From NCBI GenBank assembly GCA_017519145.1, contig JAFWTA010000023.1, positions 62,001 to 126,000 on the forward strand: a DNA stretch of 64,000 nucleotides, written 5' to 3'. Made by a program: the position numbers and the translations under genes. The notes beneath the pieces were generated by a model. That model was not told the origin of the DNA and ran no database searches. It saw only the letters and a list, made by a program, of their open reading frames with translations. This DNA comes from Ruminococcus sp. (GTDB taxonomy: Bacteria > Bacillota > Clostridia > Oscillospirales > Ruminococcaceae). The first letter of the stretch is position 1. Each line of letters starts with the position of its first letter. Positions 1 to 64,000 of the stretch are shown piece by piece.

Positions 1-467
1 TTGGAGATACGGCGGAAAGAGGTAAAAACGATCATAGAAGAATTCTACAACTTCATCGGAACGCTCAGACCGAGTAAAGGTTCACACCTTGGCGCGGCGG
101 TCACCTATGTCCTGAATCAGAAAGACAAGCTCCTTCTGTTTTAGAGCATCCCGAAATAGAAATGACGAACAATCTTGCAGAACGCACCGTTAAGCCTTTT
201 GTGATCGACCGTAAGAATTTTTTCTTTTCTGCGACGGATAAGGGGGCAGATGCGAGTGCTCTCTTCATGAGCGTGATCGAAACAGCCAAGCGAAACGGAC
301 TGAATGTGTTTGGTTATCTCTCCTATCTGATGCTTGTTCTTCCTTCATGGGGCAAAACACCTTCGGAAGAACAGCTTGACAGCATCATGCCGTGGAGTGC
401 TGCACTGCCTGAAACCTGCCACAGAACATATCATCAAATCATCGAAAACGAGGCTGAGGTTAAGTGA
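1..467 (+). pseudogene. IS66-family transposase remnant (C-terminal part, frameshifted)
   Basis: Reading frame 1 enters from the left edge and ends at a TAG at 142-144. The homologous protein continues in frame 3 from about 144 to the TGA at 465-467. The two pieces join naturally (…LNQKDKLLLF | EHPEIEMTNNLAERTVKPF…), which is the IS66 transposase C-terminal DDE region with the conserved NNxAERxxKPF motif. One missing base near 141-144 explains the break, so the gene is a pseudogene. The N-terminal part lies outside the window. The frame-3 piece alone (162-467, 101 aa) could look like a small gene but is only the tail of the transposase. Family assignment is confident; the frameshift is read directly from the bases. 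Confidence 0.85.
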
Positions 468-592
468 CAGCTTCTCATCTACAGTATTTCATAGTAACTG
501 ACAGTATTTCACCGCACAGTAACTCACTGCAATTCATTGTGATGAATCGAATACAGGATTTGAGCCGATGTTGATCTCGGCTCATTTTTTTA

Positions 593-616
593 CCCACTGG
601 GCTGGTTGGCGCTTAC
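593..616. repeat. Probable right terminal inverted repeat of the IS66 element
   Basis: The segment ends GGTTGGCGCTTAC; read on the minus strand it begins GTAAGCGCC, the GTAA-type end known for IS66 elements. It lies about 125 bp after the transposase stop, as expected for the right end. The left end is outside the window, so neither the pairing nor the 8-bp target duplication can be checked. Confidence 0.55.
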
Positions 617-672
617 CTCATATCTGAAGCTTTTACGAGCAGGGGAGAGATACAATATAGCATGATATAATA

Positions 673-706
673 CAACCGGCTCCACAGTAATTGTGGAGCC
701 GGTTTG
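673..706. terminator. Hairpin, possible bidirectional terminator
   Basis: Arms AACCGGCTCCACA (674-686) and TGTGGAGCCGGTT (691-703) are perfect inverted repeats with a 4-base loop, followed on the plus strand by TGTTTATG. It sits between the IS66 remnant and the end of the RTX gene. T-richness is weak in both directions. Confidence 0.6.
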
Positions 707-779
707 TTTATGTATGATCGCAAATAGCAGAGTAATGTAATTGTATCGAAAAAGTCTGCATTAACTATTTGGACTATTA

Positions 780-3700
780 TCAGTGAAGAGATGAGCTGAT
801 AATAAGGTGATCAAGTACTGAGTTATCTGCTGTGGGATCACCTATATTGATGCCGTCTGAGATCTGACTGTCATTTCTGAATGCGGACATATTCTCAGCA
901 AGTACCATTGTTTGGATAGTTGTCATATCACTGACGGCGTCGTTTGTATTATCAATACTTGCAATATCGTTTGCGTCAGCGATTAGTGTATTTTCAACAG
1001 ACAGTTCTTCGCTTAATATATCTTCTGAATAAATATTGCTGAGATATTCGGTAAATATCTGCTCTGTTTCTGCACTTGTTCCCTGTATATCGATAACGAA
1101 TTCTGATGATTCTAGATCGATGTGCGCAATTGTTCCGTCAGCAAATTCAAAGCTTTCAACCTGATACTCTTTTGTTGCATAGTGATTTGAGATCCTGATA
1201 CTGTCACCGTTATCTCCGATATGAAGAATAAGGTCATATCCGTATCGAGTTACAGTAATATCTTCTGGAGTGATACCTTCACCGAAAACGATTTTATCAG
1301 CTGGTGAATTAGCAGACTTTTCGTTGATAAAGTCTGCGCCGTCACCAAGATTGAAGATATATGTATCGTTTCCGTAACCGCCGAAGAGTTGGTCATTGCC
1401 TTTTCCGCCTTCAAGAGTATCATCTCCGCTGTTAGCGTAGATGTTGTCGTCAGTGTCAGAACCAATTATGGTATTGTTATTCGTTCCAAAGCCACCGTCT
1501 GGGTCAGATATATTTCCTGATCCCTTGATGATCATAAGCCGATCAAACATATCGTCCTTAGAGAAAATTGTACCATCTGCGAACTCAAAGCTCTCAATTT
1601 GGGTGATGCTGCCCGAATACTGGTCTGCTATCCGTATACTGTCACCGTTATCACCGATCTGAAGGATCATATCCATTCCCTCTCTGATGACAGTTATATC
1701 TTCAGGAGAAATATCTTCTCCAAATAATAACCTGTCATTTGCAGAGCCTCTGCTTTCAATTTCAGAGATAATGTCAGAGCCGTCTCCAAGATTGAATACA
1801 TATGTGTCATCACCGGTTCCGCCGTAAAGAGTATCGTTTCCTTTACTGCCTTCGAGAACATCGTCGCCGCCATTGCCGTAAATGGTATCATTTCCGTCAG
1901 AACCGATAAGAATACTGCTTTTGGTACCGTAAGATGTTTCGGTATCGTATATAGTACCCGCTCCTTTGGTTACGATCGGAGTAGCCAGCAGATCGTTGAT
2001 AGTGAGAACGGTTCCGTCAGCAAATTCGAACTTCTCAATAAACTTTGAAGAGTCACAGTACTGATACTGTAATCTTATTTTATCTCCGTTATTGCCTATA
2101 GTAAGTACCATATCCTTATCTATCTTGCTGATCGTTATATCATCGGGAGATATACCTTCGCCGAATATAAGTTTATCATTCGTTGAATTTGCACTGCCTT
2201 CTTCCGAAATAAAGTCAGAGCCGTCTCCAAGATTGAAAACATATGTGTCATCACCGTTTCCGCCGTAAAGAGTATCGTTTCCTTTGCCGCCATCGAGAAC
2301 ATCGTCGCCGCCATTGCCGTAAATGGTATCATTTCCGTCAGAACCGATAATAGTATTTCCTAATGTGCCATAAGTGGTATCTTGATCAGTTATTGTACCA
2401 TTGCCATGAACTGTGAACGGATTATTGAAAATGTCTTCCTTGTTAATAACGGTTCCATCAGAAAATTCAAAAGAATCGATCTGATGATATATATCCCTGA
2501 GTTGCTGAACTATTCTTATGCTGTCACCGTTATTTCCGATAAGAAGAAGCAGGTCTTCTCCATCCTTGGTTATTGTAACGTCGTCAGGGGATATACCGTT
2601 CCCGAATAATATCTTATCATTTACAGATCTTGCACCATCTTTATTTATGACATCTTGTCCGTTTCCTGTATTGAAGAAGAATGTATCGTTTCCGTGGATG
2701 CTATAAAGAGTATTATTGCCAGAGTCAGAAACAAACAGGTTATTATCCGAATATTCGTAAACATTATCGTTATTTTGAGTGCCCAGAACGATCCTTGTCT
2801 TGCTCATCTTATCAAAGTCTTCCGTATAAGCAGAATAAGCAGCTTTGAATACTGCATAATAGTTTGTGCCTTCAGCTTTGTCACATAGCTTCAGATAAGA
2901 ACATATACTACCGATGATCTCATTTTTCTTAGTATCACTTGCAAGTGAATCAGAGAGCACCGTATCAAAAAGAGACAGATCAAGAATAGTGTTGCCGTTT
3001 GCATCCTGAGTTTCTTTCAGGTAGTCAATATATGAATATGTTGAGGTATTGGCGTTTAGAAGATTAAAGTATAATTCTTCAAACTTAACATATATATCAT
3101 TCAGGATAGCGGAGGCATTTTCATTTGGATCTGTTGAATTATAAGCACCTCTGAATGACTCTACTCCCATTATTTTTTCTATGACACACAGATCTCTTGC
3201 GTCAATATTTTTCCCTCTGGAATCAGGCTTTATCTTATCTGCGCCAGAAAGAACATACAGTATCTTTTTGGTGAGAATCCTCTTTTCAATGTAGCTTTCA
3301 GATGCTTCAAATTTATTGTAAAGCTCTGTCAGTTCATCAGGTTCATCCTGATTAAGCTTATTTATGATATTCGGAAGAGTTCCGAATGTGAAGATGCTGT
3401 TTCCATTTCCGTTGTTAACACTTATTTCATGGGTATCATATTTATGGGCTTTAAACCAGTGCTCGCTTATTTCAAGATGGTCACCGTTTGAAAGAGTAAC
3501 TTCTGATGACTCTGTTACAATAGTTCCGGTACTGCCATCATTGATAGAGATCCTTGTGGTGTCGAGACTTATGGAGGTGATATCATGTTCAGAAAGTGAT
3601 CTCAGTTCATCTGCATCAGAGTTTCCGTCTCTGTTTGCATCGATCCATACTTTGAGTTCGGAGAATCTGCTGTCTCTTTCGTCAATTATGCCATCGCCGA

Positions 3701-6700
3701 TGCTGCCTGTGTTTTCGTCAATATTATCATCAAGTTCAGCCAGAGCATTAAAACCAGATGACGATTTTTCACCATTTTTCAGTATGACCTGATCGCCGAA
3801 AAGCTCTCCTCCGTTATTGATCTTGCCATCTTCGTTTCTGTCAAGTGCAAGGAAGCCTCTGCTCGGATTTATCCATGCAGTTTTTTCTGCAAAACCATTA
3901 TTATCAAGATCAAAATATACACCGTTATCAACATCAACAAGACCATTGACATTATTATCTGTCTGATTAAAGTTGATTATAAGCGGATCACTGGGAGGGC
4001 CTACCTCATTTGCATCATTGAACCTATAGATCATATCAGCGAATTCATTACCAACAAATCGAAAAACACTGCTTGAAGTGCTATTTACAGTTTTTTCCCA
4101 GTCATCTTTAGTTATATCCATGGGCATAAGATAATAGTTTCCGTCTCCAGAGGATTCAATAGAATAGATCTCATTCTCTTCCTTAAAGCTGATAGCAAAG
4201 TTGTCATGGGTTGTGTCATAGTCCAGAATTGTTAGAGTTGCCTGAGTTGACTTTATAGTGAATTTAAGATGATGAGTGTTAGCTTTGGGACCTTCAATTT
4301 TGATATTTGAGATGTCAGTGTCTGCAAAAATTATAAGATTATTACCCTGAGAGTCCTTGAGGGCATCGTTCTCGTCGGAAGAATAGAATTTATAAGTATC
4401 ATTTTCTTGACCTCCAAACATTTCATCGTTTCCGCGTCCGCCTGTCAGGATATCCTTATAGCCGTTACCAAAAATAAAGTCTTTTCCGCCATTTCCTTCA
4501 ATATAATCGTAACCTCCGTCACCGTAAATCCTGTCATTACCGTTGCTGCCAATGAGTGTGTCTGCACCGCCGATGTCATCCTGACCGAAATCGCCGTGTA
4601 TGATAGCATTTTCATGGTCAAGGTACACTTCATCATCATTTGAACCGGCGATTACCAATGAGATCTTTTGATCATTGCTGTAATGCATGCCTTTTACATG
4701 GATTACATCATTTCCCGAACCGCCAAGGATAATGGTATTTGAAGTATCGATATTATCATTTATCTGCTGAGTATCGTCATATGTTATAACTTCATCTGAA
4801 TCACTTCCGATGATCAAGTGGTAACCGTGGTCAGCAAGTATCTCTTTAATCGTTTTCTTGTATAAAGCGAGTGCAGCTAAACGCTGGGGAACATCTTCCT
4901 TGCTGATATCAACATTTTCAAATGTCTGTCCATAGAATTGGTGTGCGAATTCTGATAATATTTCATAGTTGTTTGCCATAATATAATTATCATTTTTATA
5001 GTCGTTCAGTCGATCATCAACAATATTAAGGACTTTGATATTCCTATTAGTAAGAAAAGCAATATCTTTTATTATTCTGTCTTCAAGCCGTGCTTTGGCT
5101 ATGGTGTAATACTTATCCTCACATATATCTTTTAATTCATTGATACGATCTACGGCTTCTTCCACTATTGCTTCGCAAGCTGCTGCTCCAAAAAGAATTA
5201 CGAATCCGCTTACAAGAGATACTCCGGCTACAGCATATACCAGAGCACTCATGATCATATCAAAGTTAATACCATGGTGCATTAATCCGAATATGCAATT
5301 GGATATATCTTCTGGTGTTATTCCATTTGAATGCGCATAAAAGACAGCATTGCCCACAAGACTTGCGATTTCATCCTGATAGTCTTCTAAAAGACCAACT
5401 TCAAATCCCGAAATAAAGGTTTTAGCTACGGTGCCTTTTATACCGAAAGGTTCGGGGTCAGCTAAGAGATCCTTTCGTATGCCATTGAGCTCCTTATATA
5501 GTTCGCGCTTTAAGTATTTTTGTCTCACTTCTTCATTGTCCAGTTCGCTGCAATGTTCAATTGTTTCATCCAAATCATCGATCTTATTCCAATTATCTAT
5601 AACATCTTTTATCTCATCTTCTGCAAGATCCGGTAATGATTCTTTCAGATTATCAGTTATTTTTTCAAAATCAAGCCTGTATCTGAAGTCCAGAATAGAT
5701 TCTTTAATGCGACCATTTATATCCTCTTCAACAGTTCCGTTCTCTAAAAGATATACTAAGAAATTCTTTAGTTTTTCATCGTTTCTGCATACATCGATCA
5801 AGTAGTCCAGAAAGCCCTTTAGTTGAGTCATGGATTCAAATTCTTCGCGTTCCTCAAATAGTGGGATAGTATTAGAAGAATTGAATTTTGTATAAGGTTT
5901 GATATAGTCAACGAATCTCTGACCAAAATTGTGATACATTAATTCCATAAGATCAGCTGTCGTATCTCTTTCCATGAGGCACGAGTTTATTTTGGGATTA
6001 GTTATTGTAGCACTACACATATTTGCAAGCTCGATAAAATTCAGGTTGAAGTTATCTGAAATATAATTGTCGAAGCTTTTGTTTGTGGTTTGCTCCTTCA
6101 TGAATCGGTTATATAGCCATTTTGCTGATTTTATTCGGAAGGCAATAGCCTCATCTCCGTTACGATTGATAAATTGCTTTCCAAGCAGACAGTCTTTATA
6201 AAACTCGGCAATTTCGTCATTAGTCATGGATCCATTAAGGTGATTTTCTTTATAAAAAGTAAAGTTGTCACCCGAGTTATCATACAGGAACTTATCAAGA
6301 CTAAGCTGGTCATAAAATGTCAGCTCTGAATATTTGCTGATAATATTATTGCTTACAAATGAATCCAAACTATATAAACTGCAGCCATAGTTTTCTTCGC
6401 AGAATTCGTCAAAATCATAAGCCATATCATCAGGATATTTATTATAAAGCATTCTGGCAACACTTATGCAGCCAACTATGCCTTCCGCTGTGTCAAGATC
6501 GAAGTGAAGAAAATTGGTATACAGCTCAGATTCAGAAAAAGTTGATAGATTATAAAAATCATTTTTCTGATTAATGAAACTGTTGGGAGCATGATTTTCG
6601 TTAATTGCATCTATGCCGTAACCTTCAACATATATCTGACGGGCTCCCGGAATCTGGTTAAGCAGGATGTGTGTATAATCTGAATAAACGGAATAGTTTG

Positions 6701-7505
6701 TAATTATCTCAGATTTTTCATCTATTTTTGATTTGTAATCTGATATGAATTCGTTAGAAAAACCTTGACCGTCAAAACTTACACATCTTGTAACATCGTC
6801 ACAGAGTATGGCGGTATACATTGCCTTATTACCGCCTTTTCCATGACCTACAACAGTAATATCTCCATATTCGCGAGCCATTTTTTTAACATATTCTAAA
6901 GCAGCAGTCTGAGGAAAAGTTTCTCTTTCATAGGCAGCTTTAATGTTATCTGCCCATTCGTTGGGACCTGTAGTTCCTTTGAATACAACTACAGCTTCAT
7001 TTTGAGTGTTATCTGTAAAAGTGAGAGCAAGAGGAACTCTAACCAATCGGCTTTCATCAATAGGTTCATCAGGATATAATTCCCTGAACTTGCCGATATC
7101 GATATATCTGCCGCCATCAGAATAGGCCGCTCTGTAATATCCATTTCCGATTTCGGATTTATAGTCATAGTGACTTTCATAATTATCTTTAACGTCACGC
7201 AACACAAGTTGAGATAATCTGTTGTTTGGGTCTTTGAGATATGTTATTATCTTAGCCCATTCAACACCGTTGATCTTTGCGTCGCATATCGACTCCTGGT
7301 ATGCCATAAGGCGAGCGATTTCTTTATCACCGAATGGTTCCAGAATTTCGGCTATAGTTTTACCTACAAGGGTGGAATTAACTTTTGAGAATAAAGCATT
7401 TATTCCTGCTTTTTCAGCAACCATTTCATCAAGGTATGTAAGCTGTTCAAGTATACATAATTCTTCATCTGTTAGTTGCACATTATTTTGACCGTTTAAT
7501 ACCAT
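780..7505 (-). CDS. Giant RTX-type calcium-binding protein with degenerate lipase-like (Mbeg1/DUF2974-like) domain
   Basis: 2241 aa. The start is the ATG at 7505, preceded by AAAGGAG at good spacing; an upstream ATG at 7568 would overlap the -10 box and is rejected. Residues ~100-330 resemble the Mbeg1-like alpha/beta-hydrolase domain, with the nucleophile elbow reading GHGKGG (residues 220-225): the usual Ser is Gly222 (codon GGA, 6840-6842). Residues ~905-1045 hold a first RTX block (GGxGxDxxx nonapeptides). Residues ~1210-1300 contain EF-hand-like loops (LDRNEDGKI, DANRDGNSD). Residues ~1580-2060 contain four RTX/HCBP-related units of about 147 aa. No signal peptide is visible and no type I secretion genes are nearby. 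It is inferred to be an extracellular calcium-folded protein; its activity is unknown. Base composition is clearly more AT-rich than the NRPS genes next door, suggesting separate acquisition. Confidence 0.85.
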   Translation of the reverse strand: MVLNGQNNVQLTDEELCILEQLTYLDEMVAEKAGINALFSKVNSTLVGKTIAEILEPFGDKEIARLMAYQESICDAKINGVEWAKIITYLKDPNNRLSQLVLRDVKDNYESHYDYKSEIGNGYYRAAYSDGGRYIDIGKFRELYPDEPIDESRLVRVPLALTFTDNTQNEAVVVFKGTTGPNEWADNIKAAYERETFPQTAALEYVKKMAREYGDITVVGHGKGGNKAMYTAILCDDVTRCVSFDGQGFSNEFISDYKSKIDEKSEIITNYSVYSDYTHILLNQIPGARQIYVEGYGIDAINENHAPNSFINQKNDFYNLSTFSESELYTNFLHFDLDTAEGIVGCISVARMLYNKYPDDMAYDFDEFCEENYGCSLYSLDSFVSNNIISKYSELTFYDQLSLDKFLYDNSGDNFTFYKENHLNGSMTNDEIAEFYKDCLLGKQFINRNGDEAIAFRIKSAKWLYNRFMKEQTTNKSFDNYISDNFNLNFIELANMCSATITNPKINSCLMERDTTADLMELMYHNFGQRFVDYIKPYTKFNSSNTIPLFEEREEFESMTQLKGFLDYLIDVCRNDEKLKNFLVYLLENGTVEEDINGRIKESILDFRYRLDFEKITDNLKESLPDLAEDEIKDVIDNWNKIDDLDETIEHCSELDNEEVRQKYLKRELYKELNGIRKDLLADPEPFGIKGTVAKTFISGFEVGLLEDYQDEIASLVGNAVFYAHSNGITPEDISNCIFGLMHHGINFDMIMSALVYAVAGVSLVSGFVILFGAAACEAIVEEAVDRINELKDICEDKYYTIAKARLEDRIIKDIAFLTNRNIKVLNIVDDRLNDYKNDNYIMANNYEILSEFAHQFYGQTFENVDISKEDVPQRLAALALYKKTIKEILADHGYHLIIGSDSDEVITYDDTQQINDNIDTSNTIILGGSGNDVIHVKGMHYSNDQKISLVIAGSNDDEVYLDHENAIIHGDFGQDDIGGADTLIGSNGNDRIYGDGGYDYIEGNGGKDFIFGNGYKDILTGGRGNDEMFGGQENDTYKFYSSDENDALKDSQGNNLIIFADTDISNIKIEGPKANTHHLKFTIKSTQATLTILDYDTTHDNFAISFKEENEIYSIESSGDGNYYLMPMDITKDDWEKTVNSTSSSVFRFVGNEFADMIYRFNDANEVGPPSDPLIINFNQTDNNVNGLVDVDNGVYFDLDNNGFAEKTAWINPSRGFLALDRNEDGKINNGGELFGDQVILKNGEKSSSGFNALAELDDNIDENTGSIGDGIIDERDSRFSELKVWIDANRDGNSDADELRSLSEHDITSISLDTTRISINDGSTGTIVTESSEVTLSNGDHLEISEHWFKAHKYDTHEISVNNGNGNSIFTFGTLPNIINKLNQDEPDELTELYNKFEASESYIEKRILTKKILYVLSGADKIKPDSRGKNIDARDLCVIEKIMGVESFRGAYNSTDPNENASAILNDIYVKFEELYFNLLNANTSTYSYIDYLKETQDANGNTILDLSLFDTVLSDSLASDTKKNEIIGSICSYLKLCDKAEGTNYYAVFKAAYSAYTEDFDKMSKTRIVLGTQNNDNVYEYSDNNLFVSDSGNNTLYSIHGNDTFFFNTGNGQDVINKDGARSVNDKILFGNGISPDDVTITKDGEDLLLLIGNNGDSIRIVQQLRDIYHQIDSFEFSDGTVINKEDIFNNPFTVHGNGTITDQDTTYGTLGNTIIGSDGNDTIYGNGGDDVLDGGKGNDTLYGGNGDDTYVFNLGDGSDFISEEGSANSTNDKLIFGEGISPDDITISKIDKDMVLTIGNNGDKIRLQYQYCDSSKFIEKFEFADGTVLTINDLLATPIVTKGAGTIYDTETSYGTKSSILIGSDGNDTIYGNGGDDVLEGSKGNDTLYGGTGDDTYVFNLGDGSDIISEIESRGSANDRLLFGEDISPEDITVIREGMDMILQIGDNGDSIRIADQYSGSITQIESFEFADGTIFSKDDMFDRLMIIKGSGNISDPDGGFGTNNNTIIGSDTDDNIYANSGDDTLEGGKGNDQLFGGYGNDTYIFNLGDGADFINEKSANSPADKIVFGEGITPEDITVTRYGYDLILHIGDNGDSIRISNHYATKEYQVESFEFADGTIAHIDLESSEFVIDIQGTSAETEQIFTEYLSNIYSEDILSEELSVENTLIADANDIASIDNTNDAVSDMTTIQTMVLAENMSAFRNDSQISDGINIGDPTADNSVLDHLIISSSLH
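1300..2760 (-). repeat. Tandem 441-bp (147-aa) RTX/HCBP repeat units inside the RTX gene
   Basis: Near-identical stretches recur 441 bp apart (for example around 1852-1908 and 2293-2349). Each unit carries GSDGNDTIYGNGGDD-type nonapeptides, then a TYVFNLGDGxD strand, a FGEGISPDDIT segment and an FEFADGT segment. This is the haemolysin-type calcium-binding-related repeat; four units are recognisable, the outer two more diverged. Confidence 0.8.
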
Positions 7506-7568
7506 GTTTGTACTCCTTTTATTAGATTTTGAAGTGCGATTTCTATTAAATAAAAATAGCAATTTCAT

Positions 7569-7597
7569 ATTATAACATAAAATCGTGCATTTGTCTA
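7569..7597 (-). promoter_or_regulatory. Promoter of the RTX gene
   Basis: On the minus strand TAGACA (7592-7597), a 17-base spacer, then TATAAT (7569-7574). Transcription would start near 7562, giving a leader of about 57 nt to the ATG at 7505. This is what rules out the longer reading frame starting at 7568. Confidence 0.7.
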
Positions 7598-7599
7598 CT

Positions 7600-8083
7600 C
7601 TATTTATATTGATTTAATTGAAAAAATAATGGATTTTGTATGATTTAATTAAGTTTTCACTAATCGATGGTAGATAATTAAAACATGATATCTGAAAAAG
7701 AAGAGTAGTGCAATAATCTTTTCGGGCAGGTCAAGACTCTTGCAGATGACGATTCGTACAAAGAGATTTTATGTGTGCCCATAATCCGGTATATATGCGG
7801 AAGCAGTTAAATTGACCTTGAAAGGCATTCAAGTATAGGTTCTATATATAATGACGCGTTCCGCGGTATACTTCAGAGAAAGCATACGAGAGGCATAATA
7901 GGGCGAAAAAGATTTTGGATGCACATCATGAAAAGGCATTATTGATGGATGCATATTTAAAGTATGCTCTTTTCAAATATGCACATCTTGAAGGCGCATA
8001 TTTAGAAGTTGATAAGGGGGGGATAACCTGTTTACTAAAGGTTATAAATATCATGGTGAAGCCGGAAAGGAGATCTTTCAGCT
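7600..8083. other. Gene-free AT-rich region with possible decayed coding remnants
   Basis: No intact gene is seen. On the plus strand an ATG at 7686 opens a frame broken by TAG after seven codons but otherwise open to about 7810 (…NNLFGQVKTLADDDSYKEI…). Another open stretch without a start runs from about 7877 to 8087. They look like remnants of one or more degraded small genes; I do not recognise the family. Confidence 0.3.
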
Positions 8084-8122
8084 AAACAAAAAGAACAGCT
8101 CACTGAGCTGTTCTTTTTGTTT
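8084..8122. terminator. Strong bidirectional-looking terminator at the end of the NRPS operon
   Basis: A perfect 18-bp inverted repeat (8084-8101 and 8105-8122) with a 3-base loop. The arms end in A-rich/T-rich stretches, so both strands give a GC stem followed by T residues. It lies 38 bp beyond the stop of the last NRPS-operon gene. Confidence 0.85.
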
Positions 8123-8159
8123 ACAGAGATAGTCCCGACACTCAGTCAGACTTGTCATA

Positions 8160-9158
8160 TCAGAGCATTACCGAGTCTGTATATGGAGTCTCGATCTTTA
8201 CAGGGGCACCTGCCGCTGTAGTTACCATGCTGCACATTTCACACTGTCTCAGGTGTCTTGCTTTCAGCTCCGCAGCTTCGCTGCCGATAAAATCCAACAC
8301 GGATCTTTCCATAGCTTCAGGCCATGCTTTTTCATACAGCTGTGCATAATCGGCAATATCTCCCGAATAAAGCCGTTTCATTGGCATACTTGAACGGTAC
8401 TTTTCGGTATTGCTCTCATCATCTCTCATGCAGCTTAGATGTGGCTGCCAGATAACATCTCCGGCAGGATCGGTCAGTATGAGATTGCCGCCATCGGTAT
8501 CTATTTTCAGATCAAAGAAAAGAGCAAGTGAAGAGTCGATATTCTCGGTATATTCATTGTAATAATCGAGGAAATAGGGGATACCGTTTATCTCTCCCGT
8601 TATCACGGACATTGCTCCGTCGGCAGCTTTTTGTGCTGTAAAGGACTCCGCTCCGCCTGCAGCACTGTAAAGCACATCCATCAGCGGATAAAGCACCTGC
8701 GAACTGCAGCTCATGCGGCAGCGAAGGACCTTTCTTTCCGCCCGAAGCTTTTCTGCATAAGCCAGAAACTCATGTACCCCGGGAAGGTATCTGTAGAAAT
8801 TGTTGACTGCATATTTTACGTCATCTGCGGCGGCAGAGATAAGGTCCCTGACCTCAAGGTGATGGACAGGCTGCTCCTGAAGTACGGATATGCCGTTTTT
8901 CAGCAGCTTTTTTACGGTTGAGGAGCTTCTTCCGCCTGTTATCATCGATCTGGCAGCCATAATGACAACATCCGCGTCTTTTATCTCATCGGCGTCGGTG
9001 TAGAGGGGGATGTTGTACTGCTCGGATATCCTGCGGCTTTTTTCGCTTCCCTTGGAAAGGATGCCGCATAAAGCCAGTTTATCGCTGCGTTCGATGGCTT
9101 TTATGTAAAAGCTGCCGAAATTCACACCGCATACCACTGCATTTATCTTTTCACTCAT
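8160..9158 (-). CDS. Thiazolinyl imide reductase (Irp3/PchG/YbtU-type)
   Basis: 332 aa from the ATG at 9158, whose A is also the last base of the TGA of the upstream thioesterase gene (TGATG coupling); a GTG one codon earlier is also possible. The N-terminus has a Gfo/Idh/MocA Rossmann fold (AVVCGVNFGSFY, residues ~8-19) and the family's QEQPVHHLEV motif near residue 96. Members reduce one enzyme-bound thiazoline ring to thiazolidine with NADPH during yersiniabactin and pyochelin assembly, acting in the cytosol on the carrier-tethered chain. It is the last gene of the ~21-kb NRPS operon, which fits a tailoring role. The presence of this enzyme is a strong indication that the product has at least one reduced thiazolidine ring. 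Confidence 0.85.
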   Translation of the reverse strand: MSEKINAVVCGVNFGSFYIKAIERSDKLALCGILSKGSEKSRRISEQYNIPLYTDADEIKDADVVIMAARSMITGGRSSSTVKKLLKNGISVLQEQPVHHLEVRDLISAAADDVKYAVNNFYRYLPGVHEFLAYAEKLRAERKVLRCRMSCSSQVLYPLMDVLYSAAGGAESFTAQKAADGAMSVITGEINGIPYFLDYYNEYTENIDSSLALFFDLKIDTDGGNLILTDPAGDVIWQPHLSCMRDDESNTEKYRSSMPMKRLYSGDIADYAQLYEKAWPEAMERSVLDFIGSEAAELKARHLRQCEMCSMVTTAAGAPVKIETPYTDSVML

Positions 9159-9913
9159 CACTGTACCTTTCCGACAAGTCTCTGATTGATCAGGTCGCAG
9201 ATCTCTTTTTTCTGTGTATCAACGAAGAAATGACCGCCCTCACGGATCTCGAGTCTCATTTCGCCATTGGTGACATCCTGCCACTGCTTTGCCTTCTCAT
9301 AGTCAACAGTATGATCTTCCTTTCCGTAAAGGACATCAAGGTCGAGTGAAAGCTTGTCGTGCTTGCGGTAGATGAATGTGTCAAGCATTTTGCAGTCCGC
9401 TTTCAGAAGCGGAACATAGTATTGCAGGAACATTTCACTCTGAACTATCTGCTCATCGAACATACCAAGACCAACGAGGTATTCCGTGATATCGTTCTTT
9501 GCGTCCTTCTGCGGGAATTCAACAAGTGAATCCCTGAGGTATTGGGGAGCCTCGCTTGATGCAACGAGTCCCCAGAGCGGTTCCTTGCCTGTGAGCTCCT
9601 TGACTCTGACGGCTGCTTCATAGGCAATTACCGCACCTCCGCAGTAACCGAAAAATGCATAAGGCATACTGAAAAGCTCCAGATTATCGTTTACAAGGTC
9701 CTCGATAAACTTATCGAAGGATTCTTCCATGGGGTCCTTTCTTCTCACTTCACGCTCGGGATAAAGAATGGGGATAAGGTTGACAGAGGGATCTACCAGT
9801 TTCTTCCATGTTGCAAAGCTGCTTGCGCTTCCTCCCGGGAAAGTGAAGCAGAAAAGGTTTATCTTGTTGTTCTCGTCCATTCTTTCATGGGCTATCCATT
9901 TGCTTTTATTCAT
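9158..9913 (-). CDS. Type II thioesterase, cysteine-nucleophile variant
   Basis: 251 aa; good ribosome site AAGGAGAT before the ATG. It has the alpha/beta-hydrolase fold of GrsT/YbtT-type editing thioesterases. The nucleophile elbow reads FFGYCGGAV with Cys91 where most relatives have Ser (GHSxG); the acid is likely in DLDVLYGKED and the base is His228 in GGHFF. It is closely similar along its length to the thioesterase half of the TE-PCP protein at 13249-14313, so the two probably arose by duplication. Known roles of the family are removal of misprimed units or chain release. Cys-type thioesterases can transfer rather than hydrolyse, so a release/cyclisation role is possible here; that is inference. 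Confidence 0.8.
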   Translation of the reverse strand: MNKSKWIAHERMDENNKINLFCFTFPGGSASSFATWKKLVDPSVNLIPILYPEREVRRKDPMEESFDKFIEDLVNDNLELFSMPYAFFGYCGGAVIAYEAAVRVKELTGKEPLWGLVASSEAPQYLRDSLVEFPQKDAKNDITEYLVGLGMFDEQIVQSEMFLQYYVPLLKADCKMLDTFIYRKHDKLSLDLDVLYGKEDHTVDYEKAKQWQDVTNGEMRLEIREGGHFFVDTQKKEICDLINQRLVGKVQ

Positions 9914-9928
9914 TTTGATATCTCCTTA

Positions 9929-12900
9929 TCATATGTTCAGAGCCTGAGCCATGAGCCTTATGGTCGGGCACTCATAAACCTCGGGAAGTGTGAGCTTATA
10001 GCCAAACCTGTTTTCAAGTTCGGTTATCAGCTTAACTATCATGACAGAGTCTCCGCCGCAGTCAAAGAAATTCTCGTCGGCTCCGATATTGTCGGTATTG
10101 AAAATGCTGCACCATACCTCGAAAATGTTCTTTTCGGTCTCTGAAAGGTCGGTGTCACAGCTTGTATTGTTTTTCTTCTCGTCAATAAGCTCTGCTGCCA
10201 TTTCGCCAAGCGCCTTGACGTCGACCTTGCCGTTCTTTGTGAGGGGGATCGCGTCAAGATACTTATAGAAGGAGGGCACCATATATTTAGGAAGCTTCTT
10301 TGAAAGAGCCTCGTCGAGAGTGTCCCTGTCGGGGAGGGAAGCGCCGTTCTCGGGAACGCAGAACATAACTATATGCACTGAGCCGTTATGATCGGCAGCG
10401 ATGACCTTCAGATCCTTTGGACTGAGAATGTCGTTTACAGCAGACTCTATCTCTCCCAGTTCAACTCTGTGACCTCTTATCTTTATCTGGAAATCCTCTC
10501 TGCCCTGAAACTCGATATTACCGTCAGGCATATATCTTCCTATGTCACCTGTGCGGTAGAGACGCTCGCCGAGCTGTTCGGAATAAACGAACTTTGCATC
10601 GGTAAGCTCCTTATCTCCGAGGTACTCAAGGGCAAGTCCCTTGCCTGCGATGTAAATGCTGCCTGTTACCCAGTCGGTAAGAGGCTGGAGCTTTTCGTCC
10701 AGAATATAGAAGCGCTGATTTGCAAGAGGCTTTCCGTAGGGGATGCTCCTTTCGTAAACCGCATCAGGATCAATAGGATAGTAAATGGACCAGATGGCTG
10801 CCTCGGTAGCACCGCCCAGACTTATGCTCTCGGAATTCGGGAAGCACTTCTTTATATCAGCAGGCAGGTCGGTGGGGATCCAGTCACCTGAAAGCAGGAC
10901 CAGTCTGAGTGAATCTATGGTTTTTTCCTGCTCGCCGTCCATGAACATGGTGAGCATCTTCATCTGCGCAGGTACACTGTTCCATACGGTTATCTTTTGT
11001 GTGCGGACAAGCTCGAGCCAGTGTGAGGGATCCTTTGCAAGACTCTCTGTAGCCTGTACGAGCTGAGCACCTGCATAGAATGCTCCGAAGATATCATATA
11101 CGGAGAGGTCAAATCCGAGATTAGCAAGTCCCAGCAGATGATCCTCTGAGGTGATGTTCCAGCGCTGGTTTATATCGAGGATAGTGTTTGAAGCTGCCTC
11201 GTGGGAAATGACCACACCCTTTGGAGTGCCGGTGCTGCCTGATGTGAAAATAACATAAGCAGGGGATGAGAGTCCCGGAGCATCGGGGATTATCTCTGTA
11301 TCGTCAAGGTCGGCTCTTTCCAGCTTTGTAATGTCGATCTTCTGCGTGATGCCGTCGCTGATATAATCATATTTTTCAAGCAGTATATACTTTGTGCCCG
11401 AGGTTGTGATGATCTTTTCCGCTCTTTCGGAGGGCTGATGTACGTCCAGAGGCAGGTATGTACCGCCGAGAGTAAGTATAGCCAGTACAGCGGCGATCTG
11501 CCATACTCCCTTGGATATGGACAGTGCAGCCAGCTCGCCCTTGCGGAAGCCAGCGTCGCTGAGCGCTTTTCTCAGTGTGACCGTATATGCAGCCAGTTCG
11601 CGGTATGAATAGGTAACTCCGCTGTTGTAAAGCGCGGGGGCATCGGGAGTTTTTTCAAGACTTTTCAGGAAGCCATCATAGAGGTAAGTTGCTTCGATAG
11701 GCTGATCGGTGCTGTTGGTCTCGAGCCTTACCTGCTTTACTCGCTGAGGAAGCTCTGTAAATATCCTGCTTTTCAGCCCCTCCGGTGAAGCAAGACGGAT
11801 AACATTACTGCGGAATATTTCAAAAGCATTATCTATGAGTCCCTCGGGGAATACTCCCTCGCGGACGTCCCAGTTCACGCGCAGTCTGCCGTTTACTTCG
11901 AGCACCTGACAATCTATGAGCACCTGAGGAGTCATGCTGATGGTGTAGAGAAGTCTTCCCACACGGTCTATCTCCGTATTCATCGCACCGAGAGTACTTG
12001 TGAATACCGCAGGCACAACGATCTCTCCGTGGGTATGTCTGCTAAGCTCTCTCAGTACCTCTGTACCCGAAAAAGCATTGTGTCCCAGATCCTCCCAGAG
12101 CCTTGACTGGAGTGCCTTTGCCTCATCGAGATAGGTCTCATAGCCTTTGTCCTCGGCAGCGAGGATACTTGCGATGGTGAAGTCACCGATGACCTTTTTG
12201 ATATCGGGGTGGATCTCGGGTCTGTCGGACATGGTGACATCTATGCAGAACGACTTGTTTGCAGAGATAGCTCTGAGAGTCTCTACATAAGCCGTTAGCA
12301 CAAGATTTGAGGGAGTTACCTTTTCGCTCCTTGCGGTTTCGCAAAGGCAGGTGTATACATCGTTTTCAATGAAAAACAGGTGCTGTCTGAAAAGCACGTT
12401 ATCGTTGCTGACGGTGCCCAGTACGGGAAATACGGGAGCAGATGGCATTGTTTCTGTCTTTTCGAGCCAGTACTCCTTATCCTGTTCGTATTTGCGGATA
12501 CCCTCGGCAGTCTTTTTGAGGTTCTCGCGGTGTATTACTATATCTCTGAATGTGAGATCGGTAGTTTCGGGCTTTTTCCTGTTATAGTAATGATCCTCGA
12601 ATTCATCGAAAATAAGGTTGATGCTGACGAAGTCGGCAATAAGCATATCCAGAGAAAAATGCAGCATAAACCTGTCCTTCAGCACGGTCATTTCAAGATC
12701 GAACTGAGGCCATGTTCCTGCGGGATACTGCTTCAGAGTAAGCTCGGTGCGCTTGTCCTCAAGGTATTTCTCTGCCTCATCCTCGCTCATGGAGCTGATA
12801 TCCGTCAGCTTTACCGCAGGGACAGTATATTCCCTGAGCACCCTCTGTACTCCCTTTGATTCGATGACAGCGTGGAGCATTTCGTTCTGCTTTATGACCT

Positions 12901-13249
12901 TTTCCCAAGCTTCCTGAACCTTTTCATGATCCAGCTCATCAAATTCAAACTCGGAATATATCTTGCAGTTCGTTCCGCCGTATTTGTAAAGAGAATCCTG
13001 TCCTACAAGGTAGGATGACTGGATGTCGGTCAGCGGAAATTCATCGTAGATATGCTCCTTATCAATGATAACATCATTGTCGCTGTGCTTTGACAGATAC
13101 TCGATAATGCGTGCCTTGTTTTCTTTCAGTACTGCCTTGTCATCTTCTGTGAGCGTACCCTTCGGTGCGCTGAATTTCAGCTTATCTCCGTTAAGAGAAA
13201 GCTCAACGCCTTTCTGTCTGTATGACAGAAGTAACTCTTCAATGCTCAT
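9929..13249 (-). CDS. NRPS module: TubC-type docking, Cy, A (Cys), PCP
   Basis: 1106 aa. Residues 1-55 match the TubC-type N-terminal docking domain. Residues ~70-490 are a heterocyclisation (Cy) domain with DMLIADFVS (D201, D206, S209), the DxxxxDxxS motif that replaces HHxxxDG, and the TPQVLIDCQ motif. Residues ~520-1000 are an adenylation domain (TSGSTGTPKG, FDLSVYD, VWNSVP, GGATEAAIW, NGKVD). Read by position the pocket is D-L-Y-N-L-S-L-I-W-K, the cysteine code. The carrier domain ends the protein with CGGDS, Ser1068 being the phosphopantetheine site. There is no C-terminal thioesterase, so release must be in trans. The start overlaps the preceding stop (TAATG), showing translational coupling. 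It is predicted to add and cyclise the third cysteine. Confidence 0.9.
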   Translation of the reverse strand: MSIEELLLSYRQKGVELSLNGDKLKFSAPKGTLTEDDKAVLKENKARIIEYLSKHSDNDVIIDKEHIYDEFPLTDIQSSYLVGQDSLYKYGGTNCKIYSEFEFDELDHEKVQEAWEKVIKQNEMLHAVIESKGVQRVLREYTVPAVKLTDISSMSEDEAEKYLEDKRTELTLKQYPAGTWPQFDLEMTVLKDRFMLHFSLDMLIADFVSINLIFDEFEDHYYNRKKPETTDLTFRDIVIHRENLKKTAEGIRKYEQDKEYWLEKTETMPSAPVFPVLGTVSNDNVLFRQHLFFIENDVYTCLCETARSEKVTPSNLVLTAYVETLRAISANKSFCIDVTMSDRPEIHPDIKKVIGDFTIASILAAEDKGYETYLDEAKALQSRLWEDLGHNAFSGTEVLRELSRHTHGEIVVPAVFTSTLGAMNTEIDRVGRLLYTISMTPQVLIDCQVLEVNGRLRVNWDVREGVFPEGLIDNAFEIFRSNVIRLASPEGLKSRIFTELPQRVKQVRLETNSTDQPIEATYLYDGFLKSLEKTPDAPALYNSGVTYSYRELAAYTVTLRKALSDAGFRKGELAALSISKGVWQIAAVLAILTLGGTYLPLDVHQPSERAEKIITTSGTKYILLEKYDYISDGITQKIDITKLERADLDDTEIIPDAPGLSSPAYVIFTSGSTGTPKGVVISHEAASNTILDINQRWNITSEDHLLGLANLGFDLSVYDIFGAFYAGAQLVQATESLAKDPSHWLELVRTQKITVWNSVPAQMKMLTMFMDGEQEKTIDSLRLVLLSGDWIPTDLPADIKKCFPNSESISLGGATEAAIWSIYYPIDPDAVYERSIPYGKPLANQRFYILDEKLQPLTDWVTGSIYIAGKGLALEYLGDKELTDAKFVYSEQLGERLYRTGDIGRYMPDGNIEFQGREDFQIKIRGHRVELGEIESAVNDILSPKDLKVIAADHNGSVHIVMFCVPENGASLPDRDTLDEALSKKLPKYMVPSFYKYLDAIPLTKNGKVDVKALGEMAAELIDEKKNNTSCDTDLSETEKNIFEVWCSIFNTDNIGADENFFDCGGDSVMIVKLITELENRFGYKLTLPEVYECPTIRLMAQALNI

Positions 13250-14313
13250 TATATTTCTCCCTCATCAGTATAATTGTCTTTTATCTCGTCCTTTTGCTTG
13301 ATAAGCTCGTCAATGCAGCTTCCCAGCGCTCTGATCTCGCCGCAGCCGAAAACATCGGTGATCTTCAGCTCAACATCGTATATCCTGCGGATCTCGTTTA
13401 TCAGTCTGACTGCTTTCAGTGAATCTCCGCCTGACAGCAGGAAGTCACTGCTCCCTGTAAAGCCTGTTTTGCCGAAGATCTCCTCCCATATGCCTATGAT
13501 AGCCTTTTCGGTCACGGTAAGCTCTCTGCTGTCGGGAACGCTTTCCTTGAATACAGCTTTTCTGCCCGATGCAGATAATCTTTCGTTCAGCCGTGAGAAT
13601 ATGTATTCTTTCTGGCTGTCAACAAGGAAGTGACCGCCGTCCCGTTCTATGATGCGTGTATTGCCGCTTGTGAGCTGATCCCAGCGCTGTGCCTTTTCCC
13701 TGATGACCTTGGGGTCATCAGGGCATATAATAACATCAAGATCACAGCCGAGCTTATCATGCCCGTGGAAATCATAGGAGTCCAGCAGGTCGTGATCGGC
13801 GGTAAAAAGCGGCTTGTAGTAATCCAGAAACACCTTGTCGTGCAGAGTTTTTTCGTCAATGAACGGAAGTGCCGAAAGGTGCTCGAAGAATAGACGTTCT
13901 CTGTTTTCGTCGGTGAGCTTCGGCACCGATTCATGCAGGAATTCGGGAGCCTCGCTGGATATTATCATGCCGTACTCGGGCTCGGTGCCGTAGAGCTCCC
14001 TGACCCTGACTGCGGTTTCATATGCTATCACAGAGCCGCTGCAATAGCCGAAGAATGCGTATCTGCCGCGGAAGATATCCTCCAGCGACACCGCCAGATC
14101 CTCCACAAATGCCTGCATATCCTTGTACATCGGCTCTTTACGGCGTTTTTCACGCACGGGATAAAGAATTGGTATCAGGTCGATATCCTCATTGAGAGAA
14201 TACTTCCACGCTGAAAAATAGCTTGCACTGCCTCCGTCAAATATAAAACAAAGCAGCGATAATTTATTGCCTTCTGTCACGTTTTCGTGAGCGATCCATT
14301 TATTTGCTTTCAT
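13249..14313 (-). CDS. Thioesterase-carrier protein fusion (TE-PCP), cysteine-nucleophile variant
   Basis: 354 aa. Residues 1-245 are an alpha/beta-hydrolase thioesterase with FFGYCSGSV (Cys91 in the nucleophile position), an acid in CDLDVIICPDD and a base in GGHFLVD. Residues ~265-345 are a peptidyl carrier domain with LSGGDSL, Ser298 being the attachment site. TE before PCP is the reverse of the normal end-of-line order. The gene lies between the two NRPS genes and is coupled to the downstream Cy-A-PCP gene (TAATG), so the carrier may relay the chain from the dimodular protein to the TubC-docked module. Possible roles are cyclase/transferase, proofreading unit or relay; the sequence cannot separate these. 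Confidence 0.8.
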   Translation of the reverse strand: MKANKWIAHENVTEGNKLSLLCFIFDGGSASYFSAWKYSLNEDIDLIPILYPVREKRRKEPMYKDMQAFVEDLAVSLEDIFRGRYAFFGYCSGSVIAYETAVRVRELYGTEPEYGMIISSEAPEFLHESVPKLTDENRERLFFEHLSALPFIDEKTLHDKVFLDYYKPLFTADHDLLDSYDFHGHDKLGCDLDVIICPDDPKVIREKAQRWDQLTSGNTRIIERDGGHFLVDSQKEYIFSRLNERLSASGRKAVFKESVPDSRELTVTEKAIIGIWEEIFGKTGFTGSSDFLLSGGDSLKAVRLINEIRRIYDVELKITDVFGCGEIRALGSCIDELIKQKDEIKDNYTDEGEI

Positions 14314-14329
14314 TTTACTCTCCTACGGC

Positions 14330-17300
14330 TCAAATCTCAAATTCGTCTTCATCGGTGTCACTGCTGCCTGTATTTGCGGCTTCAACGACCTTTGCAAGGG
14401 CAGCAAGCGATCCGCAGGTGAATACTTCTTTCACGCTTATCTGTATGCCGAGGTCTTTCTTTATGCCATTTACAAGATAGATGGCTTTCAGCGAATCACC
14501 GCCTGCGATAAAGAAATCGTCATCTGCATATACGGGTGAATATCCCAGTACTCTTTCCCATATGGGAGCGATCTGCTTTTCAGCGCCATCTGAAAGCGGA
14601 GTCTTTCTGCGCTTTTCAGAGCTGCTCTTGATTCCGCGCGATATCTCATACATCATGGCGGTGTCTATCTTACCGTTTGATGTAAGGGGGAATTCTTCCA
14701 GATGAACGAACTTGCCGGGGACCATATATGCGGGAAGCATACCATGAAGTGCCTTCTTGATCGATTCCTCGGCTTCTTCAGTGTATTCACCGCTGTAGCG
14801 GAAGAATGCAATGAGCATTCCGTCGCGGAAAAGTATCTTTCCGTCAGATACATTTTCAAGCTTGCCCACCGCAGCCTCGATCTCGCCGATCTCCACGCGG
14901 TATCCGTTTATCTTTATCTGATTATCCAAGCGCCCGAGGAATTCAATATTACCGTCGCTCCAGTATCTTCCCATATCGCCTGTGTTGTACATATACTCGC
15001 CGGTCACGGGATGGATTATGAATTTCTCCCGTGTTTTTTCACTGTCGTTGAGATATCCCATTGCAACGCCCTTGCCGGCTATGAATATAGTTCCTGCCAC
15101 TCTGTCGGGACGGTCGGCAAGGTACTCATCCAGTATGTAGTATCTCTGGTTGTACAGAGGCTTGCCGTAGGGGATACTTGTCCAGTTTTCGGGTATCTTC
15201 TCTGTGACCTCGTAGATGTTTGACCAGATGGAAGCCTCGGTCGCTCCTCCAAGTGAAACGAACCTGAGCTTAGGGAAAAGCTTCCATATCCTCTCGGGAA
15301 GAGTAGTGCTTATCCAGTCACCGCTGAGCAGCATGAGTCTCAGCGAGCTGTCTGCGCTGAAGTTTTCACCGTTCAGATACTCACACAGCATTTCGGCGAA
15401 AGCCGGAACGCTGTTCCACAGGGTTATGTGTTCATTTTCCACGAGCTCTATCCAGTGTTCGGGATCCTTGTGCCTGTCGCTTTCGGGAACGACTATCTTT
15501 CCGCCTGCTGCGAGCAGACCGAATACGTCATATACCGAGAGATCAAAGTGCATATTGGATATAGCCAGACACGCATCTGATTGAGAAACGTCAAATCTGC
15601 TGTTTATGTCTTCAATGGTATTTACAGCACCGGAATGCGGTATCATTACGCCCTTGGGTATTCCCGTGCTGCCCGATGTATAAATAACATAGGCAAGCTG
15701 TGATGGAGCGTTTTCCGTAATGATGCTGCCGTCTTCAGATGTTCCGGCAGTCTCGGCATCGATCAGCTTGTAATTGCTGAACGAGCCTACTCTTCCTTCT
15801 GCAAGATCCTTGTATACGATCTTGTCGGTGCCGCTGTCACTGAGAATGGTCAGGAGTCTGTCATCGGGATTTGATATATCCAGAGGCAGGTAAGCTCCTC
15901 CCGAAAGAAGAATACCCAGAGCTGCGATTATCTGTTCTGCGCATTTCGGCATGAGTATTGCAACAGTTTCTCCCTGCTTCACGCCGTATTTACGAAGCTC
16001 ACTGCATATGCCGAGAGCTCTTGCCTTCAGCCGGCGGTAGGTGTATCTGTCCTTTCCGCATACGAGAGCGGTATTATCGGGATATTTTTCCGCAGCCTTC
16101 AGGAACATTCCGTCAAGTGTATCCTCGGGGAGCTCCTTATGGGTCATATTGGCATTTTTTCTTGCTTCGCCAAGCTCAACTTCGATAAGACTGTGGGACT
16201 TTTTATCAAAGAGACTGCTGTCGGAGGCAAGTCTTCTGAGAAGACTGATATATGCTCCGAACATCTCATCTATAAATCCGGGATAGAATATGTCCTTCAG
16301 GCTGTCCCATGACAGACAGAGTCCGCCGTCTCTCTCAACGACCTGATGATCGAGCCATACCTGAGGAGTCTGGCTGATATTGTATGTAAGCTCGCCTATG
16401 CACTCATTCTGCGACTGCCCGTTAAGACCGATACCGCTGGTGAATACGACAGGCATCAGTGAATCCTTTGAATTCCCCGTCTTGTGTCTGAGTTCTCTTT
16501 CGAGATCCACGGCACTGTAGCAGGAATGTTCAAGGTCTCTTGCAAGCTGTCTTGCTATTTTTTGTGCGCGTTCCGCAAAGGTCTCCTGTTTTGAGTTCCT
16601 TATCTCAAGCAGTGTGAGAGTAGTGAAGTCGCCGAACAGCTTGTTCACATCGGGATGGAGGGGCTTGCGGTCAAACTGAGTAAGATTGAGTGTAAATTCG
16701 GGAATGGAGCTTCTTGAACGCAGGGTTTCGGTATATGCCGCTATCAGAAGCACGGATGGAGTGAGTTCAAAGCGTCTTGCGCTCTCACGGAGGCTGTCCC
16801 ACTCGCTCTTTGAAAGGAATGCGGAATGCCGCTCAAAGTGCTGATCGGTGATCTCGCTTTCCTTTTTGACAGTGGGAAGTGCGGGAGCAGGCAGGAAACC
16901 GTCTATGCGTTCCGTCCAGTATGCCTTGTCCTTTTCGTATCTTCCGGAGTTCCTGATGTTTTCAAGACCGAGGACATAATCACGGAAGGTTATCTCCAAT
17001 GGCTTGTCTTCGCGGAAAGTTCCCTTATAGCGCTTTGCCCATTCATCGAGTACACCGAACATACTGAAGCCGTCGAACACGATATTGTCGAAGCTGACAA
17101 ATATCCTGAACCTGCCGCCGAAAACAGCTGCTCTTATATCGAACAGCGGCCACTTTTCGATGTCGATGACCTGATGAGACATTTCCTCTCTTACCGACGC
17201 AAGCTTTGTTTGCAGGTCGGCTTCGGAGATGCCGTCAAGGTCAACAGTGTTTATATGGTATTCGGGCACCTCGGGGAGGATACGCTGTGTGCCGTCATAG

Positions 17301-20300
17301 GATATCACAAGACGCATCGTACCGTGGTATTTTATCATGTCATTGAGTGAAGCCTGAGCGCGGGATATATCAAGGTCTTCTCCGTCAAGCTCAAAGTAAC
17401 AGTGTGTAGCCACTCCGCCGAGGGAGAATGTACCGCTTCTGCCGAGGAGGTATGCGTTCTGCACCTCCGTAAGAGGGAAGGGATCGGAAGCGTGTTCCAC
17501 ATCTGCCGTGATCCGTGTGCTATCCTCTGTGCAGATGCAGCTTCCCTCGGCGAGTCTGCGGTCTATCTTGTCAGCCTGTACAGCTATGGTAACATCCTTC
17601 ATCATATCGCGGACTGTATACTCTATGCCGAACATTTTCTTTATGCGTGTGGTCATACGGATAGCGGTAAGCGAATCTCCGCCGAGACGGTAATAGTTAT
17701 CGTCCGTTCCGATATTATCCATGCCGAATATCTCCTGCCAGAGCTTACAGAGCTTCTTTTCAGTCTCGGTAACGGGAACAGCTGATGCGGACTTTTCCTC
17801 CGCAGCGGAGCTCGCCATTTTCCTGAGCAGCTTGCGGTCTACCTTTCCGTTTTTACTGAGGGGGAGCTTATCCATGGCGTAGTATACCTTGGGTATCATG
17901 TATTCGGGCAGCTTCTGATCTATCTGAGAAATGATATATTCCTTGTCGGGAACGTATCTTCCTGCGGAGGATGAAGCCATGATGAGGGTCCTGCCTGCAC
18001 GGCCATCCGTCAGCAGCTCTGTGATGACGTCTGCGCCCTCTGCTTTGAGCAGAGCCTTGTAATCCTCCGCAGCCGGCAGCATTATTCTGCGCTTTTCAAG
18101 AATATCAGCCGTTATCCACTGAAGCGCGTTATTGTCTGTGACCTCCAGTATGAACAGAACTCCCGAAGCGGAGAGCAAACGGTCAAGCTGGCGGAGCTTT
18201 GCGCCCATGTCTTTCTGACGGTGCAGGTAGTTTGCGGCGATAACGATATCGAAGCTGCCGCAGGTCTCGGACATATCATTCTCCGTCAGCAGCTTTGTCA
18301 CGCAGCAGCCGTGAGCTTTTCTGAGCTTGTCTGCTTCCGTCAGGAAGAATGCGGAAGTATCGGCGATGGTATAGGAAATATCCATATTGCCGATGGTATC
18401 CAGTATCCTGCTGCTGAGGGCGGTATTCCTTGCGCCGACCTCGATTATGTTCACCTTTCTGCCGTATGCACCTATTGCAGCGGCTATACTGTCAGCGAGG
18501 ACAGATGAGATCTCATCACTACCGGGAAGTCTTTCAAGGAGTGAATTGGGTGAGAGATTTTTATCGGGATCGTAAAACAGCTCTGCCGCGTCCTTTGAGC
18601 CTGATAAAATATCAGGGAGGGATGGCTTTATCTCGTCAAAATATGCCTCGACAGCCTTTTCTGCATCTCCTTCGGCTGACGGCATATCGGCATCGGAGCA
18701 GGACTCATAGCCGTTTTCAGTTTTTTTGATGATCCCGTTTTCACAGAGCGCATCCACATACATCCCGGCAAGTGGTCTGTACTGCTCATCTACGCTGTCA
18801 AAACTGCCGTCAAGGATACCGAGGGCTTTTACAGTGCCGTAAATGACCGAAAGCACCTTTTTACGGGAATATTCCACAGCTTTATCATATCCGTCGGCTG
18901 AGATGTCTGTGGGCGAAACAGCTGATAATACCTTTTCGGACTCCTGTTCTGCCTTAGCATCGAGTCTGAAAAGCGGTGCATTGCGCAGGTTTCCGGTCTC
19001 GAGGAAAGCTACGAGGTGCTTTTCGCCCATGCCGACCTCAGCGGCTTCAACGGCTGCGGCATTTACCTGCGGCACCTGTCTGAGAACAGCTTCGGCTTCA
19101 CCGAGCTCGATACGATGACCTCTTATCTTTACCTGAAAATCCTTTCGTCCGAGGAACTCAATGAGTCCGTTTTCTCTGAATCTGCCGTGGTCGCCTGTTT
19201 TGTACCACCTTGTTCCGCTGTCCTCGATGAATTTTTCCGAATTGAGTTTGTCGTCGCCCTTATAGATGCCGACACCTATGCCGCCTATGAGAAGCTCACC
19301 CTCGCACCAGAAAGGTACATCCTTGCAGCTGTCATCGACTATCCTGTAAGATTGACCGCTCAGAGGACGTCCGTAGGGGATAGAAGGCCAGCTTTCGTCA
19401 AGGGGAATGGTAACACGATAGAAGTTGGACCAGATCGACGCTTCGGTAGCACCGCCCATTGAAATGAAAAGGCAGTCATCGGTAAGGGCGTCTGCTCTTA
19501 CAGGAAGGTCAAGACCTATCCAGTCGCCTGAGAGCATTATTTTCTTCAGCGGCAGCTTCTGACCGCCTGCCTCGGCAGCAGTCATGAGCATATTCAGCAG
19601 TATGGGAACGGAATTCCATACCGTGACATTATACTTTAATACCAGTTCAAGCCAGTATTCGGCGTCACGCTTTCTGTCGTCGGGTATCATTACGAGGGTT
19701 CCGCCTGCCGAGAATGTTCCGAAGAAATCATATACCGACAGGTCAAAGTCAATGGATGAGATACCCAGCACTTTGTCGTCTGCGGTTATACCGTATCTTT
19801 CGTTTACGTCGCGGATGGTGTTGGCAGGACCCTTATGGAACATCTGCGCGCCCTTGGGCAGACCTGTGGTACCCGAGGTCATAATGACATATGCAGGGTC
19901 ATCGCAGGATACATCCGGAAGAGTATCAGCCGCAGGATGCTTCATCAGCTCTTCGATAACGAGTACATCGGTGCTTTCGGGCCATTCTATGCTGCTGTAA
20001 ATGAGCTCATCGCATATAACGCTGCCGATGTCTGTCTTTTCGTGTATCAGCTTTCTTCTTTCCTTTGGCTGGTCGATGCTTACGGGCACATATGAATTGC
20101 CCGAGAGTATTATTCCCGTCAGGGCAACAGCCTGTCTGAAGCCTCTTGTGACAGTAACAGCAACTGCCTCGCCCTTGATCCCTTTTGATATGAAATAGCC
20201 TGCAACTGCGAGGGCTTTTTCTTTGAGTTCGCGGTAGCTCATGGTAATGCCGGCACCTGTGTCGATAAGGGCAGTCTTATCCGGGTATTTTTCTGCGGAG

Positions 20301-21961
20301 CGCAGAAATCCGTCAAAGAGCCTTTCCTGTTTTTGCGGGAGGACTATATCCTTCTGTTCCTCTATGAATTTGCGCTGTGCAGGGGGAAGGAGGTCAAAGT
20401 GGTCGTTCCAGTTTTTTTCGGAGGTGCTGATAATGAGCTGCTCCATGGAGCCCATCATGTCATTTATCATGCCGTCGGGGAAGAGTCCCACAACGCTGTC
20501 CCACGAGAGCATTATGCTGTCGGGAGTTTCATAGGACTGGAAGTCTATCCATACTCCCGGAGTCTGTGAGAGCATTCTTTCAAACCTGCCGAATACCTCA
20601 GCGGATTCACCGCCAATGATGGAATTGCCGAAATTGCAGGCAAAAACCACGGGAGCAGCGTTCTTGACTTCGCCGTAGCTGCTCATGATATCGCGCTGGA
20701 CTTTTACTCCCGAGTAGGCAGTGTACTTCATTTCCTCGCTGAGTCGCTTTTTTATCTGCATAGCAAGCTCCTCAAAAGTGGGATCTTCGGTAAGATCCAC
20801 CTCAAGCAGCATGAGAGTCGTAAAGTCGGCAACAGCATTTTCCGAGGCACCGTATTCGGTATGTCTGTCGAAGGTAGGTATGTTTATCAGGAAGCGCTTG
20901 CTGCTGCTCCATTCTGCAATGATCATGGCATATACGGTCATGAGGTATATTGCAGGTGTGATATTGTATTTTGCAGCCATGGCAGTTGCTTTGTTCCATG
21001 TATCAAGCGGTATCTCCACGATGTCTCTGACTGTTCTGGTGGTGGTTATTTCCGAGGGATCCTTAGCGAGAGGGAGCTCGGGGGCAAGAGCTATATCGGC
21101 AATGCGTCCGCTCCAGTACTCCTTGGCAGCAGCTTCATCCTCTGCCTCCTGTATCTTCTTGTTTTCAAGGTAGGCACCGAAATCCCAGTTCAGCGAATCT
21201 TCGGGAAGCTCTCTGCCTTTATATGCGGCAGCAAGATCCCGCAGGATTATATTGAAGCTCTGTACGTCGGCAACAAGCAGATCCACATCGTAGAACAGCC
21301 TGTATTCGTCATTGGGACCCTTTACCAGCGTGAAGGCGCAAACGTGGCCTTTTTCGACTTCAAACCTGCGGTGGGTGAGCTTTTCGCCGATAGCAGCACA
21401 CTTTTCCATCCAGTCGCTGTCATTGCTCAGGTCATAGATATCAATGTGCTCGCTGTATGGCGCTGACATGATCTCCTGTTCGCCGTTATCGAGAAATCTC
21501 GCCCTGAGCATGGGGTGGTGATACTGTACCTTTTTCCATGCTGCATCCAGTCTTTCAGTGTCAATGCCCACGCCCGAGAACTCCATGAATGCATGGCAGC
21601 CTACGCCGCCAAGCTCTCTGCCGTCCTCTCTGCCTATCTTATAGGCATACTGTATGTCAGTGAGAGGAAAGGACTTCCTTGCATCGGGAGTTTCCGCATT
21701 TTTCCTGTCCGTGCGTGACTTTTTCTTCCTGCTGCTCTTTTTGGCCTCAGCCTTTTCGATGAGACCGTGCCATGCAGCAATGGTAGGTTCTTCGAGAAGC
21801 TCTCCGTATGATATCTTTATGCCTTCTTTTCTCAGGCTGCTTACAAAGCGCATTACCATGAGAGAGTTTATGCCTGCACTTATCAGGTTCTGGTCATCAT
21901 TTATCTCTCTTGCGACAGGCAGCATCGCTGTGATCTCCTGTCTAAGCTTGTCAATCTGCAT
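14330..21961 (-). CDS. Dimodular NRPS: ArCP, Cy, A(Cys) with stuffed MT/epimerase-like domain, PCP, Cy, A(Cys), PCP (HMWP2/PchE-like)
   Basis: About 2543 aa from the ATG at 21961, which has GAGGAT at proper spacing; an in-frame ATG at 21976 also exists but lacks spacing. Domains: aryl carrier (AGINSL, Ser ~33); Cy1 ~95-525 (DLLVADVQS); A1 ~545-985 (SGTTGLPKG, FDLSVYD, VWNSVP, GGATEASIW); a ~350-residue insert between motifs A8 and A10 (~985-1340) whose SAM-binding motif is degenerate (EVGARNTALS); PCP1 (Ser ~1430); Cy2 (DNIVFDGFS, ~1625-1633); A2 (SGSTGIPKG, FDLSVYD, LWNSVP, IW); PCP2 (Ser ~2490). Both pockets read D-L-Y-N-L-S-(M/L)-I-W, the cysteine code. This matches HMWP2 and PchE: an aryl starter is condensed with Cys and cyclised to an aryl-thiazoline, then extended again. 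The start overlaps the ligase gene. Confidence 0.92.
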   Translation of the reverse strand: MQIDKLRQEITAMLPVAREINDDQNLISAGINSLMVMRFVSSLRKEGIKISYGELLEEPTIAAWHGLIEKAEAKKSSRKKKSRTDRKNAETPDARKSFPLTDIQYAYKIGREDGRELGGVGCHAFMEFSGVGIDTERLDAAWKKVQYHHPMLRARFLDNGEQEIMSAPYSEHIDIYDLSNDSDWMEKCAAIGEKLTHRRFEVEKGHVCAFTLVKGPNDEYRLFYDVDLLVADVQSFNIILRDLAAAYKGRELPEDSLNWDFGAYLENKKIQEAEDEAAAKEYWSGRIADIALAPELPLAKDPSEITTTRTVRDIVEIPLDTWNKATAMAAKYNITPAIYLMTVYAMIIAEWSSSKRFLINIPTFDRHTEYGASENAVADFTTLMLLEVDLTEDPTFEELAMQIKKRLSEEMKYTAYSGVKVQRDIMSSYGEVKNAAPVVFACNFGNSIIGGESAEVFGRFERMLSQTPGVWIDFQSYETPDSIMLSWDSVVGLFPDGMINDMMGSMEQLIISTSEKNWNDHFDLLPPAQRKFIEEQKDIVLPQKQERLFDGFLRSAEKYPDKTALIDTGAGITMSYRELKEKALAVAGYFISKGIKGEAVAVTVTRGFRQAVALTGIILSGNSYVPVSIDQPKERRKLIHEKTDIGSVICDELIYSSIEWPESTDVLVIEELMKHPAADTLPDVSCDDPAYVIMTSGTTGLPKGAQMFHKGPANTIRDVNERYGITADDKVLGISSIDFDLSVYDFFGTFSAGGTLVMIPDDRKRDAEYWLELVLKYNVTVWNSVPILLNMLMTAAEAGGQKLPLKKIMLSGDWIGLDLPVRADALTDDCLFISMGGATEASIWSNFYRVTIPLDESWPSIPYGRPLSGQSYRIVDDSCKDVPFWCEGELLIGGIGVGIYKGDDKLNSEKFIEDSGTRWYKTGDHGRFRENGLIEFLGRKDFQVKIRGHRIELGEAEAVLRQVPQVNAAAVEAAEVGMGEKHLVAFLETGNLRNAPLFRLDAKAEQESEKVLSAVSPTDISADGYDKAVEYSRKKVLSVIYGTVKALGILDGSFDSVDEQYRPLAGMYVDALCENGIIKKTENGYESCSDADMPSAEGDAEKAVEAYFDEIKPSLPDILSGSKDAAELFYDPDKNLSPNSLLERLPGSDEISSVLADSIAAAIGAYGRKVNIIEVGARNTALSSRILDTIGNMDISYTIADTSAFFLTEADKLRKAHGCCVTKLLTENDMSETCGSFDIVIAANYLHRQKDMGAKLRQLDRLLSASGVLFILEVTDNNALQWITADILEKRRIMLPAAEDYKALLKAEGADVITELLTDGRAGRTLIMASSSAGRYVPDKEYIISQIDQKLPEYMIPKVYYAMDKLPLSKNGKVDRKLLRKMASSAAEEKSASAVPVTETEKKLCKLWQEIFGMDNIGTDDNYYRLGGDSLTAIRMTTRIKKMFGIEYTVRDMMKDVTIAVQADKIDRRLAEGSCICTEDSTRITADVEHASDPFPLTEVQNAYLLGRSGTFSLGGVATHCYFELDGEDLDISRAQASLNDMIKYHGTMRLVISYDGTQRILPEVPEYHINTVDLDGISEADLQTKLASVREEMSHQVIDIEKWPLFDIRAAVFGGRFRIFVSFDNIVFDGFSMFGVLDEWAKRYKGTFREDKPLEITFRDYVLGLENIRNSGRYEKDKAYWTERIDGFLPAPALPTVKKESEITDQHFERHSAFLSKSEWDSLRESARRFELTPSVLLIAAYTETLRSRSSIPEFTLNLTQFDRKPLHPDVNKLFGDFTTLTLLEIRNSKQETFAERAQKIARQLARDLEHSCYSAVDLERELRHKTGNSKDSLMPVVFTSGIGLNGQSQNECIGELTYNISQTPQVWLDHQVVERDGGLCLSWDSLKDIFYPGFIDEMFGAYISLLRRLASDSSLFDKKSHSLIEVELGEARKNANMTHKELPEDTLDGMFLKAAEKYPDNTALVCGKDRYTYRRLKARALGICSELRKYGVKQGETVAILMPKCAEQIIAALGILLSGGAYLPLDISNPDDRLLTILSDSGTDKIVYKDLAEGRVGSFSNYKLIDAETAGTSEDGSIITENAPSQLAYVIYTSGSTGIPKGVMIPHSGAVNTIEDINSRFDVSQSDACLAISNMHFDLSVYDVFGLLAAGGKIVVPESDRHKDPEHWIELVENEHITLWNSVPAFAEMLCEYLNGENFSADSSLRLMLLSGDWISTTLPERIWKLFPKLRFVSLGGATEASIWSNIYEVTEKIPENWTSIPYGKPLYNQRYYILDEYLADRPDRVAGTIFIAGKGVAMGYLNDSEKTREKFIIHPVTGEYMYNTGDMGRYWSDGNIEFLGRLDNQIKINGYRVEIGEIEAAVGKLENVSDGKILFRDGMLIAFFRYSGEYTEEAEESIKKALHGMLPAYMVPGKFVHLEEFPLTSNGKIDTAMMYEISRGIKSSSEKRRKTPLSDGAEKQIAPIWERVLGYSPVYADDDFFIAGGDSLKAIYLVNGIKKDLGIQISVKEVFTCGSLAALAKVVEAANTGSSDTDEDEFEI

Positions 21962-23600
21962 TGGTTCGATCCTCATTTCCTGCTATCTCAAGAAGCTTTT
22001 TGCCGTCCTTTTTACCGACTGCCGTCAGGGGCAGCGCATCGAGTGTGATGCATCTGTCGGGGAATTTGTACCTTGCGACACCTTTTTTCGTAAGGTGGTC
22101 AAAAACTTCTTCCATTGTCACTTCGTTATTATCCTCGGATACTATGAACGCATAGATCTTATTGCCCATCTCCGGGTCGGGGACACCTATTACTGCCGCA
22201 TCCTGTACACGCTCATACATACAGAGGTGTTCTTCAAGCTCGGCAGGCATGATCTTTTCGCCTGCTCTGTTTATCTGCTCCTTTATGCGGCCCACGAACT
22301 TATAGTAACCGTCGGGAGTTCTCATTGCCTTATCGCCTGTTCTGTAGAAGCCGTCAGCGGTAAAGCTTGAAAGGTCTGCATCGCCGAGTCCGTAGTATTC
22401 GTCGATGATATAGGGACCCTTGCACAGTACTTCGCCGTATTCGCCGTCTGCAACATCGTTGTCTTCGCTGTCAACTATCCTTATCTCCGTAGCTTCGCAC
22501 TCCTCGCCGATAAACTGATCGGGGAGAGCTTTTCCCTGATACTTCTTGATGGTTTCGCGGCTGTCACTGAGCAGAGTCGTAATGATAAGCCCCTCCGATG
22601 TACCGAATACCTGCATTATGACAGTATCGCTGAAAGCGTTTATGGCGCGTTCCGCAGCACTGTCATCGAATACAGAGCCGCCTACCTGAAGGATCCTCAG
22701 GGAGGAGATATCGAAATCATCATCGATCTCCAGCATATCTATGCACATACTTACCATTGTCGGCACAAGAGCTGTCACGGTGACTTCATACTCGGTTATC
22801 ATATCAAGCACCTCATCGGGGCTGATGTGACCGCAGAATACTGCGGTTCCGCCAACGTCCATGACACCGAGGAAACCCGGGTCACCTGTGGGAAAATTAT
22901 GCTCGCAGGGAAGTGCCACAAGGTAAACATCGTCGGATGTGAGCTCACATCTGTCACAGCAGAGTTTACACAGGTACATATAGTCGGAATGAGTCCTTGC
23001 GATGAGCTTGGGAACACCTGTTGAGCCGCCGCTGAGCAGATAGTGGAGGGTATCGTATGGGTCAAGCTCCGGAAGCTCGCCGCTCTCGGCTGTGACATCC
23101 TTGATCTGTATTACCGAGTCGTCGCCGTCAGTGATATCTCCGTCAACGATTATGTATTCCAGACAGCTGTGAGCCGACTTGAGCTTTCGGGCGAGAGGAA
23201 GATACTCATAGCCCATGTACTTAACAGGGATGATGTACGCTTTTGGTGCGGCAGTTTCCATAATTGAAGCAAGCTCTGCTTCGCGGTGGGCGGGAAGCAC
23301 AAGAACAGGCTTTACACCCAGCTTATATAGTGCAAACAGCGTTATAACGTACTCTGCACTGTTGGGAAGCTGAATTGCAGCTGTATCGCCCTTTTTCAGT
23401 CCCAGCTTGCTGAGACCGAATGCCCTTTCGTCACTGAGACTGTCTACCTCGCTGTATGTCAGTTCATCGTCATCTGCAATAACGGCAGTTCTGTCGCCGT
23501 ATTTATCAGCCCATTCCCTGATATATTCGGTAAGAGTCTTTTTATTCCAGTATCTGAGACCTTCGTATTTACTGAGATCCTTTTTATATCTTTCCTTCAA
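21951..23600 (-). CDS. Aryl-acid-AMP ligase (EntE/YbtE/PchD-type), salicylate-like substrate
   Basis: 549 aa, beginning at a TTG with AGGAG seven bases upstream; the ATG-less start is set by this site and by homology. It is an ANL-superfamily stand-alone ligase with LSGGSTGVPKL (A3), HNFPTGDPG (A4), VFGTSEG (A5), YRTGDK and a C-terminal VGKKDGKKL lysine. The expected role is to activate an aromatic acid with ATP and load it on the aryl carrier domain of the adjacent NRPS, whose gene overlaps this one. The pocket reads roughly N-F-G-A-Q-G-V-I-I-K: N-F favours salicylate over 2,3-dihydroxybenzoate (N-Y), but the last pocket residues (I, I) differ from both known codes. No salicylate or dihydroxybenzoate synthesis gene is in the window. 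Confidence 0.88.
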   Translation of the reverse strand: MKERYKKDLSKYEGLRYWNKKTLTEYIREWADKYGDRTAVIADDDELTYSEVDSLSDERAFGLSKLGLKKGDTAAIQLPNSAEYVITLFALYKLGVKPVLVLPAHREAELASIMETAAPKAYIIPVKYMGYEYLPLARKLKSAHSCLEYIIVDGDITDGDDSVIQIKDVTAESGELPELDPYDTLHYLLSGGSTGVPKLIARTHSDYMYLCKLCCDRCELTSDDVYLVALPCEHNFPTGDPGFLGVMDVGGTAVFCGHISPDEVLDMITEYEVTVTALVPTMVSMCIDMLEIDDDFDISSLRILQVGGSVFDDSAAERAINAFSDTVIMQVFGTSEGLIITTLLSDSRETIKKYQGKALPDQFIGEECEATEIRIVDSEDNDVADGEYGEVLCKGPYIIDEYYGLGDADLSSFTADGFYRTGDKAMRTPDGYYKFVGRIKEQINRAGEKIMPAELEEHLCMYERVQDAAVIGVPDPEMGNKIYAFIVSEDNNEVTMEEVFDHLTKKGVARYKFPDRCITLDALPLTAVGKKDGKKLLEIAGNEDRTNAD

Positions 23601-23790
23601 TTTTTTCTCCTTTTTCAGCTATTGCAGCGGAAATGTCCGATGCCTGAGAGGGACACCTTTTTCTTCCGGCTGCTGTTTTTATGTCTTCATACACAAAAAA
23701 ACTCTCGGGAGAGATGGAATATCCTCCCGACAGCTTTTTCCTGTTCTTCCCGTAACGTCCGTATAGCCGCAAAGCTTTGAAGTACCGCAT
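23584..23790 (-). CDS. Possible small protein in the NRPS operon (68 aa), uncertain
   Basis: An open frame of 68 codons fills most of the unusually long 215-bp gap between the thioesterase stop (23816) and the ligase start (23600), and slightly overlaps the ligase. The predicted peptide is basic (…YGKNRKKLSGGYSISPESFF…) and matches no family I know. There is no clear ribosome site before the ATG, so it may simply be untranslated spacer. Confidence 0.25.
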   Translation of the reverse strand: MRYFKALRLYGRYGKNRKKLSGGYSISPESFFVYEDIKTAAGRKRCPSQASDISAAIAEKGEKIEGKI

Positions 23791-23815
23791 TATACGGCTG
23801 TTTGGGAAATGATGA

Positions 23816-24541
23816 TCATATTACCTTGCGTAGGTAACTGATGACATCGTTCTCTTTTTCCTTTATGAAAAAGTGGTCTCCCTCAAATGTGCGGCAGTTG
23901 AATTCATCCGAATACTTTCTCCACTGCATAACATCATTTTCGTGAGCATCATCATCGTTTGTGCCGCAAAGCGCGGTTATTGGGCAGGATATCCTTGACT
24001 TCCCAAAGGAAAAGCCCTCTGATATCATGAAATCCGCCCTCAGCATAGGCAGGAACATATCGAAAAGCTCTTCGTCCTGCAATATTGCCTGTGGAGTGCA
24101 GTTATACTTGCCGAGAGCCTCGCGGAACTCCTCTGTGGGGAGGTCTCCGATGGGATCATAGTCGGGGATATGAGGAGCGCTGCACCCCGAAACGATCAGT
24201 CCTTTTATGTCAATGCCGTCATTCTCGCATTTTTCAGCCACGGCATAGGCGATCTTTGCACCCATGCTGTGTCCGTAAAGGTATATATCATGGTCAGAGA
24301 ATTTTCTGATCTCACTGTATACGTCCTCCACCAGTTCTTCGTGGTCCTCATAAGGCTGTTCGCCGAAGCGTTCTTCTCTGCCGGGGAGCTGTATAGGGCA
24401 AACCGCTACATCGCTGCCCAGACCGTTTTCCCAGTTCCTGAAAGCGGAAGCTCCGCCGCCTGCATAGGGGAAGCAGAACATTACCTTTTCGCTTGAAGAT
24501 ATTTTCTCCTCATTCTTGATAAGCTTCCTGTTATCGCGCAT
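23816..24541 (-). CDS. Type II thioesterase, serine type (GrsT/YbtT-like)
   Basis: 241 aa with AAAAGGAG before the ATG. Classic external thioesterase: FCFPYAGGGASAFRNW near residue 25, GHSMGAK with Ser92 as nucleophile, CGTNDDD as likely acid loop and GDHFFIK as base. The family hydrolyses wrong or stalled acyl groups from carrier domains. Here it stands directly upstream of the aryl ligase and NRPS genes and is probably the editing enzyme for the assembly line. Unlike the two Cys-type thioesterases of the same operon, it keeps the standard catalytic triad. Confidence 0.85.
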   Translation of the reverse strand: MRDNRKLIKNEEKISSSEKVMFCFPYAGGGASAFRNWENGLGSDVAVCPIQLPGREERFGEQPYEDHEELVEDVYSEIRKFSDHDIYLYGHSMGAKIAYAVAEKCENDGIDIKGLIVSGCSAPHIPDYDPIGDLPTEEFREALGKYNCTPQAILQDEELFDMFLPMLRADFMISEGFSFGKSRISCPITALCGTNDDDAHENDVMQWRKYSDEFNCRTFEGDHFFIKEKENDVISYLRKVI

Positions 24542-24561
24542 TTTTCCGCACTCCTTTTCCG

Positions 24562-25845
24562 TTATTTGCCGAGCTGCCTTTTCAGTTCGCCGAAGGTCAT
24601 ATCCTTATCGGTGAGGCAATTATAGACTGCCTCGAATATTTTTATTCCCTCAGCCTTCTGCTCGGGAGGCATGAGCATATCGTCATTGCGCAGGGTGAGA
24701 ATGATATCCTCGTCGGTTTCAACAGCAGATATGCACAGGAAATTTGAATAATAGTAATCCATAAGAGCCATGTCGGAGAATGACTTTGCCTTTGCTTCGC
24801 CGAAGGGGATGACCTCGTTGAAGTTGGTTATATAGCTCTGATACGATATAACGCATTCTATCGGCAGGTCGTTTTCCGTTATAACATAGGTCATGATAGG
24901 TGAAGTTCTTACCTCTCGGAGATTAATGTCGCGGCAAACAACAGCGTTCTCAAGCATGGTCTTGTTTTCATCGAGGTCGATACGGCTGAAGTACATTTCG
25001 GTGAGAAGACCGATGGTAGACATATACTTTTTCTTTCGTGTTCCCACGGGAATAGTAAGTCTGGTCTCGGATCTTCCGTTAAGGATCGAGAACATGGTAT
25101 GTGCCATGATAAGTGTCACATGGAAGAAGCTGAGTCGGTTCCTGCGGCAGATCTCTTCCAGCCTGTCCTTTTTAAGGGTGAGGAACTCGCTGTACTTTGC
25201 GTAATTGCGCTCCTTGGACTCGGGGATTTTCAGGAAAGGCTTGTACGCCAGATGTCCTTTTATAAGATCGTCGTATTTTTTCAGCTGTTCATCAAGTCCG
25301 CCGGAGCTGATAAGCTCGTCAAACTCGTCGATAAAGGCTGTAATGCCGAGAGCTTCGGTCATGGGCATACCATTGTAGCCGGCAACGATGCTCTTCATAA
25401 GTATCCCCATAGTCATACCGTCGGAAATGAGGTGGTTCAGTCTTACATAGAGGATATGATCGTCATTGCCCATATCAAAGAGGATGATATTCCACGGTAC
25501 AGCGCTTCTGAAGGTGTTTTCCACAGAGAAGCGGCGAATCTCGGCTATCTGATCTCTGACGTACTGAAGACGTTCTTCTTCGGAACTGCCGCAGGCTTTT
25601 CTCTCATCGAGCTTATAGCCTGTGTTTTCGGTGGTGTACTGATAGATCTCATTGTCCTCTTCACTGTATTCAAATCTGAAGCTGAAAGCATCGTTGCTGC
25701 GGACGATACCGTCGATGACCTCCTCCAGCTTTCTCTTATCGATCTTTCCCTCTATTCGTATAGCAGCTGCAAGTCCGGGGCTGTATACGCCGTTTTCGGG
25801 GAAGCGTGAAAATTTCTGCATTGGGTAGAGCTTACGTTTATTCAT
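24562..25845 (-). CDS. Free-standing condensation-domain-like acyltransferase (copy 1)
   Basis: 427 aa with a strong AGGAGG site. It begins LYPMQK, like condensation-domain motif C1, and has NHLISDG (His138, Asp142, Gly143), keeping the HxxxDG core while the first His is Asn. PVGTRKKKY and the aromatic DFGxx-like C-terminal part also fit the condensation/WES acyltransferase superfamily. It is a single-domain protein, clearly paralogous to the next gene (25920-27206). Together with the free carrier protein at 27228-27437 it could form a separate condensing unit, for example adding a group to the metallophore or shuttling an acyl unit. The substrate cannot be told from the sequence. Confidence 0.75.
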   Translation of the reverse strand: MNKRKLYPMQKFSRFPENGVYSPGLAAAIRIEGKIDKRKLEEVIDGIVRSNDAFSFRFEYSEEDNEIYQYTTENTGYKLDERKACGSSEEERLQYVRDQIAEIRRFSVENTFRSAVPWNIILFDMGNDDHILYVRLNHLISDGMTMGILMKSIVAGYNGMPMTEALGITAFIDEFDELISSGGLDEQLKKYDDLIKGHLAYKPFLKIPESKERNYAKYSEFLTLKKDRLEEICRRNRLSFFHVTLIMAHTMFSILNGRSETRLTIPVGTRKKKYMSTIGLLTEMYFSRIDLDENKTMLENAVVCRDINLREVRTSPIMTYVITENDLPIECVISYQSYITNFNEVIPFGEAKAKSFSDMALMDYYYSNFLCISAVETDEDIILTLRNDDMLMPPEQKAEGIKIFEAVYNCLTDKDMTFGELKRQLGK

Positions 25846-25919
25846 ATTGATTTCCTCCTGTAAATACTGTTAAGACAGCTTTTTTGTCATTGTGTTGATA
25901 TAAGATAAAGTCTGCTGAC

Positions 25920-27206
25920 TTATTCTGCAAACTGTTTTTTCAGTTCGCCGAAGGTCATATCCTTATCGGTGAGGCAGTTATAGACAGCTTCAAATACCTT
26001 TACGCCTTTTGCTACCTGTTCGGGATCCATGAGCATATCGTCAGTACGCAGGGTAAGAATGATATCGTCATTTGTCTCAACACCGGATAAGCACAGGCAG
26101 TTTGAGTAATAATAATCCATCATCCCGTTATCTGAGAAAGCTCTTGCCTTAGCTTCGCCGAAAGGCATTTCCTCGCCGAAATTCGAGATATAGCTCTGAT
26201 ATGTAACTATGCATTCGAGGGGCATTCCGTGTTCTAAGACGATATTAGCCATTATTGGCGCTGTTTTTGACTCACGGAGATTGAGGTTGCGGCATTCGAT
26301 GGTATTTTCGAGCATGGTCTTGTTTTCATCAAGCTCGATACGGCTGAAATAGCACTCAAGCATAGGAGCGATAGTTGCCATATGCTTTTTCTTTCTTGTG
26401 CCTATCGGTATAGTGAGTCTTGTTTCTGTTCTGTCAAATACGACAGAGAACATCGTGTGAGCCATCAGAAGCGCAACGTGGAAAAAGCTGAGACGATTCT
26501 TGCGGCAGATCTCATTGAGCTTGTCCTTTTTCAGCGTGATAAAATCGTTGTATTTGGCATATTTGCGCTCCACGCCCTCGGGAATGCTCAGGAAGGGCTT
26601 ATAATTGATATGGCTCCTGATAAGATCATCATTATTATTGAGAAGCTCGTTATACTCATCTGAACCCATGAATTCAAAGGTCTCATTTATGAAGTCGGTC
26701 ATATTAAGCGAGCCGGTTACGGGAGCATCGTTATAGCCCGAGATTATCTTGTTTATGAGGATGCCGATGGACATACCGTCGGTTATGATGTGGATAAGTC
26801 TGACATAGAGTATGTATTTATCATTTCCCATATTAAAGAGAATGATATTCCACGGAATTTCGCCTTTAAAGTTGCCTTCCATGTTGATACGTCTGATTTC
26901 GGCTATCATGTCTCTGATATCCTGTAATTTTTCTGCCTCGGTATTGCCTGAGGCGATGCGTTCATCGAGTGTATAGACTGTGTTTTCGACCTTGTACTGA
27001 TACACCTTGTCATCGTTTTCATCGTATGTGAATCTGTAATTGAAAGCGTCATTTTCATGGACGACCGTGTCTATTACAGCTTCAAGCTTAACCTTGTCGA
27101 TCTTTCCTTCGACCATGAATACTCCTGCCAGACAGGGACTGTATATCCTTGGCTCGGAAAAGCACATTATCGCTTTCTGCATCGGTATAAGCTCTGTTTT
27201 TTCCAT
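25920..27206 (-). CDS. Free-standing condensation-domain-like acyltransferase (copy 2)
   Basis: 428 aa. Same architecture as its downstream neighbour: LIPMQK at the start, IHIITDG with His139/Asp143/Gly144 (HxxxDG), PIGTRKKKH near residue 274, and an almost identical C-terminus ending DKDMTFGELK. The pair arose by tandem duplication, but they have diverged along the whole length, suggesting different substrates or a heterodimer. It follows the free carrier gene by 21 bp in the same operon. The first His of the HHxxxDG motif is Ile here. The enzyme class is supported; the reaction is not known. Confidence 0.75.
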   Translation of the reverse strand: MEKTELIPMQKAIMCFSEPRIYSPCLAGVFMVEGKIDKVKLEAVIDTVVHENDAFNYRFTYDENDDKVYQYKVENTVYTLDERIASGNTEAEKLQDIRDMIAEIRRINMEGNFKGEIPWNIILFNMGNDKYILYVRLIHIITDGMSIGILINKIISGYNDAPVTGSLNMTDFINETFEFMGSDEYNELLNNNDDLIRSHINYKPFLSIPEGVERKYAKYNDFITLKKDKLNEICRKNRLSFFHVALLMAHTMFSVVFDRTETRLTIPIGTRKKKHMATIAPMLECYFSRIELDENKTMLENTIECRNLNLRESKTAPIMANIVLEHGMPLECIVTYQSYISNFGEEMPFGEAKARAFSDNGMMDYYYSNCLCLSGVETNDDIILTLRTDDMLMDPEQVAKGVKVFEAVYNCLTDKDMTFGELKKQFAE

Positions 27207-27227
27207 TTTTAAGTGCCTCCCTACAGA

Positions 27228-27437
27228 TCAATCAAAAAGCTCTGCAAACTGAGCAATGGTCTCACGTTCGTAAAAATCTGCGACTTCGGCAGTTTTGCCA
27301 GTTCTGTCTTCAAGCTCGGCTATTACCTGAGCAGCGGAAAAGGAATTGCCGCCGAGGTCAAAGAATGACTCGTTCTCGTCAGGCAGCTCCTCGAGCTCCA
27401 GTATTTCTTTCCATATTTCTCTGAGTGTTTCTTTCAT
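27228..27437 (-). CDS. Free-standing peptidyl/acyl carrier protein
   Basis: 69 aa with AAAGGAAAGG upstream. A complete carrier fold: IWKEILELEELPDENESFFDLGGNSFSAAQ, with the phosphopantetheine serine in GGNS. It is closer to NRPS carrier domains (LGGNS) than to fatty-acid ACP (DSLD). It sits between the saccharopine-dehydrogenase-like gene and the two condensation-like genes, implying an acyl or aminoacyl group is processed on it in trans. No dedicated adenylation enzyme adjoins it; the aryl ligase or an NRPS A domain could load it. Confidence 0.85.
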   Translation of the reverse strand: MKETLREIWKEILELEELPDENESFFDLGGNSFSAAQVIAELEDRTGKTAEVADFYERETIAQFAELFD

Positions 27438-27463
27438 ATTTACCTTTCCTTTCTGACGCTTTA

Positions 27464-28591
27464 TTATGCTTTGTTTGTTATATCCCCGATAGAGAGTCTG
27501 TCGGCGGTATCCATCTCTTCAAACCTGATGTACTCATCATCGCCTATTTCATCGAGTATCCTTTTTTCATAGGCAGCATCAACAAGCTCAAAGCCATAGT
27601 TGAAACCGCTATGGAGCTTTGACGGATCACGGAGCACAGCCAGTACGGTCTCTGCGAGAAAATATCCGCATACTCTGTTTACATTTCTGAGGCAAACCTT
27701 GTAAGCCGCAGTTTTTCTGCTGCCGTTTTTTAGTCCCGTAAGCTCCATGTATAAAAAGGCGAGAGGGACCTGTGAGCCGAATTCCTTATTGGTCCTTATG
27801 CGCTCATTGAGCTTGTTTTCGATGATATCCGCAGCTTCTTCCTTGCTGTGCCTTGTGACATCTACGAGGAGTCTCATGAAAAAGCTGAGAGTAGCCATAT
27901 CGTCATAGGTGCAGAAGAAGTAGTGTTCATCTGAACCGAGCACTTCTGCAAGCTTTTGGCTGTCGCAGGTAATGAGAGGCTTGAAGATCACCTTCTTGTC
28001 GGAAAACGGAGTGGCATGAGTTTTTCTGATATCCGAGCCGAGGGGAGCGATATTTCCCTTGGAGATATAGGCATCTCCGCAAAAATCCTCGTTCCCTGCA
28101 CCGATTATCATGTCAACGAATGAACCGGCCGAGCAGCCGTCAAATCCTCCCTGATAGACCACGGAGCGCTCGATGGTGTCGAAGTCCCTTTTTGCAGCCA
28201 CATAGGGCAGAAACTCTGACAATCCCGGGATATAGCCTGCTGACGCGACACAGATGCCCTCGGTATTGCTTCGGTCTTTTTCATAGCTTGCATCCGATGG
28301 ATCCACAAGGATCTTTCCTGCCGATATGACAGCATCCCTGACGAGCTTTCCGTAGACATGAGAGGGACTTACGCAGTTGACGATGATATCGCACTCGTCT
28401 ATGAAAGCTTCAAGGTCGGCTTTGACGCTGACATCGACTTTTCGCCTGCTGAAGTTATCATACTCACTGAACAGCTCCTTGTCACTGCGCTGTCCGCCAA
28501 TGACCCGAACTCCGTTCCTGAGCAGCTTTTCAGCTGCATTGCTGCCGATATATCCGCCGCAGCCCAATATACCAACGATACTATTTTCCAT
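27464..28591 (-). CDS. Saccharopine-dehydrogenase-like NAD(P)-dependent oxidoreductase
   Basis: 375 aa; AAAGGAG site before the ATG. The N-terminal Rossmann motif GILGCGGYIGSNAAEKL (residues 8-24) and the DIIVNCVSPSHVYGKLV region match the saccharopine dehydrogenase NADP-binding family. The C-terminal half is less conserved. It is encoded second in the operon, between a thioesterase and the free carrier protein. Because the cluster already has a thiazolinyl imide reductase, this enzyme probably performs a different reduction, perhaps on a carrier-bound intermediate, or supplies a precursor; this is inference. No signal peptide. Confidence 0.7.
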   Translation of the reverse strand: MENSIVGILGCGGYIGSNAAEKLLRNGVRVIGGQRSDKELFSEYDNFSRRKVDVSVKADLEAFIDECDIIVNCVSPSHVYGKLVRDAVISAGKILVDPSDASYEKDRSNTEGICVASAGYIPGLSEFLPYVAAKRDFDTIERSVVYQGGFDGCSAGSFVDMIIGAGNEDFCGDAYISKGNIAPLGSDIRKTHATPFSDKKVIFKPLITCDSQKLAEVLGSDEHYFFCTYDDMATLSFFMRLLVDVTRHSKEEAADIIENKLNERIRTNKEFGSQVPLAFLYMELTGLKNGSRKTAAYKVCLRNVNRVCGYFLAETVLAVLRDPSKLHSGFNYGFELVDAAYEKRILDEIGDDEYIRFEEMDTADRLSIGDITNKA

Positions 28592-28656
28592 TATTACTCT
28601 CCTTTACTTATGACAGCTCCATTTCGGGAACAATGATAACGCTCCCGGGAACGCTG

Positions 28657-29412
28657 TCATTTACTGCTTGGTATACCTAAAGACAGAAGTATCTTCTCTC
28701 TTATAAGTCTGATGACGTTTTGTTCCTCATCTCCGTAAGGGAAGAAATGATTTCCGCTGAATTCGTATCTTTCAAAATCCGAGGATGTTACCTTTGACCA
28801 TTTATCCACGATATTTCCGTCAGCATCGGAGTCTTCACTGCCGTTGAACGCAGTTATTGGTATATCGAGGATCTCGCCGTTATAGACATATTCTTCATTA
28901 AGCCTGTAATCGTTGTAAATTATGGGGAGAAATACACTGCGGAATGTTTTGTCGGAAAGGAGCTCCTCGCTTTCCATGCCGCACCTTATCAGTTCCTTTT
29001 CAAGTGCATCTATGCCCTGAGAATATCGGAATGATGAGGAAGTTTCCTCGGAGGGGGCGTGACGTCCCGCAGCAAACAGCCGTTCAGCCTTCAGGCCGTA
29101 TCTCTTTTCGAGCTCCCATGCAGTCTGAAAACCAAACAGCGAGCCGAGGCTGTGACCGTAAATGAAAAATGGCTTGGAGTCATTGGCTTCAGCGATAGCT
29201 TGGGTCATATCATCAAGAACGCTTTTGAAAGTGAGCTCGCTTGGGTCGCAGCTCCTGTCGGGCAGCTCCAGAGGAGCCACATCAATGAGCGGAGACATCT
29301 TCATCCAGTTTCTGAAAGTACAGACGCTGCCTCCCGCATGGTGAAAGCAATACAATCTGCATACAGCACCTGTTTTCCCGAGACCGAAAGGGAATATTCT
29401 GTCAAGTTTCAT
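28657..29412 (-). CDS. Type II thioesterase, serine type (first gene of the NRPS operon)
   Basis: 251 aa, with ATAGGAGG before the ATG. LYCFHHAGGSVCTFRNW near residue 20, GHSLGS with Ser88 as nucleophile, an acid in NGSEDSD and a base in GNHFFPYGDEE. It is the second Ser-type external thioesterase in the operon. Four thioesterase-fold proteins in one cluster is high and suggests division of labour between editing and chain release. Its upstream region carries three copies of the TGTTAG palindrome. Confidence 0.85.
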   Translation of the reverse strand: MKLDRIFPFGLGKTGAVCRLYCFHHAGGSVCTFRNWMKMSPLIDVAPLELPDRSCDPSELTFKSVLDDMTQAIAEANDSKPFFIYGHSLGSLFGFQTAWELEKRYGLKAERLFAAGRHAPSEETSSSFRYSQGIDALEKELIRCGMESEELLSDKTFRSVFLPIIYNDYRLNEEYVYNGEILDIPITAFNGSEDSDADGNIVDKWSKVTSSDFERYEFSGNHFFPYGDEEQNVIRLIREKILLSLGIPSSK

Positions 29413-29427
29413 TATTCCTCCTATATA

Positions 29428-29445
29428 AGTTTGCTATAGCTAACA
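29428..29445 (-). promoter_or_regulatory. TGTTAG operator copy 1
   Basis: Read on the minus strand it is TGTTAGCTATAGCAAACT, matching TGTTAG(C/T)-N6-TAACA with one half slightly off. It lies 16 bp upstream of the first gene of the NRPS operon. Confidence 0.6.
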
Positions 29446-29488
29446 TATAAGCACATTGCGGCACAAAAGAAAAAGAATAGACAACTTA

Positions 29489-29506
29489 TGTTATCTATTG
29501 CTAACA
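29489..29506. promoter_or_regulatory. TGTTAG operator copy 2
   Basis: TGTTATCTATTGCTAACA on the plus strand (minus: TGTTAGCAATAGATAACA); both 5-bp arms TGTTA/TAACA are perfect. It sits in the leader of the NRPS operon, directly after an AT-rich TATATA stretch that could be another -10. Confidence 0.7.
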
Positions 29507-29646
29507 GATATATAAAATTCATATTCCGGAACAGATAATGGACGGGACGGTGGAGTGGGACGGAGAGTGAGTTTATTGTGCGATCTTACTGAAGCTTGGA
29601 AAAAGCTTTGGTTCAGGTCATATGAAAGTCGCTGATAAAAGCAATA

Positions 29647-29664
29647 GGTTAGCTGTAACTAACT
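29647..29664. promoter_or_regulatory. TGTTAG operator copy 3, abutting the NRPS-operon promoter
   Basis: GGTTAGCTGTAACTAACT, an imperfect copy of TGTTAG(C/T)-N6-TAACA. It begins one base downstream of the -10 hexamer on the minus strand, so bound protein would cover the transcription start. This is the same geometry as at the ECF promoter. Confidence 0.7.
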
Positions 29665-29694
29665 ATAATACAAAAAAATAGTCGAATTTTTCAA
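29665..29694 (-). promoter_or_regulatory. Likely main promoter of the NRPS operon
   Basis: Minus strand TTGAAA (29689-29694), 18-base spacer, TATTAT (29665-29670). The leader to the first ATG at 29412 would be about 245 nt and contains operator copies 1 and 2. Confidence 0.6.
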
Positions 29695-29811
29695 CCGAAA
29701 AAATTCTCACGATGGACATTATATCATATTGATATCATTTTGTCAACAGTTAAAATTTTTTTGCGTGTGTGAAATGTCCTGTTATATTACATAGTCCGGG
29801 CTCTGAAATAG

Positions 29812-29850
29812 AAAAATACCGACGCTTTGCATTTTACAAAACGTCGGTAT
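29812..29850 (-). terminator. Terminator of the half-ABC transporter operon
   Basis: Minus strand hairpin with arms ATACCGACG/CGTCGGTAT (29842-29850 and 29816-29824), extended by TTTG/CAAA pairs, followed by TATTTTTCTATTT. It lies 10 bp past the stop of the ABC gene and separates it from the NRPS operon. Confidence 0.8.
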
Positions 29851-29860
29851 TATATAATTT

Positions 29861-31594
29861 TTATAATTTCCAGCTTGCAGCTTTTTGTCTGTCTTCAACG
29901 AATGTGCGATAAATGCCCTGTTTCTGCATGAGTTCGGAATGAGTACCGCGCTGAACGATCTTACCTGCATCGATAACAACTATCTGGTCGGCGTGTTCAA
30001 CGGTTTTCAGACGATGAGCGATCATGATGATGGTTTTTTCCTTGGTGAGCTCCTTTACAGCCTCGGTGAGTTCAGCCTCATTTTCGGGGTCTATATTTGC
30101 GGTAGCTTCATCGAGAATGATTATGGGCGAATCCTTCATTATTGCTCTTGCAATGGAAATACGCTGCTTTTCGCCTCCCGAGAGACTTGCACCGCCCTCA
30201 CCGATGACGGTATCGTAGCCGTCGGGGAGCTGTGTTATGAAGTCGTGGCAGCACGCCTTTTTTGCAGCTTCAATAACTTCGTCCATGGTTGCGTCTGGGC
30301 GTCCGAAGCGGATATTATTGGCAATGGTATCCTGGAACAGGTATACGCGCTGGAATACAAAGCTGAAGTTCTTCATAAGGCTGTCGAAGCTGTACTCCTT
30401 AACATTTCTGCCGCCCAGCAGTACCTCACCGCTCTTTACATCCCAGAATCTCGACATAAGGCTTGTCAGAGTGGTCTTTCCGCCGCCAGATGGACCGACT
30501 ATGGCAGTTGTGGTCTTTTCGGGGATCTTCAGGTCAACACCGTTGATGATATTTCTGTTCTCGTAAGCGAAGGTGATGTTTTTCAGCTCCAGATCGTGAT
30601 TGGCAGGAGTGATCTCCTCACCGTTGATATCCATTTCGGGGATATCGAGAATATCCTGAGCAAGGGTAACTGAGAGGTCGATGCTTCTGATGAGTGCGCT
30701 GTATCCGCTCATCGCATCAAGGCTCTCGTAGATCATAAAGGAGCTTATCATCATCATTATGCAGTAGAGCAGGCTCATAGAGCCGTTGACATAGAAGTAC
30801 AATGCCGCAGCGGACATTACAACTCCCGTAAGCTTGGTAACGATCTCCTGCAAAGTGATGTAGGGGATAACATCATATTCCAGATGGGTGTCTGCGAACT
30901 GCTTTGCCTTTATAGCATCTTCCAGTTTTTTTGCACGGCTCTTTGTCAGATTATAGTTCTTGACCTCAACGATACCCTGAATGAATTCGATAACTGCAGA
31001 TATCATCGCGTTATCGGACTTCTGCTTTCTCGGAGCACTCACTCTTGCCTTTTTCTGCATAAGACCGTTTACAAGAGCGTATAGTGCAATGCCTGCGGTA
31101 AGTATCAGACCTATGCGCCAGTCAAAAACGAAAACGCATATCACCAGAACGAGTGTAGTGAGAACGCTCTGGGTCGTCAGCATGACTATACGCGCCGCAA
31201 CGCCTGCAAGGGCTTCCATGGTATTTGTGGTTACGCTTGTTATATGACCGAGGCTCGTTTCATTGAAATATCCCATGGGAAGATAGCGCAGGTGCTCGGC
31301 TATCTCTATTCTTTTGCTTGTACAGCAGTGATAGCCTGCTTCTGTCTGGAGCATTGTTGTTTTAAGGCTGATGAGCAGCTGTCCCAGCAGCGAGACAGCG
31401 AGTATGATAATGGCGTTCCTTACGGTTTTCATAGTCATATTATCGTCTATGATACCCATTGCAACGACTCCGATGGCACCGATGCGCATTGCAGCGAACA
31501 TCGCCTTGATAACTCCTAAGACTATGGCTTTATAAAGTTTGCTCCTGTCCTCGGACGAACAGAACATAAAGAATTTTTTTAATGTCGAAATCAT
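29861..31594 (-). CDS. Half-ABC transporter, membrane-ATPase fusion (YbtQ/IrtB-like)
   Basis: 577 aa from the ATG at 31594, which has AAAGGAGGGAG and overlaps the preceding TAA (TAATG). A six-helix ABC membrane domain (~20-310) is followed by an ATPase domain: GPSGGGKTT Walker A, LSGGEKQR signature, IIILDEAT Walker B, AHRL H-loop. It pairs with the next gene to make a heterodimer. In the yersiniabactin, mycobactin and equibactin loci such type IV-fold exporter-like pairs (YbtPQ, IrtAB) carry the iron-chelate inward across the cytoplasmic membrane; an export role is the other possibility. No siderophore-interacting reductase domain is fused. Confidence 0.85.
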   Translation of the reverse strand: MISTLKKFFMFCSSEDRSKLYKAIVLGVIKAMFAAMRIGAIGVVAMGIIDDNMTMKTVRNAIIILAVSLLGQLLISLKTTMLQTEAGYHCCTSKRIEIAEHLRYLPMGYFNETSLGHITSVTTNTMEALAGVAARIVMLTTQSVLTTLVLVICVFVFDWRIGLILTAGIALYALVNGLMQKKARVSAPRKQKSDNAMISAVIEFIQGIVEVKNYNLTKSRAKKLEDAIKAKQFADTHLEYDVIPYITLQEIVTKLTGVVMSAAALYFYVNGSMSLLYCIMMMISSFMIYESLDAMSGYSALIRSIDLSVTLAQDILDIPEMDINGEEITPANHDLELKNITFAYENRNIINGVDLKIPEKTTTAIVGPSGGGKTTLTSLMSRFWDVKSGEVLLGGRNVKEYSFDSLMKNFSFVFQRVYLFQDTIANNIRFGRPDATMDEVIEAAKKACCHDFITQLPDGYDTVIGEGGASLSGGEKQRISIARAIMKDSPIIILDEATANIDPENEAELTEAVKELTKEKTIIMIAHRLKTVEHADQIVVIDAGKIVQRGTHSELMQKQGIYRTFVEDRQKAASWKL

Positions 31595-33360
31595 TATGCT
31601 CCCTCCTTTACTGAGATGTGACTGTTCCACATATGCCTGTACAGAGGAGAATTACTGAGCAGCTCTTCCTGAGTTCCGCTGGCTTCCACCTTGCCGTCAT
31701 TGATGACTATTATCTTGTCAGCATCAGCAATAGTTGACAGCCTGTGAGCGATGACCAGCAGAGTTTTGCCTTTTACCAGCTTGGCAACAGAGGACTGTAC
31801 CAGAGCTTCGTTCTCGGGATCGGTATAGGCAGTAGCCTCGTCAAGAATGATAACGGGAGCATTTTTCAGCATTGCCCTTGCAATGGAGATACGCTGTCTC
31901 TCACCGCCAGAAAGATGTCCGCCTGCACCGCCGACAATTGTATCATAGCCTTTTTCCAGCTTCATGATAAAGTCGTGGCATCCGCAGGCTTTAGCGGCAT
32001 TAATAACATCTTCATCGCTTGCTTGGGGATCACCCATACGGATATTATCCATAATCGTCTCGTCGAACAGGTAGTTATCCTGAGAAACATAGGCGATATT
32101 GCGGTTATACTCTTCAAGGGGGATCTTCTTGATATCAACGCCGCCCAATGTGATCCTGCCTTCGTTCACATCCCAGAATGAGGCTATCAGCTTAGCGATA
32201 GTGGACTTGCCCGAGCCGGAAGGACCTACCAGAGCATTGACAGTGCCCTGCTTTATTGTAAGGTCTATACCGTGAAGAATTTCCTTTTCCTCATAGCCGA
32301 AGTGTACATTTTCGAGGATGATATCCGAGCCGCTGAGCTTTTCGGTCATTGACTCGGGACGTACAAGCTCTTCGCGCTCAAGTATCTCTGTGACTTCGCC
32401 GATTATCAGTCCCATTTTTGAGATGTCATCGGAATAGGATGTAACAGTGTTTATCGGAGCTATAAGGCTCAGCGAAAGGATCACCAGCATAAGCAGGTCT
32501 CCGCCCGATACATTTCCGTGCATATATTCAATGGCGCCGAATGGGAGAAGTCCCAGCAGGAAGAACGGCATAAGGATGAGAGCCAGATTCTGCCACAGAT
32601 TGCATTTTCTCATCCATTCGATGTAGCAGGATGCGCATTCTTTTGCAGCGTTTGCAAATTTCTCATAGGAGCTTCCCGACTTGCTGAAAGCCTTTATGAC
32701 CTCGATACCGTTTATGTATTCGACAGCCGAATCGTTCAGGGCTTTTGTCTTGGTGATGGCGTCACCGTAGATGTTTTTACTTGCAGCCATCATGAAAATG
32801 AAGAACACCGCACCCACAGGCACACACAGCATAGAGAGGAGCGTGAGTTTTACATTGATGGTGAGCATATAGATTATAAGCACGATAGGCACGAGTATAC
32901 CTGCGCCCACCTCGGGGATGATGTGTGCAAGTGTGGTCTCGATGGAGTCAACACGCTCGCAGATTATGTTCTTGTAGGTACCGCTGGAATCAGCCATTAC
33001 CGAGCCCAGCGGGAGTCTTGAAAGCTTTTCCGCAAGTCTTCGGCGGATATTTGCAAGGACAACAAAGGATGTTGCGTGTGAGATGGTGGTCGATATAGCG
33101 TGACTGATCTTGCTCAGCACCCAGAAAACGGCCATCATGATGATATCCTTAGTGAAATCGTCCATTTTGGGGACTTCACCCGACTGGTGCAGCTCCAGCA
33201 CCTTTTTTACTATATCCGCCATGTAAATATACGGTACCATACTGCAAACTACTTTTGCTATCGCAAAAATAATGCTGAGGATATAGTATGATTTTTTTTC
33301 TTCTGCGAACTCGACCAGCCAGCTGGTCAGGGAACGCTTTTTCTTCGCCTTTTCAGACAT
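31594..33360 (-). CDS. Half-ABC transporter, membrane-ATPase fusion (YbtP/IrtA-like)
   Basis: 588 aa. A membrane domain with about six helices (~35-320) then an ATPase with GPSGSGKST, LSGGERQR, VIILDEAT and AHRLST. It is translationally coupled to the partner gene by overlapping stop and start. It is first of the two-gene unit and has its own operator at 33385-33402, 25 bp upstream of the ATG, so it is co-regulated with NRPS synthesis. The inferred role is transport of the metallophore or its metal complex. Confidence 0.85.
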   Translation of the reverse strand: MSEKAKKKRSLTSWLVEFAEEKKSYYILSIIFAIAKVVCSMVPYIYMADIVKKVLELHQSGEVPKMDDFTKDIIMMAVFWVLSKISHAISTTISHATSFVVLANIRRRLAEKLSRLPLGSVMADSSGTYKNIICERVDSIETTLAHIIPEVGAGILVPIVLIIYMLTINVKLTLLSMLCVPVGAVFFIFMMAASKNIYGDAITKTKALNDSAVEYINGIEVIKAFSKSGSSYEKFANAAKECASCYIEWMRKCNLWQNLALILMPFFLLGLLPFGAIEYMHGNVSGGDLLMLVILSLSLIAPINTVTSYSDDISKMGLIIGEVTEILEREELVRPESMTEKLSGSDIILENVHFGYEEKEILHGIDLTIKQGTVNALVGPSGSGKSTIAKLIASFWDVNEGRITLGGVDIKKIPLEEYNRNIAYVSQDNYLFDETIMDNIRMGDPQASDEDVINAAKACGCHDFIMKLEKGYDTIVGGAGGHLSGGERQRISIARAMLKNAPVIILDEATAYTDPENEALVQSSVAKLVKGKTLLVIAHRLSTIADADKIIVINDGKVEASGTQEELLSNSPLYRHMWNSHISVKEGA

Positions 33361-33384
33361 TACATATTCCTCGCTCTCTGTATT

Positions 33385-33402
33385 TGTTACTATAAGCTAA
33401 CA
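33385..33402. promoter_or_regulatory. TGTTAG operator copy 4 (half-ABC promoter)
   Basis: TGTTACTATAAGCTAACA (minus: TGTTAGCTTATAGTAACA), with perfect TGTTA/TAACA arms. It lies between the tetR terminator and the half-ABC start codon. Confidence 0.75.
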
Positions 33403-33409
33403 TATGCTC

Positions 33410-33435
33410 AAAAAATATTGGCATTAAATGCCAAG
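33410..33435 (-). terminator. tetR terminator overlapping its stop codon
   Basis: Minus strand TTGGCA-TTTAA-TGCCAA followed by TATTTTTT. The TAA of tetR lies in the loop. It implies the half-ABC genes use their own promoter. Confidence 0.65.
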
Positions 33436-34041
33436 TATTTTTTTCCATCCTGCCGAGAAAAACTCATCCAGCGTATCGGCATAGTGGAGTGCCTGTTCTT
33501 CGGTAAAATCATGCTTTACCGCTTCATACATAGCCGAAACGTTAGCTGTGACCAGCATATGGAACTCCAGTCCCGAGACCTCTCTGACTGACATATCATA
33601 CTCATCGAGTTTGTCAAAATACTCTGCGTCAAGTTTTTCTTCCATAAGCGCCATATCGTGAATGAAATTCTCATATCTTGTTCCCTGCGAGCGGCATATC
33701 AGCAGCTTGAATACATCGAAATGCTTATAAATGAAACTCATGATCCAACGGGTCTTGTTTTCGGCATTGAGCCATGCCTGTTCATTTGCCATGGTTCTGA
33801 GGCGTTCGTATTCCTTTTGGCTGGCAATGTCGTAAAGCTCTCTCAGCTCACAGAGAGTCGGCTCGACCAGCGAGGCGAACATTTCCTCTTTGTTTTCAAA
33901 ATGCCTGTACAGAGCGCCAACAGTTATGCCTGCATCGGCAGCGATCTTTCTCATAGAGGCATTTTCAAAGCCCTGTTCCATGAATTCTTTTTTTGCAGCA
34001 GCGACTATCTTCTTATTGTTCTCACTTTTATCTCTCGGCAC
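33424..34041 (-). CDS. TetR-family transcriptional regulator
   Basis: 205 aa from the GTG at 34041, eight bases after AGGAGG; a TTG one codon and a GTG three codons earlier are less well placed. The helix-turn-helix (residues ~10-50: IVAAAKKEF…ASMRKIAADAGITVGALYRHFENKEEMF) is typical. The C-terminal ligand domain is unassigned. The gene lies between the half-ABC exporter/importer and the ECF importer of the metallophore island. Two matching 15-bp sites flank its promoter (34065-34079 and 34124-34138), suggesting it controls itself. These differ from the TGTTAG sites at the metallophore promoters. Confidence 0.85.
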   Translation of the reverse strand: MPRDKSENNKKIVAAAKKEFMEQGFENASMRKIAADAGITVGALYRHFENKEEMFASLVEPTLCELRELYDIASQKEYERLRTMANEQAWLNAENKTRWIMSFIYKHFDVFKLLICRSQGTRYENFIHDMALMEEKLDAEYFDKLDEYDMSVREVSGLEFHMLVTANVSAMYEAVKHDFTEEQALHYADTLDEFFSAGWKKILGI

Positions 34042-34064
34042 CAATCTCACCTCCTGATTTTTTA

Positions 34065-34079
34065 GTAAGCATTGTTCAC
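34065..34079. promoter_or_regulatory. Candidate TetR autoregulatory operator, downstream half
   Basis: GTAAGCATTGTTCAC is an imperfect 15-bp palindrome just downstream of the tetR transcription start. It shares the pattern TTAGTAA-R-CA-nn-GT-nn-AC with the site at 34124-34138. Confidence 0.5.
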
Positions 34080-34089
34080 GAACGACTCT

Positions 34090-34118
34090 ATTATATCACA
34101 TTTGTTTTTGTCTGTCAA
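34090..34118 (-). promoter_or_regulatory. tetR promoter
   Basis: Minus strand TTGACA (34113-34118), 17-base spacer, TATAAT (34090-34095): a full consensus sigma-A promoter. It is flanked on both sides by the candidate TetR sites. Confidence 0.85.
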
Positions 34119-34123
34119 GGTAT

Positions 34124-34138
34124 GTATACGCTGTTTAC
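34124..34138. promoter_or_regulatory. Candidate TetR autoregulatory operator, upstream half
   Basis: GTATACGCTGTTTAC; on the minus strand GTAAACAGCGTATAC preceded by TTA, the second member of the pair, located just upstream of the tetR -35. Confidence 0.5.
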
Positions 34139-34223
34139 TAAAAATTTGTTTTTTACTAATATATATGCACTGCTGTGATATGAAAATCAAATAGTGCAAT
34201 GTTCATTCCCGTAAAGCTTTATT

Positions 34224-34241
34224 AGTTAGATACAACTAATA
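34224..34241. promoter_or_regulatory. TGTTAG operator copy 5
   Basis: Minus strand TATTAGTTGTATCTAACT, a diverged copy. It also lies inside a perfect ATTAGTT-N6-AACTAAT repeat (34221-34240). A weak minus-strand TATTAT adjoins it, so it may serve a second promoter reading toward tetR. Confidence 0.5.
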
Positions 34242-34470
34242 ATATATGCCTGTTCAGAGCTGTATAACGTCTGAATACTTAACATACAGTGGGCAGTTTT
34301 TTCGGTATCAATTGGTAAGGTCACCCGTAAAAGTTCAGGTCGGGCTTTTAGTCATAGGGGGTCTGAACCGACGAATTATAGGGAAGAATAATGCCGGTGC
34401 AATTATGCCGCCGCAACAAATTGTATAAAAAAAATATATGGCAAAATAATAGCTTGTTCTTATTCAACAA
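34242..34470. other. Non-coding stretch between tetR and the ECF operon
   Basis: There is no open frame of note. I see only AT-rich sequence and no hairpin with a T-tail. Promoters and operators at the two ends are listed separately. Confidence 0.5.
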
Positions 34471-34499
34471 TTGACAAACAAAAATCATTATGATATAAT
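34471..34499 (+). promoter_or_regulatory. Promoter of the ECF operon
   Basis: TTGACA (34471-34476), 17-base spacer, TATAAT (34494-34499): full consensus. The operator at 34505-34522 begins five bases downstream. Confidence 0.85.
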
Positions 34500-34504
34500 T
34501 CTAA

Positions 34505-34522
34505 TGTTATACAATACTAACA
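34505..34522. promoter_or_regulatory. TGTTAG operator copy 6 (ECF promoter)
   Basis: TGTTATACAATACTAACA (minus: TGTTAGTATTGTATAACA), with perfect arms. It covers the predicted transcription start of the ECF operon, a classic repressor position. Confidence 0.8.
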
Positions 34523-34539
34523 TAAATGGAGGAAATAGT

Positions 34540-35130
34540 ATGAAAGAAAACAAACTCAAAGCAAAGGACTTTATCACGATAGGTATTTTTACCGCGCTGG
34601 TATTCGTAGTGGAATTTGCTTATATGATGCTTGGATTTATCCACCCCTATGTGATATTATCATATGCAGTGGCTATACCCGTATTATGTGCCATCCCCAT
34701 GATGCTCTTTTACACTAAGGTAGAGAAGTTCGGCATGATTACAATAATGTCTGTTCTTATCGCGATAATCATGTTCGTAACAGGCATGGGCTGGATAGGA
34801 GCTCCGCTGATTATCGCAGCAGGCGTCATTGCTGACCTTATAGCTAAGAAGGGCAACTATAAGAGCTTTAAATCAACAGTTCTCAGTCATGGCGTTTTCT
34901 GCATCTGGGTAGGTGCAAACTATATCCCGCTTGTTGTAACTGCTGACGATTACAAGCAGGATATGATAAAGGGCGGCTTTTCCGAGGATTACTGCAATAC
35001 CCTTTTCAATGCTGTTAACGGCAAGACCATAGCACTTATTCTTCTTTGCTGTTTTATTTTCGGAGTTGTGGGAGCATTCATCGGCAAGGCTGTGGTAAGA
35101 AAGCACTTTGAAAAAGCAGGAATAGTATGA
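34540..35130 (+). CDS. ECF transporter substrate-binding S component (MptD/Trep_Strep family)
   Basis: 196 aa from the ATG at 34540, which follows TGGAGG; a longer frame back to 34471 would run through the promoter and is rejected. About five to six hydrophobic helices (ITIGIFTALVFVVEFAYMMLGF, VILSYAVAIPVLCAIPMMLF, IAIIMFVTGMGWIGAPLIIAAGV, IALILLCCFIFGVVGAFIG) fit the Trep_Strep S components. It binds the imported substrate in the membrane. Related ECF modules accompany equibactin-type loci, so the substrate may be a metal or the metallophore complex; this is inference from context and from the shared operator. Confidence 0.8.
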   Translation: MKENKLKAKDFITIGIFTALVFVVEFAYMMLGFIHPYVILSYAVAIPVLCAIPMMLFYTKVEKFGMITIMSVLIAIIMFVTGMGWIGAPLIIAAGVIADLIAKKGNYKSFKSTVLSHGVFCIWVGANYIPLVVTADDYKQDMIKGGFSEDYCNTLFNAVNGKTIALILLCCFIFGVVGAFIGKAVVRKHFEKAGIV

Positions 35131-35831
35131 GAAAGTTCGGACTTGATCCGCGTACAAAGCTGTTCATGATCTTTGCCATTTCGCTTATCGTTATGGTAAA
35201 TTCTTCCAATCCGCTGCAATGGGGGATACGCATACTGGTAACGGTCATTCCTATTATACTGATGATGCTTGAGGGGAAATTTGCGGCAGCAATTCGTTTT
35301 GCTGTACTTTATGCTGTTGCGGTGCTGCTGCAGATCTTTTTTCTGTCATCGGAGTCAAGCGGCATGATTTCAGCCTTGATAACAGGCTATTGCAGTATAT
35401 TTGCACAGTTTATGCCTGCAATGATAACCGCGTGTTACGCTATCAGGACCACAAAGATAAACGACTTTATGTCGGCAATGCAGAAAATGCACGTTCCTGA
35501 CAGTGTTTCCATATCGCTGGCTGTTGTAATGAGGTTCTTCCCGACTATCAAGGAAGAATACGGATATATAAATGACGCCATGCGTATGAGAGGTATTGCC
35601 ATGGGCGGCGGAAAGGTGAGCAAGATGGTGGAATACCGTCTTATTCCCGTCATGTTCTCCTGTGTGAATATAGGAGAGGAATTGTCGGCTGCGGCAGTTA
35701 CCAGAGGCCTTGGCGCACCGATAAAGCGTACAAGCGCCTGTGAACTCAGACTCACAGCTATGGACTATATAACTATGGCGGTGTTTGTATTATTGACGGC
35801 TGCATTCTTTGCGTCGAAATATATCGGGTGA
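35127..35831 (+). CDS. ECF transporter transmembrane T component (EcfT/CbiQ family)
   Basis: 234 aa, starting within the stop of the S-component gene (ATGA overlap). It begins GLDPRTKLFMIFAISLIVMV, typical of EcfT, has several membrane helices, and carries the coupling-helix region RFFPTIKEEYGYINDAMRMRGI that contacts the ATPases. It is the energy-coupling membrane scaffold between the S component and the fused ATPase next door. Confidence 0.88.
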   Translation: MRKFGLDPRTKLFMIFAISLIVMVNSSNPLQWGIRILVTVIPIILMMLEGKFAAAIRFAVLYAVAVLLQIFFLSSESSGMISALITGYCSIFAQFMPAMITACYAIRTTKINDFMSAMQKMHVPDSVSISLAVVMRFFPTIKEEYGYINDAMRMRGIAMGGGKVSKMVEYRLIPVMFSCVNIGEELSAAAVTRGLGAPIKRTSACELRLTAMDYITMAVFVLLTAAFFASKYIG

Positions 35832-35838
35832 TGTACAT

Positions 35839-37344
35839 ATGATAAGTATTAAAGATGTGAACTTTTGCTACAAGGGCTCACAGGAGGCAGGCCTTCATGA
35901 CTTCTCCCTTGATATCGGCGAAGGCGAGGCGGTACTGCTCTGCGGCGCATCGGGCTGCGGCAAGACCACTATACTCCGCCTTATAAACGGACTCATCCCA
36001 CACTACTATAAAGGCGAGCTTGAGGGAAGCATCAGCGTAAACGGCAGGAACGTGCCTGAAAGCGAGCTCTATGAGCTGGCAAGCGTTGTGGGCACAGTTT
36101 TCCAGAATCCCAGAAGCCAGTTCTTCTCAGTGGATACGGACGGCGAGATCAATTTCGGAAACGAGAATTTAGGACTTGCTCCCAAGGAGATAGTCAGAAG
36201 AAAAAAAGAAGTTGTCAGCGAGCTTGATCTTGAACCTCTGCTCGGGAAAAGCCTGTTTGAGCTCTCGGGCGGGGAAAAGCAGAAGATAGCCTGCGCAGGA
36301 GTATCTGCACTGATGCCTGATATAATGCTGCTTGACGAACCCTCCTCAAACCTCGACTGGAAAGCTATCGGCGAGCTGAAAGAAGTCATAAAATGCTGGA
36401 AAGCCAAGGGCAAGACCATAGTTATCTCGGAGCACAGGCTCTGGTATGTGAAGGATATCGTTGACAGAGTCATATTCATGAAAGACGGCAGGATAGAACA
36501 TCAGTGGAACAAGGAGGAGTTCGGCAGCCTTACGGCGCAGGAGCTCTGTTCCTACGGACTTCGTCCTACCTCTGTGGAAGAAAAGTATATCAAGGAATTC
36601 GGAGACGGTATTTTTTCAGCGGATGATAAAACGGAAAATGGCAGTATCGAGCGATATGAGAACAGTATCACTCTGAAGGATATGTTCTTTACCTATGATA
36701 TACCGAAATACTTTTTTAAGAAGAAAAAGCTGAATGCAGCCGATTCGGCTGATTACACTCTGGCAATACCCGAGCTTGAACTTCCCCGCGGAAAGGTCAT
36801 CGGACTTATCGGCAGGAACGGTGCAGGAAAAACGACGTTCCTGAGGTGTATCTGCGGACTTGAAAAGGACTGTACACTGAAGATAACTGCCGATGGCGAT
36901 ACATTATCCGGAAAGCGCATTATGAAAAAGTGTTATATGGTAATGCAGGATGTGAACCATCAGCTGTTCACGGACAGCGTAAGGGCAGAGGTAATGCTCT
37001 CTATGGATGATGAGGATAAGGAAAAAGCCGACAGTATCATAGGTGATCTCGGACTTAGCGGATATGAGGAAACTCATCCCATGGCTCTGTCGGGCGGACA
37101 GAAACAGCGCGTAGCCATCGCGTCCGCACTTGCGGCGAACAGCGAGATACTGCTTTTTGACGAGCCCACTTCGGGTCTTGACCGTGCGCACATGACAGCG
37201 GTCGCGGAAATGCTGGCTGAGCTTGCAAAGGACAACAGGGTAGTTATCGTATCGACCCACGATCCCGAGCTGATCTCTCTTTGCTGCGATTATACGCTGT
37301 GCATTGAAAAAGGCAGGCTGAAGTACCTGAGAAAATGTCAGTAA
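35839..37344 (+). CDS. ECF transporter fused double ATPase (A components)
   Basis: 501 aa from the ATG at 35839; an in-frame TTG at 35809 overlaps the T gene and is less likely. Two ABC ATPase domains are joined: the first has GASGCGKTT (residues ~36-44), LSGGEKQK and LLDEPSS; the second has GRNGAGKTT (near 330), LSGGQKQR and LFDEPTS. A single protein therefore replaces the usual EcfA/EcfA' pair. It is the last gene of the three-gene importer; a terminator follows at 37365. Confidence 0.9.
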   Translation: MISIKDVNFCYKGSQEAGLHDFSLDIGEGEAVLLCGASGCGKTTILRLINGLIPHYYKGELEGSISVNGRNVPESELYELASVVGTVFQNPRSQFFSVDTDGEINFGNENLGLAPKEIVRRKKEVVSELDLEPLLGKSLFELSGGEKQKIACAGVSALMPDIMLLDEPSSNLDWKAIGELKEVIKCWKAKGKTIVISEHRLWYVKDIVDRVIFMKDGRIEHQWNKEEFGSLTAQELCSYGLRPTSVEEKYIKEFGDGIFSADDKTENGSIERYENSITLKDMFFTYDIPKYFFKKKKLNAADSADYTLAIPELELPRGKVIGLIGRNGAGKTTFLRCICGLEKDCTLKITADGDTLSGKRIMKKCYMVMQDVNHQLFTDSVRAEVMLSMDDEDKEKADSIIGDLGLSGYEETHPMALSGGQKQRVAIASALAANSEILLFDEPTSGLDRAHMTAVAEMLAELAKDNRVVIVSTHDPELISLCCDYTLCIEKGRLKYLRKCQ

Positions 37345-37364
37345 AATGCTCATAGAAAAAACAG

Positions 37365-37397
37365 ACATCGTACAATATCCATTGTACGATGTTTTTT
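37365..37397 (+). terminator. Terminator of the ECF operon
   Basis: Perfect 12-bp stem ACATCGTACAAT/ATTGTACGATGT with a 4-base loop, followed by TTTTTTATTT. Confidence 0.9.
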
Positions 37398-37421
37398 ATT
37401 TGCCGGTGATATTTCCGGCGA

Positions 37422-37450
37422 TTGACCTTTTATGCGCTCTGTGATATAAT
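37422..37450 (+). promoter_or_regulatory. Promoter of the response regulator gene
   Basis: TTGACC (37422-37427), 17-base spacer, TATAAT (37445-37450), 33 bp before the ATG with GGAGG between. Confidence 0.75.
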
Positions 37451-37483
37451 GTTAACGGCAAACACTATATTCGGAGGAACGCT

Positions 37484-38170
37484 ATGAAAAAGATACTGAC
37501 AGCCGAGGATGACAGGGAGATAAACCGCCTTATCTGCGAATATCTGTCCTCACAGGGCTTTGAGACGCTGTCCGCACTGAACGGTCTGGACGCGGTGCGC
37601 ATGGTGCGCGAGCAGGAGGACATATCCCTGCTGATACTTGATCTTATGCTGCCGTTCCAAAGCGGTGACATGGTGCTGACAAAGATACGGGAGTTCACGG
37701 ATATTCCCGTTATCGTGGTCTCGGCAAAGAGCGATACGCGCTCCAAGATAGACCTGATAAGAATGGGCGCGGACGACTATCTGACCAAGCCCTTTGATCT
37801 TGACGAGCTGCTTGTTCGTGTGGAGGCTGTGCTGCGCAGATATGACGCAAAGTCCGTGCATGACGAGGTGAACCTGCTTACCTGCAAGAACCTTACCCTT
37901 GATATTACCGCAGGCACAGCCAGCGTCAGCGGAAGCGCCCTTTCCCTGACGAGCAAGGAGTTCTCCATACTGGAGCTCATGCTGCAAAATCCCCGGAAGC
38001 TGTGGTCAAAGGCGAACCTTTTTGAGAGCGTATGGGGAGAGTCATACATAAGCGACGACAAGACCGTTAAGGTGCATATGAGCAATATCCGTCAGAAGCT
38101 TAAAAAGTTGGACCCCGACAACGAATATATCGAGACTGTCTGGGGAATGGGCTATCGTCTCATAACTTGA
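37484..38170 (+). CDS. OmpR-family response regulator
   Basis: 228 aa. Receiver domain with acidic pair ED(8-9)D, phosphorylation Asp53 (LLILDLMLP) and KPF lysine; C-terminal winged helix (LTSKEFSILELML… YIETVWGMGYRL). It is the first gene of a unit that continues with an ABC ATPase, an ABC-2 permease and a histidine kinase, the layout seen for antibiotic- or peptide-sensing transport systems. Phased TTRACM repeats start at its stop codon and lead to the transporter gene, a likely target of this regulator. Confidence 0.9.
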   Translation: MKKILTAEDDREINRLICEYLSSQGFETLSALNGLDAVRMVREQEDISLLILDLMLPFQSGDMVLTKIREFTDIPVIVVSAKSDTRSKIDLIRMGADDYLTKPFDLDELLVRVEAVLRRYDAKSVHDEVNLLTCKNLTLDITAGTASVSGSALSLTSKEFSILELMLQNPRKLWSKANLFESVWGESYISDDKTVKVHMSNIRQKLKKLDPDNEYIETVWGMGYRLIT

Positions 38171-38206
38171 CATATTCTTGACCATTCGCTTAACCTTTTC
38201 TTTACA
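38167..38206 (+). promoter_or_regulatory. Phased direct repeats, likely response-regulator sites before the ABC genes
   Basis: TTGACA (38167), TTGACC (38178), TTAACC (38190) and TTTACA (38201) recur at 11, 12 and 11 bp, one helical turn each. TAGAAT at 38216-38221 could be the -10 and has no good -35, as expected of an activator-dependent promoter. Confidence 0.55.
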
Positions 38207-38252
38207 CTTGCCTGTTAGAATAGGATCAACGAAGACGAAAGGGGGCGGCGCT

Positions 38253-39167
38253 ATGGGAAATAGCGTGATAACTATGACAAACATCACCAAGCGCTTCAAA
38301 AAAGCCGAGGTGGTGAAGGATTTCAGCCTTGATGTAAAAAAAGGGAGTATTACGGGACTCATCGGTCCCAACGGTGCAGGCAAGACCACTATAATGAAGA
38401 TACTTGCGGGACTTATGTTCCAGACCTCGGGGGAGCTGAGCTTCTACGGAAGCCGCGATGATCTTGACCTGAACCGCAGACGCATGAGCTTCATGATAGA
38501 GGCTCCCATAGTGGACTACAACATGACCGCATACGAAAACCTGAACTATGTGCGCTATGTAAGGGGCTATCCCGATAAAAAGCGCATAGACGAGGTGCTT
38601 GACATCGTGGATCTGAAGGACACTGGCAGGAAGAAGGCACTCAAGTTCTCTCTTGGCATGAGGCAGAGACTGGGCATTGCAATGGCTCTCCTTACAAAGC
38701 CAGAGGTGCTGGTGCTGGACGAGCCCGTAAACGGTCTTGACCCCGAGGGCATAGTAGAGGTAAGACATATACTGCAAAAGCTTTCTGAGGATCAGGGCGT
38801 CACCATACTCATATCAAGCCATCTGCTGTCCGAGCTTTCTGAGCTCTGCACGGACTTCTCCATAATCAACAAGGGACAGCTTGTGGAAAATCTCAGCCTT
38901 GAGGAGCTTCACAACAGGTGCCGCAGCCACATAGTGCTAAGGACAAACAACACCGAAAAGACCGCAGCCGTGCTTGAGGATAAGCTTTCCATCGGCAGCT
39001 ACAAGGTGCTCCAGAGCGGAGACATCGAGATATATGAGCAGCTTGACGCGGTGGAGCGAATTTCCAAGACCGTTACCGACAGCGGCTGCATAATCACCAA
39101 GCTTTACGAATCGGGACAGTCCCTTGAGGACTATTATCTTGAAAAGGTAGGTGGCAGCCATGAGTAA
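38253..39167 (+). CDS. ABC transporter ATPase (lantibiotic/bacitracin-resistance type)
   Basis: 304 aa from the ATG at 38253, preceded by AAAGGGGGCGG; a longer frame from 38178 runs through the promoter repeats. Walker A GPNGAGKTT, signature FSLGMRQRLG, Walker B VLVLDEPVNGLDP, H-loop ISSHLLSE: the BcrA/SpaF-like family with its extra C-terminal region. It works with the permease encoded next, whose start overlaps its end. The likely role is export of, or immunity to, a peptide or other membrane-active compound. Confidence 0.88.
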   Translation: MGNSVITMTNITKRFKKAEVVKDFSLDVKKGSITGLIGPNGAGKTTIMKILAGLMFQTSGELSFYGSRDDLDLNRRRMSFMIEAPIVDYNMTAYENLNYVRYVRGYPDKKRIDEVLDIVDLKDTGRKKALKFSLGMRQRLGIAMALLTKPEVLVLDEPVNGLDPEGIVEVRHILQKLSEDQGVTILISSHLLSELSELCTDFSIINKGQLVENLSLEELHNRCRSHIVLRTNNTEKTAAVLEDKLSIGSYKVLQSGDIEIYEQLDAVERISKTVTDSGCIITKLYESGQSLEDYYLEKVGGSHE

Positions 39168-39900
39168 TTACATAAAAGCAGAGCTTTACCGCATAACAAG
39201 AGGAAAAGGCATACTGACATACATACTGCTTGTATGCGGCGCACTGACGCTTATCTTAGGAACCTTCATGTCGGATCCCCTTCATCCCACCTATAAGGTG
39301 GCAGCCGGCAGCTTTCCAATGATGGCATGCATGATGACATTGGTTGCAGGATCACTATTAGGAAAGCATTACACAAACCGCACCGCACACTACGAAATAA
39401 TGGACGGCGCAAACGTCCACAAGCTCATATGGTACAGGATAATAGTATACACATCGCTTCTTACGGTGCTTTACTTTATTCCCCTGAGCCTGATAATGCT
39501 GATATATTCACTTAATATGAAGACTATTATGGCTATTGCGCTGCTTTATATCGTTTTTCTGAGAATGACAATGTTTGTCATCGGCATATCCATGACAATA
39601 AAGACAGGAGAAGGCGTCATTTTAGCGTATTGCAGGGTAATTCTGGAGGATATCGTCGCAATGCTGGGGCTTGCTTCAAATGAAGGCGCAGTTATCTCAA
39701 TGTCTGATACTGCTGTTGCCATATTCGGGTGGTTCCCTGCAACGGAATGTACACTGGCGGCAAACGGCTACCTCAGCGGAGGACTTGTGGTAAAGGCACT
39801 CATCGGCTTCATCATTGAGTTTGCAATAATGTACGCTCTTGCCTATACGTCCCACAAGAGAAAGTGGTATGTAAGGACAACTATCGGCGGTCACGTTTAA
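39160..39900 (+). CDS. ABC-2 type permease
   Basis: 246 aa from the ATG at 39160, eight bases inside the ATPase gene. About six hydrophobic helices (GILTYILLVCGALTLILGTF, MMACMMTLVAGSLLG, LLTVLYFIPLSLIMLIY, IALLYIVFLRMTMFVIGISM, …FIIEFAIMYALAY) fit the short permeases of lantibiotic-immunity transporters. It is the membrane partner of the ATPase just upstream. Confidence 0.8.
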   Translation: MSNYIKAELYRITRGKGILTYILLVCGALTLILGTFMSDPLHPTYKVAAGSFPMMACMMTLVAGSLLGKHYTNRTAHYEIMDGANVHKLIWYRIIVYTSLLTVLYFIPLSLIMLIYSLNMKTIMAIALLYIVFLRMTMFVIGISMTIKTGEGVILAYCRVILEDIVAMLGLASNEGAVISMSDTAVAIFGWFPATECTLAANGYLSGGLVVKALIGFIIEFAIMYALAYTSHKRKWYVRTTIGGHV

Positions 39901-39930
39901 AACACAGATAAAGAAAAGGAGGTTCGCGCT

Positions 39931-40827
39931 ATGGAAATTTTACTTGGAGCAGTCTGCGTGTGCCTCCTTGTTCTTTCGGCAGTGCTGCTGCGGAAATATC
40001 TGTCCTTGAAGCGTAATATCCGCAGCTTCTCACAGGAGCTGGAAAAACTGAAGGACAGCGGCTACAGCCAGCCTCTGAAGGTGTCGGACTTCGACAAGGA
40101 CATAGTTGGGCTGGCGGTAAAGGTTAACGAACACACCGATATCCAGCGGAAACTTGCCATGGAATACGAGGAGAGCAGGCGGCAGCTGAGCACAGTAATA
40201 TCAGGTATCTCCCACGACTTCCGCACACCGCTGACAGCTTCGCTGGGCTATCTGCAAATGATAGAGAAAAGCGGCGGACTTACGGGAAAAAATGCGGAAT
40301 ATCTCAGTATCGCCATGGAGAAAAACCGCTATCTCAAGGAGCTCTCAGACGAGTTCTTCGAGCTTACCAAAACAGAGAGCGGCGGCGAGGTGCCTGACTA
40401 TGAGGAGATAAATCTCAGCAATATCCTGACGGAAACGGTTCTGGAGCAGCATGACTGGATATCACAGCGGAACATCTCCGCGGATATAGATATTGTCGAC
40501 GGCATAATTATCAGCGCCGACAGCAGAAGTCTCACAAGGATACTGAACAATCTCATGTCAAATGCTCAGAAATATGCAGAGGACCGCGTTGCGGTAACTC
40601 TGTGCCAAGAGGGTGAGCAGGTAAAGCTTTCGGTGGAAAATACTGTTGGAGACAGCGCTTCTGTGGATATCGGCAGGGTATTTGAGCCGTTTTACCGTAT
40701 GGACTCCCGTACCTCAAAGGGCTCCGGACTGGGACTATATGTGGTGAAGCTCCTCTGCGGCAGACTTGGCTGGGATGTTGCCGCAGAATTAAACGGGGAT
40801 GTTTTTGCCGTCAGGATAATAATATGA
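39931..40827 (+). CDS. Sensor histidine kinase
   Basis: 298 aa; AAAGGAGG site. One N-terminal membrane helix (residues ~3-21) and almost no outside loop, then a coiled stretch, H-box SGISHDFRTPL (His95), N-box (LNNLMSNAQKYAE) and G-box (GSGLGLYVVKLL). Lack of a sensor domain suggests it senses through the neighbouring transporter or within the membrane, as in Bce-like and lantibiotic systems. Its partner is the response regulator at 37484. Confidence 0.9.
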   Translation: MEILLGAVCVCLLVLSAVLLRKYLSLKRNIRSFSQELEKLKDSGYSQPLKVSDFDKDIVGLAVKVNEHTDIQRKLAMEYEESRRQLSTVISGISHDFRTPLTASLGYLQMIEKSGGLTGKNAEYLSIAMEKNRYLKELSDEFFELTKTESGGEVPDYEEINLSNILTETVLEQHDWISQRNISADIDIVDGIIISADSRSLTRILNNLMSNAQKYAEDRVAVTLCQEGEQVKLSVENTVGDSASVDIGRVFEPFYRMDSRTSKGSGLGLYVVKLLCGRLGWDVAAELNGDVFAVRIII

Positions 40828-40866
40828 AAGCCTTCTTCGGTCTGTACCACCGTGGAAGGCTTTTTT
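40827..40866 (+). terminator. Terminator after the histidine kinase
   Basis: AAAGCCTTC and GAAGGCTTTTTT arms with a 19-base loop, starting right at the stop codon. Confidence 0.75.
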
Positions 40867-41085
40867 GTACCGATCTATATACCTGCACGAAATGCAACAT
40901 CATTGCGCGATCGGCTATTCTTGCCGTGCCTTAGCCTTTTTTCATATTTCAAGATCTGAATGATAACTATATAAATATTATATGTATCGATACTCCTGCT
41001 GAATAATGCTGACGGGCGGCAGTATGCCCTTTTTTTGCATTGTTCGGCTTATTATTTTTATATACGGGAAAAAGTATGATTTTTC
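40867..41085. other. AT-rich intergenic region
   Basis: No gene, strong hairpin or repeat seen. It ends at the promoter of the secreted protein gene. Confidence 0.5.
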
Positions 41086-41114
41086 TTTACAAAACGGGAG
41101 CCTTGTGTTATAAT
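41086..41114 (+). promoter_or_regulatory. Promoter of the secreted HExxH protein gene
   Basis: TTTACA (41086-41091), 17-base spacer, TATAAT (41109-41114), giving a ~90-nt leader. Confidence 0.75.
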
Positions 41115-41149
41115 GCCATTTACAAGTCTGTCTGAAAGAAACATAACAC

Positions 41150-41180
41150 TACAGGTAAAGCGTAATACGCTATACCTGTA
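41150..41180 (+). promoter_or_regulatory. 5' leader hairpin
   Basis: TACAGGTA…TACCTGTA outer arms and AGCG…CGCT inner arms around a TAATA loop, about 30 nt before the start codon. It has no T-tail, so it may stabilise the messenger or affect translation. Confidence 0.5.
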
Positions 41181-41209
41181 AAATTTACTATCAAAAGGAG
41201 AATCAGAAA

Positions 41210-43483
41210 ATGCGAAAGAATATAAAAAGATCTTTAGCAGCAGTTGCAGCATCTGTTTTAGCATTATCAGGACTGCCCACCGCAGTATCATCGATAAATG
41301 CAAATGCAGAGTCCTATTCAATGGACGAGTTAGCCAAGGAGCTTGAGGAGCTCGGCAGACTCCAGGATCTTGCGATCTCAGATTATTATGACCAGGGCGA
41401 AACAAGCTTTTCGGTACCTGCCAAGCTTGACGTACTGATCGTAAAGTGCAGCGACGTTACAATGTATGATATGCCGTCAAACAATCACTTCATCTTAACT
41501 CAGGGTTCTGACACAGACAGAGTCATCGACCATGGTGTTGACAGATTCAAGGAGACCGTTGAGGAAATGACAAATTACAGTCTGGAGATCAATCCCACTA
41601 CAGTATGGGTTAACGATCCACTCAGCGTTCCTAAGGGCGGCTATGGCTACGATACTATCAAGGACAGTATCTCCAAGCCCATTCCTGTTGAGCAGTACGA
41701 CTGCGTATTTTTCTTTGACGCAAAGCAGCCTTCGGGATACAGCGTGACCGGCAAGAATGTTATCAGTTCAGGTTACGGCGAGTCTTACATCATCCCCATT
41801 GATGTAGCCGGAGAGATCGAGAGACTCAACAGAGGTGCTTCAATTGAGGAAGAAAGAAGTCAGCAGTGGACCTGCGGCTGGATGACACATGAGTGGATCC
41901 ACCAGATCGACAGAACAGCCCGTGATATTGTAGGCGATGATCGTTTCCCCATGTGCCATGACTACCAGATAAACGGCGTTACAAATTTCGCTGCTCTCAC
42001 AAAGACTGTTGAGAACGGAGTTACCTATCTGACCAACAATTATAACGGTCTCAAGTGGAAGTACGAGGCAGGAAGATATCCCGACTTTATCGGCGACTAC
42101 TATGAGGCACTGTTGAGCGGTGAGGTCATCGACACCCTTGACGGCAACAAGAAGAAGGGTATGACTCCTGCTATCTGGCAGTTCATCTGCTCAGACGTAA
42201 AGCTCGGAACATACACATTCAAGAATACAGCCACCAACAAGTATCTTTATGCAGGCGATGAGAACGATGATTTCGGTGCATCAGCACTTAAAACAGCAGC
42301 TAATGCCGATCTCTTCTCCGCAAATACAAGCTGGGATCTCGTATACGACTACACATCAGACGTAAGAGGAACCTGCCGACTCATTCCTTCCAAGGACAAG
42401 GGTCAGCTCATGAGAGCAGAGACAAGTTCAAATCCTCGGATCCGCTCCGCAGCTCTTTACAGATATGCATGGGGTGCAGATCCTACACCTACCAAGAACT
42501 TCTCATTCAATATCGAAAGAGATGCAGACGGCAAGTACCAGATAAAGAGCACTCTCAGCACACTTGACGGTTATGCTCTCCGTGACAACGGAAACAGCGG
42601 CGTTGAGTTCAGCTCCACAAACAGCAACAACAAGTGGGAGCTCACAAGAGTAAACGCAAAGAACGGAGTTTACTATATCAAGAACCTCGAAAAGAGAGGT
42701 GCTCTTACATTAAAGGACAACAACTCTGCGGCTGATATCCAGTGGTTCTCAAAGGATAATGGCAACGACAGACAGGCATGGACTATCAATGAATACGGCA
42801 GCGGTCTGTACACTATCTCATCTGCTGTATCAGGCACAAACCGTTTCTTCACTGCTTCAGGCAGCAACCTTACACTGACAGGCGAGAGCTCAACACTTAA
42901 CAACAATCAGCTCTGGCAGCTCAGAAAGAACGCAAGCGGCTTCTACACACTGGTATCCAAGGCTGATCCCGGACGCTGCATCGCATGGAATGAAAGCAGC
43001 AAGAAGCTGGTGCTTCAGAGTATCAGCGGTTCAAGACCTCAGACATGGGATATCGGTCAGATAGTACAGACACCTGCTATCACAGACGGATATTACTACA
43101 TCAAGACATCGGATAACAAGTACCTCAGCTGGAACGACAGCAATTACAACGTGACCAAGTCAACTACACCCTGTATGTGGAAGCTGACAGACAAGGGCAA
43201 CGGCTACTACTGGGCAGAGACCAGCACAGGCAATGCCATCAGATTCCTTGATGTTTTATGGTCGGTAAATGATGAGGGTACACGCATCCGTATCTGCACA
43301 GATACAAATCTCTGCGGCGATCCCGAGGGAGCAAGCTACGCTCAGCACTGGGCATTTGTTCAGAATGCAGATGGTACATTCAGGATCATGCCTAAGCTTT
43401 CATTTGCAAGAGGACTTAGAGTTGAGGACACAAGAGCATATCTCTCAAGTGTGCCCGACAACTTCACTTTAATTGCAGCATAA
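41210..43483 (+). CDS. Secreted putative zinc metallopeptidase with ricin-type lectin region
   Basis: 757 aa with AAAAGGAG upstream. Signal peptide (MRKNIKRSLAAVAASVLALSG…, likely cut after ANA near residue 33). The middle part has HEWIH at 227-231, an HExxH zinc-site pattern, within GWMTHEWIHQIDR; no further metal ligand can be assigned with certainty. Residues ~340-757 contain repeated KYLxxxDxN/W-type beta-trefoil units (TNKYLYAGDEN, DNKYLSWNDS, QxW motifs) like ricin-B carbohydrate-binding domains. The combination suggests an extracellular enzyme held to glycan or glycoprotein. It is a single-gene unit with its own promoter and terminator. Confidence 0.75.
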   Translation: MRKNIKRSLAAVAASVLALSGLPTAVSSINANAESYSMDELAKELEELGRLQDLAISDYYDQGETSFSVPAKLDVLIVKCSDVTMYDMPSNNHFILTQGSDTDRVIDHGVDRFKETVEEMTNYSLEINPTTVWVNDPLSVPKGGYGYDTIKDSISKPIPVEQYDCVFFFDAKQPSGYSVTGKNVISSGYGESYIIPIDVAGEIERLNRGASIEEERSQQWTCGWMTHEWIHQIDRTARDIVGDDRFPMCHDYQINGVTNFAALTKTVENGVTYLTNNYNGLKWKYEAGRYPDFIGDYYEALLSGEVIDTLDGNKKKGMTPAIWQFICSDVKLGTYTFKNTATNKYLYAGDENDDFGASALKTAANADLFSANTSWDLVYDYTSDVRGTCRLIPSKDKGQLMRAETSSNPRIRSAALYRYAWGADPTPTKNFSFNIERDADGKYQIKSTLSTLDGYALRDNGNSGVEFSSTNSNNKWELTRVNAKNGVYYIKNLEKRGALTLKDNNSAADIQWFSKDNGNDRQAWTINEYGSGLYTISSAVSGTNRFFTASGSNLTLTGESSTLNNNQLWQLRKNASGFYTLVSKADPGRCIAWNESSKKLVLQSISGSRPQTWDIGQIVQTPAITDGYYYIKTSDNKYLSWNDSNYNVTKSTTPCMWKLTDKGNGYYWAETSTGNAIRFLDVLWSVNDEGTRIRICTDTNLCGDPEGASYAQHWAFVQNADGTFRIMPKLSFARGLRVEDTRAYLSSVPDNFTLIAA

Positions 43484-43550
43484 TAAAGAAAACAGTTTTA
43501 TTACTCGGTATTCAGACAGACCTTGTAGCGAAAAATAAATAGTATGGATA

Positions 43551-43582
43551 AGCAGTGCTGCTGATCGCAGCACTGCTTTTTT
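43551..43582 (+). terminator. Terminator of the secreted protein gene
   Basis: AGCAGTGCTGC/GCAGCACTGCT perfect stem with a 5-base loop and a T-tail. Confidence 0.9.
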
Positions 43583-43654
43583 GTGCAGTTCTGACTAATG
43601 GTAGGGGAGTTTACAGTGCGTTTTGCCGAAAAAGCGAAACTTGAGGGAAATATA

Positions 43655-43704
43655 TTGACACAGTGTCAGAATGGCGCTATAATATCATTAATGACACAGT
43701 GTCA
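43655..43704 (+). promoter_or_regulatory. Promoter with two identical palindromic operators (tetR/redox operon)
   Basis: TTGACA (43655-43660), 17-base spacer, TATAAT (43678-43683). The 13-bp palindrome TGACACAGTGTCA occurs at 43656-43668, overlapping the -35, and again at 43692-43704 downstream of the -10; both are followed by GAATG. A repressor on these would block the promoter; the TetR encoded 27 bp further on is the obvious candidate. Confidence 0.85.
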
Positions 43705-43730
43705 GAATGATACAAAAGGGGGGCATTGAA

Positions 43731-44351
43731 ATGCCGAAGGGATCACCCGAGCTTACGGCATCACGCCGTGAGGAGATAATAAACGCCTGCGAAAAGCTCT
43801 ATGAGACCATGAGCTTCAAGGAGATAACGATCAAGGAGATAGGGGCAGTTACGTCCTTTACGAGGACTTCCATATACAACTACTTCCAGACAAAAGAGGA
43901 GATATTCTTAGCTCTGATGCAGAGAGAGTATGAACTGTGGGCGCAGGAGCTGTCGGCTCTGGCGGAGGAAAAGGAAGGCATGACTGCGGAGGACTTTGCG
44001 GACACACTGGCGAAGTCTCTTGAGAAGCGGCAGCAGCTTCTGAAGCTCCTTGCTATGAATCACTACGATATGGAGGAAAACTCCCGCGCTGAAAGGCTAA
44101 CTGATTTCAAGGTTGCATACGGAGCGTCACTGGATGCGGTAAGAGCCTGTCTGCGGAAGTTTTTCCCGAATACGGACAGAGAGAGCTTCATATTTGTATT
44201 CTTTCCCTTCCTTTTCGGAGTCTATCCGTACGCTTTTGCCACGGAAAAGCAGCTTTCCGCCATGCGTGAAGCAAAAATGGATTTTAAAATGCACAGCATT
44301 TATGAAATAATATATTCCTGCGTAATGCAGCTGTTGGGAGGTACACGATGA
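43731..44351 (+). CDS. TetR-family regulator of the redox operon
   Basis: 206 aa from the ATG at 43731 after AAAGGGGGG; the frame extends to 43707 but that would overlap the operator. The helix-turn-helix is at residues ~10-52 (EIINACEKLYETMSFKEITIKEIGAVTSFTRTSIYNYFQTKEEIF). The C-terminal part is a TetR ligand domain. The aldo-keto reductase gene starts inside its stop codon, so regulator and enzymes are one transcript. Likely a repressor relieved by a reactive electrophile, aldehyde or quinone; this is inference from the enzymes it heads. Confidence 0.85.
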   Translation: MPKGSPELTASRREEIINACEKLYETMSFKEITIKEIGAVTSFTRTSIYNYFQTKEEIFLALMQREYELWAQELSALAEEKEGMTAEDFADTLAKSLEKRQQLLKLLAMNHYDMEENSRAERLTDFKVAYGASLDAVRACLRKFFPNTDRESFIFVFFPFLFGVYPYAFATEKQLSAMREAKMDFKMHSIYEIIYSCVMQLLGGTR

Positions 44352-45385
44352 AATACACAAAACTTGGCTATTCCGACCTTAACGTATCCCGTATATGCAT
44401 GGGCTGTATGGGCTTCGGAGACTCACAGAACGGACAGCATTCATGGACACTTGACGAGGAGCACTCCCGCGAGATAATAAAACGCAGTCTGGACCTCGGC
44501 GTCAATTTCTACGACACTGCAATAGGCTATCAGTCGGGCACCAGCGAGCAGTTTGTAGGCAGGGCTCTGCGTGACTTTGCAAAGCGCGATGAAGTAGTTG
44601 TGGCTACGAAATTCCTGCCGAGAACACCTGCCGATATCGAGGCAGGCATAACAGGTCAGCAGCACATCGAGCGCATGATAAACAAGAGCCTTGAAAATCT
44701 CGGCATGGACTACGTTGATCTTTACATCTATCATATGTGGGACTGGAATACCCCTGTTTATGATATCCTTGACGGCCTCAACAGGATAGTCAAGGCAGGA
44801 AAGGCGCGTTATATCGGCATTTCCAACTGCTATGCATGGCAGCTTGCAAAGGCGAATGCCCTTGCGGAGAAGGAGGGCTTTGCGAAGTTCGTAAGCGTTC
44901 AGGGACACTATAATCTCATCTTCCGCGAGGAGGAGCGGGAAATGGCAATGCTCTGTGCAGAGGACAACATTGCCATGACTCCATACAGCGCACTTGCCAG
45001 CGGCAGACTTGCAAGGCTTCCCGGCGAGACTTCCAAGCGTGCCGAGGAGGACAGCTACGCTAAATTCAAATATGACGCCACTAAGGAGCAGGACGAAGTC
45101 ATCATCAGGCGCGTTGCGGAGCTTGCGGAAAAGTACGGCGTGTCCATGACAGAGGTGTCTCTTGCATGGCTGCTCACCAAGGTCACAGCCCCTATTGTGG
45201 GAGCCACCAAGCTCCACCATATCGAGGGCGCGGCAAAGGCTGTTGAGCTGGAGCTCACTGAGGAGGAGCTCGCTTATCTGGAGGAGCCCTATGTTCCTCA
45301 CGCACTTGCAGGAGTAATGGCGCAGAACAAGCCTGCAAACAAGAACGAAAAGCACGTCTGGTCCACAGGGAGCCAGAAAATATAA
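44348..45385 (+). CDS. Aldo-keto reductase (YhdN/AKR11-13-like)
   Basis: 345 aa. TIM-barrel NADPH reductase with the catalytic set visible: NFYDTAIGY (Asp, Tyr), ATKF (Lys) and YIYHMWDW (His). The start overlaps the tetR stop (ATGA). Family members reduce aldehydes and ketones with NADPH in the cytosol. It is followed at 22 bp by a second aldo-keto reductase of a different subgroup. Confidence 0.88.
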   Translation: MKYTKLGYSDLNVSRICMGCMGFGDSQNGQHSWTLDEEHSREIIKRSLDLGVNFYDTAIGYQSGTSEQFVGRALRDFAKRDEVVVATKFLPRTPADIEAGITGQQHIERMINKSLENLGMDYVDLYIYHMWDWNTPVYDILDGLNRIVKAGKARYIGISNCYAWQLAKANALAEKEGFAKFVSVQGHYNLIFREEEREMAMLCAEDNIAMTPYSALASGRLARLPGETSKRAEEDSYAKFKYDATKEQDEVIIRRVAELAEKYGVSMTEVSLAWLLTKVTAPIVGATKLHHIEGAAKAVELELTEEELAYLEEPYVPHALAGVMAQNKPANKNEKHVWSTGSQKI

Positions 45386-45406
45386 ATTAAAACGGAGGTA
45401 ATAACT

Positions 45407-46270
45407 ATGTTCAATGAAAAACTCACTTTAGCAAACGGCGTTGAAATTCCTCAGCTTGCACTGGGAACATGGCTCATTGACGACAGTGCAGCAGCAGAAG
45501 CTGTAAAGGCTGCACTTTCACTGGGCTACCGCCATATCGACACAGCACAGGCTTACGGCAATGAGCGCGGCGTGGGAGAAGGCGTCCGCACAAGCGGTAT
45601 CCCTCGTAAGGACATATTTGTTACCTCAAAGGTAGCTGCCGAGCACAAGGACTACAAGTCTGCAGCCGAGGGCATTGACGAGACTCTCCGCAAGACGGGG
45701 CTGGACTATCTTGACATGATGATAATACACTCGCCTCAGCCTTGGAAGCTGGTCAATCAGTCCGACGACCGCTTTGTCGAGGGCAACCGTCAGGCGTGGA
45801 GAGCTCTTGAGGACGCATACAAGGCAGGAAAGCTCCGCGCAATAGGCGTTTCAAACTTTCTTCAGGGCGATATCGAAAGTCTCTGGGAGACAGCGGAGAT
45901 AAAGCCCATGGTGAATCAGGTGCTCTGCCATATCTCAAACTCTCCCATAGAGCTTATTGACTACTGCACGGCAAAGGGCATAGTAATGGAGGCTTATTCT
46001 CCCGTGGCACACGGTGAGGCGATGAAAAATCCCGTTATCGCCGAAATGGCAGAAAAGTACGGAGTTTCCGTGCCGCAGCTCTGCATAAGATTTGACATAC
46101 AGCTGGGAATGATAGTTCTTCCAAAGACAGCTGATCCCGAGCATATGAAGACAAACGCGGAGCTGGACTTCATCATCTCCGACACAGACATGGAAGCCCT
46201 CAAAAACATAAAGCATATCGAAAACTACGGCGAGCACAGCTTCTTCCCCGTATTCGGCGGAAAGTTCTGA
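45407..46270 (+). CDS. Aldo-keto reductase (2,5-diketogluconate reductase-like)
   Basis: 287 aa, ACGGAGGT site. A shorter aldo-keto reductase of the DkgA/AKR5 type: GYRHIDTAQAYGNERGVG (catalytic Asp and Tyr), VTSKV (Lys), MIIHSPQPW (His) and the C-terminal IVLPKTADPEHMK coenzyme loop. It belongs to the same operon as the preceding enzyme; the substrate is unknown. Confidence 0.88.
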   Translation: MFNEKLTLANGVEIPQLALGTWLIDDSAAAEAVKAALSLGYRHIDTAQAYGNERGVGEGVRTSGIPRKDIFVTSKVAAEHKDYKSAAEGIDETLRKTGLDYLDMMIIHSPQPWKLVNQSDDRFVEGNRQAWRALEDAYKAGKLRAIGVSNFLQGDIESLWETAEIKPMVNQVLCHISNSPIELIDYCTAKGIVMEAYSPVAHGEAMKNPVIAEMAEKYGVSVPQLCIRFDIQLGMIVLPKTADPEHMKTNAELDFIISDTDMEALKNIKHIENYGEHSFFPVFGGKF

Positions 46271-46295
46271 GCAGCCGCTCCGAAAGGAGAATAGT

Positions 46296-47072
46296 ATGAA
46301 AAAGCTCATATCAGTAATAGCTTCGGGACTTCTTATGCTGACCGCATCGGCTCTGAGTCCGACAGGAGCAGGAACAGCTGCGGAGACTGACGCTGCTTCG
46401 GCAGCCACAGCCGCAGTAAGATACACTGCCGAGGATGTTCGCGCTCTTCAGGACTTCCTCCTCGGAAAGGAAACGGAGGATCTGACCGACAAGCCCTATG
46501 ACCTTAACGGTGATGAGGTATGGGACGTATTCGACCTGTGTCTCATGAAGGGCGAGGTGAAGAAAAACAGTGCCCCCGAGCCCGATAACAGTACCATAGT
46601 TGTGTACTTCTCGAGAACGGGCAATACCGAAAAGATAGCGGAATACCTCATAGATATCACAGGTGCGGACAGCTATGTCATCGAGGCGGCTGTGCCCTAT
46701 ACCGATGAGGACATAGAGTACAACAACTCCACCTGCCGCGCAAATCAGGAACAGAACGACAAGACGGTACGTCCTGAGATAGCACAGCCCATAGCTTCCC
46801 TTGACAGCTATGACACGGTGTTCCTCGGCTATCCCATATGGTGGGGACAGGAGCCCCGTATCATCGACACCTTCCTCGAGAGCTATGACTTCTCGGACAA
46901 GACGGTTATACCGTTCTGTACATCGGGAAGCAGCGGCATCTCAACCAGCGAGTGCAATATCGCCGCACTGGTGCCCATCGGTGAGCAGCTTGCGGGAAAA
47001 CGCTTTGCCGCAAGTGCCAAGAAGGACGACGCAAAGGCATGGTACGACAGCCTTGATATTAAAAGTGAATAA
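46296..47072 (+). CDS. Secreted flavodoxin-fold protein with N-terminal dockerin-like segment
   Basis: 258 aa; AAAGGAG site. Signal peptide (MKKLISVIASGLLMLTASA…). Residues ~43-89 resemble one dockerin calcium-loop unit: EDVRALQDFLLGKE, then YDLNGDEVWDVFDLCLMKG, where DLNGDEVWDVFDL is the F-hand loop common in Ruminococcus dockerins. The first loop is not preserved. Residues ~100-255 are a flavodoxin domain (VVYFSRTGNTEKIAEYL, GYPIWWGQEP, FCTSGSSGI). A dockerin-like module on a flavodoxin, outside the cell, is unusual. Electron transfer or quinone reduction at the surface is possible; cohesin binding is untested. Confidence 0.75.
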   Translation: MKKLISVIASGLLMLTASALSPTGAGTAAETDAASAATAAVRYTAEDVRALQDFLLGKETEDLTDKPYDLNGDEVWDVFDLCLMKGEVKKNSAPEPDNSTIVVYFSRTGNTEKIAEYLIDITGADSYVIEAAVPYTDEDIEYNNSTCRANQEQNDKTVRPEIAQPIASLDSYDTVFLGYPIWWGQEPRIIDTFLESYDFSDKTVIPFCTSGSSGISTSECNIAALVPIGEQLAGKRFAASAKKDDAKAWYDSLDIKSE

Positions 47073-47095
47073 TTACCTGACAGGAGAGATAAATC

Positions 47096-47851
47096 ATGAG
47101 TGAAAAAATAGTACAGACAGCAGGCAGAGACCAGCTTGGAGAGTTCGCCCCCACATTCGCACATCTCAACGACGATGTGCTTTTCGGTGAGGTGTGGAAC
47201 GAGCAGTCCATCGACGTAAAAACAAGGTGTATCATTACCGTGGTATCGCTGATGGCATCGGGTATCACAGACAGCTCCCTCAGCTATCATCTTCAGAACG
47301 CAAAGGCTCACGGAGTCACTAAAGAGGAGATAGCAGCCATCATCACCCATGCCACCATGTATGTTGGCTGGCCAAAGGGCTGGGCAGTTTTCAGGCTTGC
47401 AAAGGATGTCTGGAACGAGACTTCTCCCGAGCTTACCGACAAGGACAGATACCGGAACACCATATTCTTCCCTATAGGCGAGGAAAATCCCTACGGACAG
47501 TTCTTTGTTGGACAGAGCTATCTCGCTCCCGTTTCCACGGAGCAGGTGCCTGTTTACAATGTCACATTCGAGCCTGCCTGCCGCAATAACTGGCATATCC
47601 ACCACGCAAAGAACGGCGGCGGTCAGATGCTCATCTGCGTAGGCGGCAGAGGATATTATCAGGAATGGGGCAAGGAGGCTGTGGAGCTCACTCCGGGAAC
47701 AGTCATCAACATCCCCGCAAACGTAAAGCACTGGCACGGTGCTGCCCCCGACAGCTGGTTCTCACATCTGGCGCTTGAGATAGCAGGCGAGGAGGCAAGC
47801 ACGGAGTGGTGCGAGGCTGTGTCCGACGAGGACTACGGCAAGCTGAAGTAA
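47096..47851 (+). CDS. Carboxymuconolactone decarboxylase-like/cupin fusion protein
   Basis: 251 aa; ACAGGAGAG site. Residues ~25-115 are a CMD/AhpD-like helical domain (IDVKTRCIITVVSLMASGI… HLQNAKAHGVTKEEIAAIITHATMYVGWPK) without the CxxC of AhpD. Residues ~155-240 are a cupin with metal-ligand pattern NNWHIHHAKNGGGQM and PANVKHWHG. Such two-domain proteins are commonly found with aldo-keto reductases and flavodoxins in anaerobes, probably in detoxification. The reaction is unknown. Confidence 0.8.
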   Translation: MSEKIVQTAGRDQLGEFAPTFAHLNDDVLFGEVWNEQSIDVKTRCIITVVSLMASGITDSSLSYHLQNAKAHGVTKEEIAAIITHATMYVGWPKGWAVFRLAKDVWNETSPELTDKDRYRNTIFFPIGEENPYGQFFVGQSYLAPVSTEQVPVYNVTFEPACRNNWHIHHAKNGGGQMLICVGGRGYYQEWGKEAVELTPGTVINIPANVKHWHGAAPDSWFSHLALEIAGEEASTEWCEAVSDEDYGKLK

Positions 47852-47865
47852 TAGCAGGTGATAAA

Positions 47866-48564
47866 ATGAAAAGAGTTTTTATACCCATAATAGCAGCAGT
47901 GTGTGTACTTGGACTCACAGCCTGCGGCGATTCTGAAAAAGGCAGCAGCGCTCCTCAGTCCACAGCGGCTCAGACCGAGGCACAGCAGGAGCAGACCACT
48001 GAGGCGGCTCAGAGCGGCGCCGAGGACAAGACTGCTCCCGTGAATGAGGAGACAGAGCCCGAAGTGACGGAAGCTGCAGGCAGCATGGGCAAGGATACCG
48101 TTGTTGTGTATTTTTCTGCAACAGGCACCACCAAGGGCGTTGCGGAGCGCATAGCCTCTGTCACTGACGGTGACCTCTATGAGATTGTTCCTGCCGAGCC
48201 GTATACAGATGCAGACCTTGACTGGAACGACAAGAGCAGTCGTTCCACAAAGGAGATGAACGATCCCGATGCCCGTCCTGCCATTGCAGGCGACACCGTC
48301 AGCCTTGACAGCTATTCTACGGTGTATATCGGCTATCCCATCTGGTGGGGAGAGGCTCCCCGTATCATGAGTACATTTGTTGAGTCCCACAGTTTTGACG
48401 GCAAGACAGTTGTGCCCTTCTGCACCTCGGGAAGCAGTCCCATAGGCAGAAGCGGAAGCGATCTTGCAGCACAGGCAGGCAGCGGGAACTGGCTTGACGG
48501 TGAAAGACTCAGCGGAAGCGTTACCGAGGACGAGATACAGAGCTGGATAAACGGTCTCAGCTGA
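47866..48564 (+). CDS. Flavodoxin-family lipoprotein
   Basis: 232 aa from the ATG at 47866. A longer frame from 47806 overlaps the previous gene; the ATG chosen begins a clear lipoprotein signal (MKRVFIPIIAAVCVLGLTAC, lipid Cys at residue 20). A Gln/Glu/Thr-rich linker follows (~22-75), then a flavodoxin domain closely similar to that of the dockerin-flavodoxin two genes earlier (VVVYFSATGTTKGVAERI, GYPIWWGEAPRI, FCTSGSSPIG). A surface-anchored flavoprotein; paired with the secreted one it suggests an extracellular redox function. Confidence 0.85.
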   Translation: MKRVFIPIIAAVCVLGLTACGDSEKGSSAPQSTAAQTEAQQEQTTEAAQSGAEDKTAPVNEETEPEVTEAAGSMGKDTVVVYFSATGTTKGVAERIASVTDGDLYEIVPAEPYTDADLDWNDKSSRSTKEMNDPDARPAIAGDTVSLDSYSTVYIGYPIWWGEAPRIMSTFVESHSFDGKTVVPFCTSGSSPIGRSGSDLAAQAGSGNWLDGERLSGSVTEDEIQSWINGLS

Positions 48565-48584
48565 GTATCGGAAAGAGGTGCAGT

Positions 48585-49118
48585 ATGAAAATAGTTGTAC
48601 TTATGGCAAGTCCCAATCCCCGTGGCTCCACGAGCATACTGGCGGAGCAGTTCAGAAAGGGCGCCGAGGAGAGCGGCAATTCGGTGGAGGTGATAGACGT
48701 CTGTCGGATGAATGTAGCTCCCTGCACAGGCTGTGTAGCCTGCGGCTATGAGGGGAACTGTGTTCAGCGGGACGACAACGAGCTTATCCGCAGGAAGCTT
48801 CTTTCCTGCGATATGGTGGTATTTGCCACGCCGCTGTACTACTACGGTATGTCGGCACAGCTGAAAACCGTAGTTGACCGCTTCTGCGCATACAACAGCA
48901 GCCTCAACCGCAGGCACTTGAAGTCTGCACTGCTTACAGTTGCATGGAATTCTGATGACTGGACCTTTGATGCCCTTACGGCACACTATAAGACCCTTGT
49001 CCGCTACATCAACTTTGAGGATATGGGCATGGTACTGGGTTACGGCTGCGGAACTCCCTCAATGACAAAGTCGGGGGAGTATCCCGAAAAGGCATACCGT
49101 CTGGGCAGGTCACTGTGA
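48585..49118 (+). CDS. NADPH-dependent FMN reductase/iron-sulfur flavoprotein-like
   Basis: 177 aa, AAAGAGGTG site. Flavodoxin-like fold beginning VVLMASPNPRGSTSILAEQF (FMN phosphate loop). A compact cysteine motif CTGCVACGYEGNC (C-x2-C-x2-C-x5-C) matches the 4Fe-4S pattern of archaeal-type iron-sulfur flavoproteins. FATPLYYYGMSAQLK is the FMN-binding region. Last gene of the redox operon; cytosolic, probably passing electrons from NAD(P)H or ferredoxin to FMN partners. Confidence 0.8.
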   Translation: MKIVVLMASPNPRGSTSILAEQFRKGAEESGNSVEVIDVCRMNVAPCTGCVACGYEGNCVQRDDNELIRRKLLSCDMVVFATPLYYYGMSAQLKTVVDRFCAYNSSLNRRHLKSALLTVAWNSDDWTFDALTAHYKTLVRYINFEDMGMVLGYGCGTPSMTKSGEYPEKAYRLGRSL

Positions 49119-49150
49119 CCGCGGAGCATTCGGCTCCATATAATATGTAT

Positions 49151-49188
49151 AAAAAGGCAGGGAAGTCACTCTGCCTTTTTACTTTTTT
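49151..49188 (+). terminator. Terminator of the redox operon
   Basis: AAAAAGGCAG/CTGCCTTTTT perfect stem with a 10-base loop, followed by ACTTTTTTT. Confidence 0.9.
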
Positions 49189-49194
49189 TACGGA

Positions 49195-49238
49195 GTTAAG
49201 AAAAGTTAAAGACTTGTTAAGAATTTCCGTGATATAAT
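49195..49238 (+). promoter_or_regulatory. Promoter with three phased GTTAAR repeats before the exporter genes
   Basis: GTTAAG (49195), GTTAAA (49205) and GTTAAG (49216) recur at 10 and 11 bp. TATAAT at 49233-49238 has no good -35, so activation by a response regulator, likely the one at 52602, is suggested. Confidence 0.6.
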
Positions 49239-49279
49239 CAGAGCATAGAGAAAACAACACAGGAAATGAGGTAGGGATA

Positions 49280-51640
49280 ATGTTCTGGAGAATATTGAAA
49301 AAGGACCTTAAACGCAAAAGGACCATGAACATCATACTGCTGCTGTTTGTCATCATATGCTCGATGTTCGCAGCGGCAAGTATCAACAACATCATAGCCG
49401 TAACAGGCGGTATAGACCACTTTTTTGACATTTCCGACGTAACGGATATTGCTCTGAGTATGCCTGCGGAAAGCGATCTGGCCGACAGGATAAGAGAGCT
49501 TCCCGGCGTCAGTGAGGTCAGGACAGAGAACTACATAATGGTGACGGGATCGAAGAACTTCAGCAGAGACGGCGTAAAGCTTGATAACTTTATCAATCCT
49601 GCATTTTTTATCTCCGATGATAATATGGGCACAAAGTACTTTGACGAAGACAATAATGTCATCACTGATGTGGAAAAAGGCTGCTTTTATGCCAATTCGC
49701 CATTCCTTTTCAATCTTGATATCAAAGAGGGAGATGTTTTTGATGTCAATATTGATGGAAAGACGCTCCCTCTCAGATACAGCGGAAGATTCAAGGGGGC
49801 GCTTCTGAGCCATGAATCTTTTGCAAATCCATTTCTCATCATAGACAGCGAGGATTACAATTATCTGGATCAGGATGAGAATACTGATTTTAACGGATTG
49901 CTCTCAATGACCGTTTATGTCAATACCGAGGATGTCGATGCGGTACGGGAACTCATCAAAGACAGTGAGTCGGTATCTCTTAGTACAAGGGAAGAGATGA
50001 AGGATAATTACCTTTTTGATATTCTTGCGGCATATCTGCTTATGGCAATAAGTGTGATACTGATGTTTACGGGATTTGTGGTACTGCGATTTACCATCGG
50101 CTTCACCATCTCGGAGGAGTTCCGCGAGATAGGAGTGATGAAGGCTGTGGGTATTGACAACAGGAGCATACGAGGTATGTACATCGTCAAGTATCTGGCT
50201 ATTTCGGTCGTAGGCGCAGCTATTGGATTTATATGCTCGCTGCCTCTTACGGATGCAATGATGAAGACTGTATCCGAAAATGCAGTCCTTGACGATAATA
50301 ACAGCAGGTTTATGGGAATTTTCAGCTCCGTGCTCGTAGTTGCGGTTATATTGCTGTTCTGCTATTTCTGCACACGCAGAGTAAAGAAGCTTTCTCCCAT
50401 AGATGCAGTACGCAGCGGTCAGACAGGTGAGCGCTTCCGCAGAAAGAGCATCTTGCACCTCGGACGCTCAAAGCTGCCGTCAACAGAATTTATGGCGCTG
50501 AATGACGTACTCAGCGCACCAAAGCGATTCAGCATAATAACGCTGATATTCACGCTCTGTATGCTTTTGATGATGCTGATGTCGAACTTTGCCCTGACGC
50601 TCAGGAGCGAGAAAATATTATGGGTATTCACTGTGCCTGAATGCGATGCAATAATTGCTGATGTTGAGTACTTCAAGGAGTTGTATGAGGATCCCATGAC
50701 ATACCGTGAACTCCTTGACGATAGTGAGAAGATGCTGGAGGAAAACGGCATCCCCGGAAAATGTTCAACTGCTATAGGGGCAAGGTGCGAAACCGCATAT
50801 AAGGATAAAAAGGCGAATGTAGGCTACTGGATAATAAAGGGCAGAGATGATTACCGCCAGCGTATGATCGAGGGAAGTGCTCCTCAGAAGACCGATGAGA
50901 TAGTAATGACAGGAAAGGCTATGGATAGCATTGGTGCAGGCATAGGTGACAGAGTAAGGACAGTCATATGCGACAAGGAATATGAGTTTCTTATTACCGG
51001 CAGGTATTCGACCTTTGAGTATAACGGATACTGCGCGCTGCTGCACCCTGATTTTGAATTTGCTCCGACACGGGTCAACTCAACAATGGGATTACAGATA
51101 GATTTTGACGGAGATCCCGACAAGGAGACTGTTGAACGAAATATAGAAAAGCTGAAAGAGATCATTGACAGCGACAAGGTATATACTCCCTCGGAAATGA
51201 TAAATTCAGCAACAGGAATGTCCGACACTCTCAGCGCCATCAAGAAGCTGATGATGATACTCACGGTGGTCGTGACTTCGCTGATAGTTATTCTCATGGA
51301 GCGAAGCTTCATATCAAAGGAAAAGAGCGAGATAGCTCTCATGAAGGCAGTGGGAGTATCAAATGGCAGCCTTATATTACAGCACGTTCTGAGATTTGTC
51401 ATAACGGCAGTGCTTGCCTGCATAGTTTCGACAGCGGTGATGATGCCGCTGAGCGATCTGCTCATGAACTGGGTATGCTCGATGATAGGCGATGTTTCGG
51501 GAATGAAGTGCGCCTTTGACCCGCTGGAGATATTCCTTATCTGTCCGGCGATACTGATAGGCGTGACAGTTATCGGCTCAGCGCTGACTGCGCTTTATAT
51601 GAAGACCATAAAGGCAAGCGATACGGCTTCCATAGAATAA
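49280..51640 (+). CDS. FtsX/MacB-type ABC transporter permease (two FtsX units)
   Basis: 786 aa. One N-terminal helix (~17-38), a large outside domain (~40-240), three helices (~245-375), then a second half with helix (~425-445), another outside domain, and three C-terminal helices, ending in an FtsX domain. EFREIGVMKAVGIDNRSI and EKSEIALMKAVGVSNGSL are the paired FtsX cytosolic motifs. With the ATPase downstream it forms an exporter or resistance/peptide-release machine of the YknYZ/Bce class. Not a substrate-binding importer. Confidence 0.88.
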   Translation: MFWRILKKDLKRKRTMNIILLLFVIICSMFAAASINNIIAVTGGIDHFFDISDVTDIALSMPAESDLADRIRELPGVSEVRTENYIMVTGSKNFSRDGVKLDNFINPAFFISDDNMGTKYFDEDNNVITDVEKGCFYANSPFLFNLDIKEGDVFDVNIDGKTLPLRYSGRFKGALLSHESFANPFLIIDSEDYNYLDQDENTDFNGLLSMTVYVNTEDVDAVRELIKDSESVSLSTREEMKDNYLFDILAAYLLMAISVILMFTGFVVLRFTIGFTISEEFREIGVMKAVGIDNRSIRGMYIVKYLAISVVGAAIGFICSLPLTDAMMKTVSENAVLDDNNSRFMGIFSSVLVVAVILLFCYFCTRRVKKLSPIDAVRSGQTGERFRRKSILHLGRSKLPSTEFMALNDVLSAPKRFSIITLIFTLCMLLMMLMSNFALTLRSEKILWVFTVPECDAIIADVEYFKELYEDPMTYRELLDDSEKMLEENGIPGKCSTAIGARCETAYKDKKANVGYWIIKGRDDYRQRMIEGSAPQKTDEIVMTGKAMDSIGAGIGDRVRTVICDKEYEFLITGRYSTFEYNGYCALLHPDFEFAPTRVNSTMGLQIDFDGDPDKETVERNIEKLKEIIDSDKVYTPSEMINSATGMSDTLSAIKKLMMILTVVVTSLIVILMERSFISKEKSEIALMKAVGVSNGSLILQHVLRFVITAVLACIVSTAVMMPLSDLLMNWVCSMIGDVSGMKCAFDPLEIFLICPAILIGVTVIGSALTALYMKTIKASDTASIE

Positions 51641-51719
51641 GGATGTCCGAGGGCGAAGCAGGATACTGAACTGACCCGGGAGGTATCCCGACACAGGATT
51701 TAAGGAGGAAGGTTATAAA

Positions 51720-52490
51720 ATGAGTACAGTTTTACAGACAAAGGGACTTTGCAAGACCTACATAGTAAACAAAAGGCAGAACAACGTTCTGAAAAACATA
51801 GACCTTGAGATCAAGGAGGGGGAAATGGTGGCAATAATGGGACCCTCCGGCTCGGGCAAGAGCACTCTGCTCTACTGCGTTTCGGGAATGGACAGAGTGA
51901 CCGCCGGCGAGGTCATCTTCAACGGCAAGGAAACCGCAAAGCTATCAGACAAGGCGCTTTCACAGCTCAGACTTGATGAAATGGGCTTTATCTTCCAGCA
52001 GATGTATATGATGAAGAACCTTTCCGTGCTGGATAACATCATTCTTCCGGCGGTGAAGTCAAAGAAGAATACAGAGAGCCGCAAGGCAACCGAGGAGCGC
52101 GGCAGAGCTCTCATGAGGAGACTGGGTATCGACGACGTCGGCGGCAATGACATCAATGAGGTCTCGGGCGGACAGCTCCAGAGAGCCTGCATTGCCAGAA
52201 GCATGATAAACTCGCCTAAGATGATATTTGCGGACGAGCCTACGGGAGCGCTCAACCGTTCAAGCTCCGACGAGGTAATGAAGGAGCTCATCTCCCTTAA
52301 CAATGACGGCACGACGATTATGTGCGTCACTCATGACCCCAAGGTTGCCGCAAAGTGCAGCAGGGTGCTGTACATCATGGACGGGGGCATCGTCGGCGAA
52401 AAGGAACAGGGACGCTTCGGCGGAAATGACGCAGAGCTCCGCAGCCGTGAAAGAGAGCTTAACAACTGGCTGATGGAGCAGGGCTGGTGA
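51720..52490 (+). CDS. ABC transporter ATPase (MacB/LolD/BceA class)
   Basis: 256 aa, AAGGAGGAAGG site. GPSGSGKST Walker A, VSGGQLQRACIARS signature, IFADEPTGALNRSS Walker B, CVTHDP H-loop; typical MacB/LolD class partner of FtsX permeases. Encoded 79 bp after the permease, and followed by a hairpin and a separate two-component system. Confidence 0.92.
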   Translation: MSTVLQTKGLCKTYIVNKRQNNVLKNIDLEIKEGEMVAIMGPSGSGKSTLLYCVSGMDRVTAGEVIFNGKETAKLSDKALSQLRLDEMGFIFQQMYMMKNLSVLDNIILPAVKSKKNTESRKATEERGRALMRRLGIDDVGGNDINEVSGGQLQRACIARSMINSPKMIFADEPTGALNRSSSDEVMKELISLNNDGTTIMCVTHDPKVAAKCSRVLYIMDGGIVGEKEQGRFGGNDAELRSRERELNNWLMEQGW

Positions 52491-52514
52491 TATAGGGATC
52501 TTATCCATGATATA

Positions 52515-52550
52515 GCGCGGTGTCGGCTTATAGGGAGCCTGACACCGCGC
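52515..52550 (+). terminator. Hairpin after the ATPase gene
   Basis: GCGCGGTGTC/GACACCGCGC arms extended by GGCT/AGCC with one bulge. It lacks a clear T-tail, so it may be a partial terminator or transcript-processing site. Confidence 0.55.
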
Positions 52551-52553
52551 CAC

Positions 52554-52582
52554 TTGCTATTTTCGCAACTGTATGGTAAAAT
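52554..52582 (+). promoter_or_regulatory. Possible promoter of the second two-component system
   Basis: TTGCTA (52554-52559), 17-base spacer, TAAAAT (52577-52582), 19 bp before the ATG at 52602. Confidence 0.5.
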
Positions 52583-52601
52583 TAGAACAGGTGGTGATAT
52601 T

Positions 52602-53264
52602 ATGACTGATATTCTTATAGTTGAGGACGACAAGGAGCTTGCCGACCTGCTGACGGACTTCCTGCGCGACGAGGGCTACACGGTCACGGCAGTGGAGAGC
52701 GGCGGGAGAGCGCTGGAGCTATTTGAGAAATACGGCGCAAAACTTGTGGTTCTGGACATTAATCTCCCTGACGTAAACGGGTTTGCGGTATGCTCAAAGC
52801 TCCGCGAAAATGCTGACACTCCCATACTCATAGTCAGTGCGAGGACGGACAAGGAGGACAAGCTTAACGGACTGGATCTGGGAGCTGACGATTATATCGA
52901 AAAGCCCTATGACATAGACATACTTATCGCCAAGATAAAGGGCATTTTCAAGCGCCGCTACCGGCATGAGATACTGTCTGCGGACGGAGTTACTCTTAAT
53001 CTTGCCGACCGCACTGCCACAGTGGACGGTGTGGATACAGAGTTTCCCGCAAAGGAGTTCGACCTGCTGGCACTTCTTATGGAAAATCAGGGCAAGGCGC
53101 TGAAAAAGGAGTATCTTTTCAGCTCTGTGTGGGGAAGCGACAGCGATTCAGAGCTCCAGACCCTCCATGTGCATATAAACCGACTGCGTCAGAAGCTGGG
53201 CGACGATCCCAAGAACGCAAAGCGGCTGCTGACTGTCTGGGGCGTGGGGTATAAGTTCGTATGA
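52602..53264 (+). CDS. OmpR-family response regulator
   Basis: 220 aa from the ATG at 52602 after AGGTGGTG; an upstream in-frame ATG at 52554 coincides with the -35. Receiver with ED(8-9)D, Asp52 (LVVLDINLP), KPYD; DNA-binding winged helix ending LLTVWGVGYKFV. The histidine kinase starts inside its stop (ATGA). It probably controls the adjacent exporter through the GTTAAR repeats. Confidence 0.92.
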   Translation: MTDILIVEDDKELADLLTDFLRDEGYTVTAVESGGRALELFEKYGAKLVVLDINLPDVNGFAVCSKLRENADTPILIVSARTDKEDKLNGLDLGADDYIEKPYDIDILIAKIKGIFKRRYRHEILSADGVTLNLADRTATVDGVDTEFPAKEFDLLALLMENQGKALKKEYLFSSVWGSDSDSELQTLHVHINRLRQKLGDDPKNAKRLLTVWGVGYKFV

Positions 53265-54469
53265 GTACATTCAGAAAGCTTGCGGCAGCGGTAATATTGC
53301 TGTTTATAGCTATGATCGCAGGACTGAACATTTACCTGCTGTGTTCTGTGAACGACAGCGGCATATATCGGGTGGAGGCAAAGAGACTTGCCGACCGGAT
53401 AGAGGAGACGGGAAGCACGGATATCTCAGGATTTCCGCATTTGACAGGAGTTTATTCGGGAGAGCAGCTGTACCGCAGTGATGAGCATTACCTTATTATC
53501 GAGGCAGGGGGGACCCCCTACCGTGTGGAGTACACTGTAAGCGACAAAAACAGGACTATTTTAGCTGTTGATCTTGTTATGGGAGCACTGTTCCTGCTGG
53601 TTATCCTGCTGCTGATATTTATCAGGCGGCATATCGTAGTGCCTTTCGGAAGGCTCAATAAAGTTCCGCAGGAGCTTGCGAGGGGCAATCTTTCAGTTCC
53701 CATACCAGAGGAGAAAAGCCGATTATTCGGCAAATTCACATGGGGAGTAAATCTGCTGCGCGAAAAGATAGAGAGCGACCGCGAGAAGGAGCTGTCCATG
53801 CAGAGGGACAAGAAGCTGCTGCTGCTGTCCCTGTCCCACGATATAAAGACGCCGCTTTCGGCAATAAAGCTCAACGCAAAGGCGCTTGCGAGAGGACTCT
53901 ATAAGGACGAGGAGAAGCGGCGCAGTGCTGCGGAGAGCATAAACTCCCGAGCCGACGAGATAGAGCATTTTGTCAGCGAGATAACCAAGGCTGCCAGTGA
54001 GGACTTCATGGATTTTGAGGTCACTCATGGGGAGGCATTCCTCAGCAGCATAATCACACGGCTCAGCGACAGGTATGCTCCACAGCTGTCCGTATCGGGA
54101 ACAGAGTTCAGCATTGACAGTTTCGATGACTGCATACTTTCCTGTGACCCCGACCGACTTGCGGAGTGTCTTCAGAATCTTGTCGAAAACGCCATCAAAT
54201 ACGGCGACGGCAGGCGTATAGGTCTCAGCTTCGATAAAATGGACGGCTGCGAGCTCATAACCGTGTCCAATACGGGATGCAGCCTTGAGGAGAAGGAGCT
54301 GCCTCAGATATTCGAGAGCTTCCACCGCGGAAGCAATGCGGGTAAGGTGCAGGGAAACGGCCTCGGACTCTTCATCTGTAAGCGCCTTATGTCACTTATG
54401 GGGGGAGAGGTCTATGCGGATATCAGGGATGGCTGCTTCTGTGTGACTCTTGTAGTGAAAATGGCATGA
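53261..54469 (+). CDS. Sensor histidine kinase
   Basis: 402 aa. Two membrane helices (~8-29 and ~103-121) enclose a ~70-residue outside domain, then HAMP-like linker, H-box LSLSHDIKTPL (His193), N-box (LQNLVENAIKYG) and G-box (GNGLGLFICKRL). The partner of the response regulator just upstream. The small outside domain could sense a ligand directly or through the exporter. Confidence 0.92.
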   Translation: MSTFRKLAAAVILLFIAMIAGLNIYLLCSVNDSGIYRVEAKRLADRIEETGSTDISGFPHLTGVYSGEQLYRSDEHYLIIEAGGTPYRVEYTVSDKNRTILAVDLVMGALFLLVILLLIFIRRHIVVPFGRLNKVPQELARGNLSVPIPEEKSRLFGKFTWGVNLLREKIESDREKELSMQRDKKLLLLSLSHDIKTPLSAIKLNAKALARGLYKDEEKRRSAAESINSRADEIEHFVSEITKAASEDFMDFEVTHGEAFLSSIITRLSDRYAPQLSVSGTEFSIDSFDDCILSCDPDRLAECLQNLVENAIKYGDGRRIGLSFDKMDGCELITVSNTGCSLEEKELPQIFESFHRGSNAGKVQGNGLGLFICKRLMSLMGGEVYADIRDGCFCVTLVVKMA

Positions 54470-54493
54470 ACTCAGTAATAATATAACGAAAAC

Positions 54494-54532
54494 AGCGGGA
54501 AAGCGTGTCAGCTTTCCTGCTTTTTGCTTTTT
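54494..54532 (+). terminator. Terminator after the second histidine kinase
   Basis: AGCGGGAAAGC/GCTTTCCTGC stem with one mismatch and a 6-base loop, then TTTTTGCTTTTT. Confidence 0.8.
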
Positions 54533-54767
54533 CGGAGCAGAATAGTCTGGCAAAATATGGTAAAACAGTAATATATTTTATATTATATTTGGAACCTTAA
54601 TATAGTTAGTCAGACGTCCGGACGACGTAATATGTACGACTTGTATAATAGGCAGTGCAATATACAATGTGATTATATGCATATATGAAAAGTATATATC
54701 TTGAGCTTTAGAAATGGCCGGTTTAGAGTGTAAATTGTACAAATATAACAATTCTTAATGATTAATC
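54533..54767. other. AT-rich upstream region of the polysaccharide operon
   Basis: No gene. It contains the palindromic CGTCCGGACG near 54618 and AT-rich runs that could be an upstream promoter element. Function unknown. Confidence 0.4.
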
Positions 54768-54796
54768 TTGCGAAAATGACTATTTTCTGGTATAAT
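54768..54796 (+). promoter_or_regulatory. Promoter of the polysaccharide operon
   Basis: TTGCGA (54768-54773), 17-base spacer, TATAAT (54791-54796). Confidence 0.65.
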
Positions 54797-54830
54797 TATT
54801 AATGTATCATTTATGGAAATATATAATACT

Positions 54831-54857
54831 TTTACGCAATTATACTATTTGCGTAAA
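54831..54857 (+). promoter_or_regulatory. Leader inverted repeat before the BY-kinase gene
   Basis: TTTACGCAA and TTGCGTAAA arms with a 9-base spacer. Part of it (TTATACTatttgCGTAAA) recurs as TTATACTgttCGTAAA at 54868-54883, a direct repeat that could be a regulator site. Confidence 0.4.
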
Positions 54858-54942
54858 TCAAACTCAGTTATACTGTTCGTAAAGATGCGTGGATATGAGA
54901 TCTTGCTTCAATAAAATGCTTATGGGAAAGGATACTTTCAAA

Positions 54943-56496
54943 ATGAATAACACATATAGTATAAAGGATATCATCAAATTGCTTCTCAGCAAGTTATGGC
55001 TGCTCATCATCGTAACAATCATTGGCGGTGCGGCAGCCTTTTGCTATTCAAAGTTTGTAATGCCCCTTGAATACTCCTCACATATTTCGATGTATGTGCA
55101 GAGCTACACGGGAATTTCCGAGAACGCAAATGCTCAGAACAATATCAGCAATTCCAAGCAGCTTGTAAATACATATATGGAAGTCCTCAAGGACGATGCT
55201 GTAATGAATGCAGTTGCAGAGCGCCTGAGAAATCAGTTCGACAACGAGACCCTCAGCGAGAATTTCGCCATTGCCGACGGAAGGATAACTCCGTCCTCAC
55301 TGCGCGACTGCCTGTCCATAAGCTCCGTGACCGATACCTCGGCGGTAAAGATAGTTTCCACAACAAAGAATGCCGAGGTGGCAGCAGCGGTCTGCAACGA
55401 CCTTACAGAAGTGGCTCCCGAGTACGTCGAGAAGGCTGTTGGAGTAGGCTCCATAAATACCATCGACAGAGCAAAGGTCTACAACAATCCCGTAGGACCC
55501 AACATGAAGAAAAATGCAGCACTCGGCGCCATTGCAGCCCTTATGCTGACTGTCCTCATAATCTTCGTGATAGATTTCTTCGACAATACAGTCAAGGATA
55601 CCGATACACTGGGAGAAAACTTCAAAAAGCCGATCATCGGCGAGATACTCCAGTTCGGCAATGACAGGAAAAAGAAGAACAAGGACGAGGGAGATTATAC
55701 AAAGCTCACCGATAAGGACGTTCCGTTCAACATCATAGAGAGCTACAAGTCCATCCGTACAAATGTGACCTTTGCACTTTCCACCGTGGATAAAAAGATA
55801 TTTGCGGTATCATCTGCAAATCCGGGTGAGGGAAAGTCTACCACCTCTGCAAATATAGCTATCGCTCTTGCGCAGGGCGGCAACAAGGTGCTTCTCATTG
55901 ATGCGGATATGCGTAAATCGGTACAGCACAAGATATTCGGGCTGAAGAATAAAAAGGGTCTCTCATCAGCTATCAGTAAGATGAGCAAGCTTGAGGATTG
56001 TATCCAGACAAACGTAATGGAGAACCTTGACGTCCTCACAGCAGGTCCCATACCTCCCAATCCCTCTGAGCTGCTTGCCTCCGATAATATGGGAGATATC
56101 CTTGAAAATCTCAGCCAGAAGTACTCAATGGTAATAATTGACACTCCTCCTGTAAACCTTGTTACAGACGCTATGGAGCTCTCAAAGAACATCTCGGGCA
56201 TCGTTGTTGTACTCAGATACGGCAAGACCACAAACGAGGATATAGAGGCGGCAGTCAAGAAGATAGAGTTCGCTCAGATGAATATGCTGGGCTTCATTAT
56301 GAATGATGTCAAGGCTGCAAGAAGCGGCTACGGAAAGTATAAGAGCGGCTATTACTACAAGAAGGGCTACGGATACTACGGTGCAAAGCCCGAGATAAAT
56401 GATGATGACTCTGATGAAGCAGAGCATTCCAAGAAAAGTAATGCCGAAGAAAAAAATACGGACGACAGCAAAAGCAGGAAGAAAGGTAAGAAATAA
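54943..56496 (+). CDS. Fused polysaccharide co-polymerase/BY-kinase (Wzz-CpsD type)
   Basis: 517 aa from the ATG at 54943 with GGAAAGGAT upstream; in-frame ATGs at 54889 and 54922 are less well placed. Wzz domain with helices at ~16-36 and ~190-212; cytosolic bacterial tyrosine-kinase domain with SSANPGEGKSTT (Walker A), LLIDADMRKS (A') and VIIDTPP (B). A tyrosine-rich tail (YGKYKSGYYYKKGYGYYG) is the autophosphorylation cluster. In most Firmicutes these are two proteins (CpsC and CpsD); here they are one, as in proteobacterial Wzc. It controls chain length and assembly of surface polysaccharide. Confidence 0.9.
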   Translation: MNNTYSIKDIIKLLLSKLWLLIIVTIIGGAAAFCYSKFVMPLEYSSHISMYVQSYTGISENANAQNNISNSKQLVNTYMEVLKDDAVMNAVAERLRNQFDNETLSENFAIADGRITPSSLRDCLSISSVTDTSAVKIVSTTKNAEVAAAVCNDLTEVAPEYVEKAVGVGSINTIDRAKVYNNPVGPNMKKNAALGAIAALMLTVLIIFVIDFFDNTVKDTDTLGENFKKPIIGEILQFGNDRKKKNKDEGDYTKLTDKDVPFNIIESYKSIRTNVTFALSTVDKKIFAVSSANPGEGKSTTSANIAIALAQGGNKVLLIDADMRKSVQHKIFGLKNKKGLSSAISKMSKLEDCIQTNVMENLDVLTAGPIPPNPSELLASDNMGDILENLSQKYSMVIIDTPPVNLVTDAMELSKNISGIVVVLRYGKTTNEDIEAAVKKIEFAQMNMLGFIMNDVKAARSGYGKYKSGYYYKKGYGYYGAKPEINDDDSDEAEHSKKSNAEEKNTDDSKSRKKGKK

Positions 56497-57170
56497 TGAT
56501 AGAATATCATTGCCATATTCTTCCCGGGATCGATGACGGAGCAAAGGATGCCGAGACCTCTCTTGCCATGATAGAGATGATGAAGGAGCAGGGGATAGAG
56601 CGTATCGCCGCCACTCCGCACTTCTATGCCCATCGTGAAAAGTCAGTGGCTGATTTCATGAAAAAGCGGCAGGCAGCCTTTGATAAAATAAGGGACAAGG
56701 CTGCGGTAAGCGATATCCGACTGGGTGCTGAGGTGTCTATCGAGCATGGCATTTCCGAGCTCCCCGATATCGAAAAGCTTGCAATAGAGGGCACAAGGAT
56801 GATCCTTCTTGAGCTTCCGTACAGAGCCTATGCAAAGTGGATGTCGGAGGAGATATACAATATCGGCGCAGAATACAAACTGAAGGTAATTCTGGCGCAC
56901 GTTCACCGTTACCTTGAGTATTACAGCAAGGCGGAGCTGGAGGAGATACTGTCTTCAAACTCCGTCATGCAGATAAATAACGAAGCCTTTTCAGGCTGGA
57001 AAGAGAAAAGACTTGCCAAAAAGGTCATTGCTTCGGGAAAGGAGTTCGTATTCGGAAGCGATGCTCATAATCTCGGTGAGCGCAGACCTAACTGGGATAT
57101 GCTTAAAAAAAGGGTGAAGTCTGAGGACATCGCGCTTTCAGACGGAGTTTTTGAGAAATATACGGAATAA
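56496..57170 (+). CDS. PHP-family protein-tyrosine phosphatase (CpsB/YwqE-like)
   Basis: 224 aa, start overlapping the kinase stop by one base. Metal ligands are visible in HCHILPGIDDGAKD (residues 5-18), TPHFY, HVHRY and the C-terminal GSDAHNLGERRP. This manganese-dependent phosphatase removes phosphate from the BY-kinase tyrosine cluster; the adjacent kinase is its substrate in related capsule loci. Confidence 0.92.
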   Translation: MIEYHCHILPGIDDGAKDAETSLAMIEMMKEQGIERIAATPHFYAHREKSVADFMKKRQAAFDKIRDKAAVSDIRLGAEVSIEHGISELPDIEKLAIEGTRMILLELPYRAYAKWMSEEIYNIGAEYKLKVILAHVHRYLEYYSKAELEEILSSNSVMQINNEAFSGWKEKRLAKKVIASGKEFVFGSDAHNLGERRPNWDMLKKRVKSEDIALSDGVFEKYTE

Positions 57171-57342
57171 GCAGGATGTGTTCGGCGCGGCTGATATAGT
57201 ACCATTCTGCATTGCGTTGGCCGCGGAAGCGGTCGGATATGAGTGATCAGGATAATAAACACAGCATTCGTAACTGAAAAAGAATCTTATGACCGTTTTT
57301 TCGGTCGTTTATAAACTCATTTCTTTATAAGGGGGTATATGT

Positions 57343-57867
57343 ATGAAAAACTTGCTTATCTTAGGCGCAGGGCAATACGGAATGGTCGCAAAGGAAATTG
57401 CTGAGTCAATGCACCGGTTTGATCATATCGATTTTCTTGACGATAGTAATCCGATCGCAGTGGGAAAGCTGGGAGATTCAGGAAAACTGAGCAAAGAATA
57501 CGATTCTGCGGTAGTAGCTATCGGTAATTCCGATCTCAGGCTGAAGCTCATCAATGAGCTTTGTGATCAGGGATACAGTATACCAAGTCTTATTCATGAG
57601 AAAGCATATGTCTCGCCTTCCGCAAAAATAGGTATGGGTTCGTTTATAGAGCCTATGGCTGTTATCCATACAGAGGTAGTGGTGGAGACAGGGTGTATCA
57701 TCTCGGCAGGCGTGATCCTTAACCACAACAGTACGATACATAAAGGCTGTCACATAAACTGCGGCTCCGTAGTAAAGGCAAGAGCTGAGATAGAGGCTAA
57801 TACACGAACGGGTTATAACGAGATATGTGATACCAAACAGGGACACAGTATCCTTGTCGCTGTGTGA
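57343..57867 (+). CDS. NeuD-like sugar O-acetyltransferase (left-handed beta-helix)
   Basis: 174 aa; AAGGGGGT site. N-terminal Rossmann-like part (LLILGAGQYGMVAKEIAE) as in NeuD/PglD, then hexapeptide repeats from ~90 (IGMGSFIEPMAVIHTEVVVETGCIISAGVILNHNSTIHKGCHINCGSVV). It is somewhat shorter than usual PglD. Probably acetylates a sugar of the surface polysaccharide. Confidence 0.8.
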   Translation: MKNLLILGAGQYGMVAKEIAESMHRFDHIDFLDDSNPIAVGKLGDSGKLSKEYDSAVVAIGNSDLRLKLINELCDQGYSIPSLIHEKAYVSPSAKIGMGSFIEPMAVIHTEVVVETGCIISAGVILNHNSTIHKGCHINCGSVVKARAEIEANTRTGYNEICDTKQGHSILVAV

Positions 57868-57946
57868 TAGTGCTTGCGGTATTTACCGCCGGTCTTTCAG
57901 CGGAGACCGCTTCGGAAATGAAAGCGATCATAAATACAAAAATCAA

Positions 57947-57978
57947 GAGCTCTCTGGTTCGGTTCAGGGAGCTTTTTT
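57947..57978 (+). terminator. Terminator after the acetyltransferase gene
   Basis: AGCTCTCTG/CAGGGAGCT stem with one T-G pair and an 8-base loop, followed by TTTTTT. Confidence 0.8.
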
Positions 57979-57981
57979 ACA

Positions 57982-58010
57982 TTGACAATAACAGCATTAT
58001 ATGCTATGAT
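57982..58010 (+). promoter_or_regulatory. Promoter of the glycosyltransferase unit
   Basis: TTGACA (57982-57987), 17-base spacer, TATGAT (58005-58010), 57 bp before the ATG. Confidence 0.7.
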
Positions 58011-58066
58011 TAATATTGGATCTATCCATGAAAATGGCTATAATAAAAAGGATCGGGTGATCGGAT

Positions 58067-59023
58067 ATGTATACTGACAGCGTAGATCATAAGCTCTATG
58101 ATCGGCTGATGGAAGAAAAAAAGAGACTTGCAGCTATGCTCCACACTCTGGAGGGAAGCAGTGAGTACAGACGGGGAGAGCGTGTGGAAAAAGCCAGAAA
58201 TCTTTTTAAAAACGGGCTTAAACAGGGCTTTGAAAATGCGTTTGACATAATCGGTGAACGTAAAAACAGGAAAAAGCTGCTCAGTATGGTGGATATCCCT
58301 GTCAGGAAAGCTCCCGTCGCCGCCCCTGATTATTATTCCGATCACAGAATAGCTGTTTATACTTGTATTTTCGGAAAATACGACCACATCAACGAGCCGC
58401 TTTGCGTGCCTGACAATGTGGACTACTATATTATCACAGACATGGAGGCACCCGAAAACTCGGTCTGGAAGAAGCCGGATATATCGGGATATCCCGATAG
58501 GATACGGAGTATGGGAGATGTTGAGAAGAACAGGTGGTTCAAGATGCATCCTCATCTCGTTTTCCCCGATTACAGGTACTCTGTTTATATTGACGGAAAC
58601 ATACTGCCTGTGACCGATTTTACAGAGCTTATCAACAGGATATCCGACAGATCGGGAGTGGCGATGTTCTGGCATAAATACAATAACTGTGTTTACGAAG
58701 AGGCGCTCTTCAACAACATGGTGGTGAAAAAGGTGCCTCAGAAGGAAGTTGACCGTCAGGTAAGGTACCTGAAGGCGAAGGGAATGCCTGAAAAATACGG
58801 CATGACCACCTGTAACGTCATCGCACGGGATCACGGGAACGAAATGTGCAAAAAACTTATGAATGACTGGTGGAGCGAGTTCATCAGGCATTGCAGGCGG
58901 GATCAGCTGTCTTTCCCCTATGTGCTCTGGAAGAACGGAGTGAAGTTTGAAGACGTAGCAACTCTCGGAGCAAGTGTATGGGACTCGGACATACTGTTTG
59001 TTATGAGTCATAATGGCAGGTGA
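58067..59023 (+). CDS. DUF616 (TOD1/MUCI70-like) putative glycosyltransferase
   Basis: 318 aa. The core from ~85 has RIAVYTCIFGKYDHINEP, DYYIITD, RWFKMHPHLVFPDYRYSVYIDGNI and RDQLSFPYVLWK, the pattern of the DUF616/TOD1 family, a GT-A-like group best studied in plants for pectin-type sugars. The IDGN motif sits where a metal-binding DxD would. It is in a polysaccharide gene group with UDP-glucuronate and UDP-galacturonate forming enzymes, a fitting donor supply. The start is supported by homology; the ribosome site is weak. Confidence 0.75.
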   Translation: MYTDSVDHKLYDRLMEEKKRLAAMLHTLEGSSEYRRGERVEKARNLFKNGLKQGFENAFDIIGERKNRKKLLSMVDIPVRKAPVAAPDYYSDHRIAVYTCIFGKYDHINEPLCVPDNVDYYIITDMEAPENSVWKKPDISGYPDRIRSMGDVEKNRWFKMHPHLVFPDYRYSVYIDGNILPVTDFTELINRISDRSGVAMFWHKYNNCVYEEALFNNMVVKKVPQKEVDRQVRYLKAKGMPEKYGMTTCNVIARDHGNEMCKKLMNDWWSEFIRHCRRDQLSFPYVLWKNGVKFEDVATLGASVWDSDILFVMSHNGR

Positions 59024-59031
59024 GGTGTATC

Positions 59032-59691
59032 ATGTTGACAAAGGCTCAGATAAAGAGAAGACTAAAGGCGGTGGTTGCGAGGTTTCGGAGGATCGGACTG
59101 CACAATACCGATTTCACCATAATCAGCAACAATTGCTGGGGCGGCTGTGTGTACGATCAGTACGGACTTCAGTACAGGACTCCCACCATCGGTCTGTGGA
59201 TGGGAGCGGAGGATTATATAAAATTTATCAGCGACCTTGACCGCTATCTGAACTCAGAGCTTGTTCAGATAAGCTGTGAGGAGTTCCATTTATACAGTGT
59301 AGTCAAGGCAAGGCATGAGCGCGGAAAGTATGATAAGCCTTTGTCGGAAATGGTTTTCGGAAGGCTCGATGATGTGGATATATTCTTCCTGCACTACTCT
59401 ACCTTTGAAGAGGCAAAGCAGAAGTGGGACAGGCGGAAAAAGCGTATTGACCGCAAAAACATCATATATAAGTTCAACGACCAGAACTGCTTTGAGAAGC
59501 GATTTTTTGAGGACTTCAGCAGGATAGACGGGAAGAAGCTGTTCTTTACCTGTGATGAAGAATACAAGGGCAAAGAGAACGCAGTGGTCTATCCCGAAGC
59601 TACGCCCGCAGCCGAGGGTGGAGGAGTCGTTGATGATACCGATCTGAGCAGACTCCCCTTTGATCTGAAGGAGTTTCTCAATTCAATATAA
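59032..59691 (+). CDS. DUF1919 family protein, putative exopolysaccharide-modifying enzyme
   Basis: 219 aa from the ATG at 59032 after AGGTGAGG; a GTG at 59020 overlaps the previous stop. FTIISNNCWGGCVYDQYGLQYRTPTIGLWM and the later YKFNDQNCFEK are typical of DUF1919, found in capsule and exopolysaccharide clusters. A transferase role is supposed but the reaction is unknown. Encoded eight bases after the DUF616 gene, so co-transcribed. Confidence 0.75.
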   Translation: MLTKAQIKRRLKAVVARFRRIGLHNTDFTIISNNCWGGCVYDQYGLQYRTPTIGLWMGAEDYIKFISDLDRYLNSELVQISCEEFHLYSVVKARHERGKYDKPLSEMVFGRLDDVDIFFLHYSTFEEAKQKWDRRKKRIDRKNIIYKFNDQNCFEKRFFEDFSRIDGKKLFFTCDEEYKGKENAVVYPEATPAAEGGGVVDDTDLSRLPFDLKEFLNSI

Positions 59692-59724
59692 GGGTGTAAT
59701 TATAAATTGATTTGAGGATGAAAA

Positions 59725-60708
59725 ATGGAAACAAAATATAATTATGTGCTTTTTGCGCTGGATACGGATTATTATCATGTTACATATAATGATATCGTCG
59801 GTTTTCCTTTTGTAAGGGTAAAGTGGTCGGATCTGGATAAGTATTCAGGATTAACAAAATATTTATACAGGGCACATCACTCGAAAAAGATCAACCGGAT
59901 ACTGAGACTGCCCTTTAAAAAGCTGTGGTTTTCATCTTTTTTCAGAAATGACTTTTCCGATAATAAGCCGATATGTTTTATTTTCTGGGGCAGAGAGGCA
60001 GTAAGATACGGTACCGGTTATCTCGGCTATCTAAAAAAGAAGTATCCCGGCTGTAAAATAGTTATAACATTCTGGGATCTGGTGAAATATACTTTTAATG
60101 ATCGGGAGCTGGAAGAATACCGCAAATTCAGCGATCTTATGTTTACATATGATTTAGGAGATGCGCAGAAGTATGATATGATATATCAACACGATGTCTT
60201 CTCATATTATCCGATAAATACTGGTTCTGAGATACAGCCGTGTGATGTGTATTTTCTTGTTCGGGCTAAAGACAGGCTGAGCGAGATAGTGCAGGCGTAT
60301 GACACTTTAACATCAAAAGGATTGAAATGTGACTTTTATATTACCGCAGTAGAGCCTGCTGACAGGATAGAGCGCAGCAATATACATTATCTGGAGCACG
60401 AAATGCCATATATTGAGAATTTGAAGCACGTTTGCTCTGCCAATGCGCTGCTTGAGATACTTCAGGGCGGATCAAGGGGAAGTACGCTGAGATGCTGCGA
60501 AGCCATCGCCTACGGGAAAGCACTTATAACAAATAATGCGGAAGTTCTCAACGAGCCCTTTTATAGTGAGGACAGGATCAGGTTTTTTACATCTCAAGCT
60601 GATCTGGAGAGTATTGATGAGCAATTCGTCAGGGAGAAAAAGGAATATAACTACATTAATAATCTCTCACCGATCGCGTTTATCGAACGCTTGGAAGAGA
60701 TGCTCTGA
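59725..60708 (+). CDS. Putative GT-B glycosyltransferase of the LPS/capsule type
   Basis: 327 aa, TGAGGATG site. The C-terminal half has EHEMPYIENLKHVCSANALLEILQGGSRGSTLRCCEAIAYGKALITNN, a pattern of GT-B transferases where the E-x7-K/L motif binds the nucleotide sugar. The N-terminal half is unassigned. Base composition is noticeably more AT-rich than its neighbours. Last gene before a strong terminator. Confidence 0.65.
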   Translation: METKYNYVLFALDTDYYHVTYNDIVGFPFVRVKWSDLDKYSGLTKYLYRAHHSKKINRILRLPFKKLWFSSFFRNDFSDNKPICFIFWGREAVRYGTGYLGYLKKKYPGCKIVITFWDLVKYTFNDRELEEYRKFSDLMFTYDLGDAQKYDMIYQHDVFSYYPINTGSEIQPCDVYFLVRAKDRLSEIVQAYDTLTSKGLKCDFYITAVEPADRIERSNIHYLEHEMPYIENLKHVCSANALLEILQGGSRGSTLRCCEAIAYGKALITNNAEVLNEPFYSEDRIRFFTSQADLESIDEQFVREKKEYNYINNLSPIAFIERLEEML

Positions 60709-60727
60709 TAAGGGATACAAGCACAGC

Positions 60728-60759
60728 GCCGCAGAAGATCTATCTTCTGCGGCTTTTTT
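60728..60759 (+). terminator. Terminator of the glycosyltransferase unit
   Basis: GCCGCAGAAGA/TCTTCTGCGGC perfect stem with a 4-base loop and a T6 tail. Confidence 0.92.
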
Positions 60760-60773
60760 GCCATGCAATGTCA

Positions 60774-60915
60774 TTGACAGTGTCAAAAACTGTGCTTATA
60801 CGATAATTGTTTTGACTTATCACGATATTATTTACATCAGCTCTATTGACATTGCCATTGACTTTTGATATAATGATCGTATCAGATATGAGAATACAAT
60901 TGTCATTTTTGACAA
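60774..60915 (+). promoter_or_regulatory. Promoter with TTGACA/TGTCAA palindromes, candidate autoregulatory region
   Basis: Promoter TTGACA (60846-60851), 17-base spacer, TATAAT (60869-60874). Two palindromes of the same words flank it: TTGACA-G-TGTCAA (60774-60786) upstream and TTGTCA-TTTT-TGACAA (60900-60915) in the leader, 20 bp before the start codon. The encoded enzyme carries its own DNA-binding domain, so it may bind here. Confidence 0.6.
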
Positions 60916-60935
60916 CATTTCAGGAGGCGTTTCAA

Positions 60936-62429
60936 ATGAAACATATTTCTTTGGAAAAACTGGCTGAGACCGTGGTAAACAAGAGAAAAGCCATGGGACT
61001 TTCCCAGACTGCACTGTCCGGGAAGACAGGCATCAACAGGACCATGTTCACAAGGCTCGAAGCAGGAGAATACACTCCATCTGTGGACCAGCTGCTGGCA
61101 CTTTCGGAGGTGCTTGATTTCGATTACAGAGAGCTTTTCACCGATGATGAGAAGAAGGTTTCCGACGTCAGGCGCATGAAGATAGCTGTGGCAGGCACAG
61201 GCTATGTGGGGCTTTCCCTTGCAGTGCTGCTTTCTCAGCACAACGATGTCACTGCCGTTGACATTATCCCCGAAAAGGTGGAAAAGATAAATAACTGGAC
61301 AAGCCCCATACAGGACGACTACATCGAGAAGTATCTTGCAGAGCATGAGGAGCGCGGATTGTCACTGAAAGCAACAACTGACGGCGAATCTGCATACAAG
61401 GATGCTGATTACATCATAGTTGCAGCTCCTACCAACTACGATCCCAAGACCAATTTCTTTGACTGCTCGGCAGTTGAGGCTGTTCTGGAGCTCATAAAAA
61501 AGGTGACCGCTAAAAAGAAAAACAAGCCTGTTATCGTTATCAAGTCCACGATCCCGGTGGGCTACACGGTTCAGGTAAGTGAAAAAATGGGCATGAACAA
61601 TATCATTTTCAGCCCCGAATTTCTTCGTGAGAGCAAGGCACTTTACGACAATCTCTATCCCAGCCGTATCATTGTCGGCTCGGATGAAGCAAACAGAGCG
61701 GCTGCGGAGACATTTGCCGCACTGCTTTACAACGGCGCTGTAAAGACCGATATCCCCGTACTGTTTATGGCTACGACTGAGGCGGAGGCTACGAAGCTCT
61801 TCGTGAACACCTATCTTGCGCTCCGCGTAAGCTATTTCAATGAGCTGGACACCTATGCAGAGGTAAAGTCGCTCAATACTGCCAATATCATCAAGGGAGT
61901 CTGCCTCGACCCCAGAGTGGGCGACTATTACAACAATCCTTCCTTCGGCTACGGCGGATACTGCCTGCCCAAGGACACGAAGCAGCTCCTTGCAAACTAC
62001 CAGAATGTTCCTCAGAATATGATGACAGCTATCGTTGAGTCCAACCGCACAAGAAAGGACTTCATTGCAGACCGCGTCCTCGAGATAGCAGGTACCTACG
62101 GCAACAGCGAGTCCTATTCCAGCGACAGGGAACAGCAGCAGAAGGAGATAATCGTCGGAGTTTACCGTCTTACAATGAAGTCAAATTCCGACAATTTCCG
62201 CCAGTCCTCCATACAGGGCGTTATGAAGCGTATCAAGGCAAAGGGAGCGACTGTCATCATCTATGAGCCTACCCTTGAAAACGGCAGTACATTCTTCGGT
62301 TCACAGGTGGTCAATGACCTGAAAAAGTTCAAGAAGAAGTGCGGCTGTATCGTTGCCAACAGATATGACAGTGTGCTTGATGACGTATCCGAGAAGGTTT
62401 ATACCCGTGACCTGTTCAGGAGGGATTGA
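60936..62429 (+). CDS. UDP-glucose 6-dehydrogenase with fused N-terminal XRE-type DNA-binding domain
   Basis: 497 aa from the ATG at 60936, which has AGGAGG eight bases before it. Residues ~5-65 form a Cro/C1-type helix-turn-helix ([36 protein letters not shown]… [11 protein letters not shown]). From residue ~80 a complete short UDP-glucose dehydrogenase follows: [13 protein letters not shown] (NAD site), FSPEFLRES, and [11 protein letters not shown] with the catalytic Cys. The enzyme oxidises UDP-glucose to UDP-glucuronate with two NAD+. The reading frame is continuous through the ~10-residue linker, so the fusion is real in the sequence. Such a fusion could let enzyme state or UDP-sugar level control transcription; that is inference. 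Confidence 0.9.
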
Positions 62430-62432
62430 GCT

Positions 62433-63500
62433 ATGGGCAAGGTCAGGACAGACCTTAACGGAAAGTGCATACTTGTAACAGGTTCTCCGGGATTTATCGG
62501 AGCAAATCTGGTGCTGAGACTGCTTTCTGAGATGAGCAGCGGCGCCATCGTCTCCCTCGACAACATGAACGATTACTATGATCCGAAACTGAAAGAGCAT
62601 CGTCTGGGCGTTATTGAAAAAGCAGCCGGGACTTCGCCGGTAAAGCATATCTTCGTAAAGGGCTCCATCGCTGATAAAGCGCTTGTGGATGAGCTTTTCG
62701 GCACCTATCACTTCGACATAGCTGTCAACCTTGCTGCTCAGCCGGGAGCTCGTTACAGTATTGAACATCCCGATGCATATATCAGCTCCAATATCGTTGG
62801 CTTTTTTAATATCCTTGAAGCCTGCCGCCATTATCCTGTGGAGCACCTTGTCTATGCTTCCAGTTCCTCTGTTTACGGCGGAAACAAGAAGATACCTTTC
62901 TCGGTGGAGGATAAGGTGGACGATCCTGTTTCGCTCTATGCGGCTACGAAAAAAAGCGACGAACTTCTGGCACACAGCTACTCAAAGCTCTACAATATCC
63001 CGTCTACGGGACTGCGATTCTTTACGGTCTACGGACCTGCGGGCAGACCCGATATGTTCTATTATTCTGCTGCGAAGACACTGGCAGCCAATGGGAAGAT
63101 AAAGATCTTCAACTACGGGAACTGTAAGCGCGATTTCACCTATATCGATGATATCGTCGAGGGAGTATACCGTGTTATGCAGGGTGCTCCCGAGAAGAAA
63201 AACGGAGAGGACGGACTTCCGCTCCCGCCCTGTGCCATTTACAATATAGGCGGCGGAACTCCCGTAAACCTGCTGGACTTTGTAAACACCCTTCAGGAGG
63301 AGCTCGTCAGAGCAGGCGTACTGCCCTCGGACTATGATTTTGAGGCTCACAGGGAGCTTGTCGGTATGCAGGCAGGCGACGTTCCCGTTACCTATGCTGA
63401 CAGCAAGGCTCTTGAGGATGATTACGGGTTCAGACCAAACATCGGAATCCGCGAGGGACTGAGAAAGTTCGCGGAATGGTACGCTGAGTACTGCAAATAA
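62433..63500 (+). CDS. UDP-glucuronate 4-epimerase (extended SDR)
   Basis: 355 aa, three bases after the dehydrogenase stop, AGGAGGG site. NAD motif GSPGFIGAN (the usual TGGAGFIG varied), NLAAQPGARYS, catalytic SSSSVYGG and YAATKK (Tyr, Lys), FFTVYGPAGRPDM. These match the capsule-type UDP-glucuronate epimerases that make UDP-galacturonate. The preceding gene makes its substrate, so the pair supplies acidic sugars for the polysaccharide. Confidence 0.9.
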   Translation: MGKVRTDLNGKCILVTGSPGFIGANLVLRLLSEMSSGAIVSLDNMNDYYDPKLKEHRLGVIEKAAGTSPVKHIFVKGSIADKALVDELFGTYHFDIAVNLAAQPGARYSIEHPDAYISSNIVGFFNILEACRHYPVEHLVYASSSSVYGGNKKIPFSVEDKVDDPVSLYAATKKSDELLAHSYSKLYNIPSTGLRFFTVYGPAGRPDMFYYSAAKTLAANGKIKIFNYGNCKRDFTYIDDIVEGVYRVMQGAPEKKNGEDGLPLPPCAIYNIGGGTPVNLLDFVNTLQEELVRAGVLPSDYDFEAHRELVGMQAGDVPVTYADSKALEDDYGFRPNIGIREGLRKFAEWYAEYCK

Positions 63501-63506
63501 TATCGG

Positions 63507-63556
63507 AGTCCGCTTGTTTCCTGCGCTTTTGACGTCAGGCAGGCGGACCTTTTATC
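63507..63556 (+). terminator. Probable terminator
   Basis: GTCCGC…GCGGAC arms with an inner CCTG/CAGG pair, followed by CTTTTATC. Confidence 0.6.
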
Positions 63557-63590
63557 TACATATCTTTGAATGAAATGCAGGTGGAGAAGA

Positions 63591-64000
63591 ATGAAAAGCG
63601 GGCGTGTTATCATAGGCTATTATATCTGCATGAAGACCGAGTGCCCGTCATTTACGGGCTTCAGTGCGGACAGATTTCTTTCGGTGAGTGATTGCCTGTG
63701 CGACCATGAACCTCAGATATTCAGGTGTCATGGCTGGGGAAAGAGCGGTGATGACAAAGAGTACAGACACAGATATTTCGCAGACTAGGAAGAATACATA
63801 CAGCTGAGCTTGAAGCTGAGGGAGCTTTTTGAGAACGGACTTTTCTGCTCTGACGGAAGATTTATGCGCAGAGAAGATGCTGTTTATTTTTACACAAGGT
63901 TTTTTAAGAAGCACGACTGCACGCTGGTTGCGGTAAGCACTGATAAAGAGTATGCTTCTCTTGCAGGAGATAAGGACTTTTCTGATAAATATGAGAAGTA
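63591..64000 (+). pseudogene. Unrecognised coding sequence interrupted by in-frame TAG, running off the window
   Basis: ATG at 63591 follows GGTGGAG. The frame reads 65 codons to a TAG at 63786-63788, then stays open in the same frame for the remaining 70 codons to the edge (…LSLKLRELFENGLFCSDGRFMRREDAVYFYTRFFKK…), with coding-like composition. I do not recognise the family. Either a nonsense mutation has broken the gene, or the base is a sequencing error, or two small genes adjoin. The 3' end is outside. Confidence 0.55.

Follow-up and report, generated by a model that had tools for sequence, protein, structure and literature searches.

In a 64-kb window of Ruminococcus DNA (the whole stretch that was analyzed), we identified a metallophore cluster of the equibactin family whose metal is most likely iron; judged from sequence, the probability that it is such a cluster, arranged in three metal-repressed transcription units, is about 0.8. 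Genes for an aryl-AMP ligase, NRPS, an imide reductase and transport were all open and contiguous at 8160-37344 (Table 1). They formed a 12-gene biosynthetic unit, a TetR-ABC2-ABC1 unit and an ECF S-T-A unit, apparently a nearly full gene set to build, release and re-import a small, sulfur-rich molecule that probably chelates iron. The initial annotation had named the ligase, Cy-A-PCP modules, imide reductase, YbtPQ-like ABC pair and ECF importer, and all of these were confirmed; it had left out a free carrier, the carrier that is fused to one thioesterase, two tandem condensation (C) domains, a saccharopine-dehydrogenase-family gene and TetR. It had also regarded the chelator as new. However, the equibactin plan was published in 2008, and clostridial siderophore clusters likened to it by description (Clostridium kluyveri CKL_1504-1523 and C. 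difficile RT023 023_CTn1; available portions of PMC3672683 and PMC6814731) are in print. By gene content, the cluster is not a new class and groups with equibactin of the horse pathogen Streptococcus equi. No Ruminococcus cluster of this kind was present among the matches listed in one literature library.

Table 1. Features of the cluster, with positions in the 64-kb window
Feature	Position	Strand	Basis or remark
Thiazolinyl imide reductase (YbtU/Irp3/EqbF type)	8160..9161	-	TIGR01761; YbtU 4e-19
TE1, type-II thioesterase family, Cys nucleophile GYCGG	9158..9913	-	PF00975; nearest solved RifR
NRPS2: TubC_N-Cy3-A3 (Cys code)-PCP; no MT, no TE	9929..13249	-	Domain and code reading
TE (Cys nucleophile GYCSG) fused to PCP	13249..14313	-	Pfam and motif reading
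NRPS1: ArCP-Cy1-A1(E-type stuffed MT fold)-PCP-Cy2-A2-PCP	14330..21976	-	Pfam; PchE, BmdB, Irp2 among solved relatives
Aryl-acid AMP ligase, pocket code N-F-D-A-Q-G-V-I	21951..23600	-	Profile and structure relatives, pocket alignment
Gap with Sfp-type PPTase gene remnant	23601..23815		Gene intact in L009, L010
TE2, Ser type-II thioesterase	23816..24541	-	Pfam and motif reading
Ca, stand-alone condensation domain, HLISDG	24562..25845	-	Pfam and motif
Cb, stand-alone condensation domain, HIITDG	25920..27206	-	Pfam and motif
PCPs, free-standing 69-aa carrier, GGNS, no A domain of its own	27228..27437	-	ORF and carrier motif
Saccharopine-dehydrogenase-family oxidoreductase	27464..28591	-	PF03435; EqbM family by Pfam family and neighborhood only
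TE3, Ser thioesterase; first gene of biosynthetic unit	28657..29412	-	Pfam and motif reading
Operator copies, 1 mismatch	29429 and 29490		Motif scan
Operator, exact, GTTAGCTGTAACTAAC	29648..29663		Motif scan
Consensus promoter 12/12, biosynthetic unit	29718..29746	-	Aligns with similar sites in L009, L010
Terminator-like site after ABC1	29815..29851	-	Terminator scan
ABC1, half ABC transporter (YbtPQ/EqbKL-like)	29861..31630	-	Domain search
ABC2, half ABC transporter	31594..33360	-	Best half-size solved relatives: YbtPQ entry chains and IrtA
Operator copy, 1 mismatch, between TetR and ABC2	33386..33401		Motif scan
TetR-family regulator	33424..34050	-	PF00440; homologue beside ABC genes in L127, L128
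Consensus promoter 12/12, TetR-ABC unit	34090..34118	-	Motif match
Operator copy, 1 mismatch	34225..34240		Motif scan
Consensus promoter 12/12, ECF unit	34471..34499	+	Similar sequence in L127, L128
Operator copy, 1 mismatch, between promoter and ECF-S start	34506..34521		Motif scan
ECF S component (Trep_Strep/MptD)	34540..35130	+	TIGR02185, 144.5 bits, over cut-off
ECF T component (CbiQ family)	35127..35831	+	Pfam
ECF ATPase, two fused ATP-binding domains	35809..37344	+	Domain search

As in equibactin-type clusters, the assembly line began with an aryl-AMP ligase and an ArCP-Cy-A(E)-PCP start. The previously described layout of ArCP-Cy-A-PCP-Cy-A-PCP plus Cy-A-PCP was borne out by Pfam: DxxxxDxxS was present in all three Cy domains, and the carrier Ser was kept in ArCP and five PCPs. 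The A-domain codes (DLYNMSMIW, DLYNLSLIW and DLYNLSLIW) were all Cys-type when compared with Table 1 of PMC3672683, in the portion available, and Pfam detected no PKS. These codes are consistent with the annotated aryl-thiazoline/thiazolidine assembly line, in which three modules load Cys and a polyketide step is lacking, also an equibactin-type feature. An insert in module 1 of NRPS1 was a degenerate methyltransferase fold, which we read as E-type. Glycine-rich SAM motifs were kept in NRPS2 MTs and reductase-fused MTs of relatives; SAM motif I of the insert read VGARN in the window, and an active methyltransferase in NRPS1 was rejected. NRPS2 ended at PCP, without the MT and TE of the second eqb NRPS. 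We did not count these two domains or an in-cluster PPTase as defining, because they vary among 15 related clusters.

The aryl pocket differed from that of salicylate-type ligases (YbtE/PchD/EqbD), which have Cys at position 239 (GrsA numbering). Asp was present at this position in the window and in its two closest relatives, L009 and L010; the other nine aligned ligases had Cys (6/9) or Asn (3/9). Neither a salicylate synthase nor a route to the aryl substrate was found, and the genome yielded a single chorismate-binding enzyme, TrpE. In addition, the in-cluster PPTase, intact in L009 and L010, was decayed; its function would have to be supplied in trans by two other PPTase-superfamily genes elsewhere in the genome. 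The cluster had been described as complete, which was nearly so, but overstated because of the PPTase remnant and TrpE as sole chorismate-binding enzyme. The same two observations could indicate a cluster that is silent or dying in this strain. We consider this very unlikely: all 14 genes checked were open and constrained, the two other PPTase-superfamily genes are present, and S. equi also has no salicylate synthase and uses supplied salicylate, according to the available text of PMC3672683.

The imide reductase scored 178.2 bits against TIGR01761 over nearly its whole length, just below the NCBIfam cut-off of 188.8, and YbtU/Irp3 were its only solved relatives found; we counted it as a thiazolinyl imide reductase of the equibactin type. 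The saccharopine-dehydrogenase-family protein resembled EqbM at the level of Pfam family and gene position. Its solved-structure matches (two repetitive chains, E about 0.003) were taken as chance, and AlphaFold models of this protein (pLDDT 41.8) and of Ca (pLDDT 47.9) were too poor for use. The ECF-type importer and YbtPQ-like pair correspond to EqbHIJ and EqbKL at family level only, and likening EqbHIJ to the ECF transporter of this cluster is our reading of its description. The ECF-S gene may start at ATG 34540, since this codon agrees better with the positions of the promoter and operator than TTG 34471, the start given in the ORF list.

The genes had been said to share an operator, and this could be made exact. 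GTTAG-N6-CTAAC occurred six times in the window (one exact site and five with 1 mismatch), always in cluster gaps; each of the three transcription units had such sites at its start or close to it. Only 1.13 sites were expected, none of 100 shuffles reached six, and GTTAG-CTAAC ranked first of 1,024 arms. Promoter-like sites were scored against TTGACA-17-TATAAT, and three matched 12/12 bases. Genome-wide, 11 exact sites were detected versus none in the control. Ten of these lay outside the cluster, including sites upstream of feoB, a ZIP transporter and DUF2325-DUF3793-flavodoxin genes, and one at a Trep_Strep ECF gene. Flavodoxin genes are under iron control. Only the feoB, ZIP and DUF2325-DUF3793-flavodoxin sites are independent iron/metal pointers; the others (Trep_Strep ECF, an FtsX exporter, a GNAT gene, C37:6283, C20, C28 and C57) carry no such pointer. 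DNA fetched around the 15 related clusters contained 25 exact sites versus 0 in the control; 23 were intergenic, and 20 fell in 13 genomes that were not used to frame the motif. The exact operator was absent from the fetched DNA of five relatives (G010, G094, G579, G341 and G313). Across the genus, the motif was present in 49 of 60 genomes, with 204 exact sites versus 28 in the reversed control, which was thus not empty.

It has been reported that the DtxR-like repressor EqbA of S. equi binds a palindrome containing GTTAG-ATGTAT-CTAAC, that binding required this palindrome and responded to Fe2+ and Zn2+, and that the operator was described in 2008 as unlike other iron boxes (PMC3672683, available text). 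GTTAG-N6-CTAAC is the core of this palindrome, an EqbA-type operator as in equibactin-type clusters. Sequence evidence from the operator ties the cluster to iron-type genes, supports its being part of a metal-type regulon and extends the EqbA-type operator to a putative genus-wide regulon. The genome encodes a 148-aa DtxR-family protein with C-x2-E-H, tied to the operator only by inference. No DtxR gene was present in the cluster, and TetR, its sole regulator, could instead be the main one, with GTTAG-N6-CTAAC as its operator and metal playing no direct part. TetR homologues occurred in 6 of the 15 relatives, and one operator copy lies between TetR and ABC2. This alternative is nevertheless improbable: copies of the motif are spread through the genome, with some beside feoB, ZIP and flavodoxin genes; the motif forms the EqbA palindrome core and is far more widespread than the reductase, which in a search of 199 relatives was detected in only five other genomes of the genus.

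Other regulatory elements were also considered. Neither a classical Fur box nor the DtxR-like TTTAGGATAACCTAAA was detected in the window at up to 3 mismatches; the latter occurs in L127 and L128. A riboswitch upstream of the ECF genes was rejected, as no Rfam family reached the gathering threshold anywhere in the window, 34050-34560 gave no match even with E up to 5, and the fold of 34240-34500 was not unusual (z 0.28).

The 15 related clusters suggest one family in gut Ruminococcus and relatives of its class. This set leaves out weak, below-cut-off TIGR01761 matches in the class and phylum samples, and G044, which had a split reductase ORF and no other cluster gene in its 25 kb contig. The imide reductase was present in all 15, NRPS1, NRPS2 and ABC2 in 14 each, ABC1, ECF-S, ECF-A and the saccharopine-dehydrogenase family in 12 each, ECF-T in 11 and the aryl ligase in 10; several loci end at contig ends, the NRPS1 count excludes a 206-aa stretch in G094, and the ABC2 count includes weak or cut copies in G045 and G094. 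The 12 biosynthetic genes, ABC1 and ABC2 are under purifying selection, with dN/dS of 0.013-0.120 in the 25 of 26 gene pairs that gave a ratio (dS near saturation; TetR and ECF genes left out). For the imide reductase, dN/dS was 0.11-0.12.

The equibactin locus, eqbA-N, resides on ICESe2 of S. equi, and a product with an aryl group and three Cys but lacking a polyketide part, served by the same set of transporters, was proposed in 2008; in the available text of PMC3672683, LC-MS did not detect equibactin itself and CAS did not reveal chelation. Shared features are the aryl ligase, an HMWP2-like NRPS with an E domain, imide reductase, second Cy module, saccharopine-dehydrogenase-family EqbM, type-II TE, EqbHIJ importer and YbtPQ-like EqbKL, as well as three Cys, the lack of PKS and salicylate synthase, and the operator core. 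Compared with equibactin as described there, the present cluster has three A domains rather than one, NRPS2 without MT and TE, Asp rather than Cys in the aryl code, TetR and no in-cluster DtxR gene, a decayed PPTase, and additional parts: two Cys-TEs (one with PCP), a free carrier and two C domains. Yersiniabactin (Irp2/HMWP2, YbtU, YbtPQ) and pyochelin (PchE) have the ArCP-Cy-A(E)-PCP start and thiazoline reduction in common, and PchE, Irp2, YbtU and YbtPQ chains were among the solved relatives of the cluster proteins. In contrast to these systems, the cluster has no PKS module or salicylate synthase, and has an ECF importer in a Gram-positive setting. New here are the operator basis of the metal link, the missed cassette and saccharopine-dehydrogenase parts, the Asp aryl pocket and the decayed PPTase.

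Domain families suggest how the product might be made. A short DtxR-family EqbA-like repressor would bind GTTAG-N6-CTAAC with Fe2+ and leave it under metal starvation. The ligase would load an exogenous aryl acid on ArCP, Cy1-A1(E)-PCP and Cy2-A2-PCP would add and cyclize two Cys, and the acidic tail of NRPS1 would dock on TubC_N of NRPS2, which would add and cyclize the third; the imide reductase would reduce one ring. Chain exit from NRPS2 would involve separate parts, not a terminal TE: TE1/TE-PCP, two C domains and the free carrier. Their most likely role would be either to transfer an acyl or aminoacyl group to the A-less carrier and couple it through a normal amide bond, or to free the chain in amide form. 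Like EqbHIJ in S. equi, the ECF importer may bring in the metal complex, and the YbtPQ-like pair may export or import.

The annotated thioesterases were present and numbered four in total; two contained Cys for Ser (GYC[GS]G), one of them fused to PCP. For the EqbN-like hydrolase of equibactin-type clusters, these four TE-family proteins are the candidates. The Cys nucleophile was found in 8/8 TE1-like rows. CmaE and SyrC use a Cys nucleophile. The C-terminal tail of TE-PCP, TDEGEI, resembles that of NRPS1. Ca and Cb were 62% identical, and HxxxDG, in the form (N/I/F)HxxxDG, was present in all six Ca/Cb sequences from three lineages. Four of the 15 relatives also combined two C domains with a thioesterase bearing the Cys nucleophile and a carrier lacking an A domain, and the cassette was retained, partly fused, in two distant relatives. 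Given this recurrence, the number of Cys units in the product may exceed three. The annotated count of three agrees with the Cys-loading modules, but may be too low: a three-Cys model leaves the two additional carriers and both C domains without a function. A more far-reaching reading, less likely than not, is that these parts form a conserved trans-acting cassette that would extend an aryl-(thiazoline)3 chain, begun on a non-salicylate aryl acid, by one more unit in amide linkage; this would define a new metallophore subclass in gut Ruminococcus, under a genus-wide EqbA-type iron box also controlling feoB. The cassette cautions that a product predicted by counting modules would be wrong.

A plain equibactin, with aryl-(Cys)3 hydrolyzed off by a Cys-TE in trans and the extra carriers and C domains editing, storing or being lost, is a credible possibility, somewhat short of even odds. 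It follows the three-Cys model proposed for equibactin (PMC3672683, available text). Among nine C-termini of NRPS2 in relatives, five had a Cys TE (two near-identical), two a Ser TE and two no motif, so Cys may mark a releasing TE rather than a shuttle. However, three observations speak against it: purifying selection acts on PCPs, Ca and Cb (dN/dS 0.046-0.111; 0.046 for PCPs versus L010), all six C domains keep HxxxDG, and the cassette persists in the distant relatives.

Amide release, in which the completed chain would move to the free carrier and be coupled to a small free amine by the C domains, is unlikely. A free carrier with a free-standing C domain is the OaaACP/OaaC layout of gut bacteria, in which OaaC joins fatty acids to an amine, but FAA-type C domains carry (D/H)HxxxDS (PMC13142362, available text), which none of the six Ca/Cb sequences has, and the cluster has no stand-alone amino-acid A domain. 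For the trans-acting cassette, parallels by description are LgnA, CmaE, SyrC and CysB, TE-II-like or AT-like proteins that load a carrier in trans, and LgnD, a C-T-C protein whose T domain has no A domain, an arrangement matched by PCPs together with Cb and Ca; the nucleophile of LgnA is Ser, and that of TE1 is Cys (available portions of PMC8748450 and PMC7966384).

As judged from its sequence, the cluster in this Ruminococcus genome (3.17 Mb; assembly completeness 94%) is real and largely intact, and is a variant of the already known equibactin-type system. The window spans positions 62001-126000 of contig C29. The metallophore reading proposed in the initial annotation is well supported at this level by family and regulon. 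The island had also been described as complete; this is an overstatement, as a remnant is left of the in-cluster PPTase. PPTase was kept in two uncultured Ruminococcus MAGs (L009 and L010), the nearest named relatives found, and two other PPTase-superfamily genes were present in the genome. Genes on the minus strand are transcribed in the order TetR, ABC2, ABC1, TE3, saccharopine-dehydrogenase-family protein, free 69-aa carrier, Cb, Ca, TE2, PPTase remnant, aryl-AMP ligase, NRPS1, TE-PCP, NRPS2, TE1 and imide reductase (Ca and Cb are stand-alone C domains; TE1-TE3 and TE-PCP are thioesterases), and ECF S, T and A run on the plus strand, opposite to the remaining cluster genes. Three promoter-like and one terminator-like consensus matches suggest three transcription units.

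Coordinates of features in the window and in related loci
Feature	Sequence	Position	Strand	Remark
Promoter-like site	window	34118-34090	minus	12/12 consensus bases
Promoter-like site	window	34471-34499	plus	12/12 consensus bases
Promoter-like site	window	29746-29718	minus	12/12 consensus bases
Terminator-like site	window	29851-29815
Inverted repeat	window	34090-34499		29 nt, 83% complementary; two outward promoter-like sites (12/12)
RTX-type protein	window	780-7568	minus	2,262 aa; adjoins cluster
Lectin-domain protein	window	41210-43483	plus	757 aa
FtsX/MacB-type ABC exporter	L127	1642-5148		Pfam
ABC pair	L128	1745-5261		assigned from size and place
PCP-reductase fusion	L093 (G362)	458-1930		NAD_binding_4
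Split imide reductase	L028 (G044)	3257-4167		two open frames
Dense GTTAG-N6-CTAAC locus	C37 (L138)	6283, 6805, 14154, 15011

Pfam and motif reading gave ArCP-Cy-A-PCP-Cy-A-PCP for NRPS1 and TubC_N-Cy-A-PCP for NRPS2, with DxxxxDxxS in every Cy and the carrier Ser in ArCP and the cluster's five PCPs. All three A domains are Cys-specific by code: A1 (DLYNMSMIW) has the HMWP2 pattern, and A2 and A3 have DLYNLSLIW (codes were taken from translations with a PchE alignment as guide and matched against Table 1 of Heather et al. 2008, PMC3672683). Pfam, motifs and codes thus agree with the architecture and three Cys-loading modules initially proposed. The domain within A1 has a methyltransferase fold with a degenerate SAM motif (VGARN). 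Nine NRPS1 inserts of relatives have [AT]-R-[DN] at this position, and those of two related genomes, G104 and G010, deviate from it and likewise have no glycine motif. Given this degeneracy and the glycine-rich motifs in relatives' methyltransferases, which are located in NRPS2 or fused to reductases, we read the A1 insert as a PchE/HMWP2-type epimerase; no methyltransferase with an intact motif was seen in the cluster. The short acidic C-termini of NRPS1 (DEDEFEI) and TE-PCP (TDEGEI) are candidates that could bind TubC_N on NRPS2. Four more distant NRPS1 homologues end in EEGTL, EEGTI, VEGTI or TEGEL; NRPS1 at loci L099 and L025 has no such tail, and the L091 and L106 sequences are cut.

The genes named in the initial annotation were real, but it missed these tails, the free carrier, the tandem C domains and the Cys nucleophiles. 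Ca and Cb are tandem C domains with HxxxDG, and the carrier is 91% identical to its counterparts in L009 and L010. TE1 and TE-PCP have a Cys nucleophile, with Cys in 8/8 TE1-like rows versus Ser in 14/14 TE2/TE3-like rows. The same 4 of 15 relatives (G964, G965, G104 and G423) contain a TE1-like Cys-TE together with Ca-like C domains and a carrier of the free type, unlike the remaining 11 in the DNA as fetched; as G964 and G965 are the close relatives of the window, this represents three lineages, counting that of the window. G104 encodes a TE-C domain fusion, after which come a free carrier and another C domain; G423 has C-C-PCP within one protein, with a Cys-TE adjoining. Fusion and co-occurrence argue for Cys-TE, C domains and carrier being one functional cassette. 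For legonmycin, an A-less T domain flanked by two C domains was reported, with a type-II TE loading in trans (PMC8748450). Alternatively, Cys may mark release instead, since the NRPS2 C-termini of 9 relatives had a terminal TE with Cys in 5 (loci L089, L092, L090, L022 and L023; G010 and G094, both counted, are near-identical), Ser in 2 and no motif in 2. Ala was reported at the TE nucleophile position of EqbG (PMC3672683). In a related cluster (G362), a PCP is fused to a thioester-reductase-type domain, suggesting reductive release of its product.

To our knowledge, no product structure is settled in the equibactin family. This reflects the report on Streptococcus equi, in which the existence of equibactin was deduced from iron uptake and cross-feeding, and LC-MS did not detect it (PMC3672683). 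Compared to equibactin, described with one A domain and with MT and TE in EqbG (PMC3672683), the window differs in its three A domains, in the absence of an MT and of a terminal TE, and in having the cassette and an Asp aryl pocket. For S. equi, the importer role is attributed to EqbHIJ, and EqbKL deletion did not prevent the small-colony phenotype (PMC3672683); thus, the YbtPQ-like pair should not be taken for the importer. Among half-size solved relatives, ABC2 matched YbtPQ entry chains (6p6i/8vsi) and IrtA best, and full-length eukaryotic ABCB proteins outscored them, with two matched stretches each. Loci of the two closest relatives (L127 and L128) contain further ABC genes beside the ECF genes, absent there in the window.

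The aryl ligase code N-F-D-A-Q-G-V-I was found in the window, L009 and L010, and the other 9 aligned ligases had Cys (salicylate-like, 6/9) or Asn (3/9) at the Asp position. The only chorismate-binding enzyme that the genome search detected was TrpE (522.8 bits, above cut-off). Given the Asp pocket, and TrpE as the sole such enzyme found in a 94% complete assembly, salicylate is neither clearly the ligase substrate nor evidently made here. S. equi was reported to be without a salicylate synthase and to require added salicylate in defined medium (PMC3672683).

The candidate operator motif GTTAG-N6-CTAAC was framed from the window palindrome and promoter comparison with L127 and L128, so its test in the window is not independent: six sites (at most one mismatch; one exact) were found, all within cluster gaps (1.13 expected per 64 kb; 0/100 shuffles), a number reached in these gaps in 0/2,000 Markov shuffles, and the arm ranked first of 1,024 (6 versus 3 for the next). 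Independent tests covered the genome, 60 genomes of the genus and the DNA around the 15 clusters. The genome had 11 exact sites, one inside the cluster, versus 0 for the reversed control; the genus had 204 summed exact sites versus 28 controls, with at least one site in 49/60 genomes; and the DNA fetched around the clusters had 25 versus 0, of which 23 were intergenic and 20 in 13 genomes outside the motif framing (five genomes had no exact site). In the genome, the genes with an exact site immediately upstream were feoB, those for a ZIP transporter, another Trep_Strep ECF S component, an FtsX-type ABC exporter and a GNAT protein, and a DUF2325-DUF3793-flavodoxin group; a further site lay between this group and enolase (named from its sequence start), and those on contigs C20, C28 and C57 had no target assigned. 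Contig C37 has a locus dense in this motif, with feoB, DUF2325, DUF3793, flavodoxin and an FtsX ABC exporter, a probable core of an iron-type regulon.

EqbA was described as a DtxR-like repressor without an SH3 domain, with the operator centre GTTAG-ATGTAT-CTAAC; binding depended on the palindrome, with a response to Fe2+ and Zn2+ and a weaker one to Mn2+ (Heather et al., PMC3672683). The Ruminococcus genome has two short DtxR-family proteins and one Fur-family protein. One of the two DtxR-family proteins, of 148 aa and on contig C16, has C-x2-E-H at IdeR's position, whose Cys is reportedly common to EqbA and DtxR (PMC3672683), and we infer that this protein could read the GTTAG-N6-CTAAC palindrome. 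Both L127 and L128 have a DtxR-like TTTAGGATAACCTAAA box.

One scan of genome contigs detected 2 relatives, and a reductase search of 199 relatives matched five other same-genus genomes, with three additional weak matches; four of the five were retained and G044 was excluded. The imide reductase of G044 is split, with no other cluster gene seen in the 25 kb contig, and is probably a decayed remnant. The TIGR01761 cut-off was passed by 8/391 class-sample and 1/398 phylum-sample genomes. In total, 15 related clusters or part-clusters were identified. Within limits set by contig ends and the extent of DNA fetched, imide reductase was present in 15, NRPS1 in 15 (14 without a 206-aa stretch in G094), NRPS2 and ABC2 in 14 each (ABC2 weak or cut in G045 and G094), ABC1, ECF-S, ECF-A (weak in G256) and the saccharopine-dehydrogenase family in 12 each, ECF-T in 11, aryl ligase in 10, TE2 in 7, and TetR and PPTase in 6 each. 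dN/dS was 0.013-0.120 in 25 of 26 window gene pairs with L009 or L010, a set that covered the 12 biosynthetic genes, ABC1 and ABC2, with dS high throughout; the pair of free carriers with L009 gave no ratio, as dS was saturated.

The GC content was 36-40% in the first 8 kb of the window versus 44-52% elsewhere in it. The 2,262-aa protein contains RTX-type calcium-binding repeats and an Mbeg1-like stretch. The 757-aa protein, with ricin-type beta-trefoil lectin domains, is perhaps a carbohydrate-binding protein.
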